The notes under the pieces: model-generated
What the model was told of the DNA's origin: nothing
Databases searched by the model: none
Seen by the model: the letters and a program-made list of their open reading frames with translations, nothing else
Part shown: in pieces, positions 1 to 64,000 of the stretch
Layout: every line of letters starts with the position of its first letter
Position numbering within the stretch: the stretch's first letter is position 1
Source: Sphaerolaimus hirsutus
Lineage: Eukaryota > Nematoda > Chromadorea > Monhysterida > Sphaerolaimidae
NCBI GenBank assembly: GCA_964036195.1
Contig: OZ038454.1
Coordinates: forward strand, 8,680,001 to 8,744,000
Direction: 5' to 3'
Length of the DNA stretch: 64,000 nucleotides
Program-made: the position numbers and the translations under genes

Positions 1-19
1 TAAAACCTTGTCTTTTTGT

Positions 20-310
20 TTTGATTGACACTTTACATGACACCTGGCACTTGACTACAGGGCTCGGCACTGCGCCCAGGGGGCAGTCCCAAGCCCTGTC
101 AAGTGTAAATTAAATTGTCAATTGTAAAGTCAAATGCAAAGTAAAGTGTCAATCAAAAGAGAAAAGATTTTATTACTGAAAATTGCATGACAATTGAAAC
201 TTTACTTTGCATTTGACTTTACATTTGACAGTTTACTTTGCATTTGACTTTACATTTGACACTTTACTTTACACTTTACAGGGCTTGGTGAATCACCAGG
301 TGAATCCAAA
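20..310. repeat. O-family element(s), TTTACATTTGACA-rich inverted repeat
   Basis: Dense repetition of CTTTACATTTGACACTTTAC and its complement, with end-like motifs CAGGGGGCAGTCCCA (about 77-92) and TTTACAGGGCTTGG (about 275-288). The same motifs bound copies near 15.2, 46.7, 63.1 and 63.6 kb. Probably two overlapping or nested copies. Confidence 0.55.
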
Positions 311-639
311 ACCTGCAGTGGTCCATTCATTACATTTACCTGTACGCCTTGGCTCTGCGATTGGTTACGATGGCGCTGTAGCCGGACAACGAAGTAATGG
401 CGATTAGACGATCGATGCACACCGCGGACATGTGGCTGCGATTCAAACATAATGCGGTGTTATTTGTTTGTGATACAAAAACTACTGCGTCATATACAGT
501 ACAGTCTGCTTGGTACTTAGTGTTTAGTTTAATTGCTATGGCTGACAGTTTGCATAACTGCACAAAAATGGCGGTGGGGGGAAGGCACAGATTACAGCGG
601 CACATACCATATTTACTCGAATACACCCCCTGGATTACC

Positions 640-712
640 CCCTCCTCAAAATTAGCTGTCGAAACAAAAAAGCCCCTGGGGGCATTTCGACGAAATACAG
701 TAGTCAAAAAAC
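640..712. repeat. D-family repeat, degenerate copy
   Basis: Degenerate copy of the family whose ends read ACCGTATTTCCTCGAAATAC: here a C-rich block, a short spacer with CAAAATTAGCTGTCG, then GGGGGCATTTCGACGAAATAC AGTA. It makes a spurious open reading frame on the minus strand. Confidence 0.5.
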
Positions 713-845
713 TCGAAGTTATAATCAAACTGGCTTCCGATCGCCTATTCAGATTGACAACGACATCTTTCAGTACCCATAGCGATCCCATCCCATCTAA
801 ATCCTACCCACCCGTCATCTAAGCCAAAACCCACCCAAAACCCAC

Positions 846-1062
846 GTAATAGTAATGCCCCAGGCGGTCCAATCCCAGAACACGAACAGCTTCTGCAGGG
901 CGCCATGCACGTGGTTCTCTTTGAGCACGATGGGCGGGTAAAAGTAGCCAGTGGTCACTATCGCGTGACCGATGTCCGCCAGCGCCATGTTCACTATGAG
1001 CACGAAGCTCGGCTTCCGGATGTGGCCGAACTTGAATATCACGTAGATTAGAAGCACGTTGC
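846..1062 (-). CDS. Putative class A GPCR, exon 2 (TM1 end to about TM3 start)
   Basis: Continues exon 1 through an acceptor AG at 1063-1064; the split glycine codon completes the GN pair of TM1. The frame reads GNVLLIYVIFKFGHIRKPSF, then VNMALADIGHAIVTTGYFYP, which has the TM1 asparagine and the LAD motif of TM2 typical of rhodopsin-like receptors. A tryptophan-rich stretch (FVFWDWTAWGIT) follows. The 5' splice site is uncertain: GTGGGT after 846 is used here, but another GTGGGT after 835 also fits. Later exons (DRY, TM4-7) must lie left of the window. Ligand and subfamily cannot be told. The sequence from 815 to 640 is repeat-derived. Confidence 0.6.
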
Positions 1063-1587
1063 CTGGATTGAGGGGATGTTTTAGTGGGTGACAAAGGGGT
1101 GTAGAAACAGTGGTGAAATGTGTTTCGACAGCGTAGGCGCAAAATGCCACACGTGATGATAAACAACCAGGTGCTACCAGACCAGGTTCTCACGGTTTTG
1201 ATGTGATGAGAGTGCTCAAGTTGAGAATATCGATGAAATTGACAAGGTGTTGGATAAAAAACGTCCGGTTTGCGTAAGCAATATTTATGCACCACTAGTT
1301 GTTATTCATTGACAAGATAGACAAGTGACAATTTTTGCACATGCAGTTTCATTGGTGGGCACAAAAAGTCAAGTGAGCCAGGCCGACAACACTTTTTATC
1401 ACCTCCAACAAAAGCTATTGTGTTAAAAATGTCATTTGTCAAATACCGTGAATAAATTTTGATAAAACGAGAAATAAAACGCAAACCGGATTTGCCAATT
1501 TTCTCCCCCACATTGGACTTCTTCATTGTCACTTCATCGATCTAGTCAATTCAAAAGCCATAACCACCAATTAAAACACCACTTTAC

Positions 1588-1705
1588 CAAAAAATCCAGC
1601 CACGCCGAGTAGTTCCAAGCCGGCGAACACAACAACGTCGTCAAAGGTCAGCCGGGACACGGCCGCGACGGTGCCATTGACTGCAATGTCGAGCGGCGCG
1701 GACAT
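1588..1705 (-). CDS. Putative class A GPCR, exon 1 (N-terminus and TM1)
   Basis: ATG at 1705-1703 opens 39 codons plus one base, ending at a good GTAAAG donor. The peptide begins MSAPLDIAVNGTVAAVSRL (one N-glycosylation sequon, NGT) and runs into a hydrophobic stretch, VVVFAGLELLGVAGFF, that becomes TM1 when joined to exon 2. The phase-1 intron sits inside the glycine of the TM1 GN motif. The short extracellular N-terminus without a signal peptide is usual for small class A receptors. The exon is GC-rich compared with its flanks, as are the other real exons here. No orthologue could be named. Confidence 0.58.
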
Positions 1706-1920
1706 TGTGATGAGCAGCACAATACACCTCTGCTGTGCGGCGCACTTTCATCGACTGGTAGATAGATACTGAATATATAGAGGTGATAATGTAGGCGGAG
1801 TCTACGTTTGGCTGCCGGAAAATGGAAAGGTTGACATTTTTAAGCTGCTGAAGAACGGAAGACAAAAAAATTTCCTTCGGAACACGGAAGGCTGACGCCC
1901 TAATCCCAACCGACGGGTCA

Positions 1921-2284
1921 GGCCTATTACGCATGTAAACCCATTATGCATGTAGACCCATTATAGACACATTATACCCGCAGTAACTAGAAAGGGGGCG
2001 GGTACCCCTCCCCAAACTGCCCAGCTAAATATCTATCAACACCAAAGGTAAGTTTTTTGGTTACTTTCCCCTGAACAGCCCCACCCCCCGCGCAAAATGC
2101 TTAGCTATCTAGCTAACTGGGGCGCTTTTGAGCACTTATACCCTAATTTTCATACCTTTTATAGATTGTCACCTTTAAAATCATGAGGTCATCTGTTTTA
2201 TAGCATATTTTCAGCATGCCGGGTATAGTTAATGCGTGCCGGTTCTACATGCATAATGGGTTTACATGAGTAATGGCACAGGGC
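1921..2284. repeat. Inverted-repeat element with TTACATG ends enclosing K-like core
   Basis: Left arm has GCATGTAAACCCATTATGCA; the right arm has its complement, TGCATAATGGGTTTACATGA. The centre holds C-rich text with CAGCTAAATATCTATC resembling the K family. A related element occurs at 60474-60858. Confidence 0.5.
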
Positions 2285-3118
2285 CCGAACAGTCACCATC
2301 GCGTTTCACTAGCTCCTGTTTATTGGGGACAGAAAAATTTGGAACAAAATAAAATGTGCAAAATCACGGCAGCCCCAAATTAATTGTGACGCAAACATAT
2401 GATACAGAAAAATATGTAATCGTTTCAGAAAAGTATGGAGCAGCGCTAGAACTGACTGCGAAAATACCGCAAAAATGCCGCCAAGAAAGCCAAACGTCAA
2501 CTTTCCGCGATAATATATTCTCCAGCCATCATGCCGCGATGTTTGACACGTTTATAAGCAAACTTACATTTTGAGTCACTTTAGTTTGAATGTTTTAAAT
2601 GATCATCAGCATTATTTGGTCCTTTAGTGGTCCGTAAAAGTGAGTATCTTTGGGGGAATTTCGCCTTAAGTTTTACTAAAAATCATTAGTTTTCATACCT
2701 TTTTGACCATTTGAACATTCAAATTCACTAGTTCATGTGTTATTTGCCCATTTCCAGGTATTTTTAGCAATTTTTTTCATTTTTTTTCTCTGTATTTTTC
2801 CCATCTATGCCTTGAAAAAGCCTATAAAGTTTATGTAAAATAAGTTTTCTGTACTCGAGTACTTTCAAAAAGTATATGTAAAAGTGAGTACGGGTACTTT
2901 TTTCAAAGTATACGTAAACGTACTTGAGTATATGTACTTTTTGAGTAAACATAAATACGTTTTAGCAACTATGATTGGCAGTGGTGTTTCACACTATACG
3001 AGTATGTGGGGTCACATTGGTTGTATATTATATACTACACTAGCATACCATGACTTATTATGACACAATAATAGTGCAAGCAAATGGAAGCTTTGACACT
3101 AAAAATTCCTCAAAACAA
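2285..3118. other. No gene seen; AT-rich with I-family remnant
   Basis: 2640-2840 resembles the K-family core (TGCCTTGAAAAAGCCTATA). 2850-2960 carries the GTAAACGTA-rich pattern of the I family. The short open frames show no coding features. Confidence 0.4.
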
Positions 3119-3126
3119 ATGAAAAC

Positions 3127-3941
3127 TAGGGTTCAAACGGGATTGACTTTTCGGGATCGGGATTGGCTTTTTGAGATTTCGGGATCGGGATTGGGATCAG
3201 GATTGACCTTTCAGGATCGGGAGCGGGATTGGTTTTCAAGATTTCGGGATCGGGATCGGAATTGACCTTTCGGGATCGGGATTGGCGTTTTTTCAGGATC
3301 GGGATTTAGGCCTAAAAATTGGTTTTCAGGGGTTTATTTCCTGATATTTCACAAAAGGACCAAAACACCAAAAACAATGGATGCCAGAAACGTTGGATTA
3401 AATTGGCATACAAAACAATGTTATAGATTCAATTAGGCACTGCGCAATCGGCTACCTGGAATTGTCATTCACACCAATGTCTACCATATAGTTGAGTGTG
3501 TGATAGTGAGTGATCACTCACTATCACACACTCAACTATATATGCATGTGTATTAACCTTAAACTACTATAATGGGCACTATATCGAGTCCATTTGTAGT
3601 GGTGTCCATGCTCACGGAAGAGAGATATAGAGGGAGGTGCGGAAATGCGCACTTGCGCGCAAAATTTTTGCAAACTGCATACAAAATGGTCCTTTAAAAG
3701 TGCCATTTCAGGCACCTCTTGTGTCTGTGAATTTTTCCGGGATCGGGATCGGGGCATTTTTTCGGGATTGGGATTGGGATTTACAAAATCTCAAGATTGG
3801 GATTGGCTTTTTCGAATTTCAGGATCGGGATCAGGATCGGGATCAGGATCGGGATCAGGATCGGGATTGAGGTTTCGGGATCACAAAATCCCGAAATTTC
3901 GCGGGATTCGGGATTGGGATCGGGATCCCGTTTGAACACTA
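3127..3941. mobile_element. C-family hAT-like element C1, (GGGATC)n subterminal arrays
   Basis: Ends are TAGGGTTCAAACGGGATTG and TCCCGTTTGAACACTA, flanked by an exact 8-bp duplication ATGAAAAC (3119-3126 and 3942-3949). Just inside both ends are irregular GGGATCGGGATT arrays. The interior holds a perfect 54-bp palindrome (3487-3540) and an H-like core with TGCGCACTTGCGCGCAAAA. Eight-base duplications and (C/T)AGGG ends are characteristic of hAT transposons. No transposase is present. Confidence 0.85.
3487..3540. repeat. Perfect 54-bp palindrome
   Basis: Two 27-base arms meet at TGATCA with no spacer and no mismatch; each arm includes GTTGAGTGTGTGATAGTGAG. It lies inside element C1. Confidence 0.9.
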
Positions 3942-4283
3942 ATGAAAACCACCACAAATGGTTAGAGTGCAGGTGGAATTGCGCGCTTGCGTGCTAAAAA
4001 TAGCAAAATACCTAATGCTTAGTACTAAAAATTATGGCCAAGTTTTTTTACGGTTTGATGGTCGGGATTTTTTATAAAAACGTTTTAAAAACCCCTGAAA
4101 AGAACCTGACCATCCCTAATCGGGATCTAGGTGTTCGACACAACAAATATAAACACCTTCCCGGTCACGTCCTGCACCCTATTTTTGATGACACTTGCGA
4201 CATCCTATCTCCAGTTCTAGGGTGCGCCAGAAACTGAAACTTGGGGGAAATATGGACGGAATTCCCCTCTACTTTGCATGAAT

Positions 4284-5132
4284 TAGGGGGGTTGCGGTGA
4301 CCCCTTAGAGGGTGGGTCGCCATTAGTGCAAAAATTTTATTGGCTTTTCTGGTGTCCCTCACAGGTCCAGCACCCACTGATTTTTGAGCTGTGGGAGGGG
4401 TATAAATCTAAAATTTTGGGGATGTGATACCAACACCCCTCCCCTACTGTACACTATTCAAAAATGTGAGATTAATGTGAAAACTTTTTTAAATATTCTT
4501 TTATTCTCTAAAAAAAACATGACCACCCAATAGACAGATGACAAATCATTCACTTTTTGGAACTTTTTTATTAGACACTTGAAAAGCTGGTTTACGATAC
4601 TTTAAAGTGAAGGGTTTGATGATTAAAGTTATGTAAAGAACCACACCTCTCAAACGCCTGCATTGCAAAATTTACTTGGGGGGAATTTCAAAGTGTAAAT
4701 TTAGTAAACGTTTGTTCCTGAAATGATGTCATTATGGTGTCATAAAGTTCCCCCTGAGTAAATTTTGCAATGCAGACATTTTAGAGGTATGGTTCTTTAC
4801 ATAACTTTAATCATTAAACCCTTCCCTTTAAAGTATCGTAAACCAGCTCTTCAATGTCTAATAAAAAAGTACCAAAAAGTGAATTATTTGTCATCCATCT
4901 ATTGGGGGGTCGTGTTTTTTAGAGAATAAAATAATATTTTAGAATTTTTTCACATTAATCTCACATTATTGAATAGTGTATTGTAAGGGAGGGGTGTTGG
5001 TAACACATCCCCAAAATTTTAAATTTATACCCCTCCCACAGATCAGAAATCAGTGGGTGCCGGACACCAGAAAAGCCAATAAAATTGTTTGCACTTAAGG
5101 CGACACACCCTGTAAGGGGTCGCCGAGACCTA
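4284..5132. mobile_element. Long foldback element, arms of about 390-400 bp
   Basis: The two halves (about 4284-4690 and 4748-5132) are near-complete reverse complements around a spacer of about 57 bp. Matching landmarks include CCAGAAAAGCCAATAAAATT with its complement, and GTTTACGATACTTTAAAG with its complement. Ends read GGTGACCCCTTA / TAAGGGGTCGCC. No coding capacity. Confidence 0.8.
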
Positions 5133-5149
5133 ACTTAGTAGCATATTTT

Positions 5150-5256
5150 TCACCCAGAGGGGGAGTTATTCGAGGGAGGGAGTTAGTTATTCGTCAGAGT
5201 TTTCGACGGTGGAGTTATTCGAGGGGTGTCTTATTCGAGGATTTACGGTATATCCT
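5150..5256. repeat. N-family repeat (GAGTTATTCGAGG)
   Basis: Repeats GAGTTATTCGAGGG three times and ends CGAGGATTTACGGTATATCC. A second copy is at about 59045-59115. Confidence 0.5.
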
Positions 5257-5590
5257 CAAATCAGTCCCACGTTGAATAACTACTCTGGGACTCAAGTAAA
5301 ACCATCCCATTTCCCATTCATTAAATAAATACCTACGTAACTTGCTTATCTGACCGAGTTCGTCAAACACAAAGGATAAACACAACACCAATAGCGATAA
5401 AATTGGACAAAAGGACGAGGTTTTGATTAAATAGGATTAGTGTTTACTAATACTAATTTAATTTCTTAGTTGATTTTTTCAGGTTTCAGTGAAAAGTACA
5501 CGGAAATTAAAAAAAAACATGAAAATAATAAATTTCTCGGGGACATTTCATTTTACGTTTCACCTGTAAAGCTGCAAACCCGGCTTTACC

Positions 5591-5799
5591 AGGGGCCAGT
5601 TCCGCAAATTGAGAAGTGAGAAGTGAAATGGCAAATACGAAGTGAAATGAGAAGTGAATTGAGAAGGAAATTGGCAAAAGCGAAGGAAAATCACCTTTTA
5701 TTTTTTTTTTTTTACTTCGCTTTTGCCAATTTTCTTCTCAATTCACTTCGCATTTGCCACTTCACTTCTCACTTCTCAATTTGCGGAACTGGCACCAGG
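5591..5799. mobile_element. J-family foldback element J1
   Basis: Palindromic element with ends CAGTTCCGCAAATTGAGAAG / CTTCTCAATTTGCGGAACTG and arms of GAAGTGAGAAGTGAAATGGC-like repeats meeting in a T-rich spacer at about 5700. Same family as 9516-9714, 21994-22190, 25424-26257, 26583-26863 and 54846-55072. Confidence 0.75.
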
Positions 5800-7966
5800 A
5801 AAACTCTTCAATAATAATATACCTATATAGCAACAGCACACTAGCTGTCACCTTGAAATTCAACATAAAACCTATGGCCGCAGGGGTCTTCGTTTGCAAG
5901 TAATTCCACAATTGATTGATTGCAACAATTATTAACGAGGTTCCAGGTATCAATCACTCCGTAAATGATAACCCGCAGTGGCGGTATCGTATTAGCAAGA
6001 AACGAGTGAAACAAAGACATTATAGTTCTTTGTATATTTCATGCTATGCACGCTATGCAATTGCCTAAAGGAAACACTCCATGGTGACGTCATCATTTAT
6101 AAAATCATAATTGTTAAAGAACAAAAAAAAAACGAAAAACATTTGTCGCTTGTACGCAACTCCGCCATTTTTATACGGTATTTATTATCTATGAAAATGC
6201 GTGCATACCTAAGTGTGTATCCTGCCCGCGTGTCATTGATTTGAGGTAATTTAAGTAATTTTAGGTATCGAAACCGTTTTTTGAACATCATCCAAAAAAT
6301 TTAGTACTTATGCAATAGGTATTTTGCATTTTTGTGCGCAAGTGCGCAATTTCACATACCCATTTCCATTGGTGGCTGTGTTCATTTATTTTGAGCCATT
6401 TTTAGTGTGAAAGCTTCATGCTATTGTGTCATAATCAGCTGTGATATGTTAGTGTAGTACCTATATAATACCCAGTCAATGTGCTCCCACATACTTGTAC
6501 AGTGAAAAAAATCACTGGCAATGTATTAGCCTTCTATTGTAACCTAATTTGAATACTATCCCACGCCCCACTTTCTATAACGTGTAAAACAGGGCCATGT
6601 GCAAACAATTTACACTTTTCCAGTACCCTCAAAGTTTGACCAGGAAAGCGTAACAAAGCATAAGGTTTTTTTGAAAGAGTTAGCATAAATATAAATACCC
6701 AAATACCTGGGTATTTTGGGTAAGCGTAAATACACTTTACAACTCTGCCGTAACAAAGCAGCACAATCGCATCAGCATGCCATTTGAACGCACAGCTTCG
6801 CGCGAAAATACCACGATAGGCACCTCGTCAAGAGAAGACACAATTTTCGGTGACATTCGGCTGCAAAAAGTTCACGTCGTGCCAGGCTGAAGGTGGTGAT
6901 TGGTGAGCGGGCGCGCATTGCCGAGTTGGGGAAAAGCGCTTCCTTATCAACGCAACAAGCCGCAGCCGCCCCATTAGCATTTAAATTCGATCCTCTGTAG
7001 ACACAGATTTGGTCGTTGGGCACAATTTCGAATGCACGCTATCACCCATTGATTCTTTTTACCGTTTTCCTTCAGACGGATGAATATTCACCTAAATATT
7101 GAATTGCGGTGGGCCCACGAGCGCCACGATATTAAATGATTTTGAATGGAAGAAACTTGGTGGGGAACCGGGTAGACTTGACAACGCGGGGGTCCAGATT
7201 TTTACCCTGTACATAATTTGTTCATGGCGTCATAAGATATTTTCTGACAATATTGGCATCGTGATGGGATGGCATACAATTACAATATGCATATGAAATA
7301 AAACCAGAGTTGTTAAAATAACTTTTTTAAGTATATGTATATGTAAAATACTTTTTGTTTACCCACGCCCGATTAAGCCGGAATTCGTCGATTCGACGTG
7401 AAATGACGACGTGAAATGACGTCGTGAAATTAATTACACGAGTGTGGATCATGCTACGGGTCTACAATTTTCTAAGGATAATATATGAATCAATACCTTA
7501 ATCGTGTCCAATACTGAGTGTTATCAGCCACAACTAGAGGGAATTGAAAAATTCAATTTTTATCATTTCACGTCATCATTTTACGTCAGGGAACAACTTT
7601 ACATTTCACGTCAGACTATTGCAAGCACCTATTTGGCCTTATCTGTGCTTTCATACCTATTTTTATCCATATTCCCACTTTTTATGGAAATTTTCTTTTT
7701 TCTGTCTTCTACACCTTGAAAAAGCTTATATATTGAACCAACGCGAACTCCCGCCCCCCCCCCCCCTAAAAAATCTCTCAGTCATTTTTCCGTTCCCGGA
7801 AGAGTGATTTTGCTATCTATCCAACCCCCGGGAGGCTCAAAATCCACGAGACTAGTGGCTGCTGAACTTGATAAACTAGTGTGTAGAAACTTGATAAACT
7901 TTTGCGGCATGCACAATCGAAATTGCGCATAACAGAGAAACCCTAAAAACGAACTCAAAAAACATC
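5800..7966. other. No gene seen; scattered repeat fragments
   Basis: 6300-6500 resembles the B-family core (TTAGTACTTATGCA, TTGTGCGCAAGTGCGCAA). 6655-6755 and 7305-7360 carry I-family GTAAA motifs. 7500-7860 resembles K (CTTGAAAAAGCTTATATATT, C-run, CTATCTATCC). Nothing in between has coding structure I can support. Confidence 0.4.
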
Positions 7967-7967
7967 T

Positions 7968-8369
7968 TAAGCTGCGTTTACACTGCGACTTGTGCCGACA
8001 ACTCGAAAAGTGAAAAGTTCCATAATTTTGAAATAAAGTACCATATCTGCGAGAAAATGCAGTGAAGTATACTCACTAGTTAAGTGCACTCACATGCCAA
8101 TTTGCAGATAAATCGTCCATGTCGTTCCAGAGTTATAAGCATTTTAAAAAATTTCCAAAAAAGCGAACCGACAAGCGAAATATTTTTTGAAATGCTTATT
8201 ACTCTGGAACGACGTGGACGATTTATCTGCAAATTGGCATGTGAGTGCACTTAACTAGTGAGTATACTTCACTGCATTTTCTTGCATATATGGAACTTTA
8301 TTCCAAAATTATGGAACTTTTTCACTTTTTAAAATTGTCGGCACAAGTCGCAGTGTAAACGCAGCTTTA
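7968..8369. mobile_element. Palindromic element, about 400 bp
   Basis: Ends AAGCTGCGTTTACACTGCGA and its complement; arms 7968-8152 and 8190-8369 match almost throughout, including GTGAGTGCACTTAACTAGTG with its complement. Non-coding foldback or MITE. Confidence 0.8.
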
Positions 8370-8626
8370 GTGCGTTGTCCAAAGACGTTGCACACTGCCG
8401 CCCCGAAAAAGTACACAATGGCTAAAAAGGGCGTTCACTTATCCACACGAAATCCCTGAAAGCGTCGAAGCGCATCTCGCACATAAATAAGGAATTTTGC
8501 TTGGCGCCGCCGCCACTGGGATCGCCGAAACGAATGGGGGTATAGAAAAAACAAACATGAAAGGCATTTACATATTTACATACATACAAGCGGCGGCGCG
8601 GCAGCGCACATGGAAGCACAGTTGTT

Positions 8627-9246
8627 AAAATTACTTTTTTAACATTTTTTTCAAAGTATAAAAGTAAAGTATTTTTATTTTACTTACTGCTGAGTACTGA
8701 AAACGTTAAGTTTTTTTTACTTTTACACTGCATAAAAGGCGAGTAAATTACTTTTCTTTGGGGATAAGCTACTATTTTTTCGCAGAAATTTAAATAAAAG
8801 TTATTATTTTTCACGCAAAACGTAGAAACACGTATTTTTTACACAGAAAATGTAAAAGTGAGTATTTTTGAAATTTTTACTCTGGAAAACGTCGAAGATG
8901 TGTTTATTTTCTCTTGACAATTATTTCTTAGGAATATGGTATGCTATTATCAAGGTTTCTTATTGTTCAAGTTACGGGCAATGTGTGTAAACACTAATTA
9001 AAATACGTTTGCAGTACTCGCGTACCTTCTAAAAGCACGCGTAAAGATGAGTACCAGTATTTTTTCCGGAGAAAACGTAAACATATTTACTCACTACGCG
9101 AGTACACATACCGTATTTCCTCGAAATACCCCCCCCCCTCGTTTAACCCCCCCCCCCTCTCGGGACCACTATGAAACAATCACCCTCCGGGGGGTATTTC
9201 GAGGAAATACGGTATTTCTCGAGTAAACGTAAATCCTTTACCAACT
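8627..9246. mobile_element. I-family element interrupted by D1
   Basis: Begins CAGTTGTTAAAATTAC and ends near TTTACCAACTCTG, with internal AAACGTAAA-rich text at both sides. The D-family element at 9109-9214 splits the right part: CGAGTACACATA before it and TTTCTCGAGTAAACG after it restore the I consensus. No clear target duplication. Confidence 0.5.
9109..9214. mobile_element. D-family element D1 (short)
   Basis: Ends ACCGTATTTCCTCGAAATAC and GTATTTCGAGGAAATACGGT as an inverted pair about 100 bp apart, with C-runs inside each end. Nested in an I-family element. Confidence 0.7.
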
Positions 9247-9515
9247 CTGCATGCGCAGCGGCGCGCGGCGGCACAACAATGAGTGCACCCTTGTCATGTG
9301 TTTGCACTTGGAAGGTCCAAAGCGAGCCCATCCGACGCGCTCCAACGTGCGCGGCTGTTAGCCAGCTAACATTCGGATGATCATGCATGCATTGCCAAGG
9401 TGAAGCTGCCCGGCCGCCGGCTAGCTCTAATGCCGCCAGCCCCATTATTGTGAGCATTTTTAGTTTATGGTCATATGCACGGAGAATGACTTTTAAATGG
9501 ATTTTGTGATGTTCA

Positions 9516-9714
9516 CAGGTGCCAGTTCCGCAAAATGAGAAGTGAGAAATCAAACGGCGAAAGCGTAGTGAAATGGCTAAAGTGAATTGACAAAGGAGAA
9601 GGAAAAAATAGAAATAAAAAATAATTTCTCTTCGCTTTTGCCATTTTACGTCTCAATTCACTTCGCTTTTGCCATTTTACTTCTCACTTCTCAATTTGCG
9701 GAACTGGGTCCAGA
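9516..9714. mobile_element. J-family foldback element J2
   Basis: Ends CAGGTGCCAGTTCCGCAAAA and TTGCGGAACTGGGTCCAG; arms of AAGTGAGAAAT / TTCTCACTTCTC repeats. Confidence 0.7.
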
Positions 9715-9719
9715 ACAAA

Positions 9720-10409
9720 GAGATTTGGAAAAGTAAATAGTAAATACCTACATAAAAGGGATTGCGTGTGTGACCTTGAGAAACTTTTAGGTAAATAAAT
9801 ACCTATTTACGAATGGATCTCGAATGGGGACGGGGAGGAGCTGACCTTAATTAATTTTTTTTGAGTTATCAACTTTGTAGATGTCTCATATGCATGAGAT
9901 TTTGAAACCTAATTACCATAACCTGATAATTGCCATTGGGCTCTAAAAATTACTCTTGTGAGTCATCGCATCATTGTAATTTCAAATACATAGTTCACTT
10001 AGGGTTGAAAGATTATCATGAAGCAGTGCACCTGGGTGTTTTTCCTTGTGCTTATTTCTGAAATTCGTTGGATCTTGACATCACATGACCATAACCTCAA
10101 TTAAATCCTCAGGGTCAAAAAAGTGTAGTGGTTACTGGATTCAAAGAATGTAAGGAGTTTGGACAAGTAAAAACATTTTATTTATAAACATAGGACTAAC
10201 TTTAAATCAAAGTTGGCGATCTTTGTTACGCTGTCTTTTTTCATAAATTCTTTGTTCATTTCTTTATTGTTCATGCTATTTGTTGTCTTAGCAAAAATTA
10301 GCGAAATATATAGAGCTCACTATTTTTCCAATCACACAGTAAATGGGTATAAATGATCCGTTTGCCGTACTCACATACATTCAAAAAACTACACATTAAA
10401 CTGAGGATG
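9720..10409. other. No gene or recognised repeat
   Basis: AT-rich single-copy-looking sequence. I see no exon-like GC-rich block, no RNA gene and no clear element ends. Confidence 0.35.
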
Positions 10410-10614
10410 TACCGTATTTCCTCGAAATACCCCCAGGGGGTTTATTTTTTCAGAGTGGCAATTTTGAGAGAAAAACGTGAAAAATGCAACAATAACCACC
10501 ATTTATAAGTTTTTAAAGCCTTATATAAGGATGTAGATGGTATAAACGATGCATTTCCCTGACCACAAATACATAGTGCCCATTTTGAGGGGGGTATTTC
10601 GAGGAAATACGGTA
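10410..10614. mobile_element. D-family element D2
   Basis: Inverted ends TACCGTATTTCCTCGAAATA / TATTTCGAGGAAATACGGTA. The interior matches D3 and D4: TTATAAGTTTTTAAAGCC, ATATAAGGATGTAGATGG and GTATAAACGATG. Confidence 0.75.
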
Positions 10615-11039
10615 AGTACTTTTGTGAAACGAGCTGTATAACGAATTTACTCGGCGTCCAACTATCCAAACTTGCTTCTAAGTGAAAGTGAACGCATTTT
10701 AGCAAGTGCTTGAGGAACTGCTGCAACCCGTATCATCAATTTTCTAAACAAAAAACTGCAAGTCACCTCTATGCCGAAATTTTAGTTCCGTGCTACTCAT
10801 GAGTATTTACGTTCTACGTCTGACCAGATAACAGTGTATTCATTCAGTGGGAACCAATGCCACAAAAAAACTCCATAAATAGATGATTTTCTCTGGGTCT
10901 ATGTTGTATTTACTGGAGATAATATAGCCTGTGGTCAGGGGTAGGGAATGGGGGGTTGGGATGGGGATGGTGCGGCCGTAAAGTAAACCCGGCCGTAAAG
11001 TAGAGGGTGCTACTTTAGGCCGGGCATCATTACGTCACA

Positions 11040-11327
11040 GTTGTTTAAAATACTGAACTTTTTTCAAAGTAAACGTAAACATGAAGTATTTTATTTTTAG
11101 TCAGACCTGAATACAGAAAACGTAAAGTAAAAATTTTCTACTTGTACGCTGTGTAAAAGGTGAGTAAACGTAAATATCTGTAAAAACTCGTTTTCTGTAC
11201 TCGCGTACTTTCAAAAAGTACGCGAGTAACTGAGTACCGGTATTTTTTCGGGAGGAAACGTAAACGTATTTACGCAGCACTCGAGTATACGTATTTATCG
11301 AGTAAACGTAAATACGTTTGTACAACC
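11040..11327. repeat. I-family repeat (AAACGTAAA-rich)
   Basis: Begins CAGTTGTTTAAAATACTGAA and ends near TTTGTACAACCATG, with dense GTAAACGTAAA and GTACGCGAGTA motifs as in other I copies. Confidence 0.5.
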
Positions 11328-11547
11328 ATGCATTACGGCCGGATTTACTTTACGGCCGGGTTTACTTTACGGCCGAGATCTCGCCAGTTGGGATAACCCC
11401 CCCTAGGGTTGAAAAAAAACGTTTTTTTTTACTCGATGTTTTTATAATCTAACAAGCGTTTTTATAAAACAACGTTTTTTAAATAAAATACGTTTTTTTA
11501 AAGCGCCCAGATATGGCCTTGTGTCAACATACATACCTAGGTAAATA

Positions 11548-12292
11548 CACTCCTGTTTACCTTGATCCGCACCTTTGTGATTTTTTATAAAAAGTTTTGT
11601 CACGCCCCCACCTAACTTTACAGCGAATTTCATTCCATACAAAAAGTAGCCCAAAGAGTTGTCTAAATGCCCATTGGAGCACCCCCGATTGTAACGCCAT
11701 GTGGGCTGTGTAAATGGCCCACACATTTTTTAAAACCAGAATGCAGTGATCAGCTTTTCTCAAACGCGTTTCGTAAAATGATTATATTCTGTCAGTCAAG
11801 GCCGGAAAACTGCTTGAAAGACATAAAAGAGTCCTAGCTTAGTGCCAAATGCCATTTCAATGGCTTATTTAGAGATAGAAATAAGATTAGACATTTTCAA
11901 TTTGTTCTGATTTGTACAGCAGATCACGATCAGCTGTGTTTGTGATCGCTTTATCTGCTCATGCTACATCTGTTCACACAGAGTATGCTTATGTCTGAAA
12001 GAGAAATCCTTAGGCATTTTTAAAAAACTGACTCCGCTTGAATACAGCCCCCCACACAAGAGAATTGAAGGAGCGAAATTTAAAAACAATTGCTCAATTC
12101 TTCTTACTACTAATTTTCTTCCCTGGACAAAATGTACAATGTGTTTTAAATTTCGCTTCTTCAATTCTCTTGGGTGGGGGGCTGTATTCAAGCGGAGTCA
12201 GTTTTAAAAAAATGCCTGTAAAGTTAGGTGGGGGGCGTGACAAAACTTTTTATAAAAAATCATAAAGGTGCGGATCGAGGTAAACAGGAGTG
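11548..12292. mobile_element. P element with long TIRs and TA target site, nested in B7
   Basis: About 75-bp inverted ends beginning CACTCCTGTTTACC, including GTCACGCCCCCACCTAACTT and its complement, flanked by TA on both sides, as for Tc1/mariner-like MITEs. Inside is a further inverted pair at 12010-12220 (CTGACTCCGCTTGAATACAG with its complement). No transposase. Confidence 0.6.
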
Positions 12293-12384
12293 TATATCCG
12301 ACATATGGCAACACTATATCAGACATATGGTAAATATATGGCAACACTATTTGATGTTGTATATGCCCATATAATGGCTGTGGA

Positions 12385-13147
12385 TAGGGTGGCAGACGGT
12401 ACGGCCTTGCGGTAAACCGTACGGTACGGTAAATTTCCCATTGTGCGGTAAACGGTACGGTACGGTAAATCTTCAATTTTGCAATAAACGGTACGGTAAG
12501 GTAAATCCCAAAAGTGCGGTACGCGGTACGGTACGGTAAATTTTCGATTGTCAGAAATGTATTAACTACCGAATCCAGACAATTTTTACTTCATTAATTG
12601 ACACCAAATTCAATTACACAATTTGATAATGGACTTTAGAACACAATAACAGTATGATGACAGAAAATTACATTACCTGCAATGCAGGGGCTCAATATAT
12701 AGGATTTTCCCAAGGTGTAGAAGGATAAAAATGGAGAAAAATTGCTAAAAGTGGGTGAAAAATTGCTAAAAGTAGGTGAAGAATAGTTGAAAATAGGTAT
12801 ATCAGTAACTATAACACAAAAATAGCTGAAAATAGGCAATAAGGCATGAATGCAATTTCAGTGACACCCGAACCCCCGTGTGAAATTGTGAAATTTGCGC
12901 GCTTGCTCGCAAAAAATTGCAGAATACAACATCAATTGTCATGAATAAATTCAACGATATAAGGTCAATCCGAGTAAAATTTACCGCAATTTTTGCGGTA
13001 AATGAGTGCGGTACGCGGTACGGTATGATAAATTTCGAAAAATGCAGTACGCGGTACGGTATGGTAAATTTCTAAAAGTGCGGTAAACGATACGGTACGG
13101 TAAATTTTCCAAAAATGCAGTACGGTACGGTAAATTCTGCCACCCTA
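12385..13147. mobile_element. F-family hAT-like element F1, GGTACGGTAAA arrays
   Basis: Ends TAGGGTGGCAGACGGTACGG and AAATTCTGCCACCCTA, exact 8-bp duplication GCTGTGGA (12377-12384, 13148-13155). Both subterminal regions are arrays of GCGGTAAACGGTACGGTAAA. The interior contains a K-like segment (12690-12840). Confidence 0.85.
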
Positions 13148-13559
13148 GCTGTGGAGCCATGGGATAGCACTATATAATGGTGATTTGTATCAAAAATATC
13201 CATTTTTTGTCCACATGTTTGTATATCGCCTTATAGTCAAATGTTCGTGACTTCCAAGTGAAGTTTGGCACAGAATAGTGATCAAACAAGGTTATAAAAG
13301 GAGGTTGTTACTTTGGGAGTGATTTTACACACTGTGGAGGTACATGGAAGCTTATATGGCTTATTAACCCATGATAGCACATAGAAATGGATGCTTTGAT
13401 ACTAAAAATGCCACAAAACCAATGAAAACAACCACCAATGTTAATTTGTGTGTGAAATTGCGCGCTTGCGTGCAAAAAAATGCAAAATACCTAGTGCATA
13501 CGTACAACAATTTTAAGTACAAAACGTTTTTAAAAAAACATCGGCCAACCCTAACCCCC

Positions 13560-13955
13560 CCCCCCAAAAACCACCCAACCAACTAAATGGAGGCCGCTCT
13601 GCTATTTAAATATCTATTCCTAAGACAAGTTTTTTTTGGCTACTATTGCCTGACCCGCCCCCCCCCCCCAACTTCTAATAGATTTTCACCTACAAAATCA
13701 CAGGTTCATGTGTCTAACTGCCTATTATTAGCTATTTTAGTACAATTTATGCCATTATATACATATTTTGAGCTATTTTTCACCTACTTTTAGCGATTTT
13801 TCTCCCTTTTCTTCCTCATACATCTTGAAAAAGCCTATATATTGAACCCTCGTAACTCCCGCCCCCTTCTTGCAGCTATCTATCCCCCGGCGGAGCGATT
13901 TGTTTCTATCCAACAACCCCCCAGAGGCTCAAAATCTAGCATATCCCTGCCAGTG
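13560..13955. repeat. K-family fragment
   Basis: C-run, TATTTAAATATCTATTCC, CTTGAAAAAGCCTATATATT, CTATCTATCCCCCGG and AGAGGCTCAAAATCTAG in the order seen in K1. B7 may have inserted into its left C-run. Confidence 0.5.
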
Positions 13956-14249
13956 GTGCTATCAGTTTGGGTGGCATGGAATAAGGTAAGTTGGTTTAGA
14001 TATTCTTATTTTTAGATTTAGTGCCACCCATATTGTCATGTGTGTAACCCCCCATACTTGTCTCCATTCATCCACTAGCCGACTCAAAACAAATTGACAA
14101 AATTATCTAAAGGATTGAAATATAATATAAAGTCGGCGGACATTTCATCCTACAAACTCGGAGAGTTGTGTCTTTTTTAATATTTCCCTCGGATTTGAAG
14201 AGCGACTGCACGACAGTGTTTACGGTGTTTACGTATTCACGTCCAACGA

Positions 14250-15066
14250 TGGGTAAGTTCTCAAAAAAAGAAACACTTTCTGTGTTTTGAGTTTTTCAAA
14301 AATGAATACCTGTGTTTTGAGTTTTCTCGAAAAAAAACTTGAGTAACTCTGTTTTTATTTCTGTGTTTTGTTGTAAAAACTCGAGTTTTCTTGAGTTTTT
14401 TTTCTAAAAAAAACTTAAGTTTCCCCCCCCCCCAAAATTCTGATTTCGATGATTTCGATGTGAAAACAGCAGTTTTCTTATAAAATATTGGTTTTGCAGA
14501 TGTTTAACCCCACATAACATCTGTTTACTCATTCAAGTGTCAAAAAGTCCATAAAAATGTCCACTATGAGGACATCCAGATCACAACACCAGCACTAGAT
14601 CACAACACCAGCAACAAAATGACCAGAAACTGAAATTACTCAGTACGCCAAACTTCTTCAATGGATGTGACTGTATGGAAGACTACACAATTGATTTGAA
14701 CTACAACTATACTTAAACATGTGAAACTAAAATTGTCAAATCCACCGGGAGATGTGCATGCCATCTTTAATTTTTTTTTTGTTCCATCATAAAATATGAA
14801 TACATTATCTAAATATTTACATATTATACATGCATATCTTATCTTGTTTAGTTTAACTGAATTCATTCAAACCACTTCGCTGAAAAAAACACACAAAAAC
14901 TCAAAAAAACTTTTCTGTGTTTCCGTGTTCTGTGTTTCTGTGTTCTCCAAAAAAAAATCCTTTGAGTTTTGAGTTTTTTTTTAAATTTGTGAGTTTCCGT
15001 GTTTCTGTGTAAAACAAAAACACAGAAACTCAATGAGTTTCTGTGTTTTTGTTTTACACATCGTTG
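14250..15066. repeat. Q-family inverted repeat, TGTGTTTTGAGTTTTT arrays
   Basis: Left half repeats CTGTGTTTTGAGTTTT; the right half repeats its complement and TTTCTGTGTTTCCGTGTTCT. Ends read CAACGATGGGTAA / TTACACATCGTTG. Probably another TIR element with simple subterminal arrays; no target duplication established. Confidence 0.5.
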
Positions 15067-15223
15067 TTCAAACTTGGTGGACTGTCTCATACAATTGTTT
15101 GTAGGGCGTCCGCCGACTTTTGTAGTCAAATGGTGACAAGTATGGGGTGACAAACAGAAGCGACGACGCAAACATTGGCAACCAGCCAAAGTAACTTGAC
15201 GCAACTCCATGTCCCCTGCCTGG

Positions 15224-15350
15224 GGGCAGTCCCAGACCCTGTAAAATGCCAAATGTCATGCAAAGTGTCAAAAGTCATGTGAAATGCTCTGCGAAATGGC
15301 AACCGAGTTCTGGGTTTGGGACTGGCACCCAATAGGGGCTGGGACTGGCA
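15224..15350. repeat. O-family element copy
   Basis: CTGGGGGCAGTCCCAGACCC then GTAAAATGCCAAATGTCATG, ending GGCTGGGACTGGCACCTGG. Same end motifs as the copy inside the adducin exon at 63075-63231. Confidence 0.55.
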
Positions 15351-16425
15351 CCTGGTTGTTGTCTTCAGTTCAGCCCATCTCTGTGGCTGGCAATACTTTA
15401 TTTATCGAGAGTACATATACTACGCACATCAGCTGCACGCCGGTTGCATATTTTGCATATTCAATTTTATCCATACACAAGCGGTGGTAGTCAGAGCTAC
15501 TTATTTATCCGATCGTTGTTGTCTCGTAGTCGCGGCTCAGTTCATAAACACATCAATATTTATTTATTTATGTCTGTTATCCCGCAGACAAATGAAGAAA
15601 AAAACACATTTCTAATAAAAAAAACACAAAAAAAACACTGATAGATGACAGTTAGAGTGACAGTGACAGCAGCGCAAAACTCTGGATTCGATTTTTAAGT
15701 AATTAAAAAATACTGATGTCATAATGTGATCACCTAGTTTAGTACTCGTCAAACAACAGTCACACAATCTTGGGTGGCTGAAGTCCCATAATAATGGATC
15801 CACAAGATCAAATTAGATTAAAACCGCCTCAAAAAAATATCCCGCAAGGATTTACCCTCATTAGATAATTATAAAGATTTACATTAAAAATACATGCGTG
15901 AAAAAGAACAAGACCTTTCGAAGCACATTGAAATATTTTTTTATTTCACTACTTGCTGTTGGGTGGGGGGTGCTGCAGGCATCGTTTTTTTGTGTTGGTA
16001 AATTTTCGGTGGGGCGCACAAGGTGCGCGGGGCAATTTTGATAATTTGGCACCGCACCGCACCGGGCTGACTTTTTAGAAAAATTTTTAAAGGGCCGTAT
16101 TTCAAACTAATTTTTCCGATGCACATAAGCCTGCACAAAACACACATTTTACAAACATTCATTCTTTTAAGCTTACACATGGTGCCGCCAACCTCATTTG
16201 TTAGACTGTTTCATTGAAGTGCAGAAAATGTAACTATGCTTAAATAAGAATGTTATAAAATAAGCTCATGGTAGATGGGGGGGTTGTTCCAAACATAAAA
16301 TAGGAGACCACACCTTCCTGACTTACTAGTAGGCCAAACCCTTATCAAGAATAGAACCAAACAGGTGAGCTGTTCAAAGAAGCAATTGCAGCTAAAATAT
16401 AGTAATGATTCAGAAATAACCAATC
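15351..16425. other. No gene seen
   Basis: AT-rich, with a G-rich and GCACCGCACCG patch near 15960-16070. No exon structure or RNA gene recognised. Confidence 0.35.
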
Positions 16426-16672
16426 TACCGTATTTCCTCGAAATACCCCCCCCCCCTCAAAATGGGCACTATGAATTTGTGATCCGGGAAATGCATAACA
16501 GATGTTCAAAACACGTACTGTGTTACGTAAGAACATCGTTTATACCATCTACATCCTTATATAAGGCTGTAAAAACTTATAAATGGTGGTTATTGTTGCA
16601 TTTTTCACGTTTTTCTCTCAAAATTTTCACTATGAAAAAATAAACCCCCGGGGGGTAATTTGAGGAAACACA
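16426..16672. mobile_element. D-family element D3 (right end decayed)
   Basis: Left end TACCGTATTTCCTCGAAATA; the right end is degenerate (GGGGGTAATTTGAGGAAACA). The interior closely matches D4 at 29937-30200 in opposite orientation. Confidence 0.7.
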
Positions 16673-17017
16673 ACAACAACAACTCTACCCTTAGTATCAT
16701 ATAATCCTTCTAATTAAAAGGAATTCTGAAAGCTATAATAAGATATTAATATTACAGGACTCAGTTTGTGCCAGAACATGGTATGGATTTTCAATGTACA
16801 AGCTGCATTGTATTTTCCCCATACCTAGGTTGTTTGAAGTGTTCATTACTTAGATGACACTTGTGGTTACCTGGATATAAAATAGTACTTTTACTGTACA
16901 TTGACAGTCTGCAGATATTTTTAGATTATCAAAAATTTGTTTGCAGAAATGCACCCAATTTGTTCATGAAAATAGAGATAATGTGAAATTGATCTGAGTT
17001 CATAATCTAGTCAGACC

Positions 17018-18069
17018 TAGGGTGTCAAATTTCCATTTCTGTTTTCCTTTTCCGCAGGAAATTTTTTGACCTTTCCGTTTTCCAGCAGCTGAAAATTTTT
17101 TACCTTTCCGTTTCCGTTTTTTGGCCCATTTTTCCATTTTCCAGCTGAAAATTTTTTTCACCTTTCCATTTCCATTTTTCCAGGCCATTTTTTCCGTTTT
17201 ATGGATCAATTTTCAGTTTTCTGGCATCTTTCCATTATTTTTCCAATCTGTATTTATATTTTTCCAATATGGTCTTTTTAACTACCAGGTTCTTGTGTCG
17301 TTCATAATTGTTATCTGTATCCAAATCTGTAAAAAAATTAATGAAAAAAACAATGGCCAGTTGAAGCAGTGCTTCTGCTGCGGGTGCAAGGCCTCTAGTG
17401 CTGTGTGGATGCTGGCTGAGAGGTTGGATATGAATTTGAACCCATACATTTTTTTTAGTAAGGCCAATTTTTCCATGTGTATTTGAGTCAAGCTGCATTT
17501 TGCAATCAAAGATGTCCCTAAAAACGAAAAAATGTTTCAGGAAATGAACATATGTTGCATGTACACTACTGAATTTTCATTTTTGAATATTTTTCTCTTT
17601 ATGTGAAACTGTGTGCCAAGCACATAAGTAATTTTGGACACATACTTTGCAGTCCGCTGAGTATACTTTTTACTGTTCAGTTACATCAAAGTTCACTTTT
17701 GCTAAATTCTTATTGTTGCTGTAGTGTACTTTTGCTACCTTTTGATGATTTTTTGTTGGTTCAGTTAAGCTTGAAGTACAAGTGAAGTTACTGGCATGAT
17801 CCATAGTTGCAGAATGTACAGCTACCACAACCAAAGCCAAACAGGCAAACCTGCATGCAGTTTTTTCTTCTGCAAATTTTTCCATTTCCATGCAAATTTC
17901 ACTTTTTTTCCGTTTCCATGAAAATTTTGCTTTTCATTTTCCATTTTCCGGCCAATAAATTTTTTTACCTTTCCGTTTTCCGCTGAGTGAAATTTTTTTA
18001 CCTTTCCATTTTCTGTAAGGTGAAAAATTTTACCTTTCCGTTTTCCGTAAAATTTTTTTCGACACCCTA
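17018..18069. mobile_element. A-family hAT-like element A1
   Basis: Ends TAGGGTGTCAAATTTCC and TTCGACACCCTA with exact duplication GTCAGACC (17010-17017, 18070-18077). Subterminal arrays of CCTTTCCGTTTTCC with AAATTTTT. The interior shares long stretches with A2 in opposite orientation, including a frame on the minus strand (about 17690-17830) encoding VVAVHSATMDHASNFTC. It may be a relic of a longer ancestor; no transposase motif recognised. Confidence 0.85.
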
Positions 18070-18476
18070 GTCAGACCGAAATTTATATCTCAATTAACAT
18101 GGTCATGTCTATACGGTCTGAATGTATGGGGTTGTATTTATATATAGTTTTCCTGGTCAGTATTCATTAATAAATCTAATAACTGTTTGGCTATTGTACA
18201 CTATGTAGTTGCTCGTTGAGTTCAACATTCCCTGCAAACATGTCTTAATGGTAAAGCTGACATTCACATTTTGGAGTTTAATTATGTGCAAAAGACATTT
18301 CAATGAAACCAGTGGAATGACACAGTACACACACTACAAGGTGTTGAACATGTTGCAAATGAAGCTTCAGTTTTTTTTTATCTCGGAATGTTCAATGTAA
18401 ATGTATTTTATATTGCCGGAATGAAGTAATGTGTATACAATAATGCATAGTGTTACTCGTCAGCAAGCTTTGAATT

Positions 18477-18665
18477 GGGATGAGAACCAGTTGACATTTG
18501 GTGTCGTTGTCAACTAGTGTGTTGAACCAAAGACACAAACGCAACACTACTTTGACGCAGACGGTCAGTTTATGGCTCAGCTACTGCGCGCAGCGCTACT
18601 GTTAAATGCCAATGTTGTTGTTGACCGCCGGTCAACCTAAAATATCTACGTTGATTCAGAAGAGT
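18477..18665. repeat. L-family-like fragment
   Basis: CAGTTGACATTTGGTGTCGT and GTCAACTAGTGTG followed by cysteine-poor non-coding text; resembles one half of the L copies in the adducin introns. Confidence 0.35.
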
Positions 18666-18899
18666 TTGCCTCCGTCGACAATTGAGCCGAACCTATAAGT
18701 TTTCATTCACTAGATATTTAAAACAGATTTTTCAGTTGCAGTTAACACCCGCAATTAACCGGCGGTAGTGTGTGCAGTGCACATTGTTATCATGAATCAG
18801 TAATTTGGACCATTCTTTGCACTCTAGCTTACAGCAAAACATTATTCGTGATTACAAGACACTGAGCCAGAACGTTAATTTAATTACTAATTTCAATAG

Positions 18900-19290
18900 G
18901 TAGTTTGGCAAAGGGGACGGCTTCGCAGTGAACAGCACGGGCGGTAAATTTACCAGTTTGCGGTAAACGGGGCGGTAAAGGTTCAATTTTGCGGTAAACG
19001 GTACGGTGAATTTCCCTAATTTGCAGTATGATGTAGTTAGTGGTGGAATGGCGCCATTTGAGGGCGCCAACATGCGCCGTCATTGGCGCTTGGCGGCTTT
19101 TTCCCGTGGCGCCTGGCGGTCTGATTTTGAATGGCGCCATGGCGCCTTTGGTAGTTGGCGCCCTTCTTCCGTGGCGCCTGGCGCCCAGATTTGGAATAGC
19201 GCTATGGCGCCCTTTTTTCTGGCGGCCATCACTAGATGCAGTACTATAGAAATGCTGCGTAATGCTGATTACGAAAAATTCTGCCACCCT
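18900..19290. repeat. F-family-like copy hosting G2
   Basis: GCGGTAAACGG arrays at 18945-19010 and a right end ATTCTGCCACCCTA at about 19276-19290. The left end is degenerate. G2 sits in the middle. Confidence 0.5.
19038..19234. mobile_element. G-family element G2 (GGCGCC-rich)
   Basis: Ends TAGTGGTGGAATGGCGCC and GGCGGCCATCACTA, duplication GATGTAGT / GATGCAGT (7 of 8). The interior is a run of GGCGCCATGGCGCC palindromes. Confidence 0.7.
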
Positions 19291-19889
19291 AGAAGTAGGT
19301 ACGTAAATATCGTTGTTGTTGACACGATGACGTTGGTTTGATGTCATCCGATGCTTGGAAATCCCACATTTAACAAATCTCGGATGGCACTCAATCAGCC
19401 CTACGCAATTCTTCCGGCAGCCAGTACATTGTAAATAACGGAAAAGTCAGCAACTTTGGCGCTGAGCTAATTAATTTCGAAGCATGTAGCGCTCTATTTA
19501 CGAATGTAGCCTCAATCAGAAATTGATGACAAACACCGACAAATGACTAGCGGTTCAATGTTATTATTATAAGTACGTTTCGAAAAGTAAGCGTATAAGC
19601 GAAGACCTAGCGGAAAGCAATATATAGACGGGGGACATTGACATAACAATTACCAGCACAATTGAGGAGTTTGCTTCCGAAACTCGATGACTCCATGTTT
19701 TTCAGTTTTGTGAAAATTGCATTTGAAAATTTGAGAGTGGCCTGAGCGGGTACGCTTTGAGTGACAACCCTTGCCGAATACTTTTTGAAAAGCCAACGAA
19801 TTTCTCTACTTTTTCCATATTTACAATCCTCTGGCCGGCAAATATGGCTAGAGTTAGGTCCATTTGACTGTCATTACGGCAACAAATTT

Positions 19890-20110
19890 TACTAACAAAA
19901 TTTTATAACGAGTTTCGGATGCAAACTTTATTTTTGTATGGGGGATTCTTCTTTAAATTTATAACGAGTTTCGGATGCAAAGTTTTTTCAGTGGAGATAT
20001 CGAGTTTCGAGTGAAAAATATGATAGATATTTATGGAGTTATCGAGTTTCGTATGAAAATTCACCATTTTGATGGTGGAGATATCGAGTTTCGGATGGAA
20101 ATTTAATTTT
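19890..20110. repeat. Degenerate tandem repeat with CGAGTTTCGGATG
   Basis: Five spaced copies of ATCGAGTTTCGGATGAAAA-like units (TATAACGAGTTTCGGATGCA twice, then GAGATATCGAGTTTCG variants). Spacing is irregular, about 40-60 bp. Confidence 0.55.
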
Positions 20111-20463
20111 TTTTCAAAAATCGGTGTCTCGGTATCTCGGGAATGGTGTTATATATTGAGCTGATTTTTTACTATCATATACAGATATGTACGCTTATAT
20201 GAGATCCACACCTAACTCAATTTTTATCACTTTGGTTGTTATCGAGTTACGGAACCAAACGCCTCAATTGCCCGAATATGTTTGGGAGGTTTTAGGGTTC
20301 AAACGTTCAATATAGAACTGACAGTTACTTCCCTGGTGGATTTATTTACGTGCAAATGGCAGTACAGTATATCGAATTGAATTTGCCTGCCATCACGTAG
20401 GCAAATTCAAAAACGGTATGGCGCTTGTTGAGAGGACAACGCGTCGGGCGCCAAAGTGGCCAC

Positions 20464-20696
20464 TAGTGATGTAAAGGCGACGGGTCATCGGTGCTGGGGG
20501 CACCGAAAGGCACCATCGGTGCCGGTGCGGTACCTTTGCGATTTTCAGCGGTGCCACCCTGGCTCTGGTGCCATTTTTTCAGAATGGTGCGCTAAATTGT
20601 TTGCCGGCGCCCCACGCTGTCAGGTACCCTTTCCATGTGTTGGGTGAGGTGCCGGTGCGGTGCGGTGCAATTTTTCCGGTGTCTTTAACATCACTA
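20464..20696. mobile_element. G-family-like element G1 (GGTGCC-rich)
   Basis: Ends TAGTGATGTAAAGGC and CTTTAACATCACTA, exact 8-bp duplication GTGGCCAC (20456-20463, 20697-20704). The interior is CGGTGCCGGTGCGGT repeats, a variant of the GGCGCC arrays of G2 and G3. Confidence 0.8.
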
Positions 20697-20881
20697 GTGG
20701 CCACACACATCAGTTTACGGCCAAAATTTCGGAAAATGATAAATTATTATTAAAACCATTTGAGTTTACCAGAATGTATTTTTTTCGATTTCCGTCGCCA
20801 GTAGTTGACAGACTTCATTTTGTGGTGAACTCAAATACGTTCAGAGCCGATTTCTCAGTTTCCGAACTTCCGGGAATAAAC

Positions 20882-21317
20882 TAGGGTTCAAACGGGATCT
20901 CGATCCCGAGAATCTCCCAAGTCCGGGATCCCGATCACGGAAAAAATAGTGGAAATTATAAAAAGTGAAAAAATGACATTTTTGCGTGAAAAAATGACAT
21001 TTTTGCGTGCAAAAATGTGAACGCAAACCCCCAGCGTCCATTTTATGTCACTTTTCTGGCATCCAACAGTGTTTTGAGACCTTAATGAACAACTGTGAAT
21101 GCCAGAACAGTGACGAAAATCTCTATCCCTAGACCCCAATCCCGATCCCGAAAAAAATGCCAATCCTGATCCCGTGACCCCAATTCCGGCCAATCCCGAT
21201 CCCGAAATCTCAAAATACCAATGCCGATCCCGATCCCAAAACCCCAATCCCGATCCCGAAATCTCAAAAAGTGAATCCCGATCCCGATCCCGAAAAGTCA
21301 ATCCCGTTTGAACCCTA
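20882..21317. mobile_element. C-family hAT-like element C2
   Basis: Ends TAGGGTTCAAACGGGATC and TCCCGTTTGAACCCTA with duplication GAATAAAC (20874-20881, 21318-21325); GATCCC arrays near both ends. Confidence 0.85.
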
Positions 21318-21993
21318 GAATAAACTAGTGATACCGTGATAGGCGTGAATACCGTGATAAACGTCAAACCACGTTTCGTTCTTACTACGGCGCCAGCGCC
21401 AAGGTGCTTTTATATCACTACCCAGGTTTCATTATAAGAGTTATAAATATTTACTCATTGTATTGAAACAGTTATGTTTGAAACAATTCTAGCTATATAC
21501 TCAATTGCAACGAGCAATGCATGGTAAAGCGGAATTAAATTGGACGACAGGTGATTTAAATATTGCGGTGCCATGGGACGACGTGCGCCAGAGAAAATTT
21601 TAACAGTCCATACGGTTAATGAAAACGCTCGCAGATGAATTATTGCCTGGCAACTTCGCTGGCAAAAACAAAATAATAAAAAAGTGAAACATTTCAAGGT
21701 TCAGTTTCAAATGAACAGTACCGACACGACCATACGTGCCACAGTGAAATGTGGTGTACGTGTTCAAATAGCGAGGTGCCAACATGACCCGTTCCCCAGG
21801 GGTTTCGGGACTGGTCAAAGGCAATCTAGCTGTACACAAAATGTAGTAACTGCTCAAAAACACCGCCAAACCAAATGACGCGGCCATGGATTTTGCCACA
21901 GCAAATGGCATATATAAAATTTTCGGTCAACTGTGACAAACACGCGCTACGGCACTGCAGGGGTCTAATGGGGAGGGGGTTCCAAAAACGCAT

Positions 21994-22190
21994 CCAGGGG
22001 CCAGTTCCGCAAGTGGAGAAGTGAAAGCGCAAACGGCAAAAGCGAAGCGAAATGGCAAGTAAATTGGCAAAACATAAGTAGAATGGTAAGTCAAGTTAAA
22101 AAACAAATGTGCCATTTCACTTCTCACTAATCATTTCACTTCGCTTTTGCTGTTTGCACTTTAACTTCCCCACTTGCGGAACTGGCACCA
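21994..22190. mobile_element. J-family foldback element J3
   Basis: Inverted ends GGCCAGTTCCGCAAGTGGAG / CCACTTGCGGAACTGGC with GAAGTGAAA arms; abuts the M palindrome. Confidence 0.7.
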
Positions 22191-22824
22191 GGGGCCAGAT
22201 TTAATACTCCCTACAGATTTGTAGGGTAGGGCGTACGCCCGACAGATTTTTTAAAGTTTAGCCGCATCGACGCACATGCACCGAGAGCAAGGCGGTTCGT
22301 AAAATATACGAAACCATCCTTTAAGGTTGCCGATATTGCAATATGACGTATATCACTTCGATTTTGGCTCGGAAATCACGATTTCGTCATTTCTTGACCG
22401 TCTGCCAATTCGTTTTTTTTTTTATTTTGTCGGGCGGGTTACTCGCATAAGTCGCGCTTTTGTGTAGTCAGGTGGTCACTTTTTTAGTGTTCACTGTCTG
22501 CAACCGAAACCATGAGGGCAGCGACAAGAAAGAAATGCATGCACGAGCGTACAAAAGCGCGACTTATGCGAGTAACCCGCCCGACAAAATAAAATAAAAA
22601 ACGAATTGGCAGACGGCCAAGAAATGACGAAACCGTGATTTCCGAGCCAAAATCGAAGCGATATACGTTATATTGCAATACCGGCGACCTTAAGGGATAG
22701 TTTCGTGTATTTTACAAACCGCATTGCTCTCGGTGCATGTGCGTCGATGCGGCTGAACTTTAAAAAATCTATCGGGCGTACGCCCTACCCTACAAATCTG
22801 TAGGGAGTATTAAATCTGGCCCCT
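22189..22824. mobile_element. M foldback element, arms about 275 bp
   Basis: Arms 22189-22464 and 22551-22824 are near-complete reverse complements. The ends read GGGGCCAGATTTAATACTCC and its complement, and both arms carry the palindrome GGGCGTACGCCC. The unique centre is about 86 bp. No protein recognised. Confidence 0.85.
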
Positions 22825-22827
22825 GAT

Positions 22828-23705
22828 ATCTAAATATCTATCCCAGAGGTCACTCAGCTATCTATCTATCACGTATTAAACATTTCGGGCTAGATGTACT
22901 TAACTAGGTATAGTGCATACTTTAGGTAGCTACTTTTAACCCATTTCAGGTAATTTCAAATTTGTCGACTTTTCTGCCTTTAATGCTGTCTACACATTGA
23001 AAAACCTATATATTGAACTCAATTAAGCCCCAAAATAAGTTTTTCAGCCATCTACCCCCCGGAGGACCCCCGCTGGGGTCCACATCAAAGACCCCCCTTC
23101 ACTTGACATGAATAAAGTACACAGTCGCTCTTTGTAGTAGCGTACTTCACGTAAACACGGCTATAACTGGAAGTGAGGCAACATGCGGCACAAAGCAGAT
23201 TAGAAAACAAAAGCATAGCAAAATGCGCAGTTGGCAGCGGACACGCTGAGGTAAAGCACTCGAATGTTTGAAGGTGTCCTAATTGTGTATTTAGAATACG
23301 TTAATAGGTCAAATATTTATGTAAATACAGGCCAACTTGAGGTTGGGAAAATTTATGAAAATAATAAAAATGCAATAAGCACAAGGTTAGAGAAAACAAA
23401 AACATTTTGTGCTGATTCAACGAGCATATCAATAAAAGTTTTACGCTTCAAGCGTTTGTCAATTAGTCAACGTAATTCCACACGCTGTACATGAGCTTGC
23501 AAGCAGTATAGCAAACCTACTTAAATTTTAACTTTGACGCTGCTTAGCCGGGTCACTACATCAATTCAACAGCTGAGTTTTGTCATCAGCACCTTGAAGC
23601 CTGACAGGCTAATACATCAGTTCACAAAATTATGTAGTGCGGAAATACATGAAACGATTTCTCCTGGGCTGTGCTGAACTAAGGTGACAATTTGCTCCAA
23701 CCAAA
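22828..23705. other. K-family fragment then sequence without a recognised gene
   Basis: 22828-23095 shows K features (CTATCTATC, GAAAAACCTATATATTGAA, C-rich end). 23100-23705 is AT-rich; the 76-codon open frame at 23264 has no recognisable domain. Confidence 0.4.
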
Positions 23706-23712
23706 GCATGGT

Positions 23713-24418
23713 TAGGGTTGGCCGATGTTTTTTTTTAAACGTTTTTTATTTAAAAAAAACGTTTTTTTTTAAAAAAAAACATGACGTCCGAAATGTTTTT
23801 TTTTTAAAAAAAACATCGACCGAAATTTTTAGTACTAAGCACTAGGTATTTTGCAAAATTTTTGCGCGCAAGCGCGCAATTTCACACACAAATTGACATT
23901 GGTGGTTGTTTTCATTGGTTTTGTGGCATTTTTAGTATCAAAGTATCCAATTCTATGTGCTACCATGGGTTAATAAGCCGTCATGTGTTGCTGTGGTTAT
24001 ATAATATTGAGGTAATGTGCTTCCATGTACCTCCACAGTGTGTAACATCACTCCCAAAGTAACAACCTCCTTTTTTAACCTTGTTTCATCACTATTCCGT
24101 GCGAAACTTTACCTGAAGTCACAAACATTCGACTATAAGGCGATATACGAACGATATGTCGACGAAAAGTGGATATTTTTGACACAAATCACCACTTATA
24201 ATGCTATCCCATGGCTCAACAGCCATTATGTGGTCATATATAACATCACAGAGTATTGCAACTGTCTGATATACCTATATATGTTGACACAAGGTCATAT
24301 CTGGGAGCTTTTAAAAAAAAACGTTTTTTATTAAAAAAAAACGTTTTTTTTTATAAAAAAACGTTTTTTTTTTTAAAAAAACATCGAGTTAAAAAAAAAC
24401 GTTTTTTTTCCAACCCTA
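23713..24418. mobile_element. B-family hAT-like element B1
   Basis: Ends TAGGGTTGGCCGATG and TTCCAACCCTA with exact duplication AGCATGGT (23705-23712, 24419-24426). Subterminal arrays alternate ACGTTTTTTTT and AAAAAAAACGT. The core includes TTAGTACTAAGCACTAGGTA and TTGCGCGCAAGCGCGCAA. Confidence 0.9.
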
Positions 24419-24479
24419 AGCATGGTAACAGCCAATTTTCGACCAACTATTCATGCATGCATCAGAGGCTTCCAATGGC

Positions 24480-24885
24480 CCCGTCTCAAATCGGCCAGCT
24501 ATTTATTTATCTATCGCGGAAGCCCGCTCAGCTATCTATCTATCCCAAAGGAAATTTTTGGGTCACTATCCAACCCCCCCCCCAATCACTCAGCTATTGT
24601 TCTGTCATGTCCCGCAAATTTTGAGCTATCGTTCCCCAATTTTCACCCAAAATAGCTAATTTTTGCTCCATTTTTCAAATCGCTATTTTCGGCTGTATAT
24701 AAAATACATGGTTATATACCTATCTTCGTGTTTTTTTGGCGATTTCTGATTTCTATATATTAAAAATACCTATATATCTTGCCCTCGCGAGCCCCCCTCC
24801 CCAAAAAATCAGCTATCGGAGCAACAATTTGAGATCTATACAACCCACCGCGAGAGTCAAAATCATGGAGACTCCTGCCATGCAT
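24480..24885. repeat. K-family copy
   Basis: CAGCTATTTATTTATCTATC, GCCCGCTCAGCTATCTATC, C-run, and GAGAGTCAAAATCATGGAGA in K order. Confidence 0.5.
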
Positions 24886-25423
24886 ATACCATAAACATGG
24901 AGGAGTAAAAAGTTCACTTTCTCATGCAGATACGTAGAGTATTCGATCGTATTCATGTTTTTTTTAAACCCAAGAACACCATAAAATGCTGTGCAACAAA
25001 CTCTGAAAGTGTGATTGTCTTGTGTTTGCATTTTATGGTTTGAATCGGACTTGGAACCACCACTATTTGAACCACTGCAAATCCTAAAATCTAAAAACCC
25101 GCAGACTTCTCAATGAAACCAACATTACAAATCACAGAAAAGCGGTAGTTCGCTGTCATTGCAATTTGAAAACGAACAGTGATTAGCCACGCTAAAACTA
25201 TGAAAGTACAATTTGACGGATAGAACCTAGGAAGTTGTTTTGATTTTTAAAATGCAGCAACCAGGGTTCAATTTCAGCTTCATTCAAGTTTTTTCTTCTA
25301 AAAACCCCCTAAAATTTGTACAAATGCACATTACTTTAACTGGTCTAAAAATAACCCTAATGCTGCGATTACAGCTCGGACGTAAAATTCCAGCGTAAAA
25401 TTGATTACATGAAAGTGGATGAT

Positions 25424-26257
25424 GATCCAGGTGCCGGTTCCGCAAGTGGACAAGTTAAGAGTTAAAAGTTAAGAGTTGAGTAAAAAGACAAATGGCGAGT
25501 TAAGAGTAAAGTTAAAGTTTAAGAGAAAAGTTAAAGTTTAAGAGAAAAGTTAAAATTTAAGAGAAAAGTTAAAAGTTGAGTTAAATGTTAAGAGTTGAGT
25601 TAAAGGTTAAGAGTTGAGTTAAAGGTTAAAAGTTGAGTTAAGAGTTAAAAGTTGAGTTAAGAGTTGAGTTAAGAGTTGAGAGTTAAGAGACAAGTGGAAA
25701 ATGATGGTAAAAAAAAAATATGAAATTGGTATCGATACGGCTGTTCGCTGGCATGGTGCCAATGTTGTATGCACATCATTTGAAAATAACGTATCCAAAA
25801 AAATAATCGCTAAAAAAAATAAAAATCGCCGAACGTTGTTTCAAAATGGCTGTGCGGGGACAAAATATGATTGAAGATCAGCGTATCACGCTTCTGCAAC
25901 GAATGACCCATTTGTCTTTTAAATCAACTTTTAACTCATCTTTTAACCTTTAACTCAACTCTTAACTTTTAACTCAACTTTTGACTCAACTTTTAACCTT
26001 TAACTCAACTCTTAACTTTTAACTCAACTTTTGACTCAACTTTTAACCTTTAACTCAACTCTTAACTCTTAACTCAACTTTTGACTCAACTTTTAACCTT
26101 TAACTCAACTCTTAACTTTTAACTCAGCTTTTGACTCAACTTTTAACCTTTAACTCAACTCTTAACTTTTAACTCAACTTTTGACTCAACTTTTAACCTT
26201 TAACTCAACTCTTAACTTTTAACTCTTAACTTGTCTACTTGCGGAACTGGCCCCAGG
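25424..26257. mobile_element. J-family foldback element J4, with 50-bp tandem array
   Basis: Ends CAGGTGCCGGTTCCGCAAGT and CTTGCGGAACTGGCCCCAGG. The left arm is GAGTTAAAAGTTGAGTTAAG repeats; the right arm contains a regular 50-bp tandem array. The middle (25710-25900) is unrelated AT-rich text. Confidence 0.75.
25981..26230. repeat. Tandem repeat, five 50-bp units
   Basis: TTGACTCAAC recurs at 25981, 26031, 26081, 26131 and 26181, each followed by TTTTAACCTTTAACTCAACT. The period is exactly 50 with few substitutions. Confidence 0.9.
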
Positions 26258-26582
26258 TCTGCAATTTTCATGGACAATATGTTTATCATTACCTTCATTG
26301 TGACCAAGGGTCATCGTTTAGGGTCACTTCTATTCGATTGTGAAAATTCAAAAATTACGATTTTACATTACGAAATTTTACTCCATGTGAAGAAAAACCA
26401 ATTGATATATCAGCTACACCAGGTAATTGCATGCAATGAGAATTGATTTTGCTTCAGCTGGCGTAAAATTATAATGTAAAATAGAAATTTTTGAATTTTC
26501 ACAATAAAATGGCGGTGACTGTGGACAATGACTCTTTGACACAATGAAGGTATTGATTAACATATTCTCCATGAAAAATTGC

Positions 26583-26863
26583 AGACCAGGTGCCGGTTCC
26601 GCAAGTGGAAAAGTTAAGAGTTAAAACTTAAGAGTTGAGTAAAATGATAAATGAAAAGTTAAGAGTAAAGTTAAAAGTTAAGAGTTGAGTAAAATGATAA
26701 ATGATAAGTTAAGAGTAAAGTTAAAAGTTAAGAGTTGAGTAAAATCATTTGTCGTTTTACTCAACTCTTAATTCTTAACTTTTCTCATAACTTGTCATTT
26801 GTTATTTTACCCAACTTTTAAGTTTTAACTCTTAACTTTTCCACTTGCGGAACTGGCCCCTGT
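26583..26863. mobile_element. J-family foldback element J5
   Basis: Ends CAGGTGCCGGTTCCGCAAGT and CTTGCGGAACTGGCCCCTG; GTTAAAAGTTAAGAGTTGAG arms. Closely resembles J6 at 54846-55072. Confidence 0.75.
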
Positions 26864-27121
26864 ATCACCATCCACTTTCATGAATTCAATTTAGCGATGG
26901 AATTTTACGTCCGAGCTGTAACTGCTCCAAAAAAACGGTGACCAACCGAATTTAATTAAAAAAGACAAAACGTAGGAATTTCGAAGGTGACTGGTAGTTT
27001 TCCCCAGGACCAACGAGAGAGTGTTGGGACTGTCACAGTATTGGAAGCTATTGGACCCCGTTTTTTCTTCAAAACCTCCCATTATCAGCAAGATATATTA
27101 ACCAATCAGGGATGTCTCAAT

Positions 27122-27779
27122 TAGGGTTGGCCAATGTTTTTTTTTAAACGTTTTTTTTTTTTTAAAAACATGACGTCCGAAATGATTTTTTTTTTAAAAA
27201 AAACATCGGCCAAAATTTTTAGTACTAAGCACTAGGTATTTTGCAAAATTTTTGCGCGCATGCGCGCAATTTCACACACAAATTGACATTGGTGGTTGTT
27301 TTCATTGGTTTTGTTGCATTTTTAGTATCAAAACATCCATTTCTATATGCTACCATGGGTGAATAAGCCGACATATGTTGCTGTAATATATAATATTGAG
27401 GTAATGTGCTTCCATGTACCTCCACAGTGTGTAACTTCACTCCCAAAGTAACAACCTCCTTTTATAACCTTGTTTGATCACCATTCTGTGCCAAACTTTA
27501 CCTGAAGTCACGAACATTCGACTATAAGCCGATATACGAACGATATGTTGACGAAAAATGGATATTTTTGACACAAATCACCACTTATAATGCTATCCCA
27601 TGGCTCCACAGCCATAATATGGTCATATTTAACATCACAGAGTATTGCCAGTGTCTGATATACCTATATATGTTGACACTAGGTCATATCTGGGAGCTTT
27701 TAAAAAAAACGTTTTTTTTAAAAAAAACGTTTTTTTTTTAAAAACATCGAGTTAAAAAAAACGTTTTTTTCCAACCCTA
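27122..27779. mobile_element. B-family hAT-like element B2
   Basis: Ends TAGGGTTGGCCAATG and TTCCAACCCTA; exact duplication GTCTCAAT (27114-27121, 27780-27787). Core nearly identical to B1 and B5. Confidence 0.9.
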
Positions 27780-28022
27780 GTCTCAATCAGGTATAGACAG
27801 TGTATTTTAAATGTCATTTTCAATGCCTTTTTAACACAGACATCAAAACCGTCTTTTTTATAAAAAAATTTGTAAAATTTTTTTAGTACCTATGCACTAG
27901 AAGATATTTTGCAATATTTGGGCGCAAGCACGCAATTTCACATACGCATTACCATTTGTAGTTATTTTCATTGGTTTTTGATGCATTTGAATGTAAAAGC
28001 TTCTATTTGGTGGTGGTGGTGG

Positions 28023-28296
28023 TAGGGTTGGCCGATGTTTTTTAAACGTTTTATTTAAAAAAACCATCTGCCAAAATTTTTAGTACTAAGCACTATACGA
28101 ACATGTCGACAAAAAATGGACGTTTTGACACAAATCACCACTTATAATGCTATCCCATGGCTCCACAGCCATTATATGGTCATACATAAAATCACTGAGT
28201 ATTGTCACTTGTCTGATATGTTGACCCAGAGTTATATCTGGGAGCTTTTTAAAAAACCCATGGAGTTGAAAAAAAAACGTTTTTTTTCCAACCCTA
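28023..28296. mobile_element. B-family hAT-like element B3, internally deleted
   Basis: Ends TAGGGTTGGCCGATG and TTCCAACCCTA; duplication GGTGGTGG (28015-28022, 28297-28304). At 274 bp it lacks the middle of the B core found in B1, B2, B4 and B5. Confidence 0.85.
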
Positions 28297-28304
28297 GGTG
28301 GTGG

Positions 28305-29936
28305 TGAAAAATCCATTTTTACGTCGACTCATTTATAGTCTTTTGTCGAAGGTTTGCGACTTTGGCATGGAATAGTGCTTAAATAAAGCTATCAAATTAG
28401 GCTAACACATTGAGAAATTGTGCTTAGTGCTTGAAAGTCCTTAAATAAAACGTTTTCAAAACCTCAGAAAAAAATTTTAGTTTTAAATACAAGAAAATAT
28501 ACAAAATATTATGGTTATTTATGGTTTCTCCGGGTTCTTCTGGCGAGATATACTTATACATTTTATATATGACTACTTTCTGAGATTATATTTGACTAGG
28601 TATATTTACTGAAAAACATCCATTTTTGGAACGCTAAGAGTGATTGATATACTGTTCCACACCGCGGAAGCATGTGGGAGGGCATCAGCTGGATATTATT
28701 TATACTATATATATATACTACACTAACATATTATTAAGATAAATATCACCGCTTACTTTTACAGACTTGCAAGCAAAAATAATAGCTTTCACAATAATAA
28801 AAAAAGACACCAATCGTAGTTAGTATACTCCGGTTACTTTACACCTTGCACGCGTGGTTCCCGCTGGAAGTGTGCCAACAATGGTTAACGCGTGCGAATT
28901 TCATAAAAAGATGACATAATTGATTGTTGTTATAATGTTATTCATCAACATATTCACATCGATGAATTTTTCACCTTTTTGTGGAAATCGCATGATTTAA
29001 TAATCATTGGCACGCTTCCAACACGAGACATAAATCAGTGCGAGGGCAGAGTGTCATGTCCGCCGAGTATATGTGAATTTGCGCAGGGGTTCACTATCCC
29101 CCCTAAAATGGGACCCCCAATTTTTTTCTATGGATTCACAACCCATTAGATATGTCCTTAGACGCGCAATATTGTCAGCTGATGGTTTCGCAGTGAGACA
29201 GAATGTTAAATGTTGCATAAACCACTTAATATAAGCACAATAAATATTAACATGGGAAAAGCAATTGGGACTAAGTGGAAAGAGCGTAGGAAAAGCGACA
29301 GAACAGTTATGTACTTAAATACACTTGAAAATATCGTTTATTTACGCCAACAGTTTACTGCAGTATTTACTGCACGCTCGATAGCGGCGAGATCGGTAAG
29401 ATCATGATCATGAAAACAACAGGAAATGGTATTTAGGTTATTAAGTAGGTTCAGGCAGAAAAATCGCTAAAAATAGGGGAGACACGCTAAAAATACTTCA
29501 TTCAAAAATAGCTGAAAATAGGCAGAACTAGTTAGTTATTTTTTAGGTGAAAATTGGCAAAAGGTATGAAAGTTGGCAAATTTTTTTATCAATACTGTGG
29601 CAAGATTTCTCAAAACTCGCTTCAAGCAGCTGGCCAATGTGTGGGTGGGGGTAAGGGGATAGCAGCCAAAAATATTGGATTAAATAGATAGCAGGAGCGT
29701 TGGGGTGAGGGATTACCTCGCCCCCTACAAAACCCCAGGCTCAAAATAAACCAGATCGGTGTAAACTAGCTCGAAGGTAACCAAGAAGGGGTGACAATTA
29801 GAAAAATAAGCCTAAACACAAAATATGATTAAGATAATTTGGTCGAAATTGTCGCGGGAAAAAAAACAGAAACTCTTAAACGGTCAAAAATGAAATTTCA
29901 ACGAAAACGAAATTTTAACATAACCTTAAATGAAAC
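28305..29936. other. No gene seen; K-like repeat at 29440-29760
   Basis: AT-rich. 29440-29760 reads as a K copy in reverse (GATAGATAGC, G-runs, CGCTAAAAATAGG). The rest shows no exon-like or RNA structure. Confidence 0.4.
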
Positions 29937-30200
29937 TACCGTATTTCCTCGAATTACCCGCCGGGGGTTTATTTTTTCAGTGTGAAAATTTTGAGAGAAA
30001 AACGTGAAAAATGCAACAATAACCACCATTTATAAGTTTTTACAGCCTTATATAAGGATGTAGATGGTATAAACGATGTTCTAACATAACACAGTAAGTG
30101 TTTTGAACGTCTGTTATGCATTTCCCGGACCACAAATTCATAGCGCCCATTTTGAGGGGGGTATTTCGAGGGGGGGGGGGTATTTCGAGGAAATACGGTA
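29937..30200. mobile_element. D-family element D4
   Basis: Ends TACCGTATTTCCTCGAATTA and TATTTCGAGGAAATACGGTA. The interior (AACCACCATTTATAAGTTTT, ATATAAGGATGTAGATGG) matches D2 and D3. Confidence 0.75.
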
Positions 30201-30972
30201 GACTTGGATGGATAATTTGCATGGAGAATTTTTTTGCCAAGCATAAATACACAGCTGAGTAGCCTGTGACATATTAGATAGGTAGATAGATAGCCGGTGA
30301 ATTTGGAGCCCCGATTAGATAACCTCTAAATAAGCGGCGGCACTAACAATAAGATAAGAGCCACATTTGACATGAAAATATACGCAATTCAGTAAGGAAA
30401 GCAAATCCGCAGTCATGAATGGGTCATGAAAATACACCAATACTACAATGAAGCGGGAGTTCGTGAAGGGAGTTCAATCAAGTTAAGATGGAAAAAGAAC
30501 GATTTCACATCGAAACCATACATCTTTCGATCACGCACTCACACATAAACACTTATATTAATGGCTTTTTAAAAAGTAGGCTTTTTAAAAACTGAGTCGA
30601 AACTAAAGTTCCCGCTTACATAGAAATGTAAAACTCAGTCAAAAATCGGGCTGGATGTGTCGTGTAAAATAGTGTTCGAAATGTTACATATGAAATTGGT
30701 AAAAAGTTCGACATAATCATTAGCTGACATATTTTAACAGGTGACATCAGCAGTTCAGTATTGAGAACGTCAAAAAAAATTCTGATCCAACACTTTTCAG
30801 CGTATTTCAACTGCAAAATCACAAACCCCAAAAGATTATAGCAAAATATGGTGAAAAACTGCAAGCACCTCTCAACATCAAGACCATGGCGATTCAGGGA
30901 ATTAAACCAAGAAATACACGGCTGGTTGATAAGTTCCGAGAGTTTTAACTCAGTTTTAGTGTTCGTCTAGAC
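30201..30972. other. No gene or recognised repeat
   Basis: AT-rich; an 82-codon minus-strand open frame near 30616-30864 has no recognisable domain or splice context. Confidence 0.35.
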
Positions 30973-32420
30973 TAGGGTGTCAAAAAAATTTTTTTACGGA
31001 AAACGGAAAGGTAAAAAAAAAATTCTGCCGGAAAACGGAAAGGTAAAAAATTTCACTCAGCGGAACACGGAAAATGGAAAGGTAAAAAAAATTATCAGCC
31101 GGAAAACGGAAAAATGAAATGCCGGAAAACGGAAAACTGAAAGCAAAATTTTCACGGAAACGGAAAAAATAAAGTGAAATTTGCACGGAAATGCAGGCTT
31201 TGCGGAAATGCGGAAATGGGACAAATTTGCATGCAGGTTTGCCTGTGATTGTGGTAGCTGTACATTCTGCAACTATGGATCATGCCAGTAACTTCACTTG
31301 TAGTTCAAGCTTAACTGAACCAACAAAAAATCATCAAAAGGTAGCAAAAATACACTACAACAACAATAAAGTTGGAGTAGATGTGGGTTGACACAGGGGC
31401 CCACAACCCCAAGACACAGTTGGGAGAGCAAGTTTATTGCACAGTGCTGAACTGAACATGCATCACAAAAGGTCACAGGTGGTGTGCACTTGAAACATAA
31501 CAATCGTGGGTTTGGAAATAACCCCATCTACACTACTACTCAACTCCTCAGGGGGTAACCGGATTATATGACCTCAGATAATCATAAAAAGGTAAGAGAT
31601 ACAACAGAGTTTACAAGTTTCACGTATCTGAAGTTACAAAAACCAATCGAACAATGTTTGCATGGGAAAACAGAAAAGCTGATACACAAAAGAGTTTCCT
31701 CAATCAAATGAACAAATTTCACATCTTGCATTGACACCAGGTCTTTTATCCAACATCCATCAACTTGGACTTCTGCTGCACTTTCCTTGATGTGTTGCAT
31801 GAAGGCTTGACCATTCGGCAACATTTGCAAAATCAGCAGTCTTCCCAAATTGATAGGGGGTGGGGGTAACTTGATGTCGCAGGTTGACAAATCAGCCAAA
31901 TCAGTTTGTGTGGTGATGTTGCGCAGACTGGCCAGGTAGTTGGGATTTCCAAGCAGAATCGAGCCATCAGCAGCAAACATCTTGACTCTGAGTTTTGTGA
32001 GCATGTCTCTCTCTTCACCTCTTTGTGAGCATGTCCGATACAGATTTGGATACAGATAAAAATTAAGAATGACACAAGAACCTCGTAGAAAAAAAGACTA
32101 TAGTGGAAAAAAATAAATACAGATTGGAAAAATAATTGAAAAATGCCAGAAAACTGAAAATCGAGCCAGAAAATGGAAAAATGGCCTGGAAAAATGGAAA
32201 GGCAAAAAAAATTTCAGCTGTAAAATGGAAAAATGGGCCTGAAAAATGGAAACGGAAAGGTAAAAAATTTTCAGCTGCCGGAGAATGGAAAACGGAAAGG
32301 TAAAAAATTTTCAGCTGCCGGAAAACGAAAAACGGAAAGGTAAAAAAGTTTCAGCTGCCGGAAAACGGAAAGGTAAAAAATTTCCCTGCGGAAAGGCGGA
32401 AACGGAAATTTGACACCCTA
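30973..32420. mobile_element. A-family hAT-like element A2
   Basis: Ends TAGGGTGTCAAAAAAATTTT and TTTGACACCCTA with exact duplication GTCTAGAC (30965-30972, 32421-32428). Subterminal arrays of GGAAAACGGAAAGGTAAAAA. The interior holds a 140-codon open frame (31582-32004, minus) of unknown nature and a plus-strand stretch (about 31240-31380) encoding VVAVHSATMDHASNFTC, also present in A1. Possibly captured or ancestral coding sequence. Confidence 0.85.
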
Positions 32421-33043
32421 GTCTAGACCCCCAGTTTGGAGTTTTGTTAGTTGTTTTGTTGAAATTCGGCGCACGGACTGACAAACAATAACAGACAAAT
32501 AAGAAGCATGAGTGACTCACAGTAAATACAAACTCATTTGTTCGATGAACATAAGTCTTCAGAAAACAAATATACTCGGCACCGCAAAGTATGCGCCCAA
32601 AATTATCTATGTCTTGGTCAGGGACGTACGCAGGATTTTTGAGCGGGGGGGGCGAATTGTATACGGAGCCCGGCGAACGGGGGGGGCGGCGCCCCCCCCC
32701 CCTAAAATTTCCTCCTGTAGTAAATGGAATGGGGCCATGGCGCTGGCGCCATTCATTGGCGCCAGCGCCATGACCCTATTGGCGTTGGCGCCAACGCCAA
32801 AGTGTACTCTATGTACTTATTTGCGATTAAATTTAGGTACAGGGCACTAGGGTTGGGAATTTCAAAATTTTCGGTTCCGGTTCTCGGTTCCAAAAGATTT
32901 CGGTTCGGGTATCGGTTCTCGGTTCCTGAAAATTTTCGGTTCCGGTTCTCGGTTCGGTTCTTAAACTCGGTTCCGGTTCGGTTCTTTCGGTTCTAAAATG
33001 ATCAAAATTTCGGTTCCGGGTAATAAAATAACCGGGTATCGGG

Positions 33044-33733
33044 TAGGGTTGGAAAAAAACGTTTTTTTTAACTCGATGTTTTTTTATTAAAAACGTTGTT
33101 TTTTTTAAAACGTTTTTTTGATAAAAAACTTTTTTTTAAAAAGCTCCCAGATATGACCTTGTGTCAACATATATAGGTATATCAGACAGTGACAATACTC
33201 TGTGATGTTTTATATGACCATATAATGGCTGTGGGGCCATGGGATAGCATTATAAGTGGTGATTTGTGTCAAAAATATCCATTTTTCGTCGACATATCGT
33301 TCGTATATCACCTTATAGTCAAATGTTCATGACTTCAGGTAAAGTTTGGCATGGAGTAGTGATCAAACAAGGTTATAAAAGGAGGTTGTTACTTTGGGAG
33401 TGAAGTTACACACTGTGGAGGTACATGGAAGCACATTACCTCAATATTATATAGTACAGCAACATATGACGGCTTATTAACCCATGGTAGCACATAGAAA
33501 TGGATACTTTGATACTAAAAATGCCACAAAACCAATGAAAACAACCACCAATGTCAATTTGTGTGTGAAATTGCGCGCTTGCGCGCAAAAATTTTGCAAA
33601 ATACCTAGTGCTTAGTACTAAAAATTTCGGTCGATGTTTTTTTTTATAAAAAACATTTCGGACGTCATGTTTTTAAAAAAAACAACGTTTTTTTAAATAA
33701 AAAACGTTTTAAAAAAAACATCGGCCAACCCTA
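33044..33733. mobile_element. B-family hAT-like element B4 nested in E
   Basis: Ends TAGGGTTGGAAAAAAACG and CATCGGCCAACCCTA; exact duplication GTATCGGG (33036-33043, 33734-33741), a sequence belonging to the E subterminal array. Core as B1, in reverse orientation. Confidence 0.9.
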
Positions 33734-34125
33734 GTATCGGGTAATAATCGGCTGAGCAACAGAAAAACAATATACCCAAGTTAACATGTGTAAGTATTTA
33801 CATTGGTTGGATATTTCATACTACAGGAGCATATCACAGCTTATTATTTCATGGTAGAATGCAGAAATCAGAGTTGTTATAATAATACTGGTATTTAAAA
33901 AAGTGTAAAAGCAAACAAGCGTTTTCTGTACTCGCGTAATTTCAAAAAGTACACGAGTCAATGAGTACTGGTATTTTTTTCTGGAGGAAGCGTAAGTGTA
34001 TTTATGTATTACGCGAGTGAGTACGCGTATTATTTTGAGTACAAACATAAATAACTTTTGCCAACTACGGTTTAAACTGCCACAAAACCAATGAAAACTA
34101 CTACCAGTGATAATGTGTATACTGC

Positions 34126-34299
34126 AGCGACATTACACCTTACAATGAAATCTACCATATCCCATCTGAATAAACGAACATACATAACAAATTTCATCAT
34201 ATTTATCAAAGCAATTTGATAAATATGATGAAATTTTTTTATGTTTGTTCTTTTATTCAGGTGGGATATGGTAGATTTCTTTGTGAGGTGTAATGTCGC
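34126..34299. repeat. Hairpin of about 80-bp arms inside E
   Basis: GCGACATTACACC, CTACCATATCCCATCTGAAT and TTTCATCATATTTATCAAA are matched by their complements in the right half, with almost no spacer. Small MITE-like foldback. Confidence 0.7.
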
Positions 34300-35337
34300 C
34301 GGAGTATATGTGAAATTACAAGCTCCCGCGCAATCATTTTGCAAACAGATGAATTTTGCAATTCTGAACACGCACCAAGCTGTTCAGCTGCTGTTTAAAG
34401 AGGCTTAGATGTAGGTGTTGAAAAAACGCTGTTTAAAAACTTTAAGATTCCTAGAAAATTTCGGTTCTTTCGGGTATTTACTTCGGTTCCGGGTATAAGT
34501 GCCGGTTCTCGGTTCCGGTTCGGTTCTCAAGCTCGGTTCCGGTTCTCGGTTCTCGGTTCCAAAATAGTGCTCGGCTCTCGGTTCGGTTCGGTTCGGGTCG
34601 GTTCGGTTCCCCAACCCTACAGGGCACTGCGTTGAAGGCATTTGTAGTGGTGATTTCACTCCGGAATCGAAAATATGAAATATATATAGAGTGGGGGGGG
34701 GCGGAAATGCGCGCTTGCGCGCTAAATTTTTGCTATGTAGGTACAAATCGCTTCACGAAAGTGCCATTTTTGGCACTTTTTTTGTCCGGCCCGGGAACGG
34801 GGGGCGGCCGCCCCCCCCCCCCCCGCCCCCCACCCTGGTCTTGGTCGATAACGCGCGAGCTGGATACTTATGTATTTATGCACTTTCACAAAAAGAAAAA
34901 TATTTTTAAAAGAAAAGGCGGAGTCGCGTACAAACAGGGATTTTTTCCCGTTATGTTTTTTTCTTCTTTTTGCTGTAATTATTTTTTATTATTAATGGTG
35001 ACGTCATGATGGAGTGTTTCCTTCAGAAAAATGCATAGCATGCGGTCCACCGAGTATATTTATATTTTTTGTAGATAGATGAAACGAAGTAATGTTTATA
35101 TTGAGGATTTTGCACAGAAAAAATTTGTCAGGCCAATTAGCTCAAACTTACAACAGACTACGTCTTTACAATAAAAAGAGGCATGTCATAAACATGTAAA
35201 TATATACAAGCATAATCACAATTCGAAGAGGTAGGGAAAGACAATAAATAACGTAATCAGTACCAACACATTTTACATGTTGGGGCGGAATGTTACAGTT
35301 AAGTCGGATTCAATAAGTTAGTTTCAAGCAGCGTCGA

Positions 35338-35680
35338 TCAACGAATACCAAAAAAGTGAGTCAATTTCTGCTGTTTAGCCCCATTTACGCTGGCTTCCGA
35401 ATCCCGCTTTCTCTTCACAACCTTCCCCTTACACTTATTTGGCTCCTTGCCAGACAAAAGCTTTTTCCTACATGGCAAACTGTCAACTTTTGGCACATTC
35501 TCAAGTGCGCGCAGCTGCACACGTCTTCCTTGGGCTGGTTTAGCTTTTACTGCGAGTTTCGGTGTATGATCATCTACCTGACTTTGTTTCCCCATTGGGC
35601 AATTATTTTGCCGATTGGTCTCTAATTGGGCGGGGCTACAACCCGATAAATCTGGATCGTTCTCGGGTGGAGTTGCATTG
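35338..35680 (-). CDS. PARPBP: PARPBP exon 7 with PIP box
   Basis: 343 bases to TGA at 35340-35338, acceptor CTGTTTTCAG. Encodes a disordered basic tail with KRKRD and ends in AKQQKLTHFFGIR, a canonical PCNA-binding box (QxxLxxFF) within a few residues of the C-terminus, the position it has in vertebrate PARI. Confidence 0.88.
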
Positions 35681-38600
35681 CTGAAAACAGTATTTTAAAC
35701 ATACTTAGGTGTTTAACAGAACGTGCATCAAGCGGCACACTATTCACCCAATGTGTACTGGGATGGGAGTAACGATCGAAATCAAAAATTCTAAAATATT
35801 CTGAATGCCCTATTTTACCGATGAAAAACACCCAATAATCGAACATATACAGAACCCCCCCCACAAAGTTTGTGGCACAAACTCCATTAAACACCCCCGA
35901 TCGACCCCAAACATAACTGACTTGATAAAAAGCGCAATGGATGGTTGCTGCGGTGAAGTGACCTCCATTTTTGATTCGTCCGCAGATGAGGAGCATATAC
36001 CGCTGTCTTTGCTATCATCTGTTTCTTCCAGTTGACAAGTAGGAGTTCTGCGATTTTTGGTAGGATTTTTGCAGAGTTGTTAAAAGTACGAACTTTTTCA
36101 TAGTATATTTACGTAAACGTAAACTATTTTTTTTTACTTACATATAGGGTTCAAACGGGATTCACTTTTCGCGGTAGGGATTGACTTTTTGATATTTAGG
36201 GACCGGGATCGGGGGCTTCGGGATCGTGACCACAAAATCCCGAAATTTTATGGGATTCGGGATCAGGATCCAGGATCAGGATCCCTATCAGGAATCACAC
36301 TATGTCGAGTGTTTTTTACAGTGGCGCCATCGGCGTTTTTTTTGCGCTGCGCCAGGCACAAAACGCCAGTGCTAACGCCAAATCAAAAAGCCCCGTGGCG
36401 CTTGGCGCTGGGGTTCGGAAAAGAGTCATGGCGCATTTTTTTCCATAACTAGTACAGTTAATAAAATGGAGCACGTTCAAACGACAAAATCGAACACGTT
36501 CATCGTGTTAAATGCGTTAATAATCTAACCGAAACATGCTGGGTATCGAAGCGACGCCAGTTGTGGGCGAAAAATCCTGGGATAAATTTCCATTATCCGC
36601 AGGTTGGTATGCGAAGCGCAGCGCATCCACCGTCGACTGCAGCAGCAGATAATTTTGATATCCTATCAGTGAAGTATTGGAGGTGGGCGCCTGATTGAAA
36701 AAGAATCGATTTTCAGTGAATAAATATAATGTACACACTGAAAATATATATTCATGAAAATAAAAGGAAATTCACCTTCTCAACATACTGGAAAAGTCCT
36801 TTCAAGATGCAAAGATTTGTCTCGCAGCGATCTAACAATTCAGCCGCCCCGCGCATGACCACACCCACATTTTTCTCCACATTGGAGCATGAAAATGTCA
36901 CGGTCAGGTGTTTTTTGAGTATCTTGAATATCTTCGATACAGCCAATCTGCGAAAAGAAACTTTTTAAATATAGATATTCATGGTGGCTACACTCCGCTT
37001 GGTGAAATAAAGCTAGCAACAAAGCAACAAATCACTTTGACAACTCGATTTGCCGGGAACACTATCATTACTATCTTAATGAACGAGTGAAGGCTCCCGT
37101 GGGGTAAAAATGACTGAAAACTTACTTTTCAGTTGAAAACTATTTCATAAAGCATTGTAATTAGTTGTCTAGTGGCATTGGATGGGATGCGATGGAAACT
37201 GACTTTGGCTGATCACATTCCTCCAAAATTACGTGCACCGAATCGACAACTTTGACTAGGTTACGGTAGGTGAGAGCGTGCGCGCCCAATTGTTCGGCTA
37301 GTTCAGAATCGTGGAATGCTTTAGTGCTGTAGTTGCTTCTCTCCACGAATGTCACTGCCAGCTGAGCAGGGTGTAAACTAGGGATGGCAAGCGCTTTTTT
37401 TAAGCGCTTTTTTTTAAAAAAACGCCGCTTTTTAAAAAAAAAAAGCGCAAGGGTCCCAGCGCTTTTTTTAAAAAAAAAGCGCTGGCCAAAATTTTAGTAC
37501 TCATGCACTAGGTATTTTGCAAAAATTTTTTGCGCGCAAGCGCATAATTTCACATGCAAATTGCCATTGGTGGTTGTTTTCATTGCTTTTGTAGCATTTT
37601 AGTGGCATTGCTTCTATGTATCATGTAATAATAAGTTGAGGAGATATGTCAGTGTAGTTAAAAATATCCAGCCAATGTGCTTCCACCTTTCTACAGTGTG
37701 AAACATCACTGTCATGTATTAGCCATCTTTTATAGCCAAATTTAAGCACTATACCATGCCTAACTTCACTTGCAGTCAAGAAACATTCAAAAATGTCGAT
37801 ATACATAATTAGTCGACATAAAATTGGATTTTTTTGGCAGAAATCAGCACTTATAATGCCATCAGATGATTACATAGCCATTCTATGGTTATATATCATC
37901 ACAAGTACTGCCACTCGTCTGATATACCTGTATATATTGACTCAGGACCATATTTGGGAGCTTTTTAGGTAACATCTTGACAATTTTTGAAAAAAAAGCG
38001 AAAAAAGCGCGTTTTTTTTAAAAAAAGCGCTTTTTTTAAAAAAAGCGGGGCCGTTAAAAAAAGCGCTTTTTTTCCATCCCTAGTGTAAACATATATGTAT
38101 CAATGATAATAGCAAAAGAAATTTCGAAAGCAAAAAAAATCAATTAAAAATAAAGTTTAAAATTTTTAAAGAAAAGTAAAATGGGAAATAAAATATTGAA
38201 GGAAAAGTAAAGTTAGAAGTGGGAAATAATTCAAATGAGACGTCAAAAATATTGATTCTTCCATTTTTAACTTTCCACATGATGTTGATTTTAAAAGTTC
38301 ACTGCTATGCTGGTTTTACACTTCTCAACTTTCGTAATTAACGCAGTGTCCTTTCGGAAAGCGCACAAAATCCGCGGTTCACATTTACCTGATAAACAGA
38401 CATGCCATCGCTGCCTTTGGCTCCTTTATACAGTACACGAAAGGCCTGGCTGTCGCAATCTCCCCGACTCAAACATTTACTCGCAGCCAAATTGTCGCGC
38501 ACGTTCAACGCCAATTGAAGCACCGAGCAGAGCGTGTCCGCCAAGCGCACCTGCGTCAAGATCGAGGCCGGTTACTGGCGTTTGAATGGTGAGGTATTTT

Positions 38601-39330
38601 GGCCACAAAACCATTTATTAAAAGCGGGACGAGCATCAGAGTATCAACAGAAGCATAAGTGAAAAGTGTTTAGAACCGAAGAGGGCCCACACACACCAAC
38701 CCGTTGACAACAAATGGGATTTCAACTTTACTATGTAACAGACCACTCTTAATTTTCTATCGTGAAATTTATTTTCATTTTTATGTTAGTGCGATGCTTT
38801 AAAAATTATTTAGTTTTATTTGTTTGCGATGTCAACTACTGCGTGTGCCCAAAACCGGTATACAACCTCATACACACACACACCTGAAGTCTTCTGTCTC
38901 TGAATGCGCTGGGAGTTCCAGTTGCACATCGCGGGGACGCTTGACAACCAGGGCCATACGTCACACCTTTGAGTGAATTTTCAACTGCGGTTCTGCATTC
39001 GTCGGATAAATCTCCTAGCTTATTCTCCACATCTGTAGAATTCACGGCTCTGCAGAAAGTTTTGAATGTCGCAGCGCGGTCTGCAATGAAAAGCAACGAA
39101 AATCGGATGGCGCGACACCATATCACGAGCAAAAAGAGAAAGGGGTCAATATTGGCACCTTGCCAATCGGGAGAATTTTTCTCCTTGGAGACGACAACAT
39201 CAGCCAATTCGCAATCGATGTCGGACCAAAAAGAGCGAAACTCCAGATCATGTGGTTTGACGTAACGTAAAATAGATAGCAGGGCCTCTCTCGGGTCGGC
39301 ATAACACAACGATTCCGCAGAAGCGTCCAT
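35338..39330 (-). CDS. PARPBP: PARPBP/PARI-like PCNA-interacting protein, complete gene (7 exons)
   Basis: Joining 39330-38884, 38550-38389, 37361-37204, 36947-36776, 36690-36530, 36047-35922 and 35680-35338 gives an unbroken frame of 522 residues plus stop; every junction is GT-AG and phase-compatible. The known relative is about 580 residues. It is recognised by the helicase-like middle (VRLADTLCSVLQLALNVRDN, then TFVERSNYSTKAF), the MFRTPT motif, a basic patch KVVKRKRD and a terminal PCNA box QQKLTHFF. In vertebrates PARI is recruited to PCNA at forks and limits RAD51 recombination; that role is inferred here. The start MDASAES follows AAAAG and fits family length; in-frame upstream ATGs exist. 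Confidence 0.82.
35922..36047 (-). CDS. PARPBP: PARPBP exon 6
   Basis: 126 bases, acceptor AAATCGCAG, donor AA|GTCAGT. Encodes RTPTCQLEETDDSKDSG and an acidic, serine-rich low-complexity stretch. An I-family remnant begins 25 bases upstream of the exon. Confidence 0.8.
36072..36300. repeat. I-family fragment fused to truncated C-family fragment
   Basis: CAGAGTTGTTAAAAGTAC and GTAAACGTAAAC (I), then from 36145 TAGGGTTCAAACGGGATTC with GGGATC-like repeats (C) and no matching right end. GGCGCC-type G-like text follows at 36320-36450. Confidence 0.5.
36530..36690 (-). CDS. PARPBP: PARPBP exon 5
   Basis: 161 bases, acceptor TTTCAATCAG, donor CG|GTTAGA. Encodes APTSNTSLIGYQNYLLLQST and ends IPSMF, whose arginine codon is split with exon 6 to make the conserved MFRTPT. 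Confidence 0.82.
36776..36947 (-). CDS. PARPBP: PARPBP exon 4
   Basis: 172 bases, acceptor TTTTCGCAG, donor AAG|GTGAAT. Encodes LAVSKIFKILKKHLTVTFSC and LLDRCETNLCILKGLFQYVE. Confidence 0.82.
37204..37361 (-). CDS. PARPBP: PARPBP exon 3
   Basis: 158 bases, acceptor CTGCTCAG, donor AA|GTCAGT. Encodes LAVTFVERSNYSTKAFHDSE then LVKVVDSVHVILEE. hAT element B6 starts 17 bases upstream of the exon, so the native polypyrimidine tract is nearly gone. Confidence 0.85.
37379..38082. mobile_element. B6: B-like hAT element with GCGC instead of ACGT arrays
   Basis: Ends TAGGGATGGCAAGCGC and TTCCATCCCTA, exact duplication GTGTAAAC (37371-37378, 38083-38090). The core aligns with B (TTTTAGTACTCATGCACTAG, TGGTGGTTGTTTTCATTG), but the subterminal arrays read AAGCGCTTTTTTT where B has AACGTTTTTTT. 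It lies in PARPBP intron 2, touching exon 3. Confidence 0.9.
38389..38550 (-). CDS. PARPBP: PARPBP exon 2
   Basis: 54 codons, acceptor GACGCAG, donor CAG|GTAAAT, phase 0 to 0. Encodes VRLADTLCSVLQLALNVRDN, the segment of strongest resemblance to vertebrate PARI (a leucine-rich helix then NxRDNLA). Confidence 0.85.
38884..39330 (-). CDS. PARPBP: PARPBP exon 1
   Basis: 149 codons, phase 0 end before GTGTGTGTG, so the donor lies at the head of a CA/GT microsatellite. Encodes MDASAESLCYADPREALL onward, resembling the N-terminal LCGAD region of the vertebrate protein. The same frame stays open upstream to about 39447 with earlier ATGs, so the N-terminus could be longer. Confidence 0.78.
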
Positions 39331-40147
39331 CTTTTCTTTTTTTACAAACACGCTTTTGTAGACGAATTCAAATCGCGCCAAACACGTGTATCCAAATATG
39401 TTTGCCAAATTGGAGGAACCAACTATGTACCACAGGCAAAGTGCCAAAACAGCCGTTTGGATACACCCGTTTGTACACGTACATCACATATGCGTCAACT
39501 AGTGCGCGGGTCGCCGTAAGCCAGTAGCTAAATCGCATTCCACGGCCATTATTGGTGACGCGGACAGCAATCCCGCGTCGTTTACTCTCCTTTGTACAAT
39601 ATATCCAACCGTATCCAATACATGTACAATATTCAATTGTATCCAACCGTATCCAATACAAATGTGGACTTGTGCCAACGGGACATACGTGGCCCGATCC
39701 ACCAAATTTACGCTTGAATTTACAATAGTGGAGCCGGCGGAGAATCATGCCGTATGAAGACTTGGGAACTTTCCAAAATTTTTGACATTGCTTTAAATAT
39801 AAATAGAATAGGGTAAAAATAGTATATAACCAAATATATATACAAAAATAGCGTCTTTGAAGGTGAAAATTAGCCAAATGGAGCATATTTTAGCGATTTT
39901 AAGCAAAAAATCAAGGAAAGATCACTCGGACATGGACGTGGGTCAAATCGCTCGTGGAAGTTGTACACTAGAACAAATCCTCATGTGATGCGATCCAACC
40001 GGCGGCCCAGTACGAGCGGCATAGGACGGGTAATTTGTTATTTCGCATTTTGCATTAGGGCTCTCAAACGCATTCTGTGTTCCGCCGATTTCTCGTTTCC
40101 TCATTTGTATTTCAAATAAACCTCATCAAAAAGTGCGACGACTCGCA

Positions 40148-40153
40148 TTTATT
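40148..40153 (-). promoter_or_regulatory. Candidate polyadenylation signal of POLR3H
   Basis: AATAAA on the minus strand about 80 bases after the stop codon; position fits, use not shown. Confidence 0.5.
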
Positions 40154-40234
40154 CAGCACAAGCACATATCAACAAGCCTGGCAAATAACACCGGGCGCAG
40201 TAAATAATCCAATCACACAAAATCCCTCGATGCG

Positions 40235-40375
40235 TCATGACGCCGCACCCTGTCCATCTTGTTGTTGTTCCTGATCCATCTGCTCGTCCCCGGCCTGCTC
40301 TTGTTGCTGTTCGCTGCCGTCGTCGGCTGGCGCCCACCAGTCGATGCAGCCCAGCCCCTGCTCGCCCATGGTCGC
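40235..40375 (-). CDS. POLR3H: POLR3H exon 4
   Basis: 47 codons including TGA, acceptor TATCCCCAG. ATMGEQGLGCIDWWAP aligns with the C-terminal GLxxxxWW signature; the Q/E/D-rich tail that follows is an extension beyond the vertebrate end. Confidence 0.92.
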   Translation of the reverse strand, partial: ATMGEQGLGCIDWWAPADDGSEQQQEQAGDEQMDQEQQQDGQGAAS

Positions 40376-43300
40376 CTGGGGATACAAGGGTGGATGGAAG
40401 TGTGAGCCGGATTCAATTGAGGCATCCAATTCTTAAAGTCCACATTTGTTTACTGGACTTTGCTGCAGAAGTTTTGCAAATATTCAAATGTCATACAATG
40501 GACACGCAATTTTTCACATAAAAATACCTATACGTTCAGAACAGGGGCTTACAATTTGACACTTTATTCTCAACATTTGTAACTTAATGGTACGCATGAG
40601 CGAGCCATATTGGACACGCAGCACGGGACATGAATTGAAAATGTAACTTAAAATGAGATTTACCCTATTGCCTCAATTGGACTGTATGGCGCATTTAAGT
40701 TGGCCGACTCATTAGTACGCGCTTGAAATTGTGATAATAGGGCAAATTTGGGCAATCAGTTTCCATTTGGAAGTGGAATGCTGAATTGGTTAATTTAAGT
40801 AAATCTTGCAACGTTTTCAATCAACCACAGTGGGTCTGTAAGAAAAAACTCAGTGACATATCTTAGCGAAATTTCGCATTATTTGATAACCCATGGAAAT
40901 CCTTGCAAGTATTTTAGCCTTCATTTTCCACCAGCCCTGCCACTTATCCACCCGCAGAAACGTCCCCAGTAGTGACCCTCAAAAATCACCACTAGTGATG
41001 TGAAAACGCCATGGCGCTTTTGGCGCTAGGCGCCAAAACTCTGGCGCTTTTTTTACCACTAATCACCACACAAAAACACTTCAACGCAACCCCACTCAAC
41101 CCACAATAATCTGGTAGGGCGGCTGCACACCACTGGTGTCGGCCGCGTCGCCCGTCTGCGCCAGGGGCTCCCCCTTGGGCTGGGTGCCGCTGCCGCCCGC
41201 CGCGCTCACCGGCACCGTGTCGTGGAAGCGCTCCTCCACCACGCGGAACCTGGGTTGCATATAGGGTGCCAAAAAAATTTTTTTTACGGAAAACGGAAAG
41301 GGTAAAAATTTTCCTCCGGTAAACTGAAAACGGAAAGTTGACACCCTAGTTGCATGCTGATTGGCTGGAGATCGTTTTTTGGGTGATGAGGAAATCAGGC
41401 AGTTTCTTTTTTTGGGGTGGGGCGGATTGGATGGATGCTTCCACATACTTTCACAGCGTGAAACATCACTCTCGATGTTTTAACCTCCTCTTATGACCTT
41501 ATTTAAGCACTGTCAGACAAGTCATGAACATTTGATAATAGGCAGTATACATAACAAGCCGACATAAAAATGCATTTTTTGGAGAAAAGCACCACTTATA
41601 ATGCGATCCCATGCTCCACAGCATATGTATGGCTATATGTAACACCACCAAGTATTTACAACAACTTGTCTGATACACCCCTACATGTTTACTTGGGAGC
41701 TTTTAAAAAACCGTTTAGAAAAAAACAACCGTTTCAAAAAGGGGGTAATTAAGAAACCTTTTGTCTATCACTTATCATAGGAATACAGATCTCACCAGGG
41801 GTTTGGTAGGGGGGGGGTTACCCCCCCCCCCCAAATCCGCCAGCTATCTATCTATCCCGGAGGCCCGGTCAGCTATCCATCTATCCCGGAGGCAATTTTT
41901 TCGGCTACTATCCCCTAAACCCCCCCCCCTCAAATCGTCCAGCTAAATATCTATCTATCTGGAGTGATTTTTGAAAAAATTTCGCTCAAAATCGCTAATT
42001 TTCGTACCATTTTATAGTTTTTCACCTCCAAAATCGCTAGTTCATGTTCATTATCGCTTATTTTGGCTATATATGTGCTTATATACTTATTTTTAGCTTT
42101 TTTTCACCTACTTTTAGCGATTTTTCCCCTTTTCTTTCTTCTATACTTCGGAAAACCCAATAAATTGAACCCCCGCGAACCCCCCCCCCGCCAGGAAATT
42201 TTTCAGCTATCTATCCCTCCGGAGGAGCGATTTGCCATCTATATGAACCCCCGCGGGGGTCCAAATCTACAAAACCCCTGGATCTCACCCTAATAGGCAA
42301 GTGCCTGACCTTGTAAGTTATTTGTCAAGTAAATGTAAACTGTAAAATGTCAAAGATGAGGAAATACTTCTCGACTGATCACATTTCACAGGATCTGAAA
42401 CCGACACCCGAACCATCAGTTCTCGAAGTGTCCAACGACACCGACCTGACAACTTTGCCCACATCCAGAAACAGCTTCACAGGGGCCTGTTCCTCTGCCT
42501 GCTCATCACTATCATCCGGGTCATTCGGATAGCGCCAGTACCATGCGCCGTCTTCGAAGGCGGCCGGCGAGGGCAGCTTGTCGCTGGGCACCACGATCTC
42601 GTCGAACACGCCCACCGAGAGCGTCACGCCCGCCGCCGAAGAGCTCCTGATCGTGCCCACTAGAAGTTCGTCCACAAACGGACGGAAGACCACCGTGCGG
42701 AAGGCCACTGCGGCGAGGGGTGCACGCAGTTGTTAAAAGTACTGAACTTTTTCAAGTTTCAAGTAAACGTCAAGTTGTTGTTTTTATTCACCCATGGCAC
42801 CGAGTACAGAAAAAGTAGTGAGAATTTTGAGTAAACGTGAGTAATGAGCAAACGTGAGTAAAATACTTTTCCCCTGGAAAACGTAAAGGTTTTCACACAT
42901 ATCATTAATTATCATACCTTAGCCCGTATTTTCAACTTTAAATTAGCTAGTTCTTGTTCTCTTTTGCCTATTTCAGCCTTTTGCCAAAATACATGTGCTT
43001 CTATACACATTTTCTGTCTATTTTACCATATTTTTCACTTTTTCTCCATGTTTGTTCTTGATGTTGCCTTGAAAAAGCTTATAAAAAAATCTGAAACACA
43101 TTTTTTACGTGCACAGCGGATAAACATCCACAAAAGGCCTACGTCATAGATACCGCCAACCGCTACACGACCCTCCATCACGGGCAACTTTCAACTCGCC
43201 TAAAAGAAACCCAGTGACACACCCTTAGTGTGCGAGGCACCATCATTAGGCAGCAGAAAGCTCTTGTGAACCTCCTCAAAGTCGTACACGGCGATGCACA

Positions 43301-43424
43301 GCCCCACGCCGCACACGACCTTGTTGGCGAACTTGCGCGCGCGCTCCAGCGACAAGGTGAAGTCGCCGCCGAACTGGTGCGGCGGCAGGCGCACCGTGTC
43401 CACCATGCGGGATAGTAGGAACAT
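40235..43424 (-). CDS. POLR3H: RNA polymerase III subunit RPC8, complete gene (4 exons)
   Basis: Exons 43424-43223, 42707-42446, 41249-41105 and 40375-40235 join in phase to 249 residues plus stop (human protein 204). The N-terminus MFLLSRMVDTVRLPP, then NKVVCGVGLC, LLPNDGASHTK, FRTVVFRPFVDELLVG, FRVVEERFHDT and MGEQGLGCIDWW are family hallmarks. RPC8 pairs with RPC9 in the Rpb7/Rpb4-like stalk of Pol III, which makes tRNA and 5S rRNA. Extra residues are an acidic insert (PNDPDDSDEQAEEQAP) and a Gln/Glu-rich C-terminal tail after IDWWAP. The 5'UTR may be spliced: CCACCCCAG lies just before the ATG. Confidence 0.93.
40993..41061. mobile_element. G-family micro-element G3 (69 bp)
   Basis: Ends TAGTGATGTGAAAACGCC and TTTTACCACTA, exact duplication ATCACCAC (40985-40992, 41062-41069); GGCGCT/AGGCGCC palindromes inside. 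In POLR3H intron 3. Confidence 0.75.
41105..41249 (-). CDS. POLR3H: POLR3H exon 3
   Basis: 145 bases, acceptor AACCCAG, donor ATT|GTGGGT. Encodes FRVVEERFHDTVPVSAAGG and a variable linker ending PPYQII. MITE A3 starts 12 bases upstream of the exon. Confidence 0.92.
41262..41348. mobile_element. A-family micro-element A3 (87 bp)
   Basis: Ends TAGGGTGCCAAAAAAATT and TTGACACCCTA; duplication GTTGCATA / GTTGCATG (41254-41261, 41349-41356). It consists only of the two A-type subterminal regions. Abuts the POLR3H exon 3 acceptor. Confidence 0.85.
41796..42280. mobile_element. K-family hAT-like element K1
   Basis: Ends CAGGGGTTTGGTAGGG and CAAATCTACAAAACCCCTG, exact duplication GATCTCAC (41788-41795, 42281-42288). 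Internal order: G/C-runs, CAGCTATCTATCTATCCCGG twice, AT-rich CTATTTTTAGC text, ATTGAACCCCCGCGAA, C-run, CTATCTATCCCTCCGGAGG. In POLR3H intron 2. Confidence 0.85.
42446..42707 (-). CDS. POLR3H: POLR3H exon 2
   Basis: 262 bases, acceptor CGCCGCAG, donor AG|GTCGGT. Encodes AFRTVVFRPFVDELLVGTIR, then the OB/S1-like domain start (VGVFDEIVVPSDKLPSP) and the acidic insert. An I-family repeat begins 20 bases before the exon. Confidence 0.93.
42727..42900. repeat. I-family fragment
   Basis: CAGTTGTTAAAAGTACTGAA then GTAAACGT and GAGTAAACGTGAGTAA motifs; right end not clear. K-like text continues to about 43090. Confidence 0.5.
43223..43424 (-). CDS. POLR3H: POLR3H exon 1
   Basis: 67 codons plus one base; ATG at 43424-43422, donor AAGG|GTGTGT. 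Encodes the SHS2-like N-terminal part of the stalk subunit (MFLLSRMVDTVRLPPHQFGG to NDGASHTK). Confidence 0.93.
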
Positions 43425-46400
43425 AGCCGCTGGGGTGGTGCTGTTCAGGGCACTACCTAAGTGGTTTATACTAGGATTTTTAAATTAATCTTTCTGGGAA
43501 ACGTTTTGCAGGTAGAGTGCAGTGTAAATGTGTCCATTTTGCCAGTGACCGTGCTAATTTACAGCATCATTGTTCACTGATAAGTAAACTCAAAATTTTT
43601 AAGTTGAGAATCTTGAACCCAAATAGCTTTCAGAACCAGAAACGTCACGGTTAAATAATAGTATGCTTTGTATTCACACTGAAAACCACACTAATAGTGG
43701 AATGGCAGCCAGGCTTTTTTGTGACGCCCTTCGCTCCTGGCGCCATTCTTGGCACTTGGCGCCATTTTTCTGTAACGCCCTTTTTCCGAATGACGCCATT
43801 GGCGCTTGGTGTGAAGCGTTGATCACAAACTAAGTTGTTTACAATTTTTCCAGGTATATTTATTTGGCGTCACAGCTACGTTAGCACTATTCGTTGCGCG
43901 GAAGAATGTCGACGTCGCTGCGAAGTATTTCATTCAGGCAGTCGTGATTAAACCGTATAAAAAGCGCACAATGCATTCGCCCATAAACGCACACCAAAAG
44001 CAAAAAGTCGTAAAATATGGGGGCGTGAAAAACGGAAACATTGTGCGATGCCACCACACATTCGCGTATTTATTTCTGCATCCCAAATTTCCAGTGTAGT
44101 AGTTGAATAAACTTTATCAACTACGAAACCAATGGCGGCCCACACTCTAGTTGACACTGGTCAACGTATCTGTCAACTCAGATTTCGGCTTCACGTGTCG
44201 CAGAGCGAACTCCAAATGCACATGCGGCAATGTTGAAAAGAAATATTACGGCCAGTGTATTCCAAGATCGCTCTGCGACACGTGAAGCCGAAATTTGAGT
44301 TGACACAGACCAGTTGACACACGTGTGTCAACAACTGTGTGGACTGCCATAAAAACAAGACAATCAAAACTCAAGAGCATAAATAAATGTCGGAAATCAA
44401 CTGTACCTCAGTACTCCAGAAAATTTAGAATGCAGAACTCTAAAAACTACTGCTATGCGCTACAATAACTTGTAATTTGTTGACAGTCCAATACATAAAT
44501 ATACAAATTATGATTAAGATCAACAGTATAACGGCATGACTTGAATTAACGACTATAGGTAAAGATCCGCACCTAGTAAAGAGATGTATGAAAAAATACA
44601 AGAACAAATAGTTACCAAAAGTAACGGTAACAGGAGAAAAATATTTTTATTTGGACCTTTTTTGACACTGAGAAGGTGCAGAAATTTTCCACGGCAATTC
44701 CCAGACAAATATGTCCCCAAATATTACGAAGTACAAAATCACAAAAACTAAGGCTGAAATTTGGATCACAGAACAAAAAATAATCTAGGAGGGGAGAGTT
44801 ATGTGGGAACCGCCCAAAAGCAAATATTGTCAGCACCTTCAAGAACTCTGTTGTACACTATAAAACACAGTTCTTTTTAGTGCAATAAAAACCATTAGAA
44901 CAGCTTTTCAAGACATGTTATCCACGGGAGACACTGTCTCAGTTAGGGATGGCAAAAAAACTTTTTTAAACAATGTACAGATTAAAAATCGATTGCTATC
45001 CCTAGCCAATGTATGTTGTGAAGAAAAATTTGTCATCCATCAAAGGCAATACACAAAATGATATTCCATTTACTTGATGCTCCAATGTATAAAATTTATA
45101 TTTTTTATATCATCAGGCATAGAGCAACCAAAACAACAGAAGCAAACCAACTTGCCTAAATGACAAATGTTGCAGCCAGCAAAATATTCATCTAACCTCC
45201 TCAAAATAAAGGTTCCACCCACAGCAGATAAATAAATAAATGTTTATTTCATTTGCCTAAGCTAATAAATATTTATCACCGAAAAAAAATCAGAAAAAAA
45301 AACAAAGTAATAATTCGCAGTGCATGTTGAATTTCTAAGCTGAGCTGAAGCCGTCAAGCTGCAATCAAAAAAAGCACAAACAAAATTTATTTAAACAGTG
45401 GGCAGGCATGGTAATTGTGATGTGAATCGACGGATAGATAAATACAAGAAAATATACATACAATGCTAAGGAATGCTAGTGTCAACTGACTGCGGATTTC
45501 TTTATCTGCACAAATTGTCAAATAGCGACAGATTTACATAAACCATTGTATTTGCTACAGGATAAATATTTATATTGTACATTAACATGTCGAACTTATG
45601 CATGCATTTGGTCGTGCATTCAGAAATTTCCTGTCACAATTTTTCACAGTTATTGTAGGTTTTTCATCACAGTAGATTTTTTATGTTGATATCATCATTA
45701 CACAAATCAATTCCATAGAAAAATATGAGGATTACCATCTAAACAGATGTTCCATTGGGAAAAATAAATTCATTTCTATCCGAAACTTCAAATTCAGACC
45801 AAATACATAAAAATGTATAAAATATGTACCTAGGGTGGATGTACCGAAAGTCTTAAAAAGGAATAGAAATGACCTAAGCGCCCTGCAAACAACGAGAATA
45901 AGCAAAAATCTATCTATCCATAAATTTCCAGCATTACGCAATATAGGGTAAATCCGATTATATAGCAGATAAATTGAATACCCTAAATGATCAGAAGGAA
46001 GTTTTCGCGAGTCCGATCACAAAAATACGTAAGATTCCACTGTCACATAGAAACCATCTGCAAAAAGTCTAAATAAAACATCGCTTGGGCACAATTTGCC
46101 TTCATACGCGCCCAACATCCGAGCAAAGTACATATTTAATTACAAATGGCGTGTATGAAAGCAAAAGTTGTGCAGAAACCAACCCATAGTAGTAACACAC
46201 AGAAATTGCAAAACTGACGCCGCCGCCAGCGGACCAATTATCGATGAGAGAAAATCCGACTCCGCCCACATCGACCAAAGTGTGTCGATCGGCGGTGTTG
46301 ACGTCGACTCTGGCGGCGCACTTCAAGGAAACAGCCGGGACGCATATTGAATAGGACGCCATATGCGCGGACGATGCACAGATGAAGGTAAAGTATCAAA

Positions 46401-47092
46401 CGGCAGTAACTTGTGTTCCTGCGAGGGGAACTGGCGTGAATTTTGATTGCGAAATGACGTCATCAAAAGAGGAATGTAACTACGCACAAAATGTGATAAT
46501 CAGAACTACTCGCAGAAAGAGCCCAAAACAGCACACGCGGCACAAACAGGAGAACGCAAAGAATTTGATCATATCATTCAATCACGCGAGTTGATTTTGA
46601 GTCGATTATAAAGCGATTTTTTTCCGCGGCCCGCCACCAAAGCGACTACCCATGTAACAGGTACATTCTACATAGGTAAATACAAACGCTTTTTAGTTGT
46701 TCTACATCTGGGTAAGCTTGTAAGTAATTAGACCTTGTAAAGTGTCAAAGATATGCTTTGCATGACATTTTACAAGACATTTGCCACTTTACTTTACACT
46801 TTACAGGGTCTGGGATTGACACCAGGAGTTACAGTAACCAAAATTCAATTTGCCCGAAAAATTTTCTGACTGCACGGTATGAAATTAAAATTCAGAAATT
46901 GAAATTATGGCTCAAGAACCACGCAAGGAAACTGGCAGTGTATAATTCACAATTGAACAATTGTCGGGCAATTTAAATTCCATCACAGATGACAAAGAGT
47001 AGTCCATCACCAAGTGACACGGTCAGATTTACATGTGCAAAATACATATGCACAATATGCAACCAAGCTGGACTTACTGATGCGAAAACGCC
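43425..47092. other. POLR3H-adducin intergenic region, no gene recognised
   Basis: Contains a G-like element (about 43690-43815, GGCGCCATT repeats), an L element (44141-44342), and an O copy (about 46737-46828). 46160-46350 is moderately GC-rich and could hold a promoter or untranslated exon of POLR3H, but I see no decisive signal. 44350-46100 is plain AT-rich DNA. Confidence 0.4.
44141..44342. mobile_element. L-family inverted-repeat element
   Basis: Ends CACACTCTAGTTGACAC / GTGTCAACAACTGTGTG. Arms include AACTCAGATTTCGGCTTCAC with GTGAAGCCGAAATTTGAGTT and a CGCAGAGCG block. Confidence 0.6.
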
Positions 47093-47173
47093 TTATGCCT
47101 CCGCTTTGTCCTTCTTTTTCTTCCCGAAGGAGAAAAATCCACGTTTCTTCTTCTTTTCTTTCTTGTGCCCGTC
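47093..47173 (-). CDS. Adducin MARCKS-like terminal exon
   Basis: 26 codons plus TAA, acceptor CATTCATGCAG. DGHKKEKKKKRGFFSFGKKK then KDKAEA. In the family this lysine-rich tail binds spectrin-actin and calmodulin and is phosphorylated by PKC. Here the aromatic-serine core is GFFSFG rather than the vertebrate RTPSFLK. The reading is unambiguous and anchors the 3' end. Confidence 0.92.
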   Translation of the reverse strand, partial: DGHKKEKKKKRGFFSFGKKKKDKAEA

Positions 47174-50100
47174 CTGCATGAATGGGGGCGGGGTCAAATT
47201 GCGGGCAAGCACGGATAAGTCAAATGTTAGGCCGCATTTTGTTTGGGTCGTGTTAGGGGTAGGGTTCAAACGGGATTGACTTTTCGGGATCGGGATCGGG
47301 ATTCACTTTTTGAGATTTCGGGATCGGGATCGGGATCGGGATTGGGGTTTCGGGATCGGGATCGGGATCGGGATTGGTTTTTTGAGATTTCGGGATCGGG
47401 ATAGGGATCGGGATTGGCCGGGATTGGGGTCACGGGATCGGGATCGGGATTGGGATAGGCATTTTTCCGGGATCGGGATTGGGTTCTAGGGATAGAGATT
47501 TTGGCCATTTTTCTGGCATTCACAGTTGTTCATAAAGGTCTCAAAACACTGTTGGATGCCAGAAAAGTGGCATAAAATTGACGCTGGGGGTTTGCATCCA
47601 CTTTTTTGCATGCAAAAACGTCATTATTTCACTTTTTATAATTTCCACTAATTTTTCCGGGATCGGGATTGGGTTCTAGGGATAGAGATTTTGGCCATTT
47701 TTCTGGCATTCACAGTTGTTCATAAAGGTCTCAAAACACTGTTGGATGCCAGAAAAGTGGCATAAAATTGACGCTGGGGGTTTGCATCCACTTCTTTGCA
47801 TGCAAAAACGTCATTATTTCACTTTTTATAATTTCCACTAATTTTTCCGGGATCGGGATCCCGGACTTGGGAGTTTCTCGGGATCGGGATCGGGATTTGA
47901 AAACTTTCGGGATCGGGATCGGGATTGGTATTTTTGAGATTTCGGGATCGGGATCGGGATCGGGATTGGGGTTTCGGGATCGGGATCGGGACTGGTAAAT
48001 CCCGGAATTTCACGGGATCCGGGATCGGGATCGGGATCCCGTTTGAACCCTAGTTAGGGGTGGATCTTGAGTAGAATACTGGAGCTTTTTAAGTTACAAA
48101 TGGATACTTATGCCCCATTAGGGTGGTTTAAAAAACTATGACGTCATGAGAGCATATCATGATATCATATCAGCATATGAGCATATCAACAGCATATCAA
48201 AGTTATCGTTTCACTCGTTGTTAACCCTCATTCACTTTAACCGGAAAGTGTCCACGAACATGAACATCACTCTCATGACGTCATAGTTTTTGTTATGAAA
48301 TACCGAAATGGGACATAAGTATCCTTTTGTTAGTAAACAGTTCCAATATTCTGCTCAAGTGATTTTCTGAAGTCAAAGGGTCAGTTTTATCATAGATTTT
48401 TTCAAAAATCCAAGGCTTAATTTGTCCTGACCACAAGCATGATAACAGCCAATCTTTGACTAACTATTCATATAGGATCATGCAATAGCATACGAAAGAG
48501 CACAGAAGATTCTGTTTTCTGACGACTAGAAAAAAAACAAAATCTTCTATTTTCGATCAACCAGGTTCAGGTTCATTTCGCAAGCAAGGGCAAAAAGCCA
48601 GATCACCTCGTCATCGCTGGCGGCAGAGCGCTCTACGGCCGGCGGCGCCTGCCCCCCAGCGCCCATTGTCGCCGCGGTCCCTGAAGGATGTAAATAAAAT
48701 GGGAACAGTCGCAAGTCTGAAATGTGTAAGATGTTTTTTTCCCATTTAGCGTTCAAATATAGCGTGGGAGTTTTTCAGAACATATAATTTGATAAAATGT
48801 CATCTCAGCACAACAGTGAAAAATTTAATACCGCAAAAAACGCAGAGAAATTTAGATAAATATAAATGAGATATTTTTTTATTTTCTTCTCATATAATCA
48901 AAAAAATAAATGCCGTGAAAAACCTGGAGAAAATATATTTAAAAAAATATTTTTTATTTCCTTATCCTAATATTTAAAAAATATAAATATCCAAAAAAAT
49001 ATTGGAAGCTTGTCTCAGATTTGTCAAGTGCCTGGTAAAACGAAAAATCACGGTAAAATAAACTCTTGTGTATTTTACCGGAATTTTACATTTTACATCC
49101 CAAATTATACAGGGGGCGCGAGTACCAAACGCGGCAGATTTGTGAGGTAGATCGGTGTCCACGCCGCGCCTCGTACAAATGCAGTTTCCTCTACCCTTCC
49201 CCCTTCCCACAAAACGTCGGCTATCGACAATAGAAAAAACCACGGCAAAACCAGCCGCATGCGACGACAAAACAACATCGAAATAACACCAAAATAACCT
49301 GGCACGTAGGCGGACTTGACCTTGCCGTGACGTTCCGACTTGCTGCGACGAAAGAAGCCGCCCACCGACGACGCTGAGTTGCCACGAAAACATGCACTGT
49401 CACATGGATGACACGTGGAACGATTCACATGTACACAGACACTACTGAGCACATGCACTCGAACTCGATACGCGCAAGCTGGCAAAGCACACTGGCCCGA
49501 AGATTTGCTTCTATCTTACGCTAATTACACTCATCACGCGACACAAGAAGGGAACAAAAATTTTTTAAAGTCACAAAATCACACAACGCAGAATCACTAC
49601 ACACAGAAGTTCAATGCGCGTGCACACACTAGTTTACTGCCAGATTTTGGTAAACTCATAGATCGGCTTTGAACGCATTTGAGTTTACCTCAATTTATTC
49701 GTAATCCGAATCAACTGCAGTTTACAGACACCTCATTCTGGTAAACTCAAATGCATTCAAAAGCATTAAAATTTACTAAAATCTGACAGTAAACTAGTGC
49801 GCGTAACGCCACTCTCAACAGAATGCACACGAACGAAAGAGAAACGGCGTCACACTTTAAATATCAAAACTGCACAACAACGCAAACTGAGGACAAACTA
49901 ACGCTGCGGCGGCTGCTGTTCCTGCTTTTGCACCTGACGCGTCACCGGCAGCGCGCCGCGCGACGCCTCGAACGTTGTCTCGGTCGTGTAGGCTACGAAA
50001 CGACGTTGATCGATAAAACGAATTTACGTTTTACGTTTTACGGTGCGTATTTATTTACGTTTACATCGAGCGATTTGAGTAACCGTAGATAAGTGTGTTA

Positions 50101-53100
50101 GGCTTTCACGACAGATTTGTTGGGTGCAAACGATCAAAGCAAACGAAGCCACTTTGAATACATCATGCAAAATGTTAGATGTCGGTTTCAGGATATGATC
50201 AATACACACAGACCCAGCGGCGCCACAAAGGCGGCTCACACACTAGTTGACACACGTGTGTCAACAGGTCTCTGTCAACTCAGATTCGGTTTCACATGTC
50301 GCAGAGCCATCTTCCAATGCACTTGCTGTAATATTTATTTTTCAACATGCCGTGTGTGCATTTGGAGATTGCTGTAACAGGTGACACTGAAGTCTCAGTT
50401 GACACAGACCAGTTGACACACACGTCTCAACTAGTGTGTGGCAGGGGTCTTGTAGATTTGGACCCCCGCGGGGGTTCAGATAGATAGTAAATCGCTCCTC
50501 CGGAGGGATAGAACGCTGAAAAAAATGGGGGGGTTCAATATATAGGCTATTTTGAGGTTTAGAAGCTAAAAAGGGGGAAAAATCGCTAAAAATAGGTGAA
50601 ACATAGCTAAAAATAGGTCAAGAGTACATAAATAGCCAAAAATAGCTGAAAATGTGCGATAAGACATACACATTGATGATTTCGACGGTGAAAATATATA
50701 AATAAGTATGAAAAGTAGCGATTTTGAGTGAAAATTAGGGTAAATTTCTCAAAAATCGCTCCAGAATAGATAGATAGCTAGCGATTTGGGGGGGGGGGTT
50801 CAGGGGATAGTAGCCAAAAAATTTGCCTCGGGATAGATAGATAGCTGAGCGGCCTCCGCGGTAGATAGATAGCTGGAGCGTTTGGGGGGGGGGGTAACAC
50901 CCCCCTACCAGACCCCTGGTGTGTGAGCCTCCAAAATGTCTGTTTCGATATTGTACAGCAACTATCCAACCCGGTTACCCGACTACTCATCACTGCGGCG
51001 TTGGAACAACACTTTTCGATATGGATGATAGTAAATATTCGCAGCCGCACGATATTCGATAAGTAAAGTTCCAAACCTATTTACATCAGCCACTAAACAC
51101 ACAGTGCTGCAGAATTACTAAGAATCATTCCGGAGCCTATTTTGAAGGTCACTCGAATATTATTCACCATTTTCTCCGAGAAAAAAAAACTATCAGTGGG
51201 GCGTTTTCGAAGAATTTGTTTCTTCTGTTTTTTATAAATATGCGCAAACGATTCGTTATAACTCAGCGTCACAGCGTACACCACACAGAAAAAGCGCGAC
51301 GAGATCCCTTCCCAGCCACCCAATTACCCCCTCACCAAAAAACGCACCAATAGTGTGCTGCTGCGGCGGCTGCTGCTGCTGCTGCTGTTTAAACGGCACC
51401 CCAGCCACGGGCAAATGGTGCTGGGGGCTGCCCAGCGCGCCCGCAGAAGTAGCCATAGTTGTCGTGGCAGGGGGGCGGGTGGTCGCCTGCGACACGTCCG
51501 TGGTGGCCGCCGAGCCGGGGGCTGGGCCCGTGCCCGCGCCGGTGCCGTCGGCGAACGCGTTGTGGTTGCGACGCGCTTGCATCAGCGACACCGTGTCTAG
51601 TTGAGGGGAAAGGGGGCATTGGGTTTATGCCGGGGGGTTTTTTGCCGACCGCGACGGTTTAGTTAGGCGACACACACATTGGATGTCAAGTGGTTTCTAT
51701 GTCAACTCGATTTTATTTCAATTTAGGTAGCAGGACAATTTACAACTGCACATGCGGCAATGCCGACAAGGAATCAATATTGTCAGGTGCATTTAAACAC
51801 GGTTTCGCAACCGATGCACTTGAAAATTGCCGTACGTCCTGAATTGAACTAAAATCAAGTTGACATCGAAACCAGTTGACATTCAGTGTCTGTGGCGCCA
51901 TATTTCGAAGTGATTTCAAAATGAGATATGGAATATCGCGTGGAATGTTATTTGCGATTGTTAAGGCGGCTACAGGTAAGTGCCACTATGGTGGAGAGGA
52001 ATATCTAGGACAAAATTCACCTGGTTAGTAGATGTAAACTATTTTGTAGTGCTACTATCTGTCATTATCAATGTCATTATTTTCATATTCTCAATTTTAA
52101 GTACCTATTTCTTTGAATCTAATCATCAACGTGACAGCAATTCAACTTTCGATAATCTAACTAAATAGTTTGAAATTTTCAGTTTGCATTTTACAATTCA
52201 GCCATTTAAATAAATGGAAATGATTTTGTTTCGAGAATTTTCCACAGATAAATTAAAACTAAATTTAAATAAATAAATTTTACATAGCAATTGTCAACTC
52301 GAAAAGTAAACCGAAACCGAAACCGAAACCAACCCGCAGTAGCACTGTCCACTGGACTGAGCGGCCGGTGTTCCTGCGGCGGCGGCTGCGGCGGCGACGG
52401 GTCGTGCGGGGGCTCGGCCGACTTTGCGCGCACCTGCTGCATGTACTTCTCGATGTCCTCGTCCGTCTCGTGCGCGAACGGATTCGGCGTGTACAGTTGC
52501 TTGTACACCTGCGAGGCGATGTTTGTCAAGGGAAAATAAACTGGACGTACGTGGACAAAAAATGTATGCTTAACGTATGAGAACCTTAGTTTGAAGACCT
52601 CTTCGATACCGATTGAATCCGTTCCAGTTATCCAACAAAATATATTTAAACGTGGTATATTGGCGGCCCACACACTAATTGACACATGTGTTCGGCCGCA
52701 CAGCGATCTCCAAATGCACTTGCCGTAATATTTATTTTTCAACCGAAATCTGAGTTGACACAGACCAGTTGACACACATGTGTCAACTAGTGTGTGGACC
52801 GTCAATTCCATCTCCCGGTACCACACTCTCCGGAAAAGCACGCATAAAATGCCAAAAGCAGTGATATCAAATCCAACTAGACCACCCCACCCACCTGCGC
52901 ATTATGCCTATAATCCCTGTCGATGATACCCTTGCTGGCGGTGCCGATCATGACCACCCTGTTCCTGTCCAGCGAGCCGGTCAGCTCCGACTCCTTGAGT
53001 CTGGCCATGTCCTCGTAGGTGACCCCTTCGAGCACGTGCGACCGCGGCCCCGCTGAGGTGACGCCGATGCGGCGCGCTTCCTGGGGAGTGGAGTGAGAGG

Positions 53101-56100
53101 TGTGTGCAGCGCAGATGGATGGCGTCGTTGGAGGGAATTGAAGGGAGCCGCGCCATGACGTCATTTTTCTTTGGCGTCATTTTTAAACGGCGCCAGAGAA
53201 ATCCATCATCCCCAGAAATCATTATTGTATCAATCATTGTGGTATAATTGATTGGCCATGCACACACTATATGACAGCCGAAATTTTCAAAGCTGATAAA
53301 GCGTTCCTAAACACACTTGAATTAGGAGTTCGTCACTACTGATGATTATCAGTTTTGGTATTTCGATTGTCAACCAGTGTGCGTAGGCACACACTTTACC
53401 ACATCGGTCACTATAGATATCAACAAACGGCCAAAAAGTACAATCAATAAAAAATCAATCACACAGCCCAAAATCGAACCTTAATCGCCCTCTGTTTCTC
53501 CCTAAACTCCTTGGGGTTGATCCTGGCATCGGTAGCCGCCGGCACCGGTGCAAACTGGTGCACAGAGGTGATTTTAACCGGCGTCGAGTGCGAAGGTGAA
53601 GACGCCTCCTCCCCCGAAACCCACTGCGAGTTGATTTGATGCTATTTGAGGATTGGTTGGGTTATTTGGCAGCGTGCCAGGCACTGCGGTTGGGCTTCTA
53701 TGCCGTATAAGGGCGAATGAACATGGAAAGACAACAATGTGATTGAGCACACTTTTGTGAAGTCTGAATGTTACAGAGGAAAGAAAGTGTCAAGCGTATA
53801 CTCAAAAAAAAATCTGAATAAATGCCAGTTTCAAATTAAGTTGCAACAATGACCAGTGTTACCGATCGTGAGATAGTATGCGCAATCACAAAAACCCGAA
53901 AACCCATTGCCGACCCGCACACAAGTAGACAACTCAAACATTCAAAGCTGATAAATCTGTTATAAAGACATTTGAGTTTACCAATATGGGGATTCCGCCC
54001 GTTACTATCAACGGGGATCAAAAATGCTACATTATGGTCAACTCAAATGTGGTTTAAAACAGATTTATTAGTTTGGGAAATTTCGATTGTCAACTAGTGT
54101 GCGTGGAGCCATTAACTTAACCTAACCCAGGATTACCTCTTTCGAAAAACACCTGTAAAATTGCGACAATACAAATGCACAAATCCACACCGGCAGCACG
54201 TTGAAACGTTAAAACGATTCGCTTTTCAGCATGCAATCATGCGAGAAAAATTCAAGCCCTCGCACAGATTTCACTTGAAACGTTCGCGTGCCCCGCATTT
54301 TTTTTGGGTCAAGCAGTAAAACGGCAACAAAAAAAATTTTGCACACAAAGATAGCGTGAAAATGGAGAAACATGGCAGCCCGTCTAAATATTTACATGAT
54401 TATAACTTACATTCACCTCGTCCATGGTGTGCGATTTGCGGATCCACTGCAACGCGACGAATAAAAACGGTGAATAGCGTTCCAAAAATGGGTGTTTTTC
54501 AGAAAATATAATAAGATATAATCTCAGAAAATCTCTCAAAAGATAAAACATTTTTTAATCTCTCTGAAAAACGCAGAAATAAATATAAAAATATGAAGAA
54601 TGTAAAGAAGATTTTTTTTCATCTCATAAAATAAACATAATTTTATCTCCCCGCAAAAACCAGGATAAAAAAACAATAAATCCAAATTGTTTTAATATTT
54701 TCTTATATTAAAATAAATATAAAAAAATCTCCCCAGATTTTTGGAACGCCAACGGTGAAAAACTATGTATCGTCCTTTTCTCGCGGACAAAGTAATTTGA
54801 AATTTTTTCCCGTCTCTATTTAAAAATCTCGCACGCGGGACAGTTCAGGTGCCGGTTCCGTAAGTGGAAAAGTTAAGAGTTAAAACTTAAGAGTTGAGTA
54901 AAATAATAAATGATAAGTTAAGAGTAAAGTTAAAAGTTAAGAGTTAAGTAAAATCATTTGTCGTTTTACTCAACTCTTAACTCTTAACTTTACTCATAAC
55001 TTGCCATTTGTCATTTTACTCAACTCTTAAGTTTTAACAATTAACTTTTCCACTTGCGGAACTGGCCCCAGGACGCATGCGGAAAATTTAGTAAAGCACC
55101 GCATGCTTGTGCAAAATGCCGCACTCCCGACCGGACAAACGGCTGGACTGCAAAATACGACTGTTTGGGGCACCTATTTTGACCTATTTTGTATTTGACC
55201 CAAGTTGGTACAATAAAATAGTGATGGTAAATTTTGAAGTAAACAGAAAAATCCTTGTTTTATACTTGTTTTTACTTTTCTACTTCAGCTCTAAATAGGC
55301 ATATTTGTGGCATTCTGTGTCATTTGAATCAAAATCACATTTCGATTTCAATACATGTGAAATGATTCCAGCAAAATGTTTATAAATCAGTACCACCTAC
55401 AAAAGTGGACTGATCAATTTCGTGATAGAAGCAAATCTGAGTTATTGACTTCTTGTGAAATTAAAATGGATTCATCGGCTTTTTCTGAGATTAAAATGCA
55501 CTTAGACTTTTTGGTAGAATCGTTCAGCATATCCCCCAGTCAAATGACTACCGTATTTCCCCGAAATACTCCCCTTGAATAAACCCCCCTAATACCCTCA
55601 GGTGTTTCCCAGCTAGGGTTGGCCGAATTTTTTTTTTTACGTTTTTTTTTTAAACGTTTTTTTTATAAAAAAACATGACGCCCGAAATGTTTTTTTTTTA
55701 AAAAAACATCGGCCGAAATTTTTAGTACTAAGCACTAGGTATTTTGCAAAATTTTTGCGCGCAAGCGCGCAATTTCACACACAAATTGACATTGGTGGTT
55801 GTTTTCATTGGTTTTGTTGCATTTTTAGTATCAAAACATCCATTTCTATGTGCTACCATGGGTGAATAAGCCGACATATGTTGCTGTAATATATAATATT
55901 GAGGTAATGTGCTTCCATGTACCTCCACAGTGTGTAACTTCACTCCCAATATAACAACCTCCTTTTATAACCTTGTTTGATCACCATTCCGTGCCAAACT
56001 TTACCTGAAGTCACGAACATTCAGCTATAAGGCGATATACGAACGATATGTTGATGAAAAATGGATATTTTTGACACAAATCACCACTTATAATGCTATC

Positions 56101-59100
56101 CCATGGCTCCACAGCCATTATATGGTCATATTTAACATCACAGAGTATTGCCAGTGTCTGATATACCTATATATGTTGACACTAGGTTATATCTGGGAGC
56201 TTTTAAAAAAAAACGTTTTTTTTTTAAAAAAACATCGAGTTAAAAAAAAACGTTTTTTTTCCAACCCTATTCCCAGCTGAAGCAAAAATACCCCCCCCCC
56301 CCCTTGAAATACCCTCCGTATTGAATAAGGTACACGATGTACGTAATGAACATGATGTATTAATTGATGTCAATTTACATCGCAGCTACACATAGACTAC
56401 TAAATATGTGTAGCTATCTACGACGATATGTCTTAATATATCATGTTAGGTCACGTTTATTATCAGTTTTGGGTATGTAAAGCACCACGCTTTACTATGA
56501 TTCTTACCGAAAATTTCTGGCGAAATGATAAAGCTCGAATAAAGCCCCCCTCGAAATACCCCCACTCCCCTCAAAATTTCCACTCTGAAAAAATAAACCC
56601 CTGCGGGTATTCCGAAGAAATACGGTATGTACTTCTGGCTGAAAACATAGTGAATTTGTCAACTTATTCAACTTATTCGCTGCAAAAATGTTGCAGGAGG
56701 TTGATAGAACTTTCAATTTCGTCGGCACGTAAATAAGCAGTTTGTCCGGTAGGGGAAAACACTTCAGGTAATGCGCTTCTAATCAAACGTCATTTTATCT
56801 CTGAAAATTACAACCCACGAAGGCGACTCTACAGCACAAGCTGACACCAGTGCCCGCTGGCGCGTGCATGCATTCGAAGTAGGTTTTTTGATCAAACAGC
56901 GTCATGATAAAATTCTAGCGAACAGGCAAACCATGGAATTGGCAAAACGTCATGCGCACTGCAAACGGATGTGATTCTAAAATCTAGATAACATGCGGTA
57001 AGTCACTGATAGGGTGTTGAGGGCCACCGCAAACACGTCCACTTAATGACCCCACACACACACTAGTTGACATTGACGATCAAATGTCAGCTGGTTCCCA
57101 TCCCAATTTAAAGATTGCTGACAAGTAACAGTACGCATCACTGTATACAAATATACTTCATGCCGGCCTTAAGCATATCACATAACGTAATGTTTTTTAA
57201 CGCAACACAACTCAACACGATATCTTCATTTGAGACACGATTCAAATAATTTTTCATTTGAACATCAGTCAGCAAGCTTTGAATTGGGATGGGAACCAGT
57301 TGACATTTGGCGTCGATGTCAACTAGCGTGCGTGGCGCCATCGCACCGCATAGCATTCATTCAGCTTCCAGGACACAAATGCTAGGCTATTCAAGCAGCT
57401 CACTGACCTTGGTGATCTTTTTCGGATTCTGAGTGCCAGTCTCCAAGAACTCGACCTTCTGATAAGCGTTGGGCGAGTTGAGCCAACGCACGCGTTCTTG
57501 TTCGCGCCGCAACATGAGAAGCCGGCTGGCGGCCACCTGATTAAAGTGCGGCACTTGTTAAAGTTGAATGGGTCATGCATTGTCGGTGCAAAATTGGGGC
57601 GTGTCTTTTGAAAAAACCTTTTCAAAGTCCACTTTAGTGGCAGTAGCGAAATTGAAGTTGGAGCTTGACTAAGGTGCCCCCCCCCCCTCAACAGACAGAC
57701 AATGCACACTGCACTTGGCGGATCACATTTTCCATTACTTATGAACCCTCAGAATGGGAAATTATTGTTAATACGCAAGCACCCCTTCACACGATTGACG
57801 CCGGCAAATTTTGAAAACCACAAAAAGTGGACCACCGTCCCACCGTCGTTGTTAAAGCGTATCTACGTTTACTCAGAAAGTACGTTAACTAGAGTACTGA
57901 GTAAATACGTTCACGTATACTTTTAAAGTAGTATGCGTACTCGCTTTTACGTATTCTTTTGAAAGTACGCGAGTACAGAAAACGTATTTCAGATTGCTTT
58001 GTTATAGACTTTTCCAAAGGCATAGATGAAAAAGGGAGAAAAACGAAAAATAGAATAATAAATAATAAATAGCTGAAAATGGGCACATAACACATAAATT
58101 ATTGAATTTGAATGTTAAAATGACCAAAGAGGTACGAAATTTAGTGATTCTGACTGAAAATCAGGGCATAATTTATAAAAAAATACTCACTTTTACGGTT
58201 TTGGGGGAAAAGTATTTTACTCATGAATAAAAGTAAAGAAATTTTACATTACGTATCCTGTACTCAGGGGGCGAGTAAAAAATAAATACTTTACGTTTAC
58301 GTATACTTTGAAAATTTCGGTACTTTTAACAACTCTGCGTTAACTACCTGATCGGGATCAGAGTAGTCAATATCCCCGCTGCCGGCGGCGGCGGGCGGCG
58401 AGACCACGTCGCTGCTGGTGACCGCGTCGTGGTGGTGCGGCTGCGCGGCCGCCGTACTGGCCGCCTGCTGCAGCGCGCGCAGGAACGGCTGCTTGTAGAT
58501 GTGCCCGGTGCGCAGACCGGCGTTGTCCATTACACGCATCCAAGCCTCCCATTCGAGCTCGCCTGTAGATGGGCAGTGCGACGTGAAATTGATTATTTAT
58601 ACGGTGCGGGTGGAAGTTCATTTTTTAAGTGATTTTTAATTGATAAAAAACTCGAAAATAAGGGGACATAAAAATTTATTTTTGGCATAATCACGAATAT
58701 CAAGAGTTTCGTTTCATTCAGAGTTTCGTCAGAAGTCTTTGAGCGGAGGTGGTGATTCGAGAAGGGGGGTCATTCCCGGGGGGGGGGGTTTCAGTCAATC
58801 AGAATTTTAAAGTAAAATGTATGAATTGTTTACTTCACAAATGGGTTAAATTTAATTATGGTAACAAAAATAAGCAACAATTCAAAGGAGAATTAAATTA
58901 AATTTGATAAGAATACAAAATTAACAATTCAAGCTGAGAAATCAATCTTAGTGAACTCTCGCTGCAAGATATAATACATATATTTACGTAATCAATGCAT
59001 AGAATGGTTTTTTGTAAATGTGAAATGTTGTGTAATGTTTTCTACCAAAGTGGGGGGAGTTATTCGAGTGGGGGGAGTTATTCGAGACGGGGAACTTATT

Positions 59101-62100
59101 CGAGGATATACGGTATATACCAAATGCTCACCAGCCAACTGGGTTGACAATAGACAGTGCATTATACCCAACATCACAGTTACAAATATTTATTCTTGCT
59201 TTATATCCCACTTTTCGAACATTTTGATTTTTTCCAAACATCCATCCACCCTCAACACCCCCCCCACCCACCCGGTCTCCACTCGATGACCTGCTGCCTA
59301 TCCCCGGGCACTTTGCTGGGCGACCCGGTAGTCACGGTGGCGGCGGCGCGCTGCAAGTGCTGCCGGCGGCGGCGCAGCGTCGCCTCGTCGGGCACAACCA
59401 AGTTCTCTAGGCCGGCCCGCGCCGCGCGCAACTGCAGTTGTAATAGGGGGTGACACATTGGGAGGTTGAAAATGTGGGAGGTGGTGATTAGGACATTCTG
59501 CGTGCCGGATTCGGAAAGGTAGGGGACAAGCGCCGTGTGAGGTGTGGTGTACTTTGATTAGAATGAGACTGAAAATTTTCTGTTAGAAACATGTTGGAAA
59601 TTTTGGTTCGAAGAGTGGCCGGAATAACGGCATAATGGCGTCACACACACACTGTGTGTCAACTGGTTTCGGTGTCAACTCGATTTTAGCTCAATGTAGG
59701 TCGCAGAACAATTTTCAAGTGCCGAAAGCAATCAATATTTACATGTACTTTGGAACATGGTTTCGGAACCCATCAATTGCAATCTTGCTCTTGATGAAAA
59801 CCATTGAACCCAGTTGACATCCAAAAAAAACATTATCAACTGGGACAACTGGTTTTCCCTAAAATCTAGTTGACAGGATGCGAATCCATGTTCAAATGCA
59901 TATTACACTGTTGTTTTCATTCGACATCGCCGCATGTGCACCTGAGAATTATCCTGCAACATTAATCGAGTTCACACCAAAACCAGTTGACATCCAGTGT
60001 GTTTGTTAACCGGGCAGCGTGCGAGTTGAGCTAATCAAATTCGTAATAGGACAAAAATGGTCGCACATAAATATTTACCTACCATAAATCCACATAAAAA
60101 AATGACCTCCTCAACCAAAAGGCTGACACATTCATACCAAACCTGGTGATCAGCGGCAAGTAGGAGACAACGGGTCAAATGGACAACTTCCTCTGGGCGA
60201 CTACCGGCCACAATGTAGGAACCATGGCCGCGCAATAGGATTACCTAGATGCGATTAATAGTCACACTTTCATATTCATTCTCCTGGTTACATGTGGTCG
60301 AACGAGGAGAAAGGAATTTTTACAGATCATTAGCAAACGTGTTGCCTCTCAAAATGGCTGAAAAACGGCGGCTGGAGCGAAACAATTTTGCGAAATTGCG
60401 AGTGCGAGTGAACATGCAGACATGCAAGGCCAATTTAACACATAGCCTCAACCAGCAGGCTGTGCCTGTAGCCATGTCAACCCGCTAGTCATGTAAACCT
60501 GCCAGTCATGTATTTTAGGGGTATTAGCATGGCACAGCGGGATTGACAGCAACGGGTTTACATGATCAGTAGAGTACATAGCGCGGGTCGCAATGCATGT
60601 GCACTCACATTGTTTGTGTCACTCTTTTGATGGTACCACTTGTATAAAAATTGGAAAAGCACAAATCAGTTGAGTTTTTCAATTTTTCTTGCAACAGTGC
60701 CATCAAAACATGATAAAAATATGAGTGCGCAAGCACTGCGGCCCACGCTTTGTAATCCACTAATCATGAAAACCCATTGCGGATAGTCCCTCGTGCCATG
60801 CTAATCTTCCCTAAAATACATGACTGGCGGGTCTACATGACTAGAGGGTTTACATGACTAGGAGACCTACGTCGACCAGCACGTGTCCACAGGTGGAATA
60901 GTCGTTTCAGCCAGTGTCAACTGCGGCAATGAAAAAAAGAAATGACGACCAGTGACTGGAATTCTAGATCTCCCCGCAGAATTCAGTGTCACGAAAAATT
61001 CAGACAAGACAATAACCACATTTATGAGCTTATTAACCGACGTTTTACGTGGAGAGACGACGTCTTTCCATACACATTGAATACATGAATGCGTTTGTTA
61101 GTGATCGCGTAAACGCAGGCTCACAGAAAGTGTGTGCAGCAGCAACGGAGGGGCACAAATATGCAATAATTTAGCCAATCAATAATGACCATGCAATACC
61201 GATTTAGCCACACAGGGGTTTACCAGGAGACAATTCTGAAAGAGGACAAGTGACGCGAAAAGTGTTAAGTGACAAGTAACATAATTGCTAAGTCCAGGGG
61301 GTTAGTGTAAGGAGGGAGGTTGGCTACAATGTCCAGACCCCCCACCCCGCCCCCCAAAAACTCCATGCTCAGCTCCCCCCCCCTATTTTTGGCAAATTTT
61401 CTCCCTTTTGCGCCTTCTAAAAACATTTATGAGTATATTGATCGCCCGCCAACCCCCCACCCACCCAAAAAAGTTCTAAGCTATTAATCTATCCCTCAGA
61501 AGGAGCGATTGATAACCATATGAACCCCCCGCAGTGGTCCAAATCTCCAAGCCCCCGCCTGAGTCATTGTACGAATAAATTTGCAATAAAGCAGTAAAGT
61601 GTCAAGTCAATTTCTAGACAAAAATACGCGTCACTTAGTATTCTCTCATCACAAATATCCTCTGGCAGAATTAACCCGGGCAGCGCGTAAGAAAAAAAAA
61701 ACGAAAAAAATAAACATTCAGCGGGCATGTACCAAACTCGCCTGCATTTCACAAGCGGCGACGAGTGAGTGCAAGCGGGAAAACGCGTCGGCTGGCCCGC
61801 TGCCAACCACCAGGGCGCCGTTCCCGTTGCGCACCAACAGCACCTGTTTTTGGGTTGTGACGAGAAATGTGACATTTGTATCATTCGATGGATTACCTTG
61901 GTGACAGCTCAAGTGGTGCGGTTCAGATTGATATTTATTCCGATGGTTATACAAAACAAAGACGATCGAGAAAGCCAAGTGTATTTTAGAATCACTTATT
62001 AATTGTTCCGATCCGCGCCACCGCGCCGCATTTTCGCACAGAAGCTACAACGGTAACAATACTTTCAACCACACAGAAGTGCCAACTTCCCCAGCCAAAG

Positions 62101-63374
62101 TCACGATGTCTCTCAACAAATTCATGCAAGCTAGCCAACTCAAAAATAGATGCACTTTTCGCAATGAGAATAGCGAGGTGCCGGGCGGCCGATACAAAAA
62201 CGGATCAAATAGCGTCGATCTGAATCGTATTTCACAAATTAAACGTGATTATATGATATCCAATTCCTTCCTCAACGTTGTGCGTGAAATCGGGCGGAAA
62301 ATCAGCCCAAAAAACCGACCTTATTTTCAGTTCCTAAGTGTGAAACGATAGAATCTATTTCTTCAGGGTCGGACAGGGTGGACACGCAGTCGTGGTAGCT
62401 GATGGGGCCGATGGTCAACGCCTCGTCGCACAGCGGCAATAAGCCGCATTTCATCACTGCCACCTGGAATGTATTTTAAAGCTTGAAATTATTGAAGTTA
62501 GGGTTGGATGGGAAAAATGTGTCCCCTGAACCACCCCCACCCCCCCCCCCCCAAATCGCCTGGCTATATAGCTATTTTGCCCCAGTTTTTGCTCAAAATC
62601 GCCAATTTACATGAATTTTTCACATTCTCACCGTAAAAACACTAGTTCGTGTGTCTTATTACCTATTTTCAATTAATTTGGTACTACTTGTGCCATGTTT
62701 TTAGTTAGCTATTTTTCGCCTATTTTTAACCATTTTCGCACTTTTTGAAAAAGCCATATATTGAACCTCCGCAACCCTCCCCCCTTTTCAGCTATCTAAC
62801 CCTCCGGAAACACGATTTACCATCTAGCCAACTCCCCTGAGGGTCAAAATCTGGAACACCCCTAGTCCAACTCTAAGACCCCTCAATCGCCCTTCCACAG
62901 GCGCCCGGCCCCCAACCCACCGCGCCCACCACCGGCGTCTGGCAGTGCAGCACGCAGTTCACGTCGTCCCTAGCGCGATAAATGGCCGCGTGCAGCCGGA
63001 GCGCGTGCGGCAGCGCCGCCATGCCCGTCGTTCCCGGGTCCAAAACGTCGCCGCCGTCGACTCCAGCAGACACCAGGGGGCAGTCCCAAATCCTGTAAAA
63101 TGCCCGGTAAAATGTGTAATGTCACGCTTGCCGTACGTTTGCCGTTTTACCGGGCATTTTACATGACTTTTGACACTTTGCGTGACATTTGACATTTTAC
63201 AGGGCATTTTACAAGGTCTGAGACTGGCACCAGCGACCCGGCCGTGATTTCGTGGTACAATAGCGCGGGCGGGTTTAATAGAAGATACTCGGATGGGGGG
63301 CTGGGCGACGCGGCCGGTGAAGATGGGTCGTCTACGGGAGTCGGGCCGGTTTGCTGGCTGCGGCGCACGCGCAG
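47093..63374 (-). CDS. Adducin (hts/ADD family), gene 3' portion; 5' exons beyond window
   Basis: Thirteen joined exons give 663 residues in one frame from the aldolase-like head to the MARCKS-like tail (using 61742-61843 and 48607-48680): 63374-62921 (minus an inserted 157 bp), 62463-62320, 61843-61742, 59431-59272, 58562-58348, 57536-57408, 54446-54411, 53623-53480, 53080-52895, 52508-52334, 51596-51348, 48680-48607, 47173-47093. Adducins cap actin barbed ends and recruit spectrin at the membrane skeleton. Diagnostic stretches are EYLLLNPPALLYHEITAGSL, RLHAAIYRARDDVNCVLH, MKCGLLPLCDEAL, RVRWLNSPNAYQKVE, TSAGPRSHVLEGV and KKKRGFFSFGKKKK. Extra phase-compatible exons suggest several isoforms. 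Confidence 0.9.
47260..48052. mobile_element. C-family hAT-like element C4 with internal tandem duplication
   Basis: Ends TAGGGTTCAAACGGGATTG and CCCGTTTGAACCCTA; exact duplication GTTAGGGG (47252-47259, 48053-48060). Long GGGATC arrays at both sides. Lies 86 bases inside the last adducin intron. Confidence 0.9.
47461..47840. repeat. Two 190-bp tandem copies within C4
   Basis: ATTTTTCCGGGATCGGGATT starts at 47461 and again at 47651; the copies are almost identical, and the same words restart at 47841. Recent duplication or an assembly repeat. Confidence 0.9.
48607..48680 (-). CDS. Adducin tail exon
   Basis: 74 bases, acceptor ATCCTTCAG, donor GAG|GTGATC. TAATMGAGGQAPPAVERSAA then SDDE, an acidic lead-in to the basic tail. 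Phases fit its neighbours exactly. Confidence 0.7.
49321..49373 (-). CDS. Candidate alternative cassette exon of adducin
   Basis: 53 bases, acceptor GCAACTCAG, donor AAG|GTCAAG. Phase 1 in, phase 0 out, the same as the exon at 48607-48680, so it could replace that exon. Encodes SSVGGFFRRSKSERHGK, basic with GFF as in the MARCKS-like exon. No family match known to me. Confidence 0.42.
49898..49992 (-). CDS. Candidate alternative terminal exon of adducin
   Basis: Acceptor TTTCGTAG, two bases completing a split codon, then YTTETTFEASRGALPVTRQV and QKQEQQPPQR ending TAG at 49900-49898. The start phase equals that needed after 52334 or after the polyglutamine exon. GC-rich island in AT-rich DNA. 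If real it gives a short isoform without the MARCKS-like tail, an isoform type known for Drosophila hts. Confidence 0.5.
50237..50440. mobile_element. L-family inverted-repeat element
   Basis: Ends CACACACTAGTTGACACA / GTCTCAACTAGTGTGTG; arms carry CTGTCAACTCAGATTCGG and GTCGCAGAGC. K2 abuts its right end. Confidence 0.65.
50442..50918. mobile_element. K-family hAT-like element K2
   Basis: Ends CAGGGGTCTTGTAGATTTGG and CCTACCAGACCCCTG; duplication GTGTGTGG / GTGTGTGA. Reverse orientation to K1, with the same modules (GGAGGGATAGA, CGCTAAAAATAGG, GATAGATAGCTGAGCGG). Confidence 0.75.
51348..51596 (-). CDS. Adducin tail exon, low complexity with polyglutamine
   Basis: 249 bases (or 261 if the GTGAGG donor after 51336 is used), acceptor CCCCTCAACTAG, phase 1 to 1. 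TVSLMQARRNHNAFADGTGA, an Ala/Thr/Pro/Gly-rich stretch, then FKQQQQQQPPQQHTI. Very GC-rich. Tail segments of adducin are poorly conserved, so this exon rests on phase, splice signals and position. Confidence 0.75.
51670..51897. repeat. L-like inverted repeat
   Basis: ACACACATTGGATGTCAAGT and CAGTTGACATTCAGTGTCTG with ATGTCAACTCGATTTTA / TAAAATCAAGTTGACAT arms. Related copy at about 59642-60005. Confidence 0.55.
52334..52508 (-). CDS. Adducin tail exon (YTPNPFAHETDEDIEKY)
   Basis: 175 bases, acceptor CGCCTCGCAG, donor GCGG|GTTGGT. VYKQLYTPNPFAHETDEDIE, KYMQQVRAK, then proline-rich PHDPSPPQPPPQEHRP. PNPF...TD.(E/D)(L/I)E.Y is conserved. The last base leaves phase 1, from which several downstream exons can be reached. 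Confidence 0.92.
52669..52797. mobile_element. L-family element, internally shortened
   Basis: CACACACTAATTGACACATG and CATGTGTCAACTAGTGTGTG ends; the interior lacks part of the left arm found at 50237-50440. Confidence 0.6.
52895..53080 (-). CDS. Adducin tail exon (TSAGPRSHVLEGV)
   Basis: 62 codons, acceptor ACTCCCCAG, donor CAG|GTGGGT. EARRIGVTSAGPRSHVLEGV then LDRNRVVMIGTASKGIIDRD, the D.K.AGPQSQLL..V / ASK.IIEK.Y block of the family. Confidence 0.93.
53252..53392. repeat. L-like repeat with CACACACT ends
   Basis: CACACACTATATGACAGCCG at left and TCGATTGTCAACCAGTGTGC at right, with TTTCAAAGCTGATAAAGC inside. A similar piece at 53930-54106 has CATTCAAAGCTGATAAATC and GATTGTCAACTAGTGTGCG. 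Confidence 0.45.
53480..53623 (-). CDS. Adducin tail exon
   Basis: 48 codons, acceptor ACTCGCAG, donor AAG|GTTCGA. WVSGEEASSPSHSTPVKITS, HQFAPVPAATDARINPKEFR and EKQRAIK, matching the (N)QFVPL.T.P.EV...R.KIRE region. Confidence 0.92.
54411..54446 (-). CDS. Adducin microexon
   Basis: 36 bases, acceptor GCGTTGCAG, consensus donor GTAAGT, phase 0 to 0. WIRKSHTMDEVN corresponds to the TWMKADEV segment of vertebrate adducins. Small enough to be missed by gene finders. Confidence 0.85.
54846..55072. mobile_element. J-family foldback element J6
   Basis: CAGGTGCCGGTTCCGTAAGT and CTTGCGGAACTGGCCCCAGG ends; arms of GTTAAGAGTTGAGT / ACTCAACTCTTAAC. Closest to J5. Confidence 0.75.
55073..55548. other. 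Adducin intron, no feature recognised
   Basis: AT-rich. Open frames at 55107 and 55376 (63 and 68 codons) have no recognisable domains or splice context. Confidence 0.35.
55549..56627. mobile_element. D-family element(s) split by B5
   Basis: Left end TACCGTATTTCCCCGAAATA and right end ATTCCGAAGAAATACGGTA, with C-runs and GAATAAACCCCC motifs between. B5 interrupts it at TTCCCAGC. It may be two adjacent D copies rather than one. Confidence 0.55.
55614..56269. mobile_element. B-family hAT-like element B5
   Basis: Ends TAGGGTTGGCCGAATT and TTCCAACCCTA; exact duplication TTCCCAGC (55606-55613, 56270-56277). Nearly identical to B2, suggesting recent activity. Confidence 0.9.
57057..57332. repeat. 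L-like inverted repeat
   Basis: CACACACACTAGTTGACATT at left and GATGTCAACTAGCGTGCG at right; ATCAAATGTCAGCTGGTTCC with GGGAACCAGTTGACATTTGG. Confidence 0.55.
57408..57536 (-). CDS. Adducin neck exon (RWLNSPNAYQKVE)
   Basis: 43 codons, acceptor TTTAATCAG, donor AAG|GTCAGT, phase 0 to 0. VAASRLLMLRREQERVRWLN then SPNAYQKVEFLETGTQ. RWLN(S/T)PN.Y.KV is the hallmark of the adducin neck. Confidence 0.95.
57849..58337. repeat. I-family element with K-like core
   Basis: GTTGTTAAAGCGTATCTACG at left and TACTTTTAACAACTCTG at right, with AAACGTA-rich arms; AAAGGCATAGATGAAAAAGG and GGGAGAAAAACG (K-like, reversed) inside. Confidence 0.6.
58348..58562 (-). CDS. Adducin exon (ELEWEAWMRVMDNAG)
   Basis: 215 bases, acceptor ATCTACAG, donor CAG|GTAGTT. 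ELEWEAWMRVMDNAGLRTGH aligns with the ELEFE.LMR.LDN.GYRTG block. The His/Ala-rich, then Asp-rich part (SGDIDYSDPDQ) is variable. An I-family element ends 11 bases into the following intron. Confidence 0.9.
58563..59271. other. Adducin intron; N-family repeat at 59045-59115
   Basis: GGGGGGAGTTATTCGAGTGG repeated, then CGAGGATATACGGTATATAC. 58770-58795 holds a G-run. Remainder AT-rich without signals. Confidence 0.4.
59272..59431 (-). CDS. Adducin head/neck exon
   Basis: 160 bases, acceptor ACAACTGCAG, donor CCGG|GTGGGT. LRAARAGLENLVVPDEATLR then arginine-rich RRRRQHLQRAA and QVIEWRP. Matches the adducin segment following the ACEIQ helix. Confidence 0.88.
59642..60005. repeat. L-like repeats, probably two partial copies
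   Basis: CACACACACTGTGTGTCAAC, GTCAACTCGATTTTAGCTCA and later AACCAGTTGACATCCAGTGT; an internal AGTTGACATCC at about 59812 suggests two units. Confidence 0.5.
60143..60244 (-). CDS. Adducin exon, mutually exclusive candidate B
   Basis: 34 codons, acceptor GCATCTAG, donor CAG|GTTTGG, phase 0 to 0. VILLRGHGSYIVAGSRPEEV then VHLTRCLLLAADHQ. Same length, phase and position as candidate A, but diverged, keeping RGHG and lacking the ACE motif. Including both would duplicate a head-domain segment. Confidence 0.83.
60474..60858. mobile_element. Inverted-repeat element, TTACATGACTAG ends
   Basis: GCTAGTCATGTAAACCTGCC and GGCGGGTCTACATGACTAG pair; GGGTATTAGCATGGCAC pairs with GTGCCATGCTAATCTTCC; the inner CAACGGGTTTACATGAT pairs with ATCATGAAAACCCATTG. 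Lies between the two alternative adducin exons. Related to 1921-2284. Confidence 0.6.
61293..61560. repeat. K-family copy between the alternative adducin exons
   Basis: CAGGGGGTTAGTGTAAGG start, C-runs, AAGCTATTAATCTATCCCTC and GGTCCAAATCTCCAAGCCCC end. No clean 8-bp duplication. Confidence 0.5.
61742..61843 (-). CDS. Adducin exon, mutually exclusive candidate A
   Basis: 34 codons, acceptor AAAAACAG, phase 0 to 0. VLLVRNGNGALVVGSGPADA then FSRLHSLVAACEMQ, close to the vertebrate segment VLILRNHG...VVACEIQ. The bases after the final CAG are GCGAGT, a plausible GC 5' splice site. A GTACAT donor nine bases later would add three codons in frame instead. Covers the same protein segment as 60143-60244. 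Confidence 0.85.
62320..62463 (-). CDS. Adducin head exon (MKCGLLP)
   Basis: 48 codons, acceptor CATTCCAG, donor AAG|GTCGGT, phase 0 to 0. VAVMKCGLLPLCDEALTIGP then YHDCVSTLSDPEE and TENK, aligning with the conserved AMKCGLLP segment of adducin heads. Confidence 0.92.
62500..62875. repeat. K-like element
   Basis: TAGGGTTGGATGG start, C-run, GGCTATATAGCTATTTTG, TTTTTGAAAAAGCCATATAT, CAGCTATCTAACCCTCCGGA, GAGGGTCAAAATCTGGAACA and CACCCCTAGTCCAAC end. It ends about 45 bases from the exon at 62921. Confidence 0.5.
62921..63374 (-). CDS. Adducin head exon, interrupted by mobile element
   Basis: Acceptor CCATCGCAG, donor GCG|GTGGGT. Codes LRVRRSQQTGPTPVDD, a Pro/Ser linker, EYLLLNPPALLYHEITAGSL, then DVLDPGTTG and RLHAAIYRARDDVNCVLH. 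A 157-bp insertion (63075-63231) splits codons between ITAGSLV and SAGVDGGD. Without it the exon is 297 bases, 99 codons, phase 0 to 0. As it stands the insertion shifts the frame. Confidence 0.85.
63075..63231. mobile_element. O-family element inside adducin coding exon
   Basis: 157 bp bounded by CAGGGGGCAGTCCCAAATCC and AGGTCTGAGACTGGCACC, the ends seen in copies near 15.2 and 46.8 kb. The centre is an inverted TGCCCGGTAAAA / TTTTACCGGGCA pair. A repeated CACCAG at both junctions is the only possible target duplication. Confidence 0.8.
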
Positions 63375-63604
63375 CTGCGATGGGGAGGCGATGTTTTTTG
63401 AGGTTTGAGAAAGGATTGGAGTGAATCGGGTAGCCCGACGCTTTTTTCGGGCAGCCCAATTCAGTGAATGGAATTTCCGACTTGGATTTGGTTCTGTTCT
63501 GATGCTGACTGCCACACATCAAAATTGAGCAGCATGTACATGAAAAAATTGTTTACAGTATCCAATTCTATTCAGATACTATAGAATATAAGATTTGGAT
63601 ACAC

Positions 63605-63700
63605 ATGAAACTTTACAGGGTCTTATACATGACATTTGACATTTAACAGGGTCTTTTACACGACACATGATATTTTACAGGGTCTAGAACCGCCCCTGGC
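63605..63700. repeat. O-family fragment
   Basis: TTTACAGGGTCTTATACATG, CATTTAACAGGGTCTTTTAC and TTTTACAGGGTCTAGAACCG: three successive O-type end motifs. Confidence 0.5.
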
Positions 63701-63702
63701 AG

Positions 63703-64000
63703 GGCCGTATCCAGGGGGGGGGCGGGGGGCTGCAGCCCCCCCCCCCTTCCCGGGGTGAGACCAGAAAGTGAACGGAAAATGTGACTTTTTAGGTGTCAGC
63801 GTAAAAAATTTTGCGCGCGAGCGCGCATATTTCACCCCACTACGGTATTATCATCATATTCGCTCCATGTGGCCGCAAATCATTCTAAATACACTCAATG
63901 TCGTGCTTTTTGCTGTTCTTGTATGTATATTTATATACATATACAGCGTTCCATGGCGCTGGCGCCAACGCCAATGGCGCCATTCCGCCACTGTGTAGCT
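63703..64000. mobile_element. H-family element, left part (runs off window)
   Basis: CAGGGCCGTATCCAGGGG, G-run, C-run, then TTTGCGCGCGAGCGCGCAT and GGCGCTGGCGCCAACGCC at the edge, matching the order of modules in the H element at 32619-34837. Confidence 0.55.

Follow-up and report, generated by a model that had tools for sequence, protein, structure and literature searches.

The window, which is the whole stretch of 64,000 nucleotides of Sphaerolaimus hirsutus DNA that was analysed, carries many short elements with (T/C)AG ends and with short motifs repeated just inside these ends. The question raised by this locus is what kind of elements these are and what the motif arrays may be for. The first-pass annotation had described a suite of hAT-like MITE families, each with an array of its own, and had interpreted the arrays as diverged binding platforms for several related transposases. 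We analysed the elements in the context of the genome assembly (348,482,957 bases in 762 contigs). As to their kind, they are ordinary hAT MITEs. What is new is that arrays of a single direction occur in many families of the same genome, and that most of the motifs contain a CpG. Neither the same-strand polarity of the arrays nor the CpG content of the motifs had been noted in the first-pass annotation, and in the literature searched, mainly at title or abstract level, no earlier report of same-strand arrays across hAT families was found.

Elements of the window and their target duplications

The elements of the window are listed below with their terminal inverted repeat (TIR) and target site duplication (TSD). 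Strand counts for motifs refer to the two ends and are based on an analyst-chosen motif list.

C1, 3127..3941, + strand: TIR TAGGGTTCAAAC; CGGGAT arrays running the same way at the two ends; TSD ATGAAAAC exact; empty site
C1 host, 2975-4049: B-like element with C1 inserted
C2, 20882..21317, - strand: CGGGAT arrays, direct; TSD GAATAAAC exact
C3, 47260..48052, + strand: CGGGAT arrays, direct; TSD GTTAGGGG exact
A1, 17018..18069, - strand: TIR TAGGGTGTCAAA; CGGAAA arrays (TTTCCG on the + strand); TSD GTCAGACC exact; motif strands 0:5 and 0:6
A2, 30973..32420, + strand: CGGAAA arrays; TSD GTCTAGAC exact; motif strands 12:0 and 9:0
A-type mini-element (87 bp), 41262..41348, + strand: CGGAAA motifs; flanks GTTGCATA/GTTGCATG with 1 mismatch, assigned by eye
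B1, 23713..24418, + strand: TIR TAGGGTTGG; palindromic AAACGTTT arrays; TSD AGCATGGT exact
B2, 27122..27779, + strand: TSD GTCTCAAT exact
B deletion derivative (274 bp), 28023..28296, + strand: within a B-related remnant; TSD GGTGGTGG on both sides, of low complexity
B3, 33044..33733, - strand: nested in E1; TSD GTATCGGG exact
B4, 55614..56269, + strand: TSD TTCCCAGC exact
B-type element split by F1, 11404..13553, - strand: tips of the B type, flanked on either side by ACCCCCCC; the join across F1 aligns to B1-B4
F1, 12385..13147, + strand: TIR TAGGGTGGCAGA; CGGTAC/CGGTAA arrays in the same direction; TSD GCTGTGGA exact; empty site; motif strands 8:0 and 5:0
E1, 32848..34619, + strand: TIR TAGGGTTGGG; CGGTTC arrays running the same way at the two ends; B3 nested inside; TSD CAGGGCAC exact; motif strands 15:0 and 15:0
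H1, 32619..34837, unstranded: weak CAGGG tips; contains E1; TSD GTCTTGGT exact; no CpG array above chance in the shuffle test
P, 37379..38082, + strand: TIR TAGGGATGG; palindromic AAGCGCTT arrays and B-like interior; TSD GTGTAAAC exact; aligns with B array to array
Y1, 19038..19234, unstranded: GGCGCC array element; TSD GATGTAGT/GATGCAGT with 1 mismatch; probably family G (GGCGCC) of the first-pass annotation
X1, 20464..20696, + strand: TIR TAGTGATGT; CGGTGC arrays; TSD GTGGCCAC exact
K1, 41796..42280, unstranded: TIR CAGGGGTTT; TSD GATCTCAC exact; no CpG array above chance in the shuffle test
K2, 50442..50918, unstranded: TIR CAGGGGTCT; newly found here; TSD GTGTGTGG/GTGTGTGA with 1 mismatch; no CpG array above chance in the shuffle test

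All 13 of the 8-bp duplications that had been reported for (T/C)AG ends are exact pairs, flanking element ends of the type TAGGG or CAGGG. A blind scan of the window, which required an 8-bp duplication with no more than one mismatch, a TAG or CAG start and a 12-bp inverted end with at most two mismatches, returned 12 elements, while five Markov sequences gave 0, 1, 0, 0 and 0 and the reversed window sequence gave 1. In addition, empty sites could be assigned for two elements. When the sequences flanking F1 are joined, they give one continuous alignment with B1-B4 (87-90% identity across 99-107 bp, with 3 gap positions). Joining the flanks of C1 likewise yields a continuous alignment with five B-type copies (77-83% identity, 1-2 gap positions), and each of the two joins retains a single copy of the 8-bp duplication. 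The reported duplications are thus borne out by exact pairs, blind scan and empty sites alike. A looser scan of the window, run without control, gave 19 hits, one of which (10936-13949) is probably due to chance.

Since B3 is located inside E1, and E1 inside H1, as judged from their coordinates, insertions must have occurred at several different times. The window looks rich in intact elements because a comparable scan of 40 kb from five other places in the genome gave only 2 hits, with 0 in the control.

According to their consensus, hAT tips are short, inverted and start with (T/C)A. The elements of the window have such tips as well as 8-bp duplications. The tips of H1 are weak, with mismatches at 6 of 14 positions and agreement extending little beyond CAGGG. 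The elements are short (86-2,289 bp for the paired A ends and the elements of the window), non-coding and of high copy number, as expected for MITEs; the 18-mer of the C tip occurs at 2,166 + 2,189 places genome-wide. A search of the window for transposase exons returned no match better than E 0.5. As a side observation, the ORFs seen in the genome include one for an animal-type histone H3, recognised by eye, and one that is GPCR-like, which together suggest an animal; a search with the GPCR-like ORF returned 746 candidates, none of them reaching E 1e-5.

Presence and direction of the subterminal arrays

For each element, the best CpG-containing 6-mer common to both ends was compared to the maximum obtained from 200 shuffles, with only CpG 6-mers being counted. 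This maximum is exceeded by A1, A2, C1-C3, E1, F1, P, X1 and B4. It is merely equalled by B1-B3, where A and T runs dominate, and by H1, K1 and K2. A motif repeated within 200 bp of both tips is thus present in A, C, E, F, P and X, weak in B, and missing in H and K. As H and K show no CpG array above shuffles, the initial statement that each family carries its own motif inside both ends was too wide; it stands for A, C, E and F and holds weakly for B.

The tips of the elements are inverted repeats, but the arrays are not inverted between the two ends. This was analysed independently of any motif list by counting 6-mers that are shared directly or inverted between the ends, after exclusion of the first 14 bases of each tip; a direct or inverted call required a 1.5-fold difference of at least 8. 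A scan with loosened start gave 55 hits with exact duplication, compared to 20 in the reversed control, so that its rare tip classes are not trusted alone. The direction sample consists of 44 of these 55 hits and 10 others (B1, B3, B4, three Ct, two Q, H1 and K2). The 11 excluded hits are L025, the 139-bp element of L028 and nine from rare tip classes; Y1, the A and B mini-elements and the interrupted B element are window elements outside the sample. Among the 54 elements, 37 score direct, none inverted and 17 neither, with the reservation that copies inside one family are not independent and that families may share ancestry. Nine array families score direct: A (11 of 11), C (8/8), Ct (4/4), X (3/3), Y with GGCGCC (4/4), Q (2 of 3) and, with a single element each, E, F and the CGGGTA element of L038. 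Further direct scores come from one of two Q' elements and from K2. Most of the elements scoring neither (11 of 17) belong to families B (AACGTT), P (AGCGCT) and T (TTCGAA), the motifs of which are self-complementary. The remaining six are one Q, one Q', H1, K1 and two CAACGATG elements.

Family A is numerous enough for a genome-wide analysis. On the forward strand, CGGAAA is found no more than 30 bases after the A tip at 2,754 places (backward control 0/0), and TTTCCG at 2,957 places (backward control 0/1). On the reverse strand, overlapping matches inflate the counts (6,220 and 9,999), which were left unused. The pairing of ends was analysed for the places listed up to 3.81 Mb of contig C1 (a contig, to be distinguished from element C1). 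Among the places listed there are 97 ends, of which 84 form 42 adjacent, inward-facing pairs less than 3 kb apart and 13 are unpaired. All 42 pairs combine unlike ends, 16 in one orientation and 26 in the other, and no pair joins two ends of the same type. The two end types also differ in spacing: for most of the listed places, the first motif is at the tip in one type and about 12 bases further in in the other.

It could be argued that the common direction reflects descent only. The arrays would then be the halves of one ancestral array that was split by insertion of an interior, and their direction would have no function. Elements which consist of little more than tips and arrays do exist (the 139-bp element of L028, X1 with 233 bp, and 2961-3228 of L038 with 268 bp), but these may equally be deletion derivatives like maize Ds (PMC3260210, as excerpted). 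Such a split does not account for the unequal spacing of the first A motif at the two end types, and the same history would be required in all nine directional families. We therefore consider this explanation rather unlikely. We prefer to see the direction as a mark of the ends: the same-strand layout would distinguish left from right, so that unlike ends are paired.

Transposase exons and lineages

The hAT dimerisation domain PF05699 has at least 28 matches genome-wide, repeat counts in this search being lower bounds. Of these, 21 are inside array-bearing elements whose 8-bp duplication has no more than one mismatch, and for 17 of the 21 the duplication is exact. These matches fall into four lineages.

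A-type elements: nine matches (L009, L010, L013, L014, L028, L029, L030, L033, L036)
T, TAACGATG elements with TTCGAA arrays: seven matches (L021, L022, L024, L025, L026, L032, L034), with L024 and L025 being a duplicate on one small contig
Ct, elements with the C tip and ATATCGA arrays: three matches (L017 and L018 in one element, and L019)
Q, CAGAGTTG elements with AAACGTAA arrays: two matches (L012, L015)

The match in L016 is inside a Ct-like element but outside the 21 duplication-flanked matches, and six more have no assignment to a verified element (L011, L020, L023, L027, L031, L035). When one exon per lineage was searched against Pfam, E values ranged from 4e-18 to 4e-8, and the A exon matches the Hermes transposase with E 2.5e-8. 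Together with duplications and tips, the presence of these exons in array-bearing elements supports the hAT nature of the suite. CGGAAA and the exon are on opposite strands in the eight A elements that combine an exon with an exact duplication.

The exons are related but clearly diverged, with 52% identity between A and Ct, 38% between A and Q, 33% between A and T, and 39% between Q and T. Ct and T exons share 36% across 33 residues (E 0.04), and the comparison between Ct and Q gave no hit. The proposal of several related, diverged transposases, each with its own array, is thus supported for A, Ct, Q and T, with 33-52% identity in five of the six pairs. It does not extend to B, E, F, G, H, K and the GGGATC-type C, to which no exon among the genome matches to PF05699 could be linked. 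It had been suggested to search the assembly for hAT genes that share the arrays. Among the families known at that time, this search succeeded for A; the C tip is tied to a transposase exon solely in elements with the other array, ATATCGA; and Q and T are families that had not been listed. A complete transposase was not found, and the exons of the four lineages are C-terminal remnants. The RNase-H-like family PF14372 has no match in the genome, in a search where control genomes gave none either.

Two candidate assignments were rejected. The hAT exon of L038 had first been attributed to an element with E tips (3267-6098). However, it is actually contained in a nested Q element with tip CAGAGTTG (4439-5704, exact duplication GCACCATG), which leaves family E without a linked transposase. 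The exon of L043 was not accepted for the surrounding GGTGCC element as it is inside a seemingly nested A-like element.

Turnover of the array motif

B and P are alike in their interiors, which can be aligned all the way between the arrays with about 70-72% identity. They differ in the repeated motif, since both ends carry AAACGTTT in B and AAGCGCTT in P, with the CpG being kept. The same tip may be combined with different arrays: TAGGGTTCAAAC with CGGGAT or ATATCGA, TAGTGATG with CGGTGC or GGCGCC, CAGAGTTG with AAACGTAA or GTGTAAA, and TAGGGTTGGGAA with CGGTTC or CGGGTA (one element each). Segments that GGTGCC and GGCGCC elements have in common in their interiors were not used as evidence, as they do not extend from array to array and are perhaps other nested repeats.

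We are fairly confident that the window elements are non-autonomous hAT MITEs of many lineages, in which the arrays would be binding sites for the family's own transposase, their direction would mark the ends, and the motif would turn over at both ends as the tip stays. By analogy with Ac, Herves and Hermes, the arrays may serve as docking sites. When lineages diverge, the motif would be exchanged at both ends together and the tip would be retained.

CpG content and methylation

The named motifs of A, B, C, Ct, E, F, P, Q, T, X and Y, which are analyst-chosen, all contain a CpG; in the T and B arrays, A/T-rich 6-mers are as common as the CpG motif, or commoner. For 39 elements, which remain of the 55 exact-duplication hits after removal of the duplicate L025 and of other tip classes, the pooled CpG o/e is 1.63 in the terminal 200 bp compared to 0.81 in the interiors. 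It is 1.00 in the window outside of elements and 0.63-0.91 in five random stretches. The TAGTGATG class has no CpG excess at its ends (1.01, with 0.97 in the interior), and CpG is rare in the ends of CAACGATG elements and of one Q' element.

Copies of A (the five closest), T (six) and B (four) show transitions at 77 of 1345 CpG sites versus 30 of 3930 other C/G sites (7.5-fold, p 3e-24), and the excess is also found in the ends alone (p 3e-9). In a set of seven A copies, an excess of CpG transitions is found in the interior (18/168 versus 54/1520) but not in the ends (14/517 versus 32/807). The DNA methylase family PF00145 has one match in the genome (E 7.9e-4, locus L049), and the best match of the L049 frames is DNMT1 (E 7.6e-8 and 6.6e-4). 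The CpG decay among copies and the DNMT1-like exons make germ-line CpG methylation of these elements likely.

These data also bear on the possibility that the arrays arose by neutral, microsatellite-like expansion through slippage near transposon ends, and that they bind nothing. The weak excess of B arrays over shuffles, and one Q' element (L045) with little sharing between its ends, would fit. Such slippage does not explain, however, that the same motif is found at both ends of exon-bearing elements in four lineages, that motifs accompany thousands of A tips with hardly any backward counterpart, and that CpG-rich motifs persist where CpG decays. We consider a neutral origin highly improbable and retain the view that the arrays are probably transposase binding sites.

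A further step may be added to this view. A directional CpG motif would leave each daughter uniformly hemimethylated at both ends after replication, with methylation of every site on the strand of the motif in one daughter and on the complementary strand in the other. For the Ac transposase, a strand preference among hemimethylated forms is reported in the excerpted part of PMC3878927, and a transposase with such a preference would act on one daughter alone, with both ends being selected at once. The CpG-containing motifs of A, C, Ct, E, F, Q, X and Y, the CpG enrichment at the ends, the transition excess in A, T and B copies and the DNMT1-like exons point in this direction. However, the argument fails for the palindromic motifs of B, P and T, the TAGTGATG class has no CpG excess at its ends, and the seven-copy A set shows CpG decay solely in the interiors, so that we regard such a selection of one daughter as doubtful. 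In its widest form, the CpG arrays might be a strand-polarised code across hAT lineages: uniform hemimethylation per daughter would restrict transposition to a single daughter immediately after replication, the route by which cut-and-paste elements increase in number, and lineages would escape the transposases of others by changing the motif at both ends. This is a speculative idea, which we think is probably not correct.

Significance

The recognition of left and right ends by hAT transposases, and the tie between derivatives and their transposase, have so far been elucidated for a small number of individual elements. The genome analysed here contains nine directional array families, with the same rule in the copies examined, thousands of A copies, and exon-bearing relatives from four lineages. 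The asymmetry of the ends and the turnover of the motifs can therefore be addressed by counting. If CpG and polarity act together, the genome would provide a natural test of whether Ac-like elements multiply from one hemimethylated daughter.

Comparison with known systems

Published systems are compared as far as described in the excerpts used of the papers cited. A paper on coral MITEs (PMC2872659) concerns piggyBac-type elements in the excerpt used. In Herves from Anopheles gambiae, binding critically requires a short motif found at both ends, and this motif is also sufficient; CGATTCAT is its strongest form, and left and right ends behave differently (PMC3143072, in excerpt). The short motif at both ends is shared with the elements described here, but Herves is a single element, and the excerpt from PMC3143072 describes no tandem arrays.

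Hermes from the house fly is also a hAT element with short subterminal repeats and left/right asymmetry. According to the excerpt from PMC10368747, these repeats are bound by the BED domains of the transposase, they are antisense at the left end and sense at the right, which we read as one absolute strand, and symmetrised left ends are inactive. It differs in being a single element whose motif, AAG(T/C), has no CpG and is, as excerpted, scattered rather than arranged in dense tandem arrays.

A resemblance in motif is found with Ac/Ds of maize. In the excerpt from PMC3260210, Ac has 200-bp subterminal regions with AAACGG repeats to which the transposase binds cooperatively, and Ac/Ds has very many short derivatives, some of them with fragments of the transposase gene. 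As here, Ac/Ds elements (including Ds-l3 and Ds-l4) are hAT elements with 8-bp duplications and many short derivatives, and the arrays of family A contain AAACGG, the hexamer bound by the maize Ac transposase. In contrast to Ac, the genome analysed here has many families, each with another motif, and its arrays have one direction at both ends, the direction of the Ac repeats being outside this comparison.

Density and types of elements

When the window was scanned for an 8-bp target site duplication combined with a tip, 12 hits were found in 64 kb, versus 2 in the 40 kb of five other places in the genome (L050-L054), and thus intact elements look unusually abundant in the window as a whole relative to these places. 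Individual features, in the window and at loci elsewhere in the genome, are:

Window 6641-6747: Q-type (CAGAGTTG) element end, with CAACTCTG at 6740
L028 2878-3016: 139-bp element with exact duplication GTCACGTA; it has C tips, a small number of CGGGAC motifs and nothing else
L043 822-1682, minus strand: GPCR-like ORF of 287 aa, recognised by eye
L049 (G000:C15:24198104-24198295): DNMT1-like exons
Window 25408-26265, 5589, 9515, 21994, 26586, 54845 and 76-288: repeat group starting with CAGG(G/T)(G/T)CC

The Q-type end is similar (75% over 116 bp) to the end of the CAGTGTTG element at L038 8179-8648. A search with the GPCR-like ORF returned none of 746 candidates at E 1e-5. The CAGG(G/T)(G/T)CC group is separate; it is packed with GTTAAGAGTT- or AAGTGAGAAG-like tandem repeats (19 and 12 bases), and its repeat unit is without CpG.

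CpG in array motifs

The CAGAGTTG tip is common to L045 3798-4710, L048 2333-3104 and the nested Q element at L038 4439-5704, but the near-tip motif is GTGTAAA in the former two and CGTAAA in the latter. This is a CpG-to-TpG difference within the array motif itself, and GGTGCC versus GGCGCC in the TAGTGATG class is another. Since DNMT1-like exons occur at L049, the host has probably kept maintenance CpG methylation.
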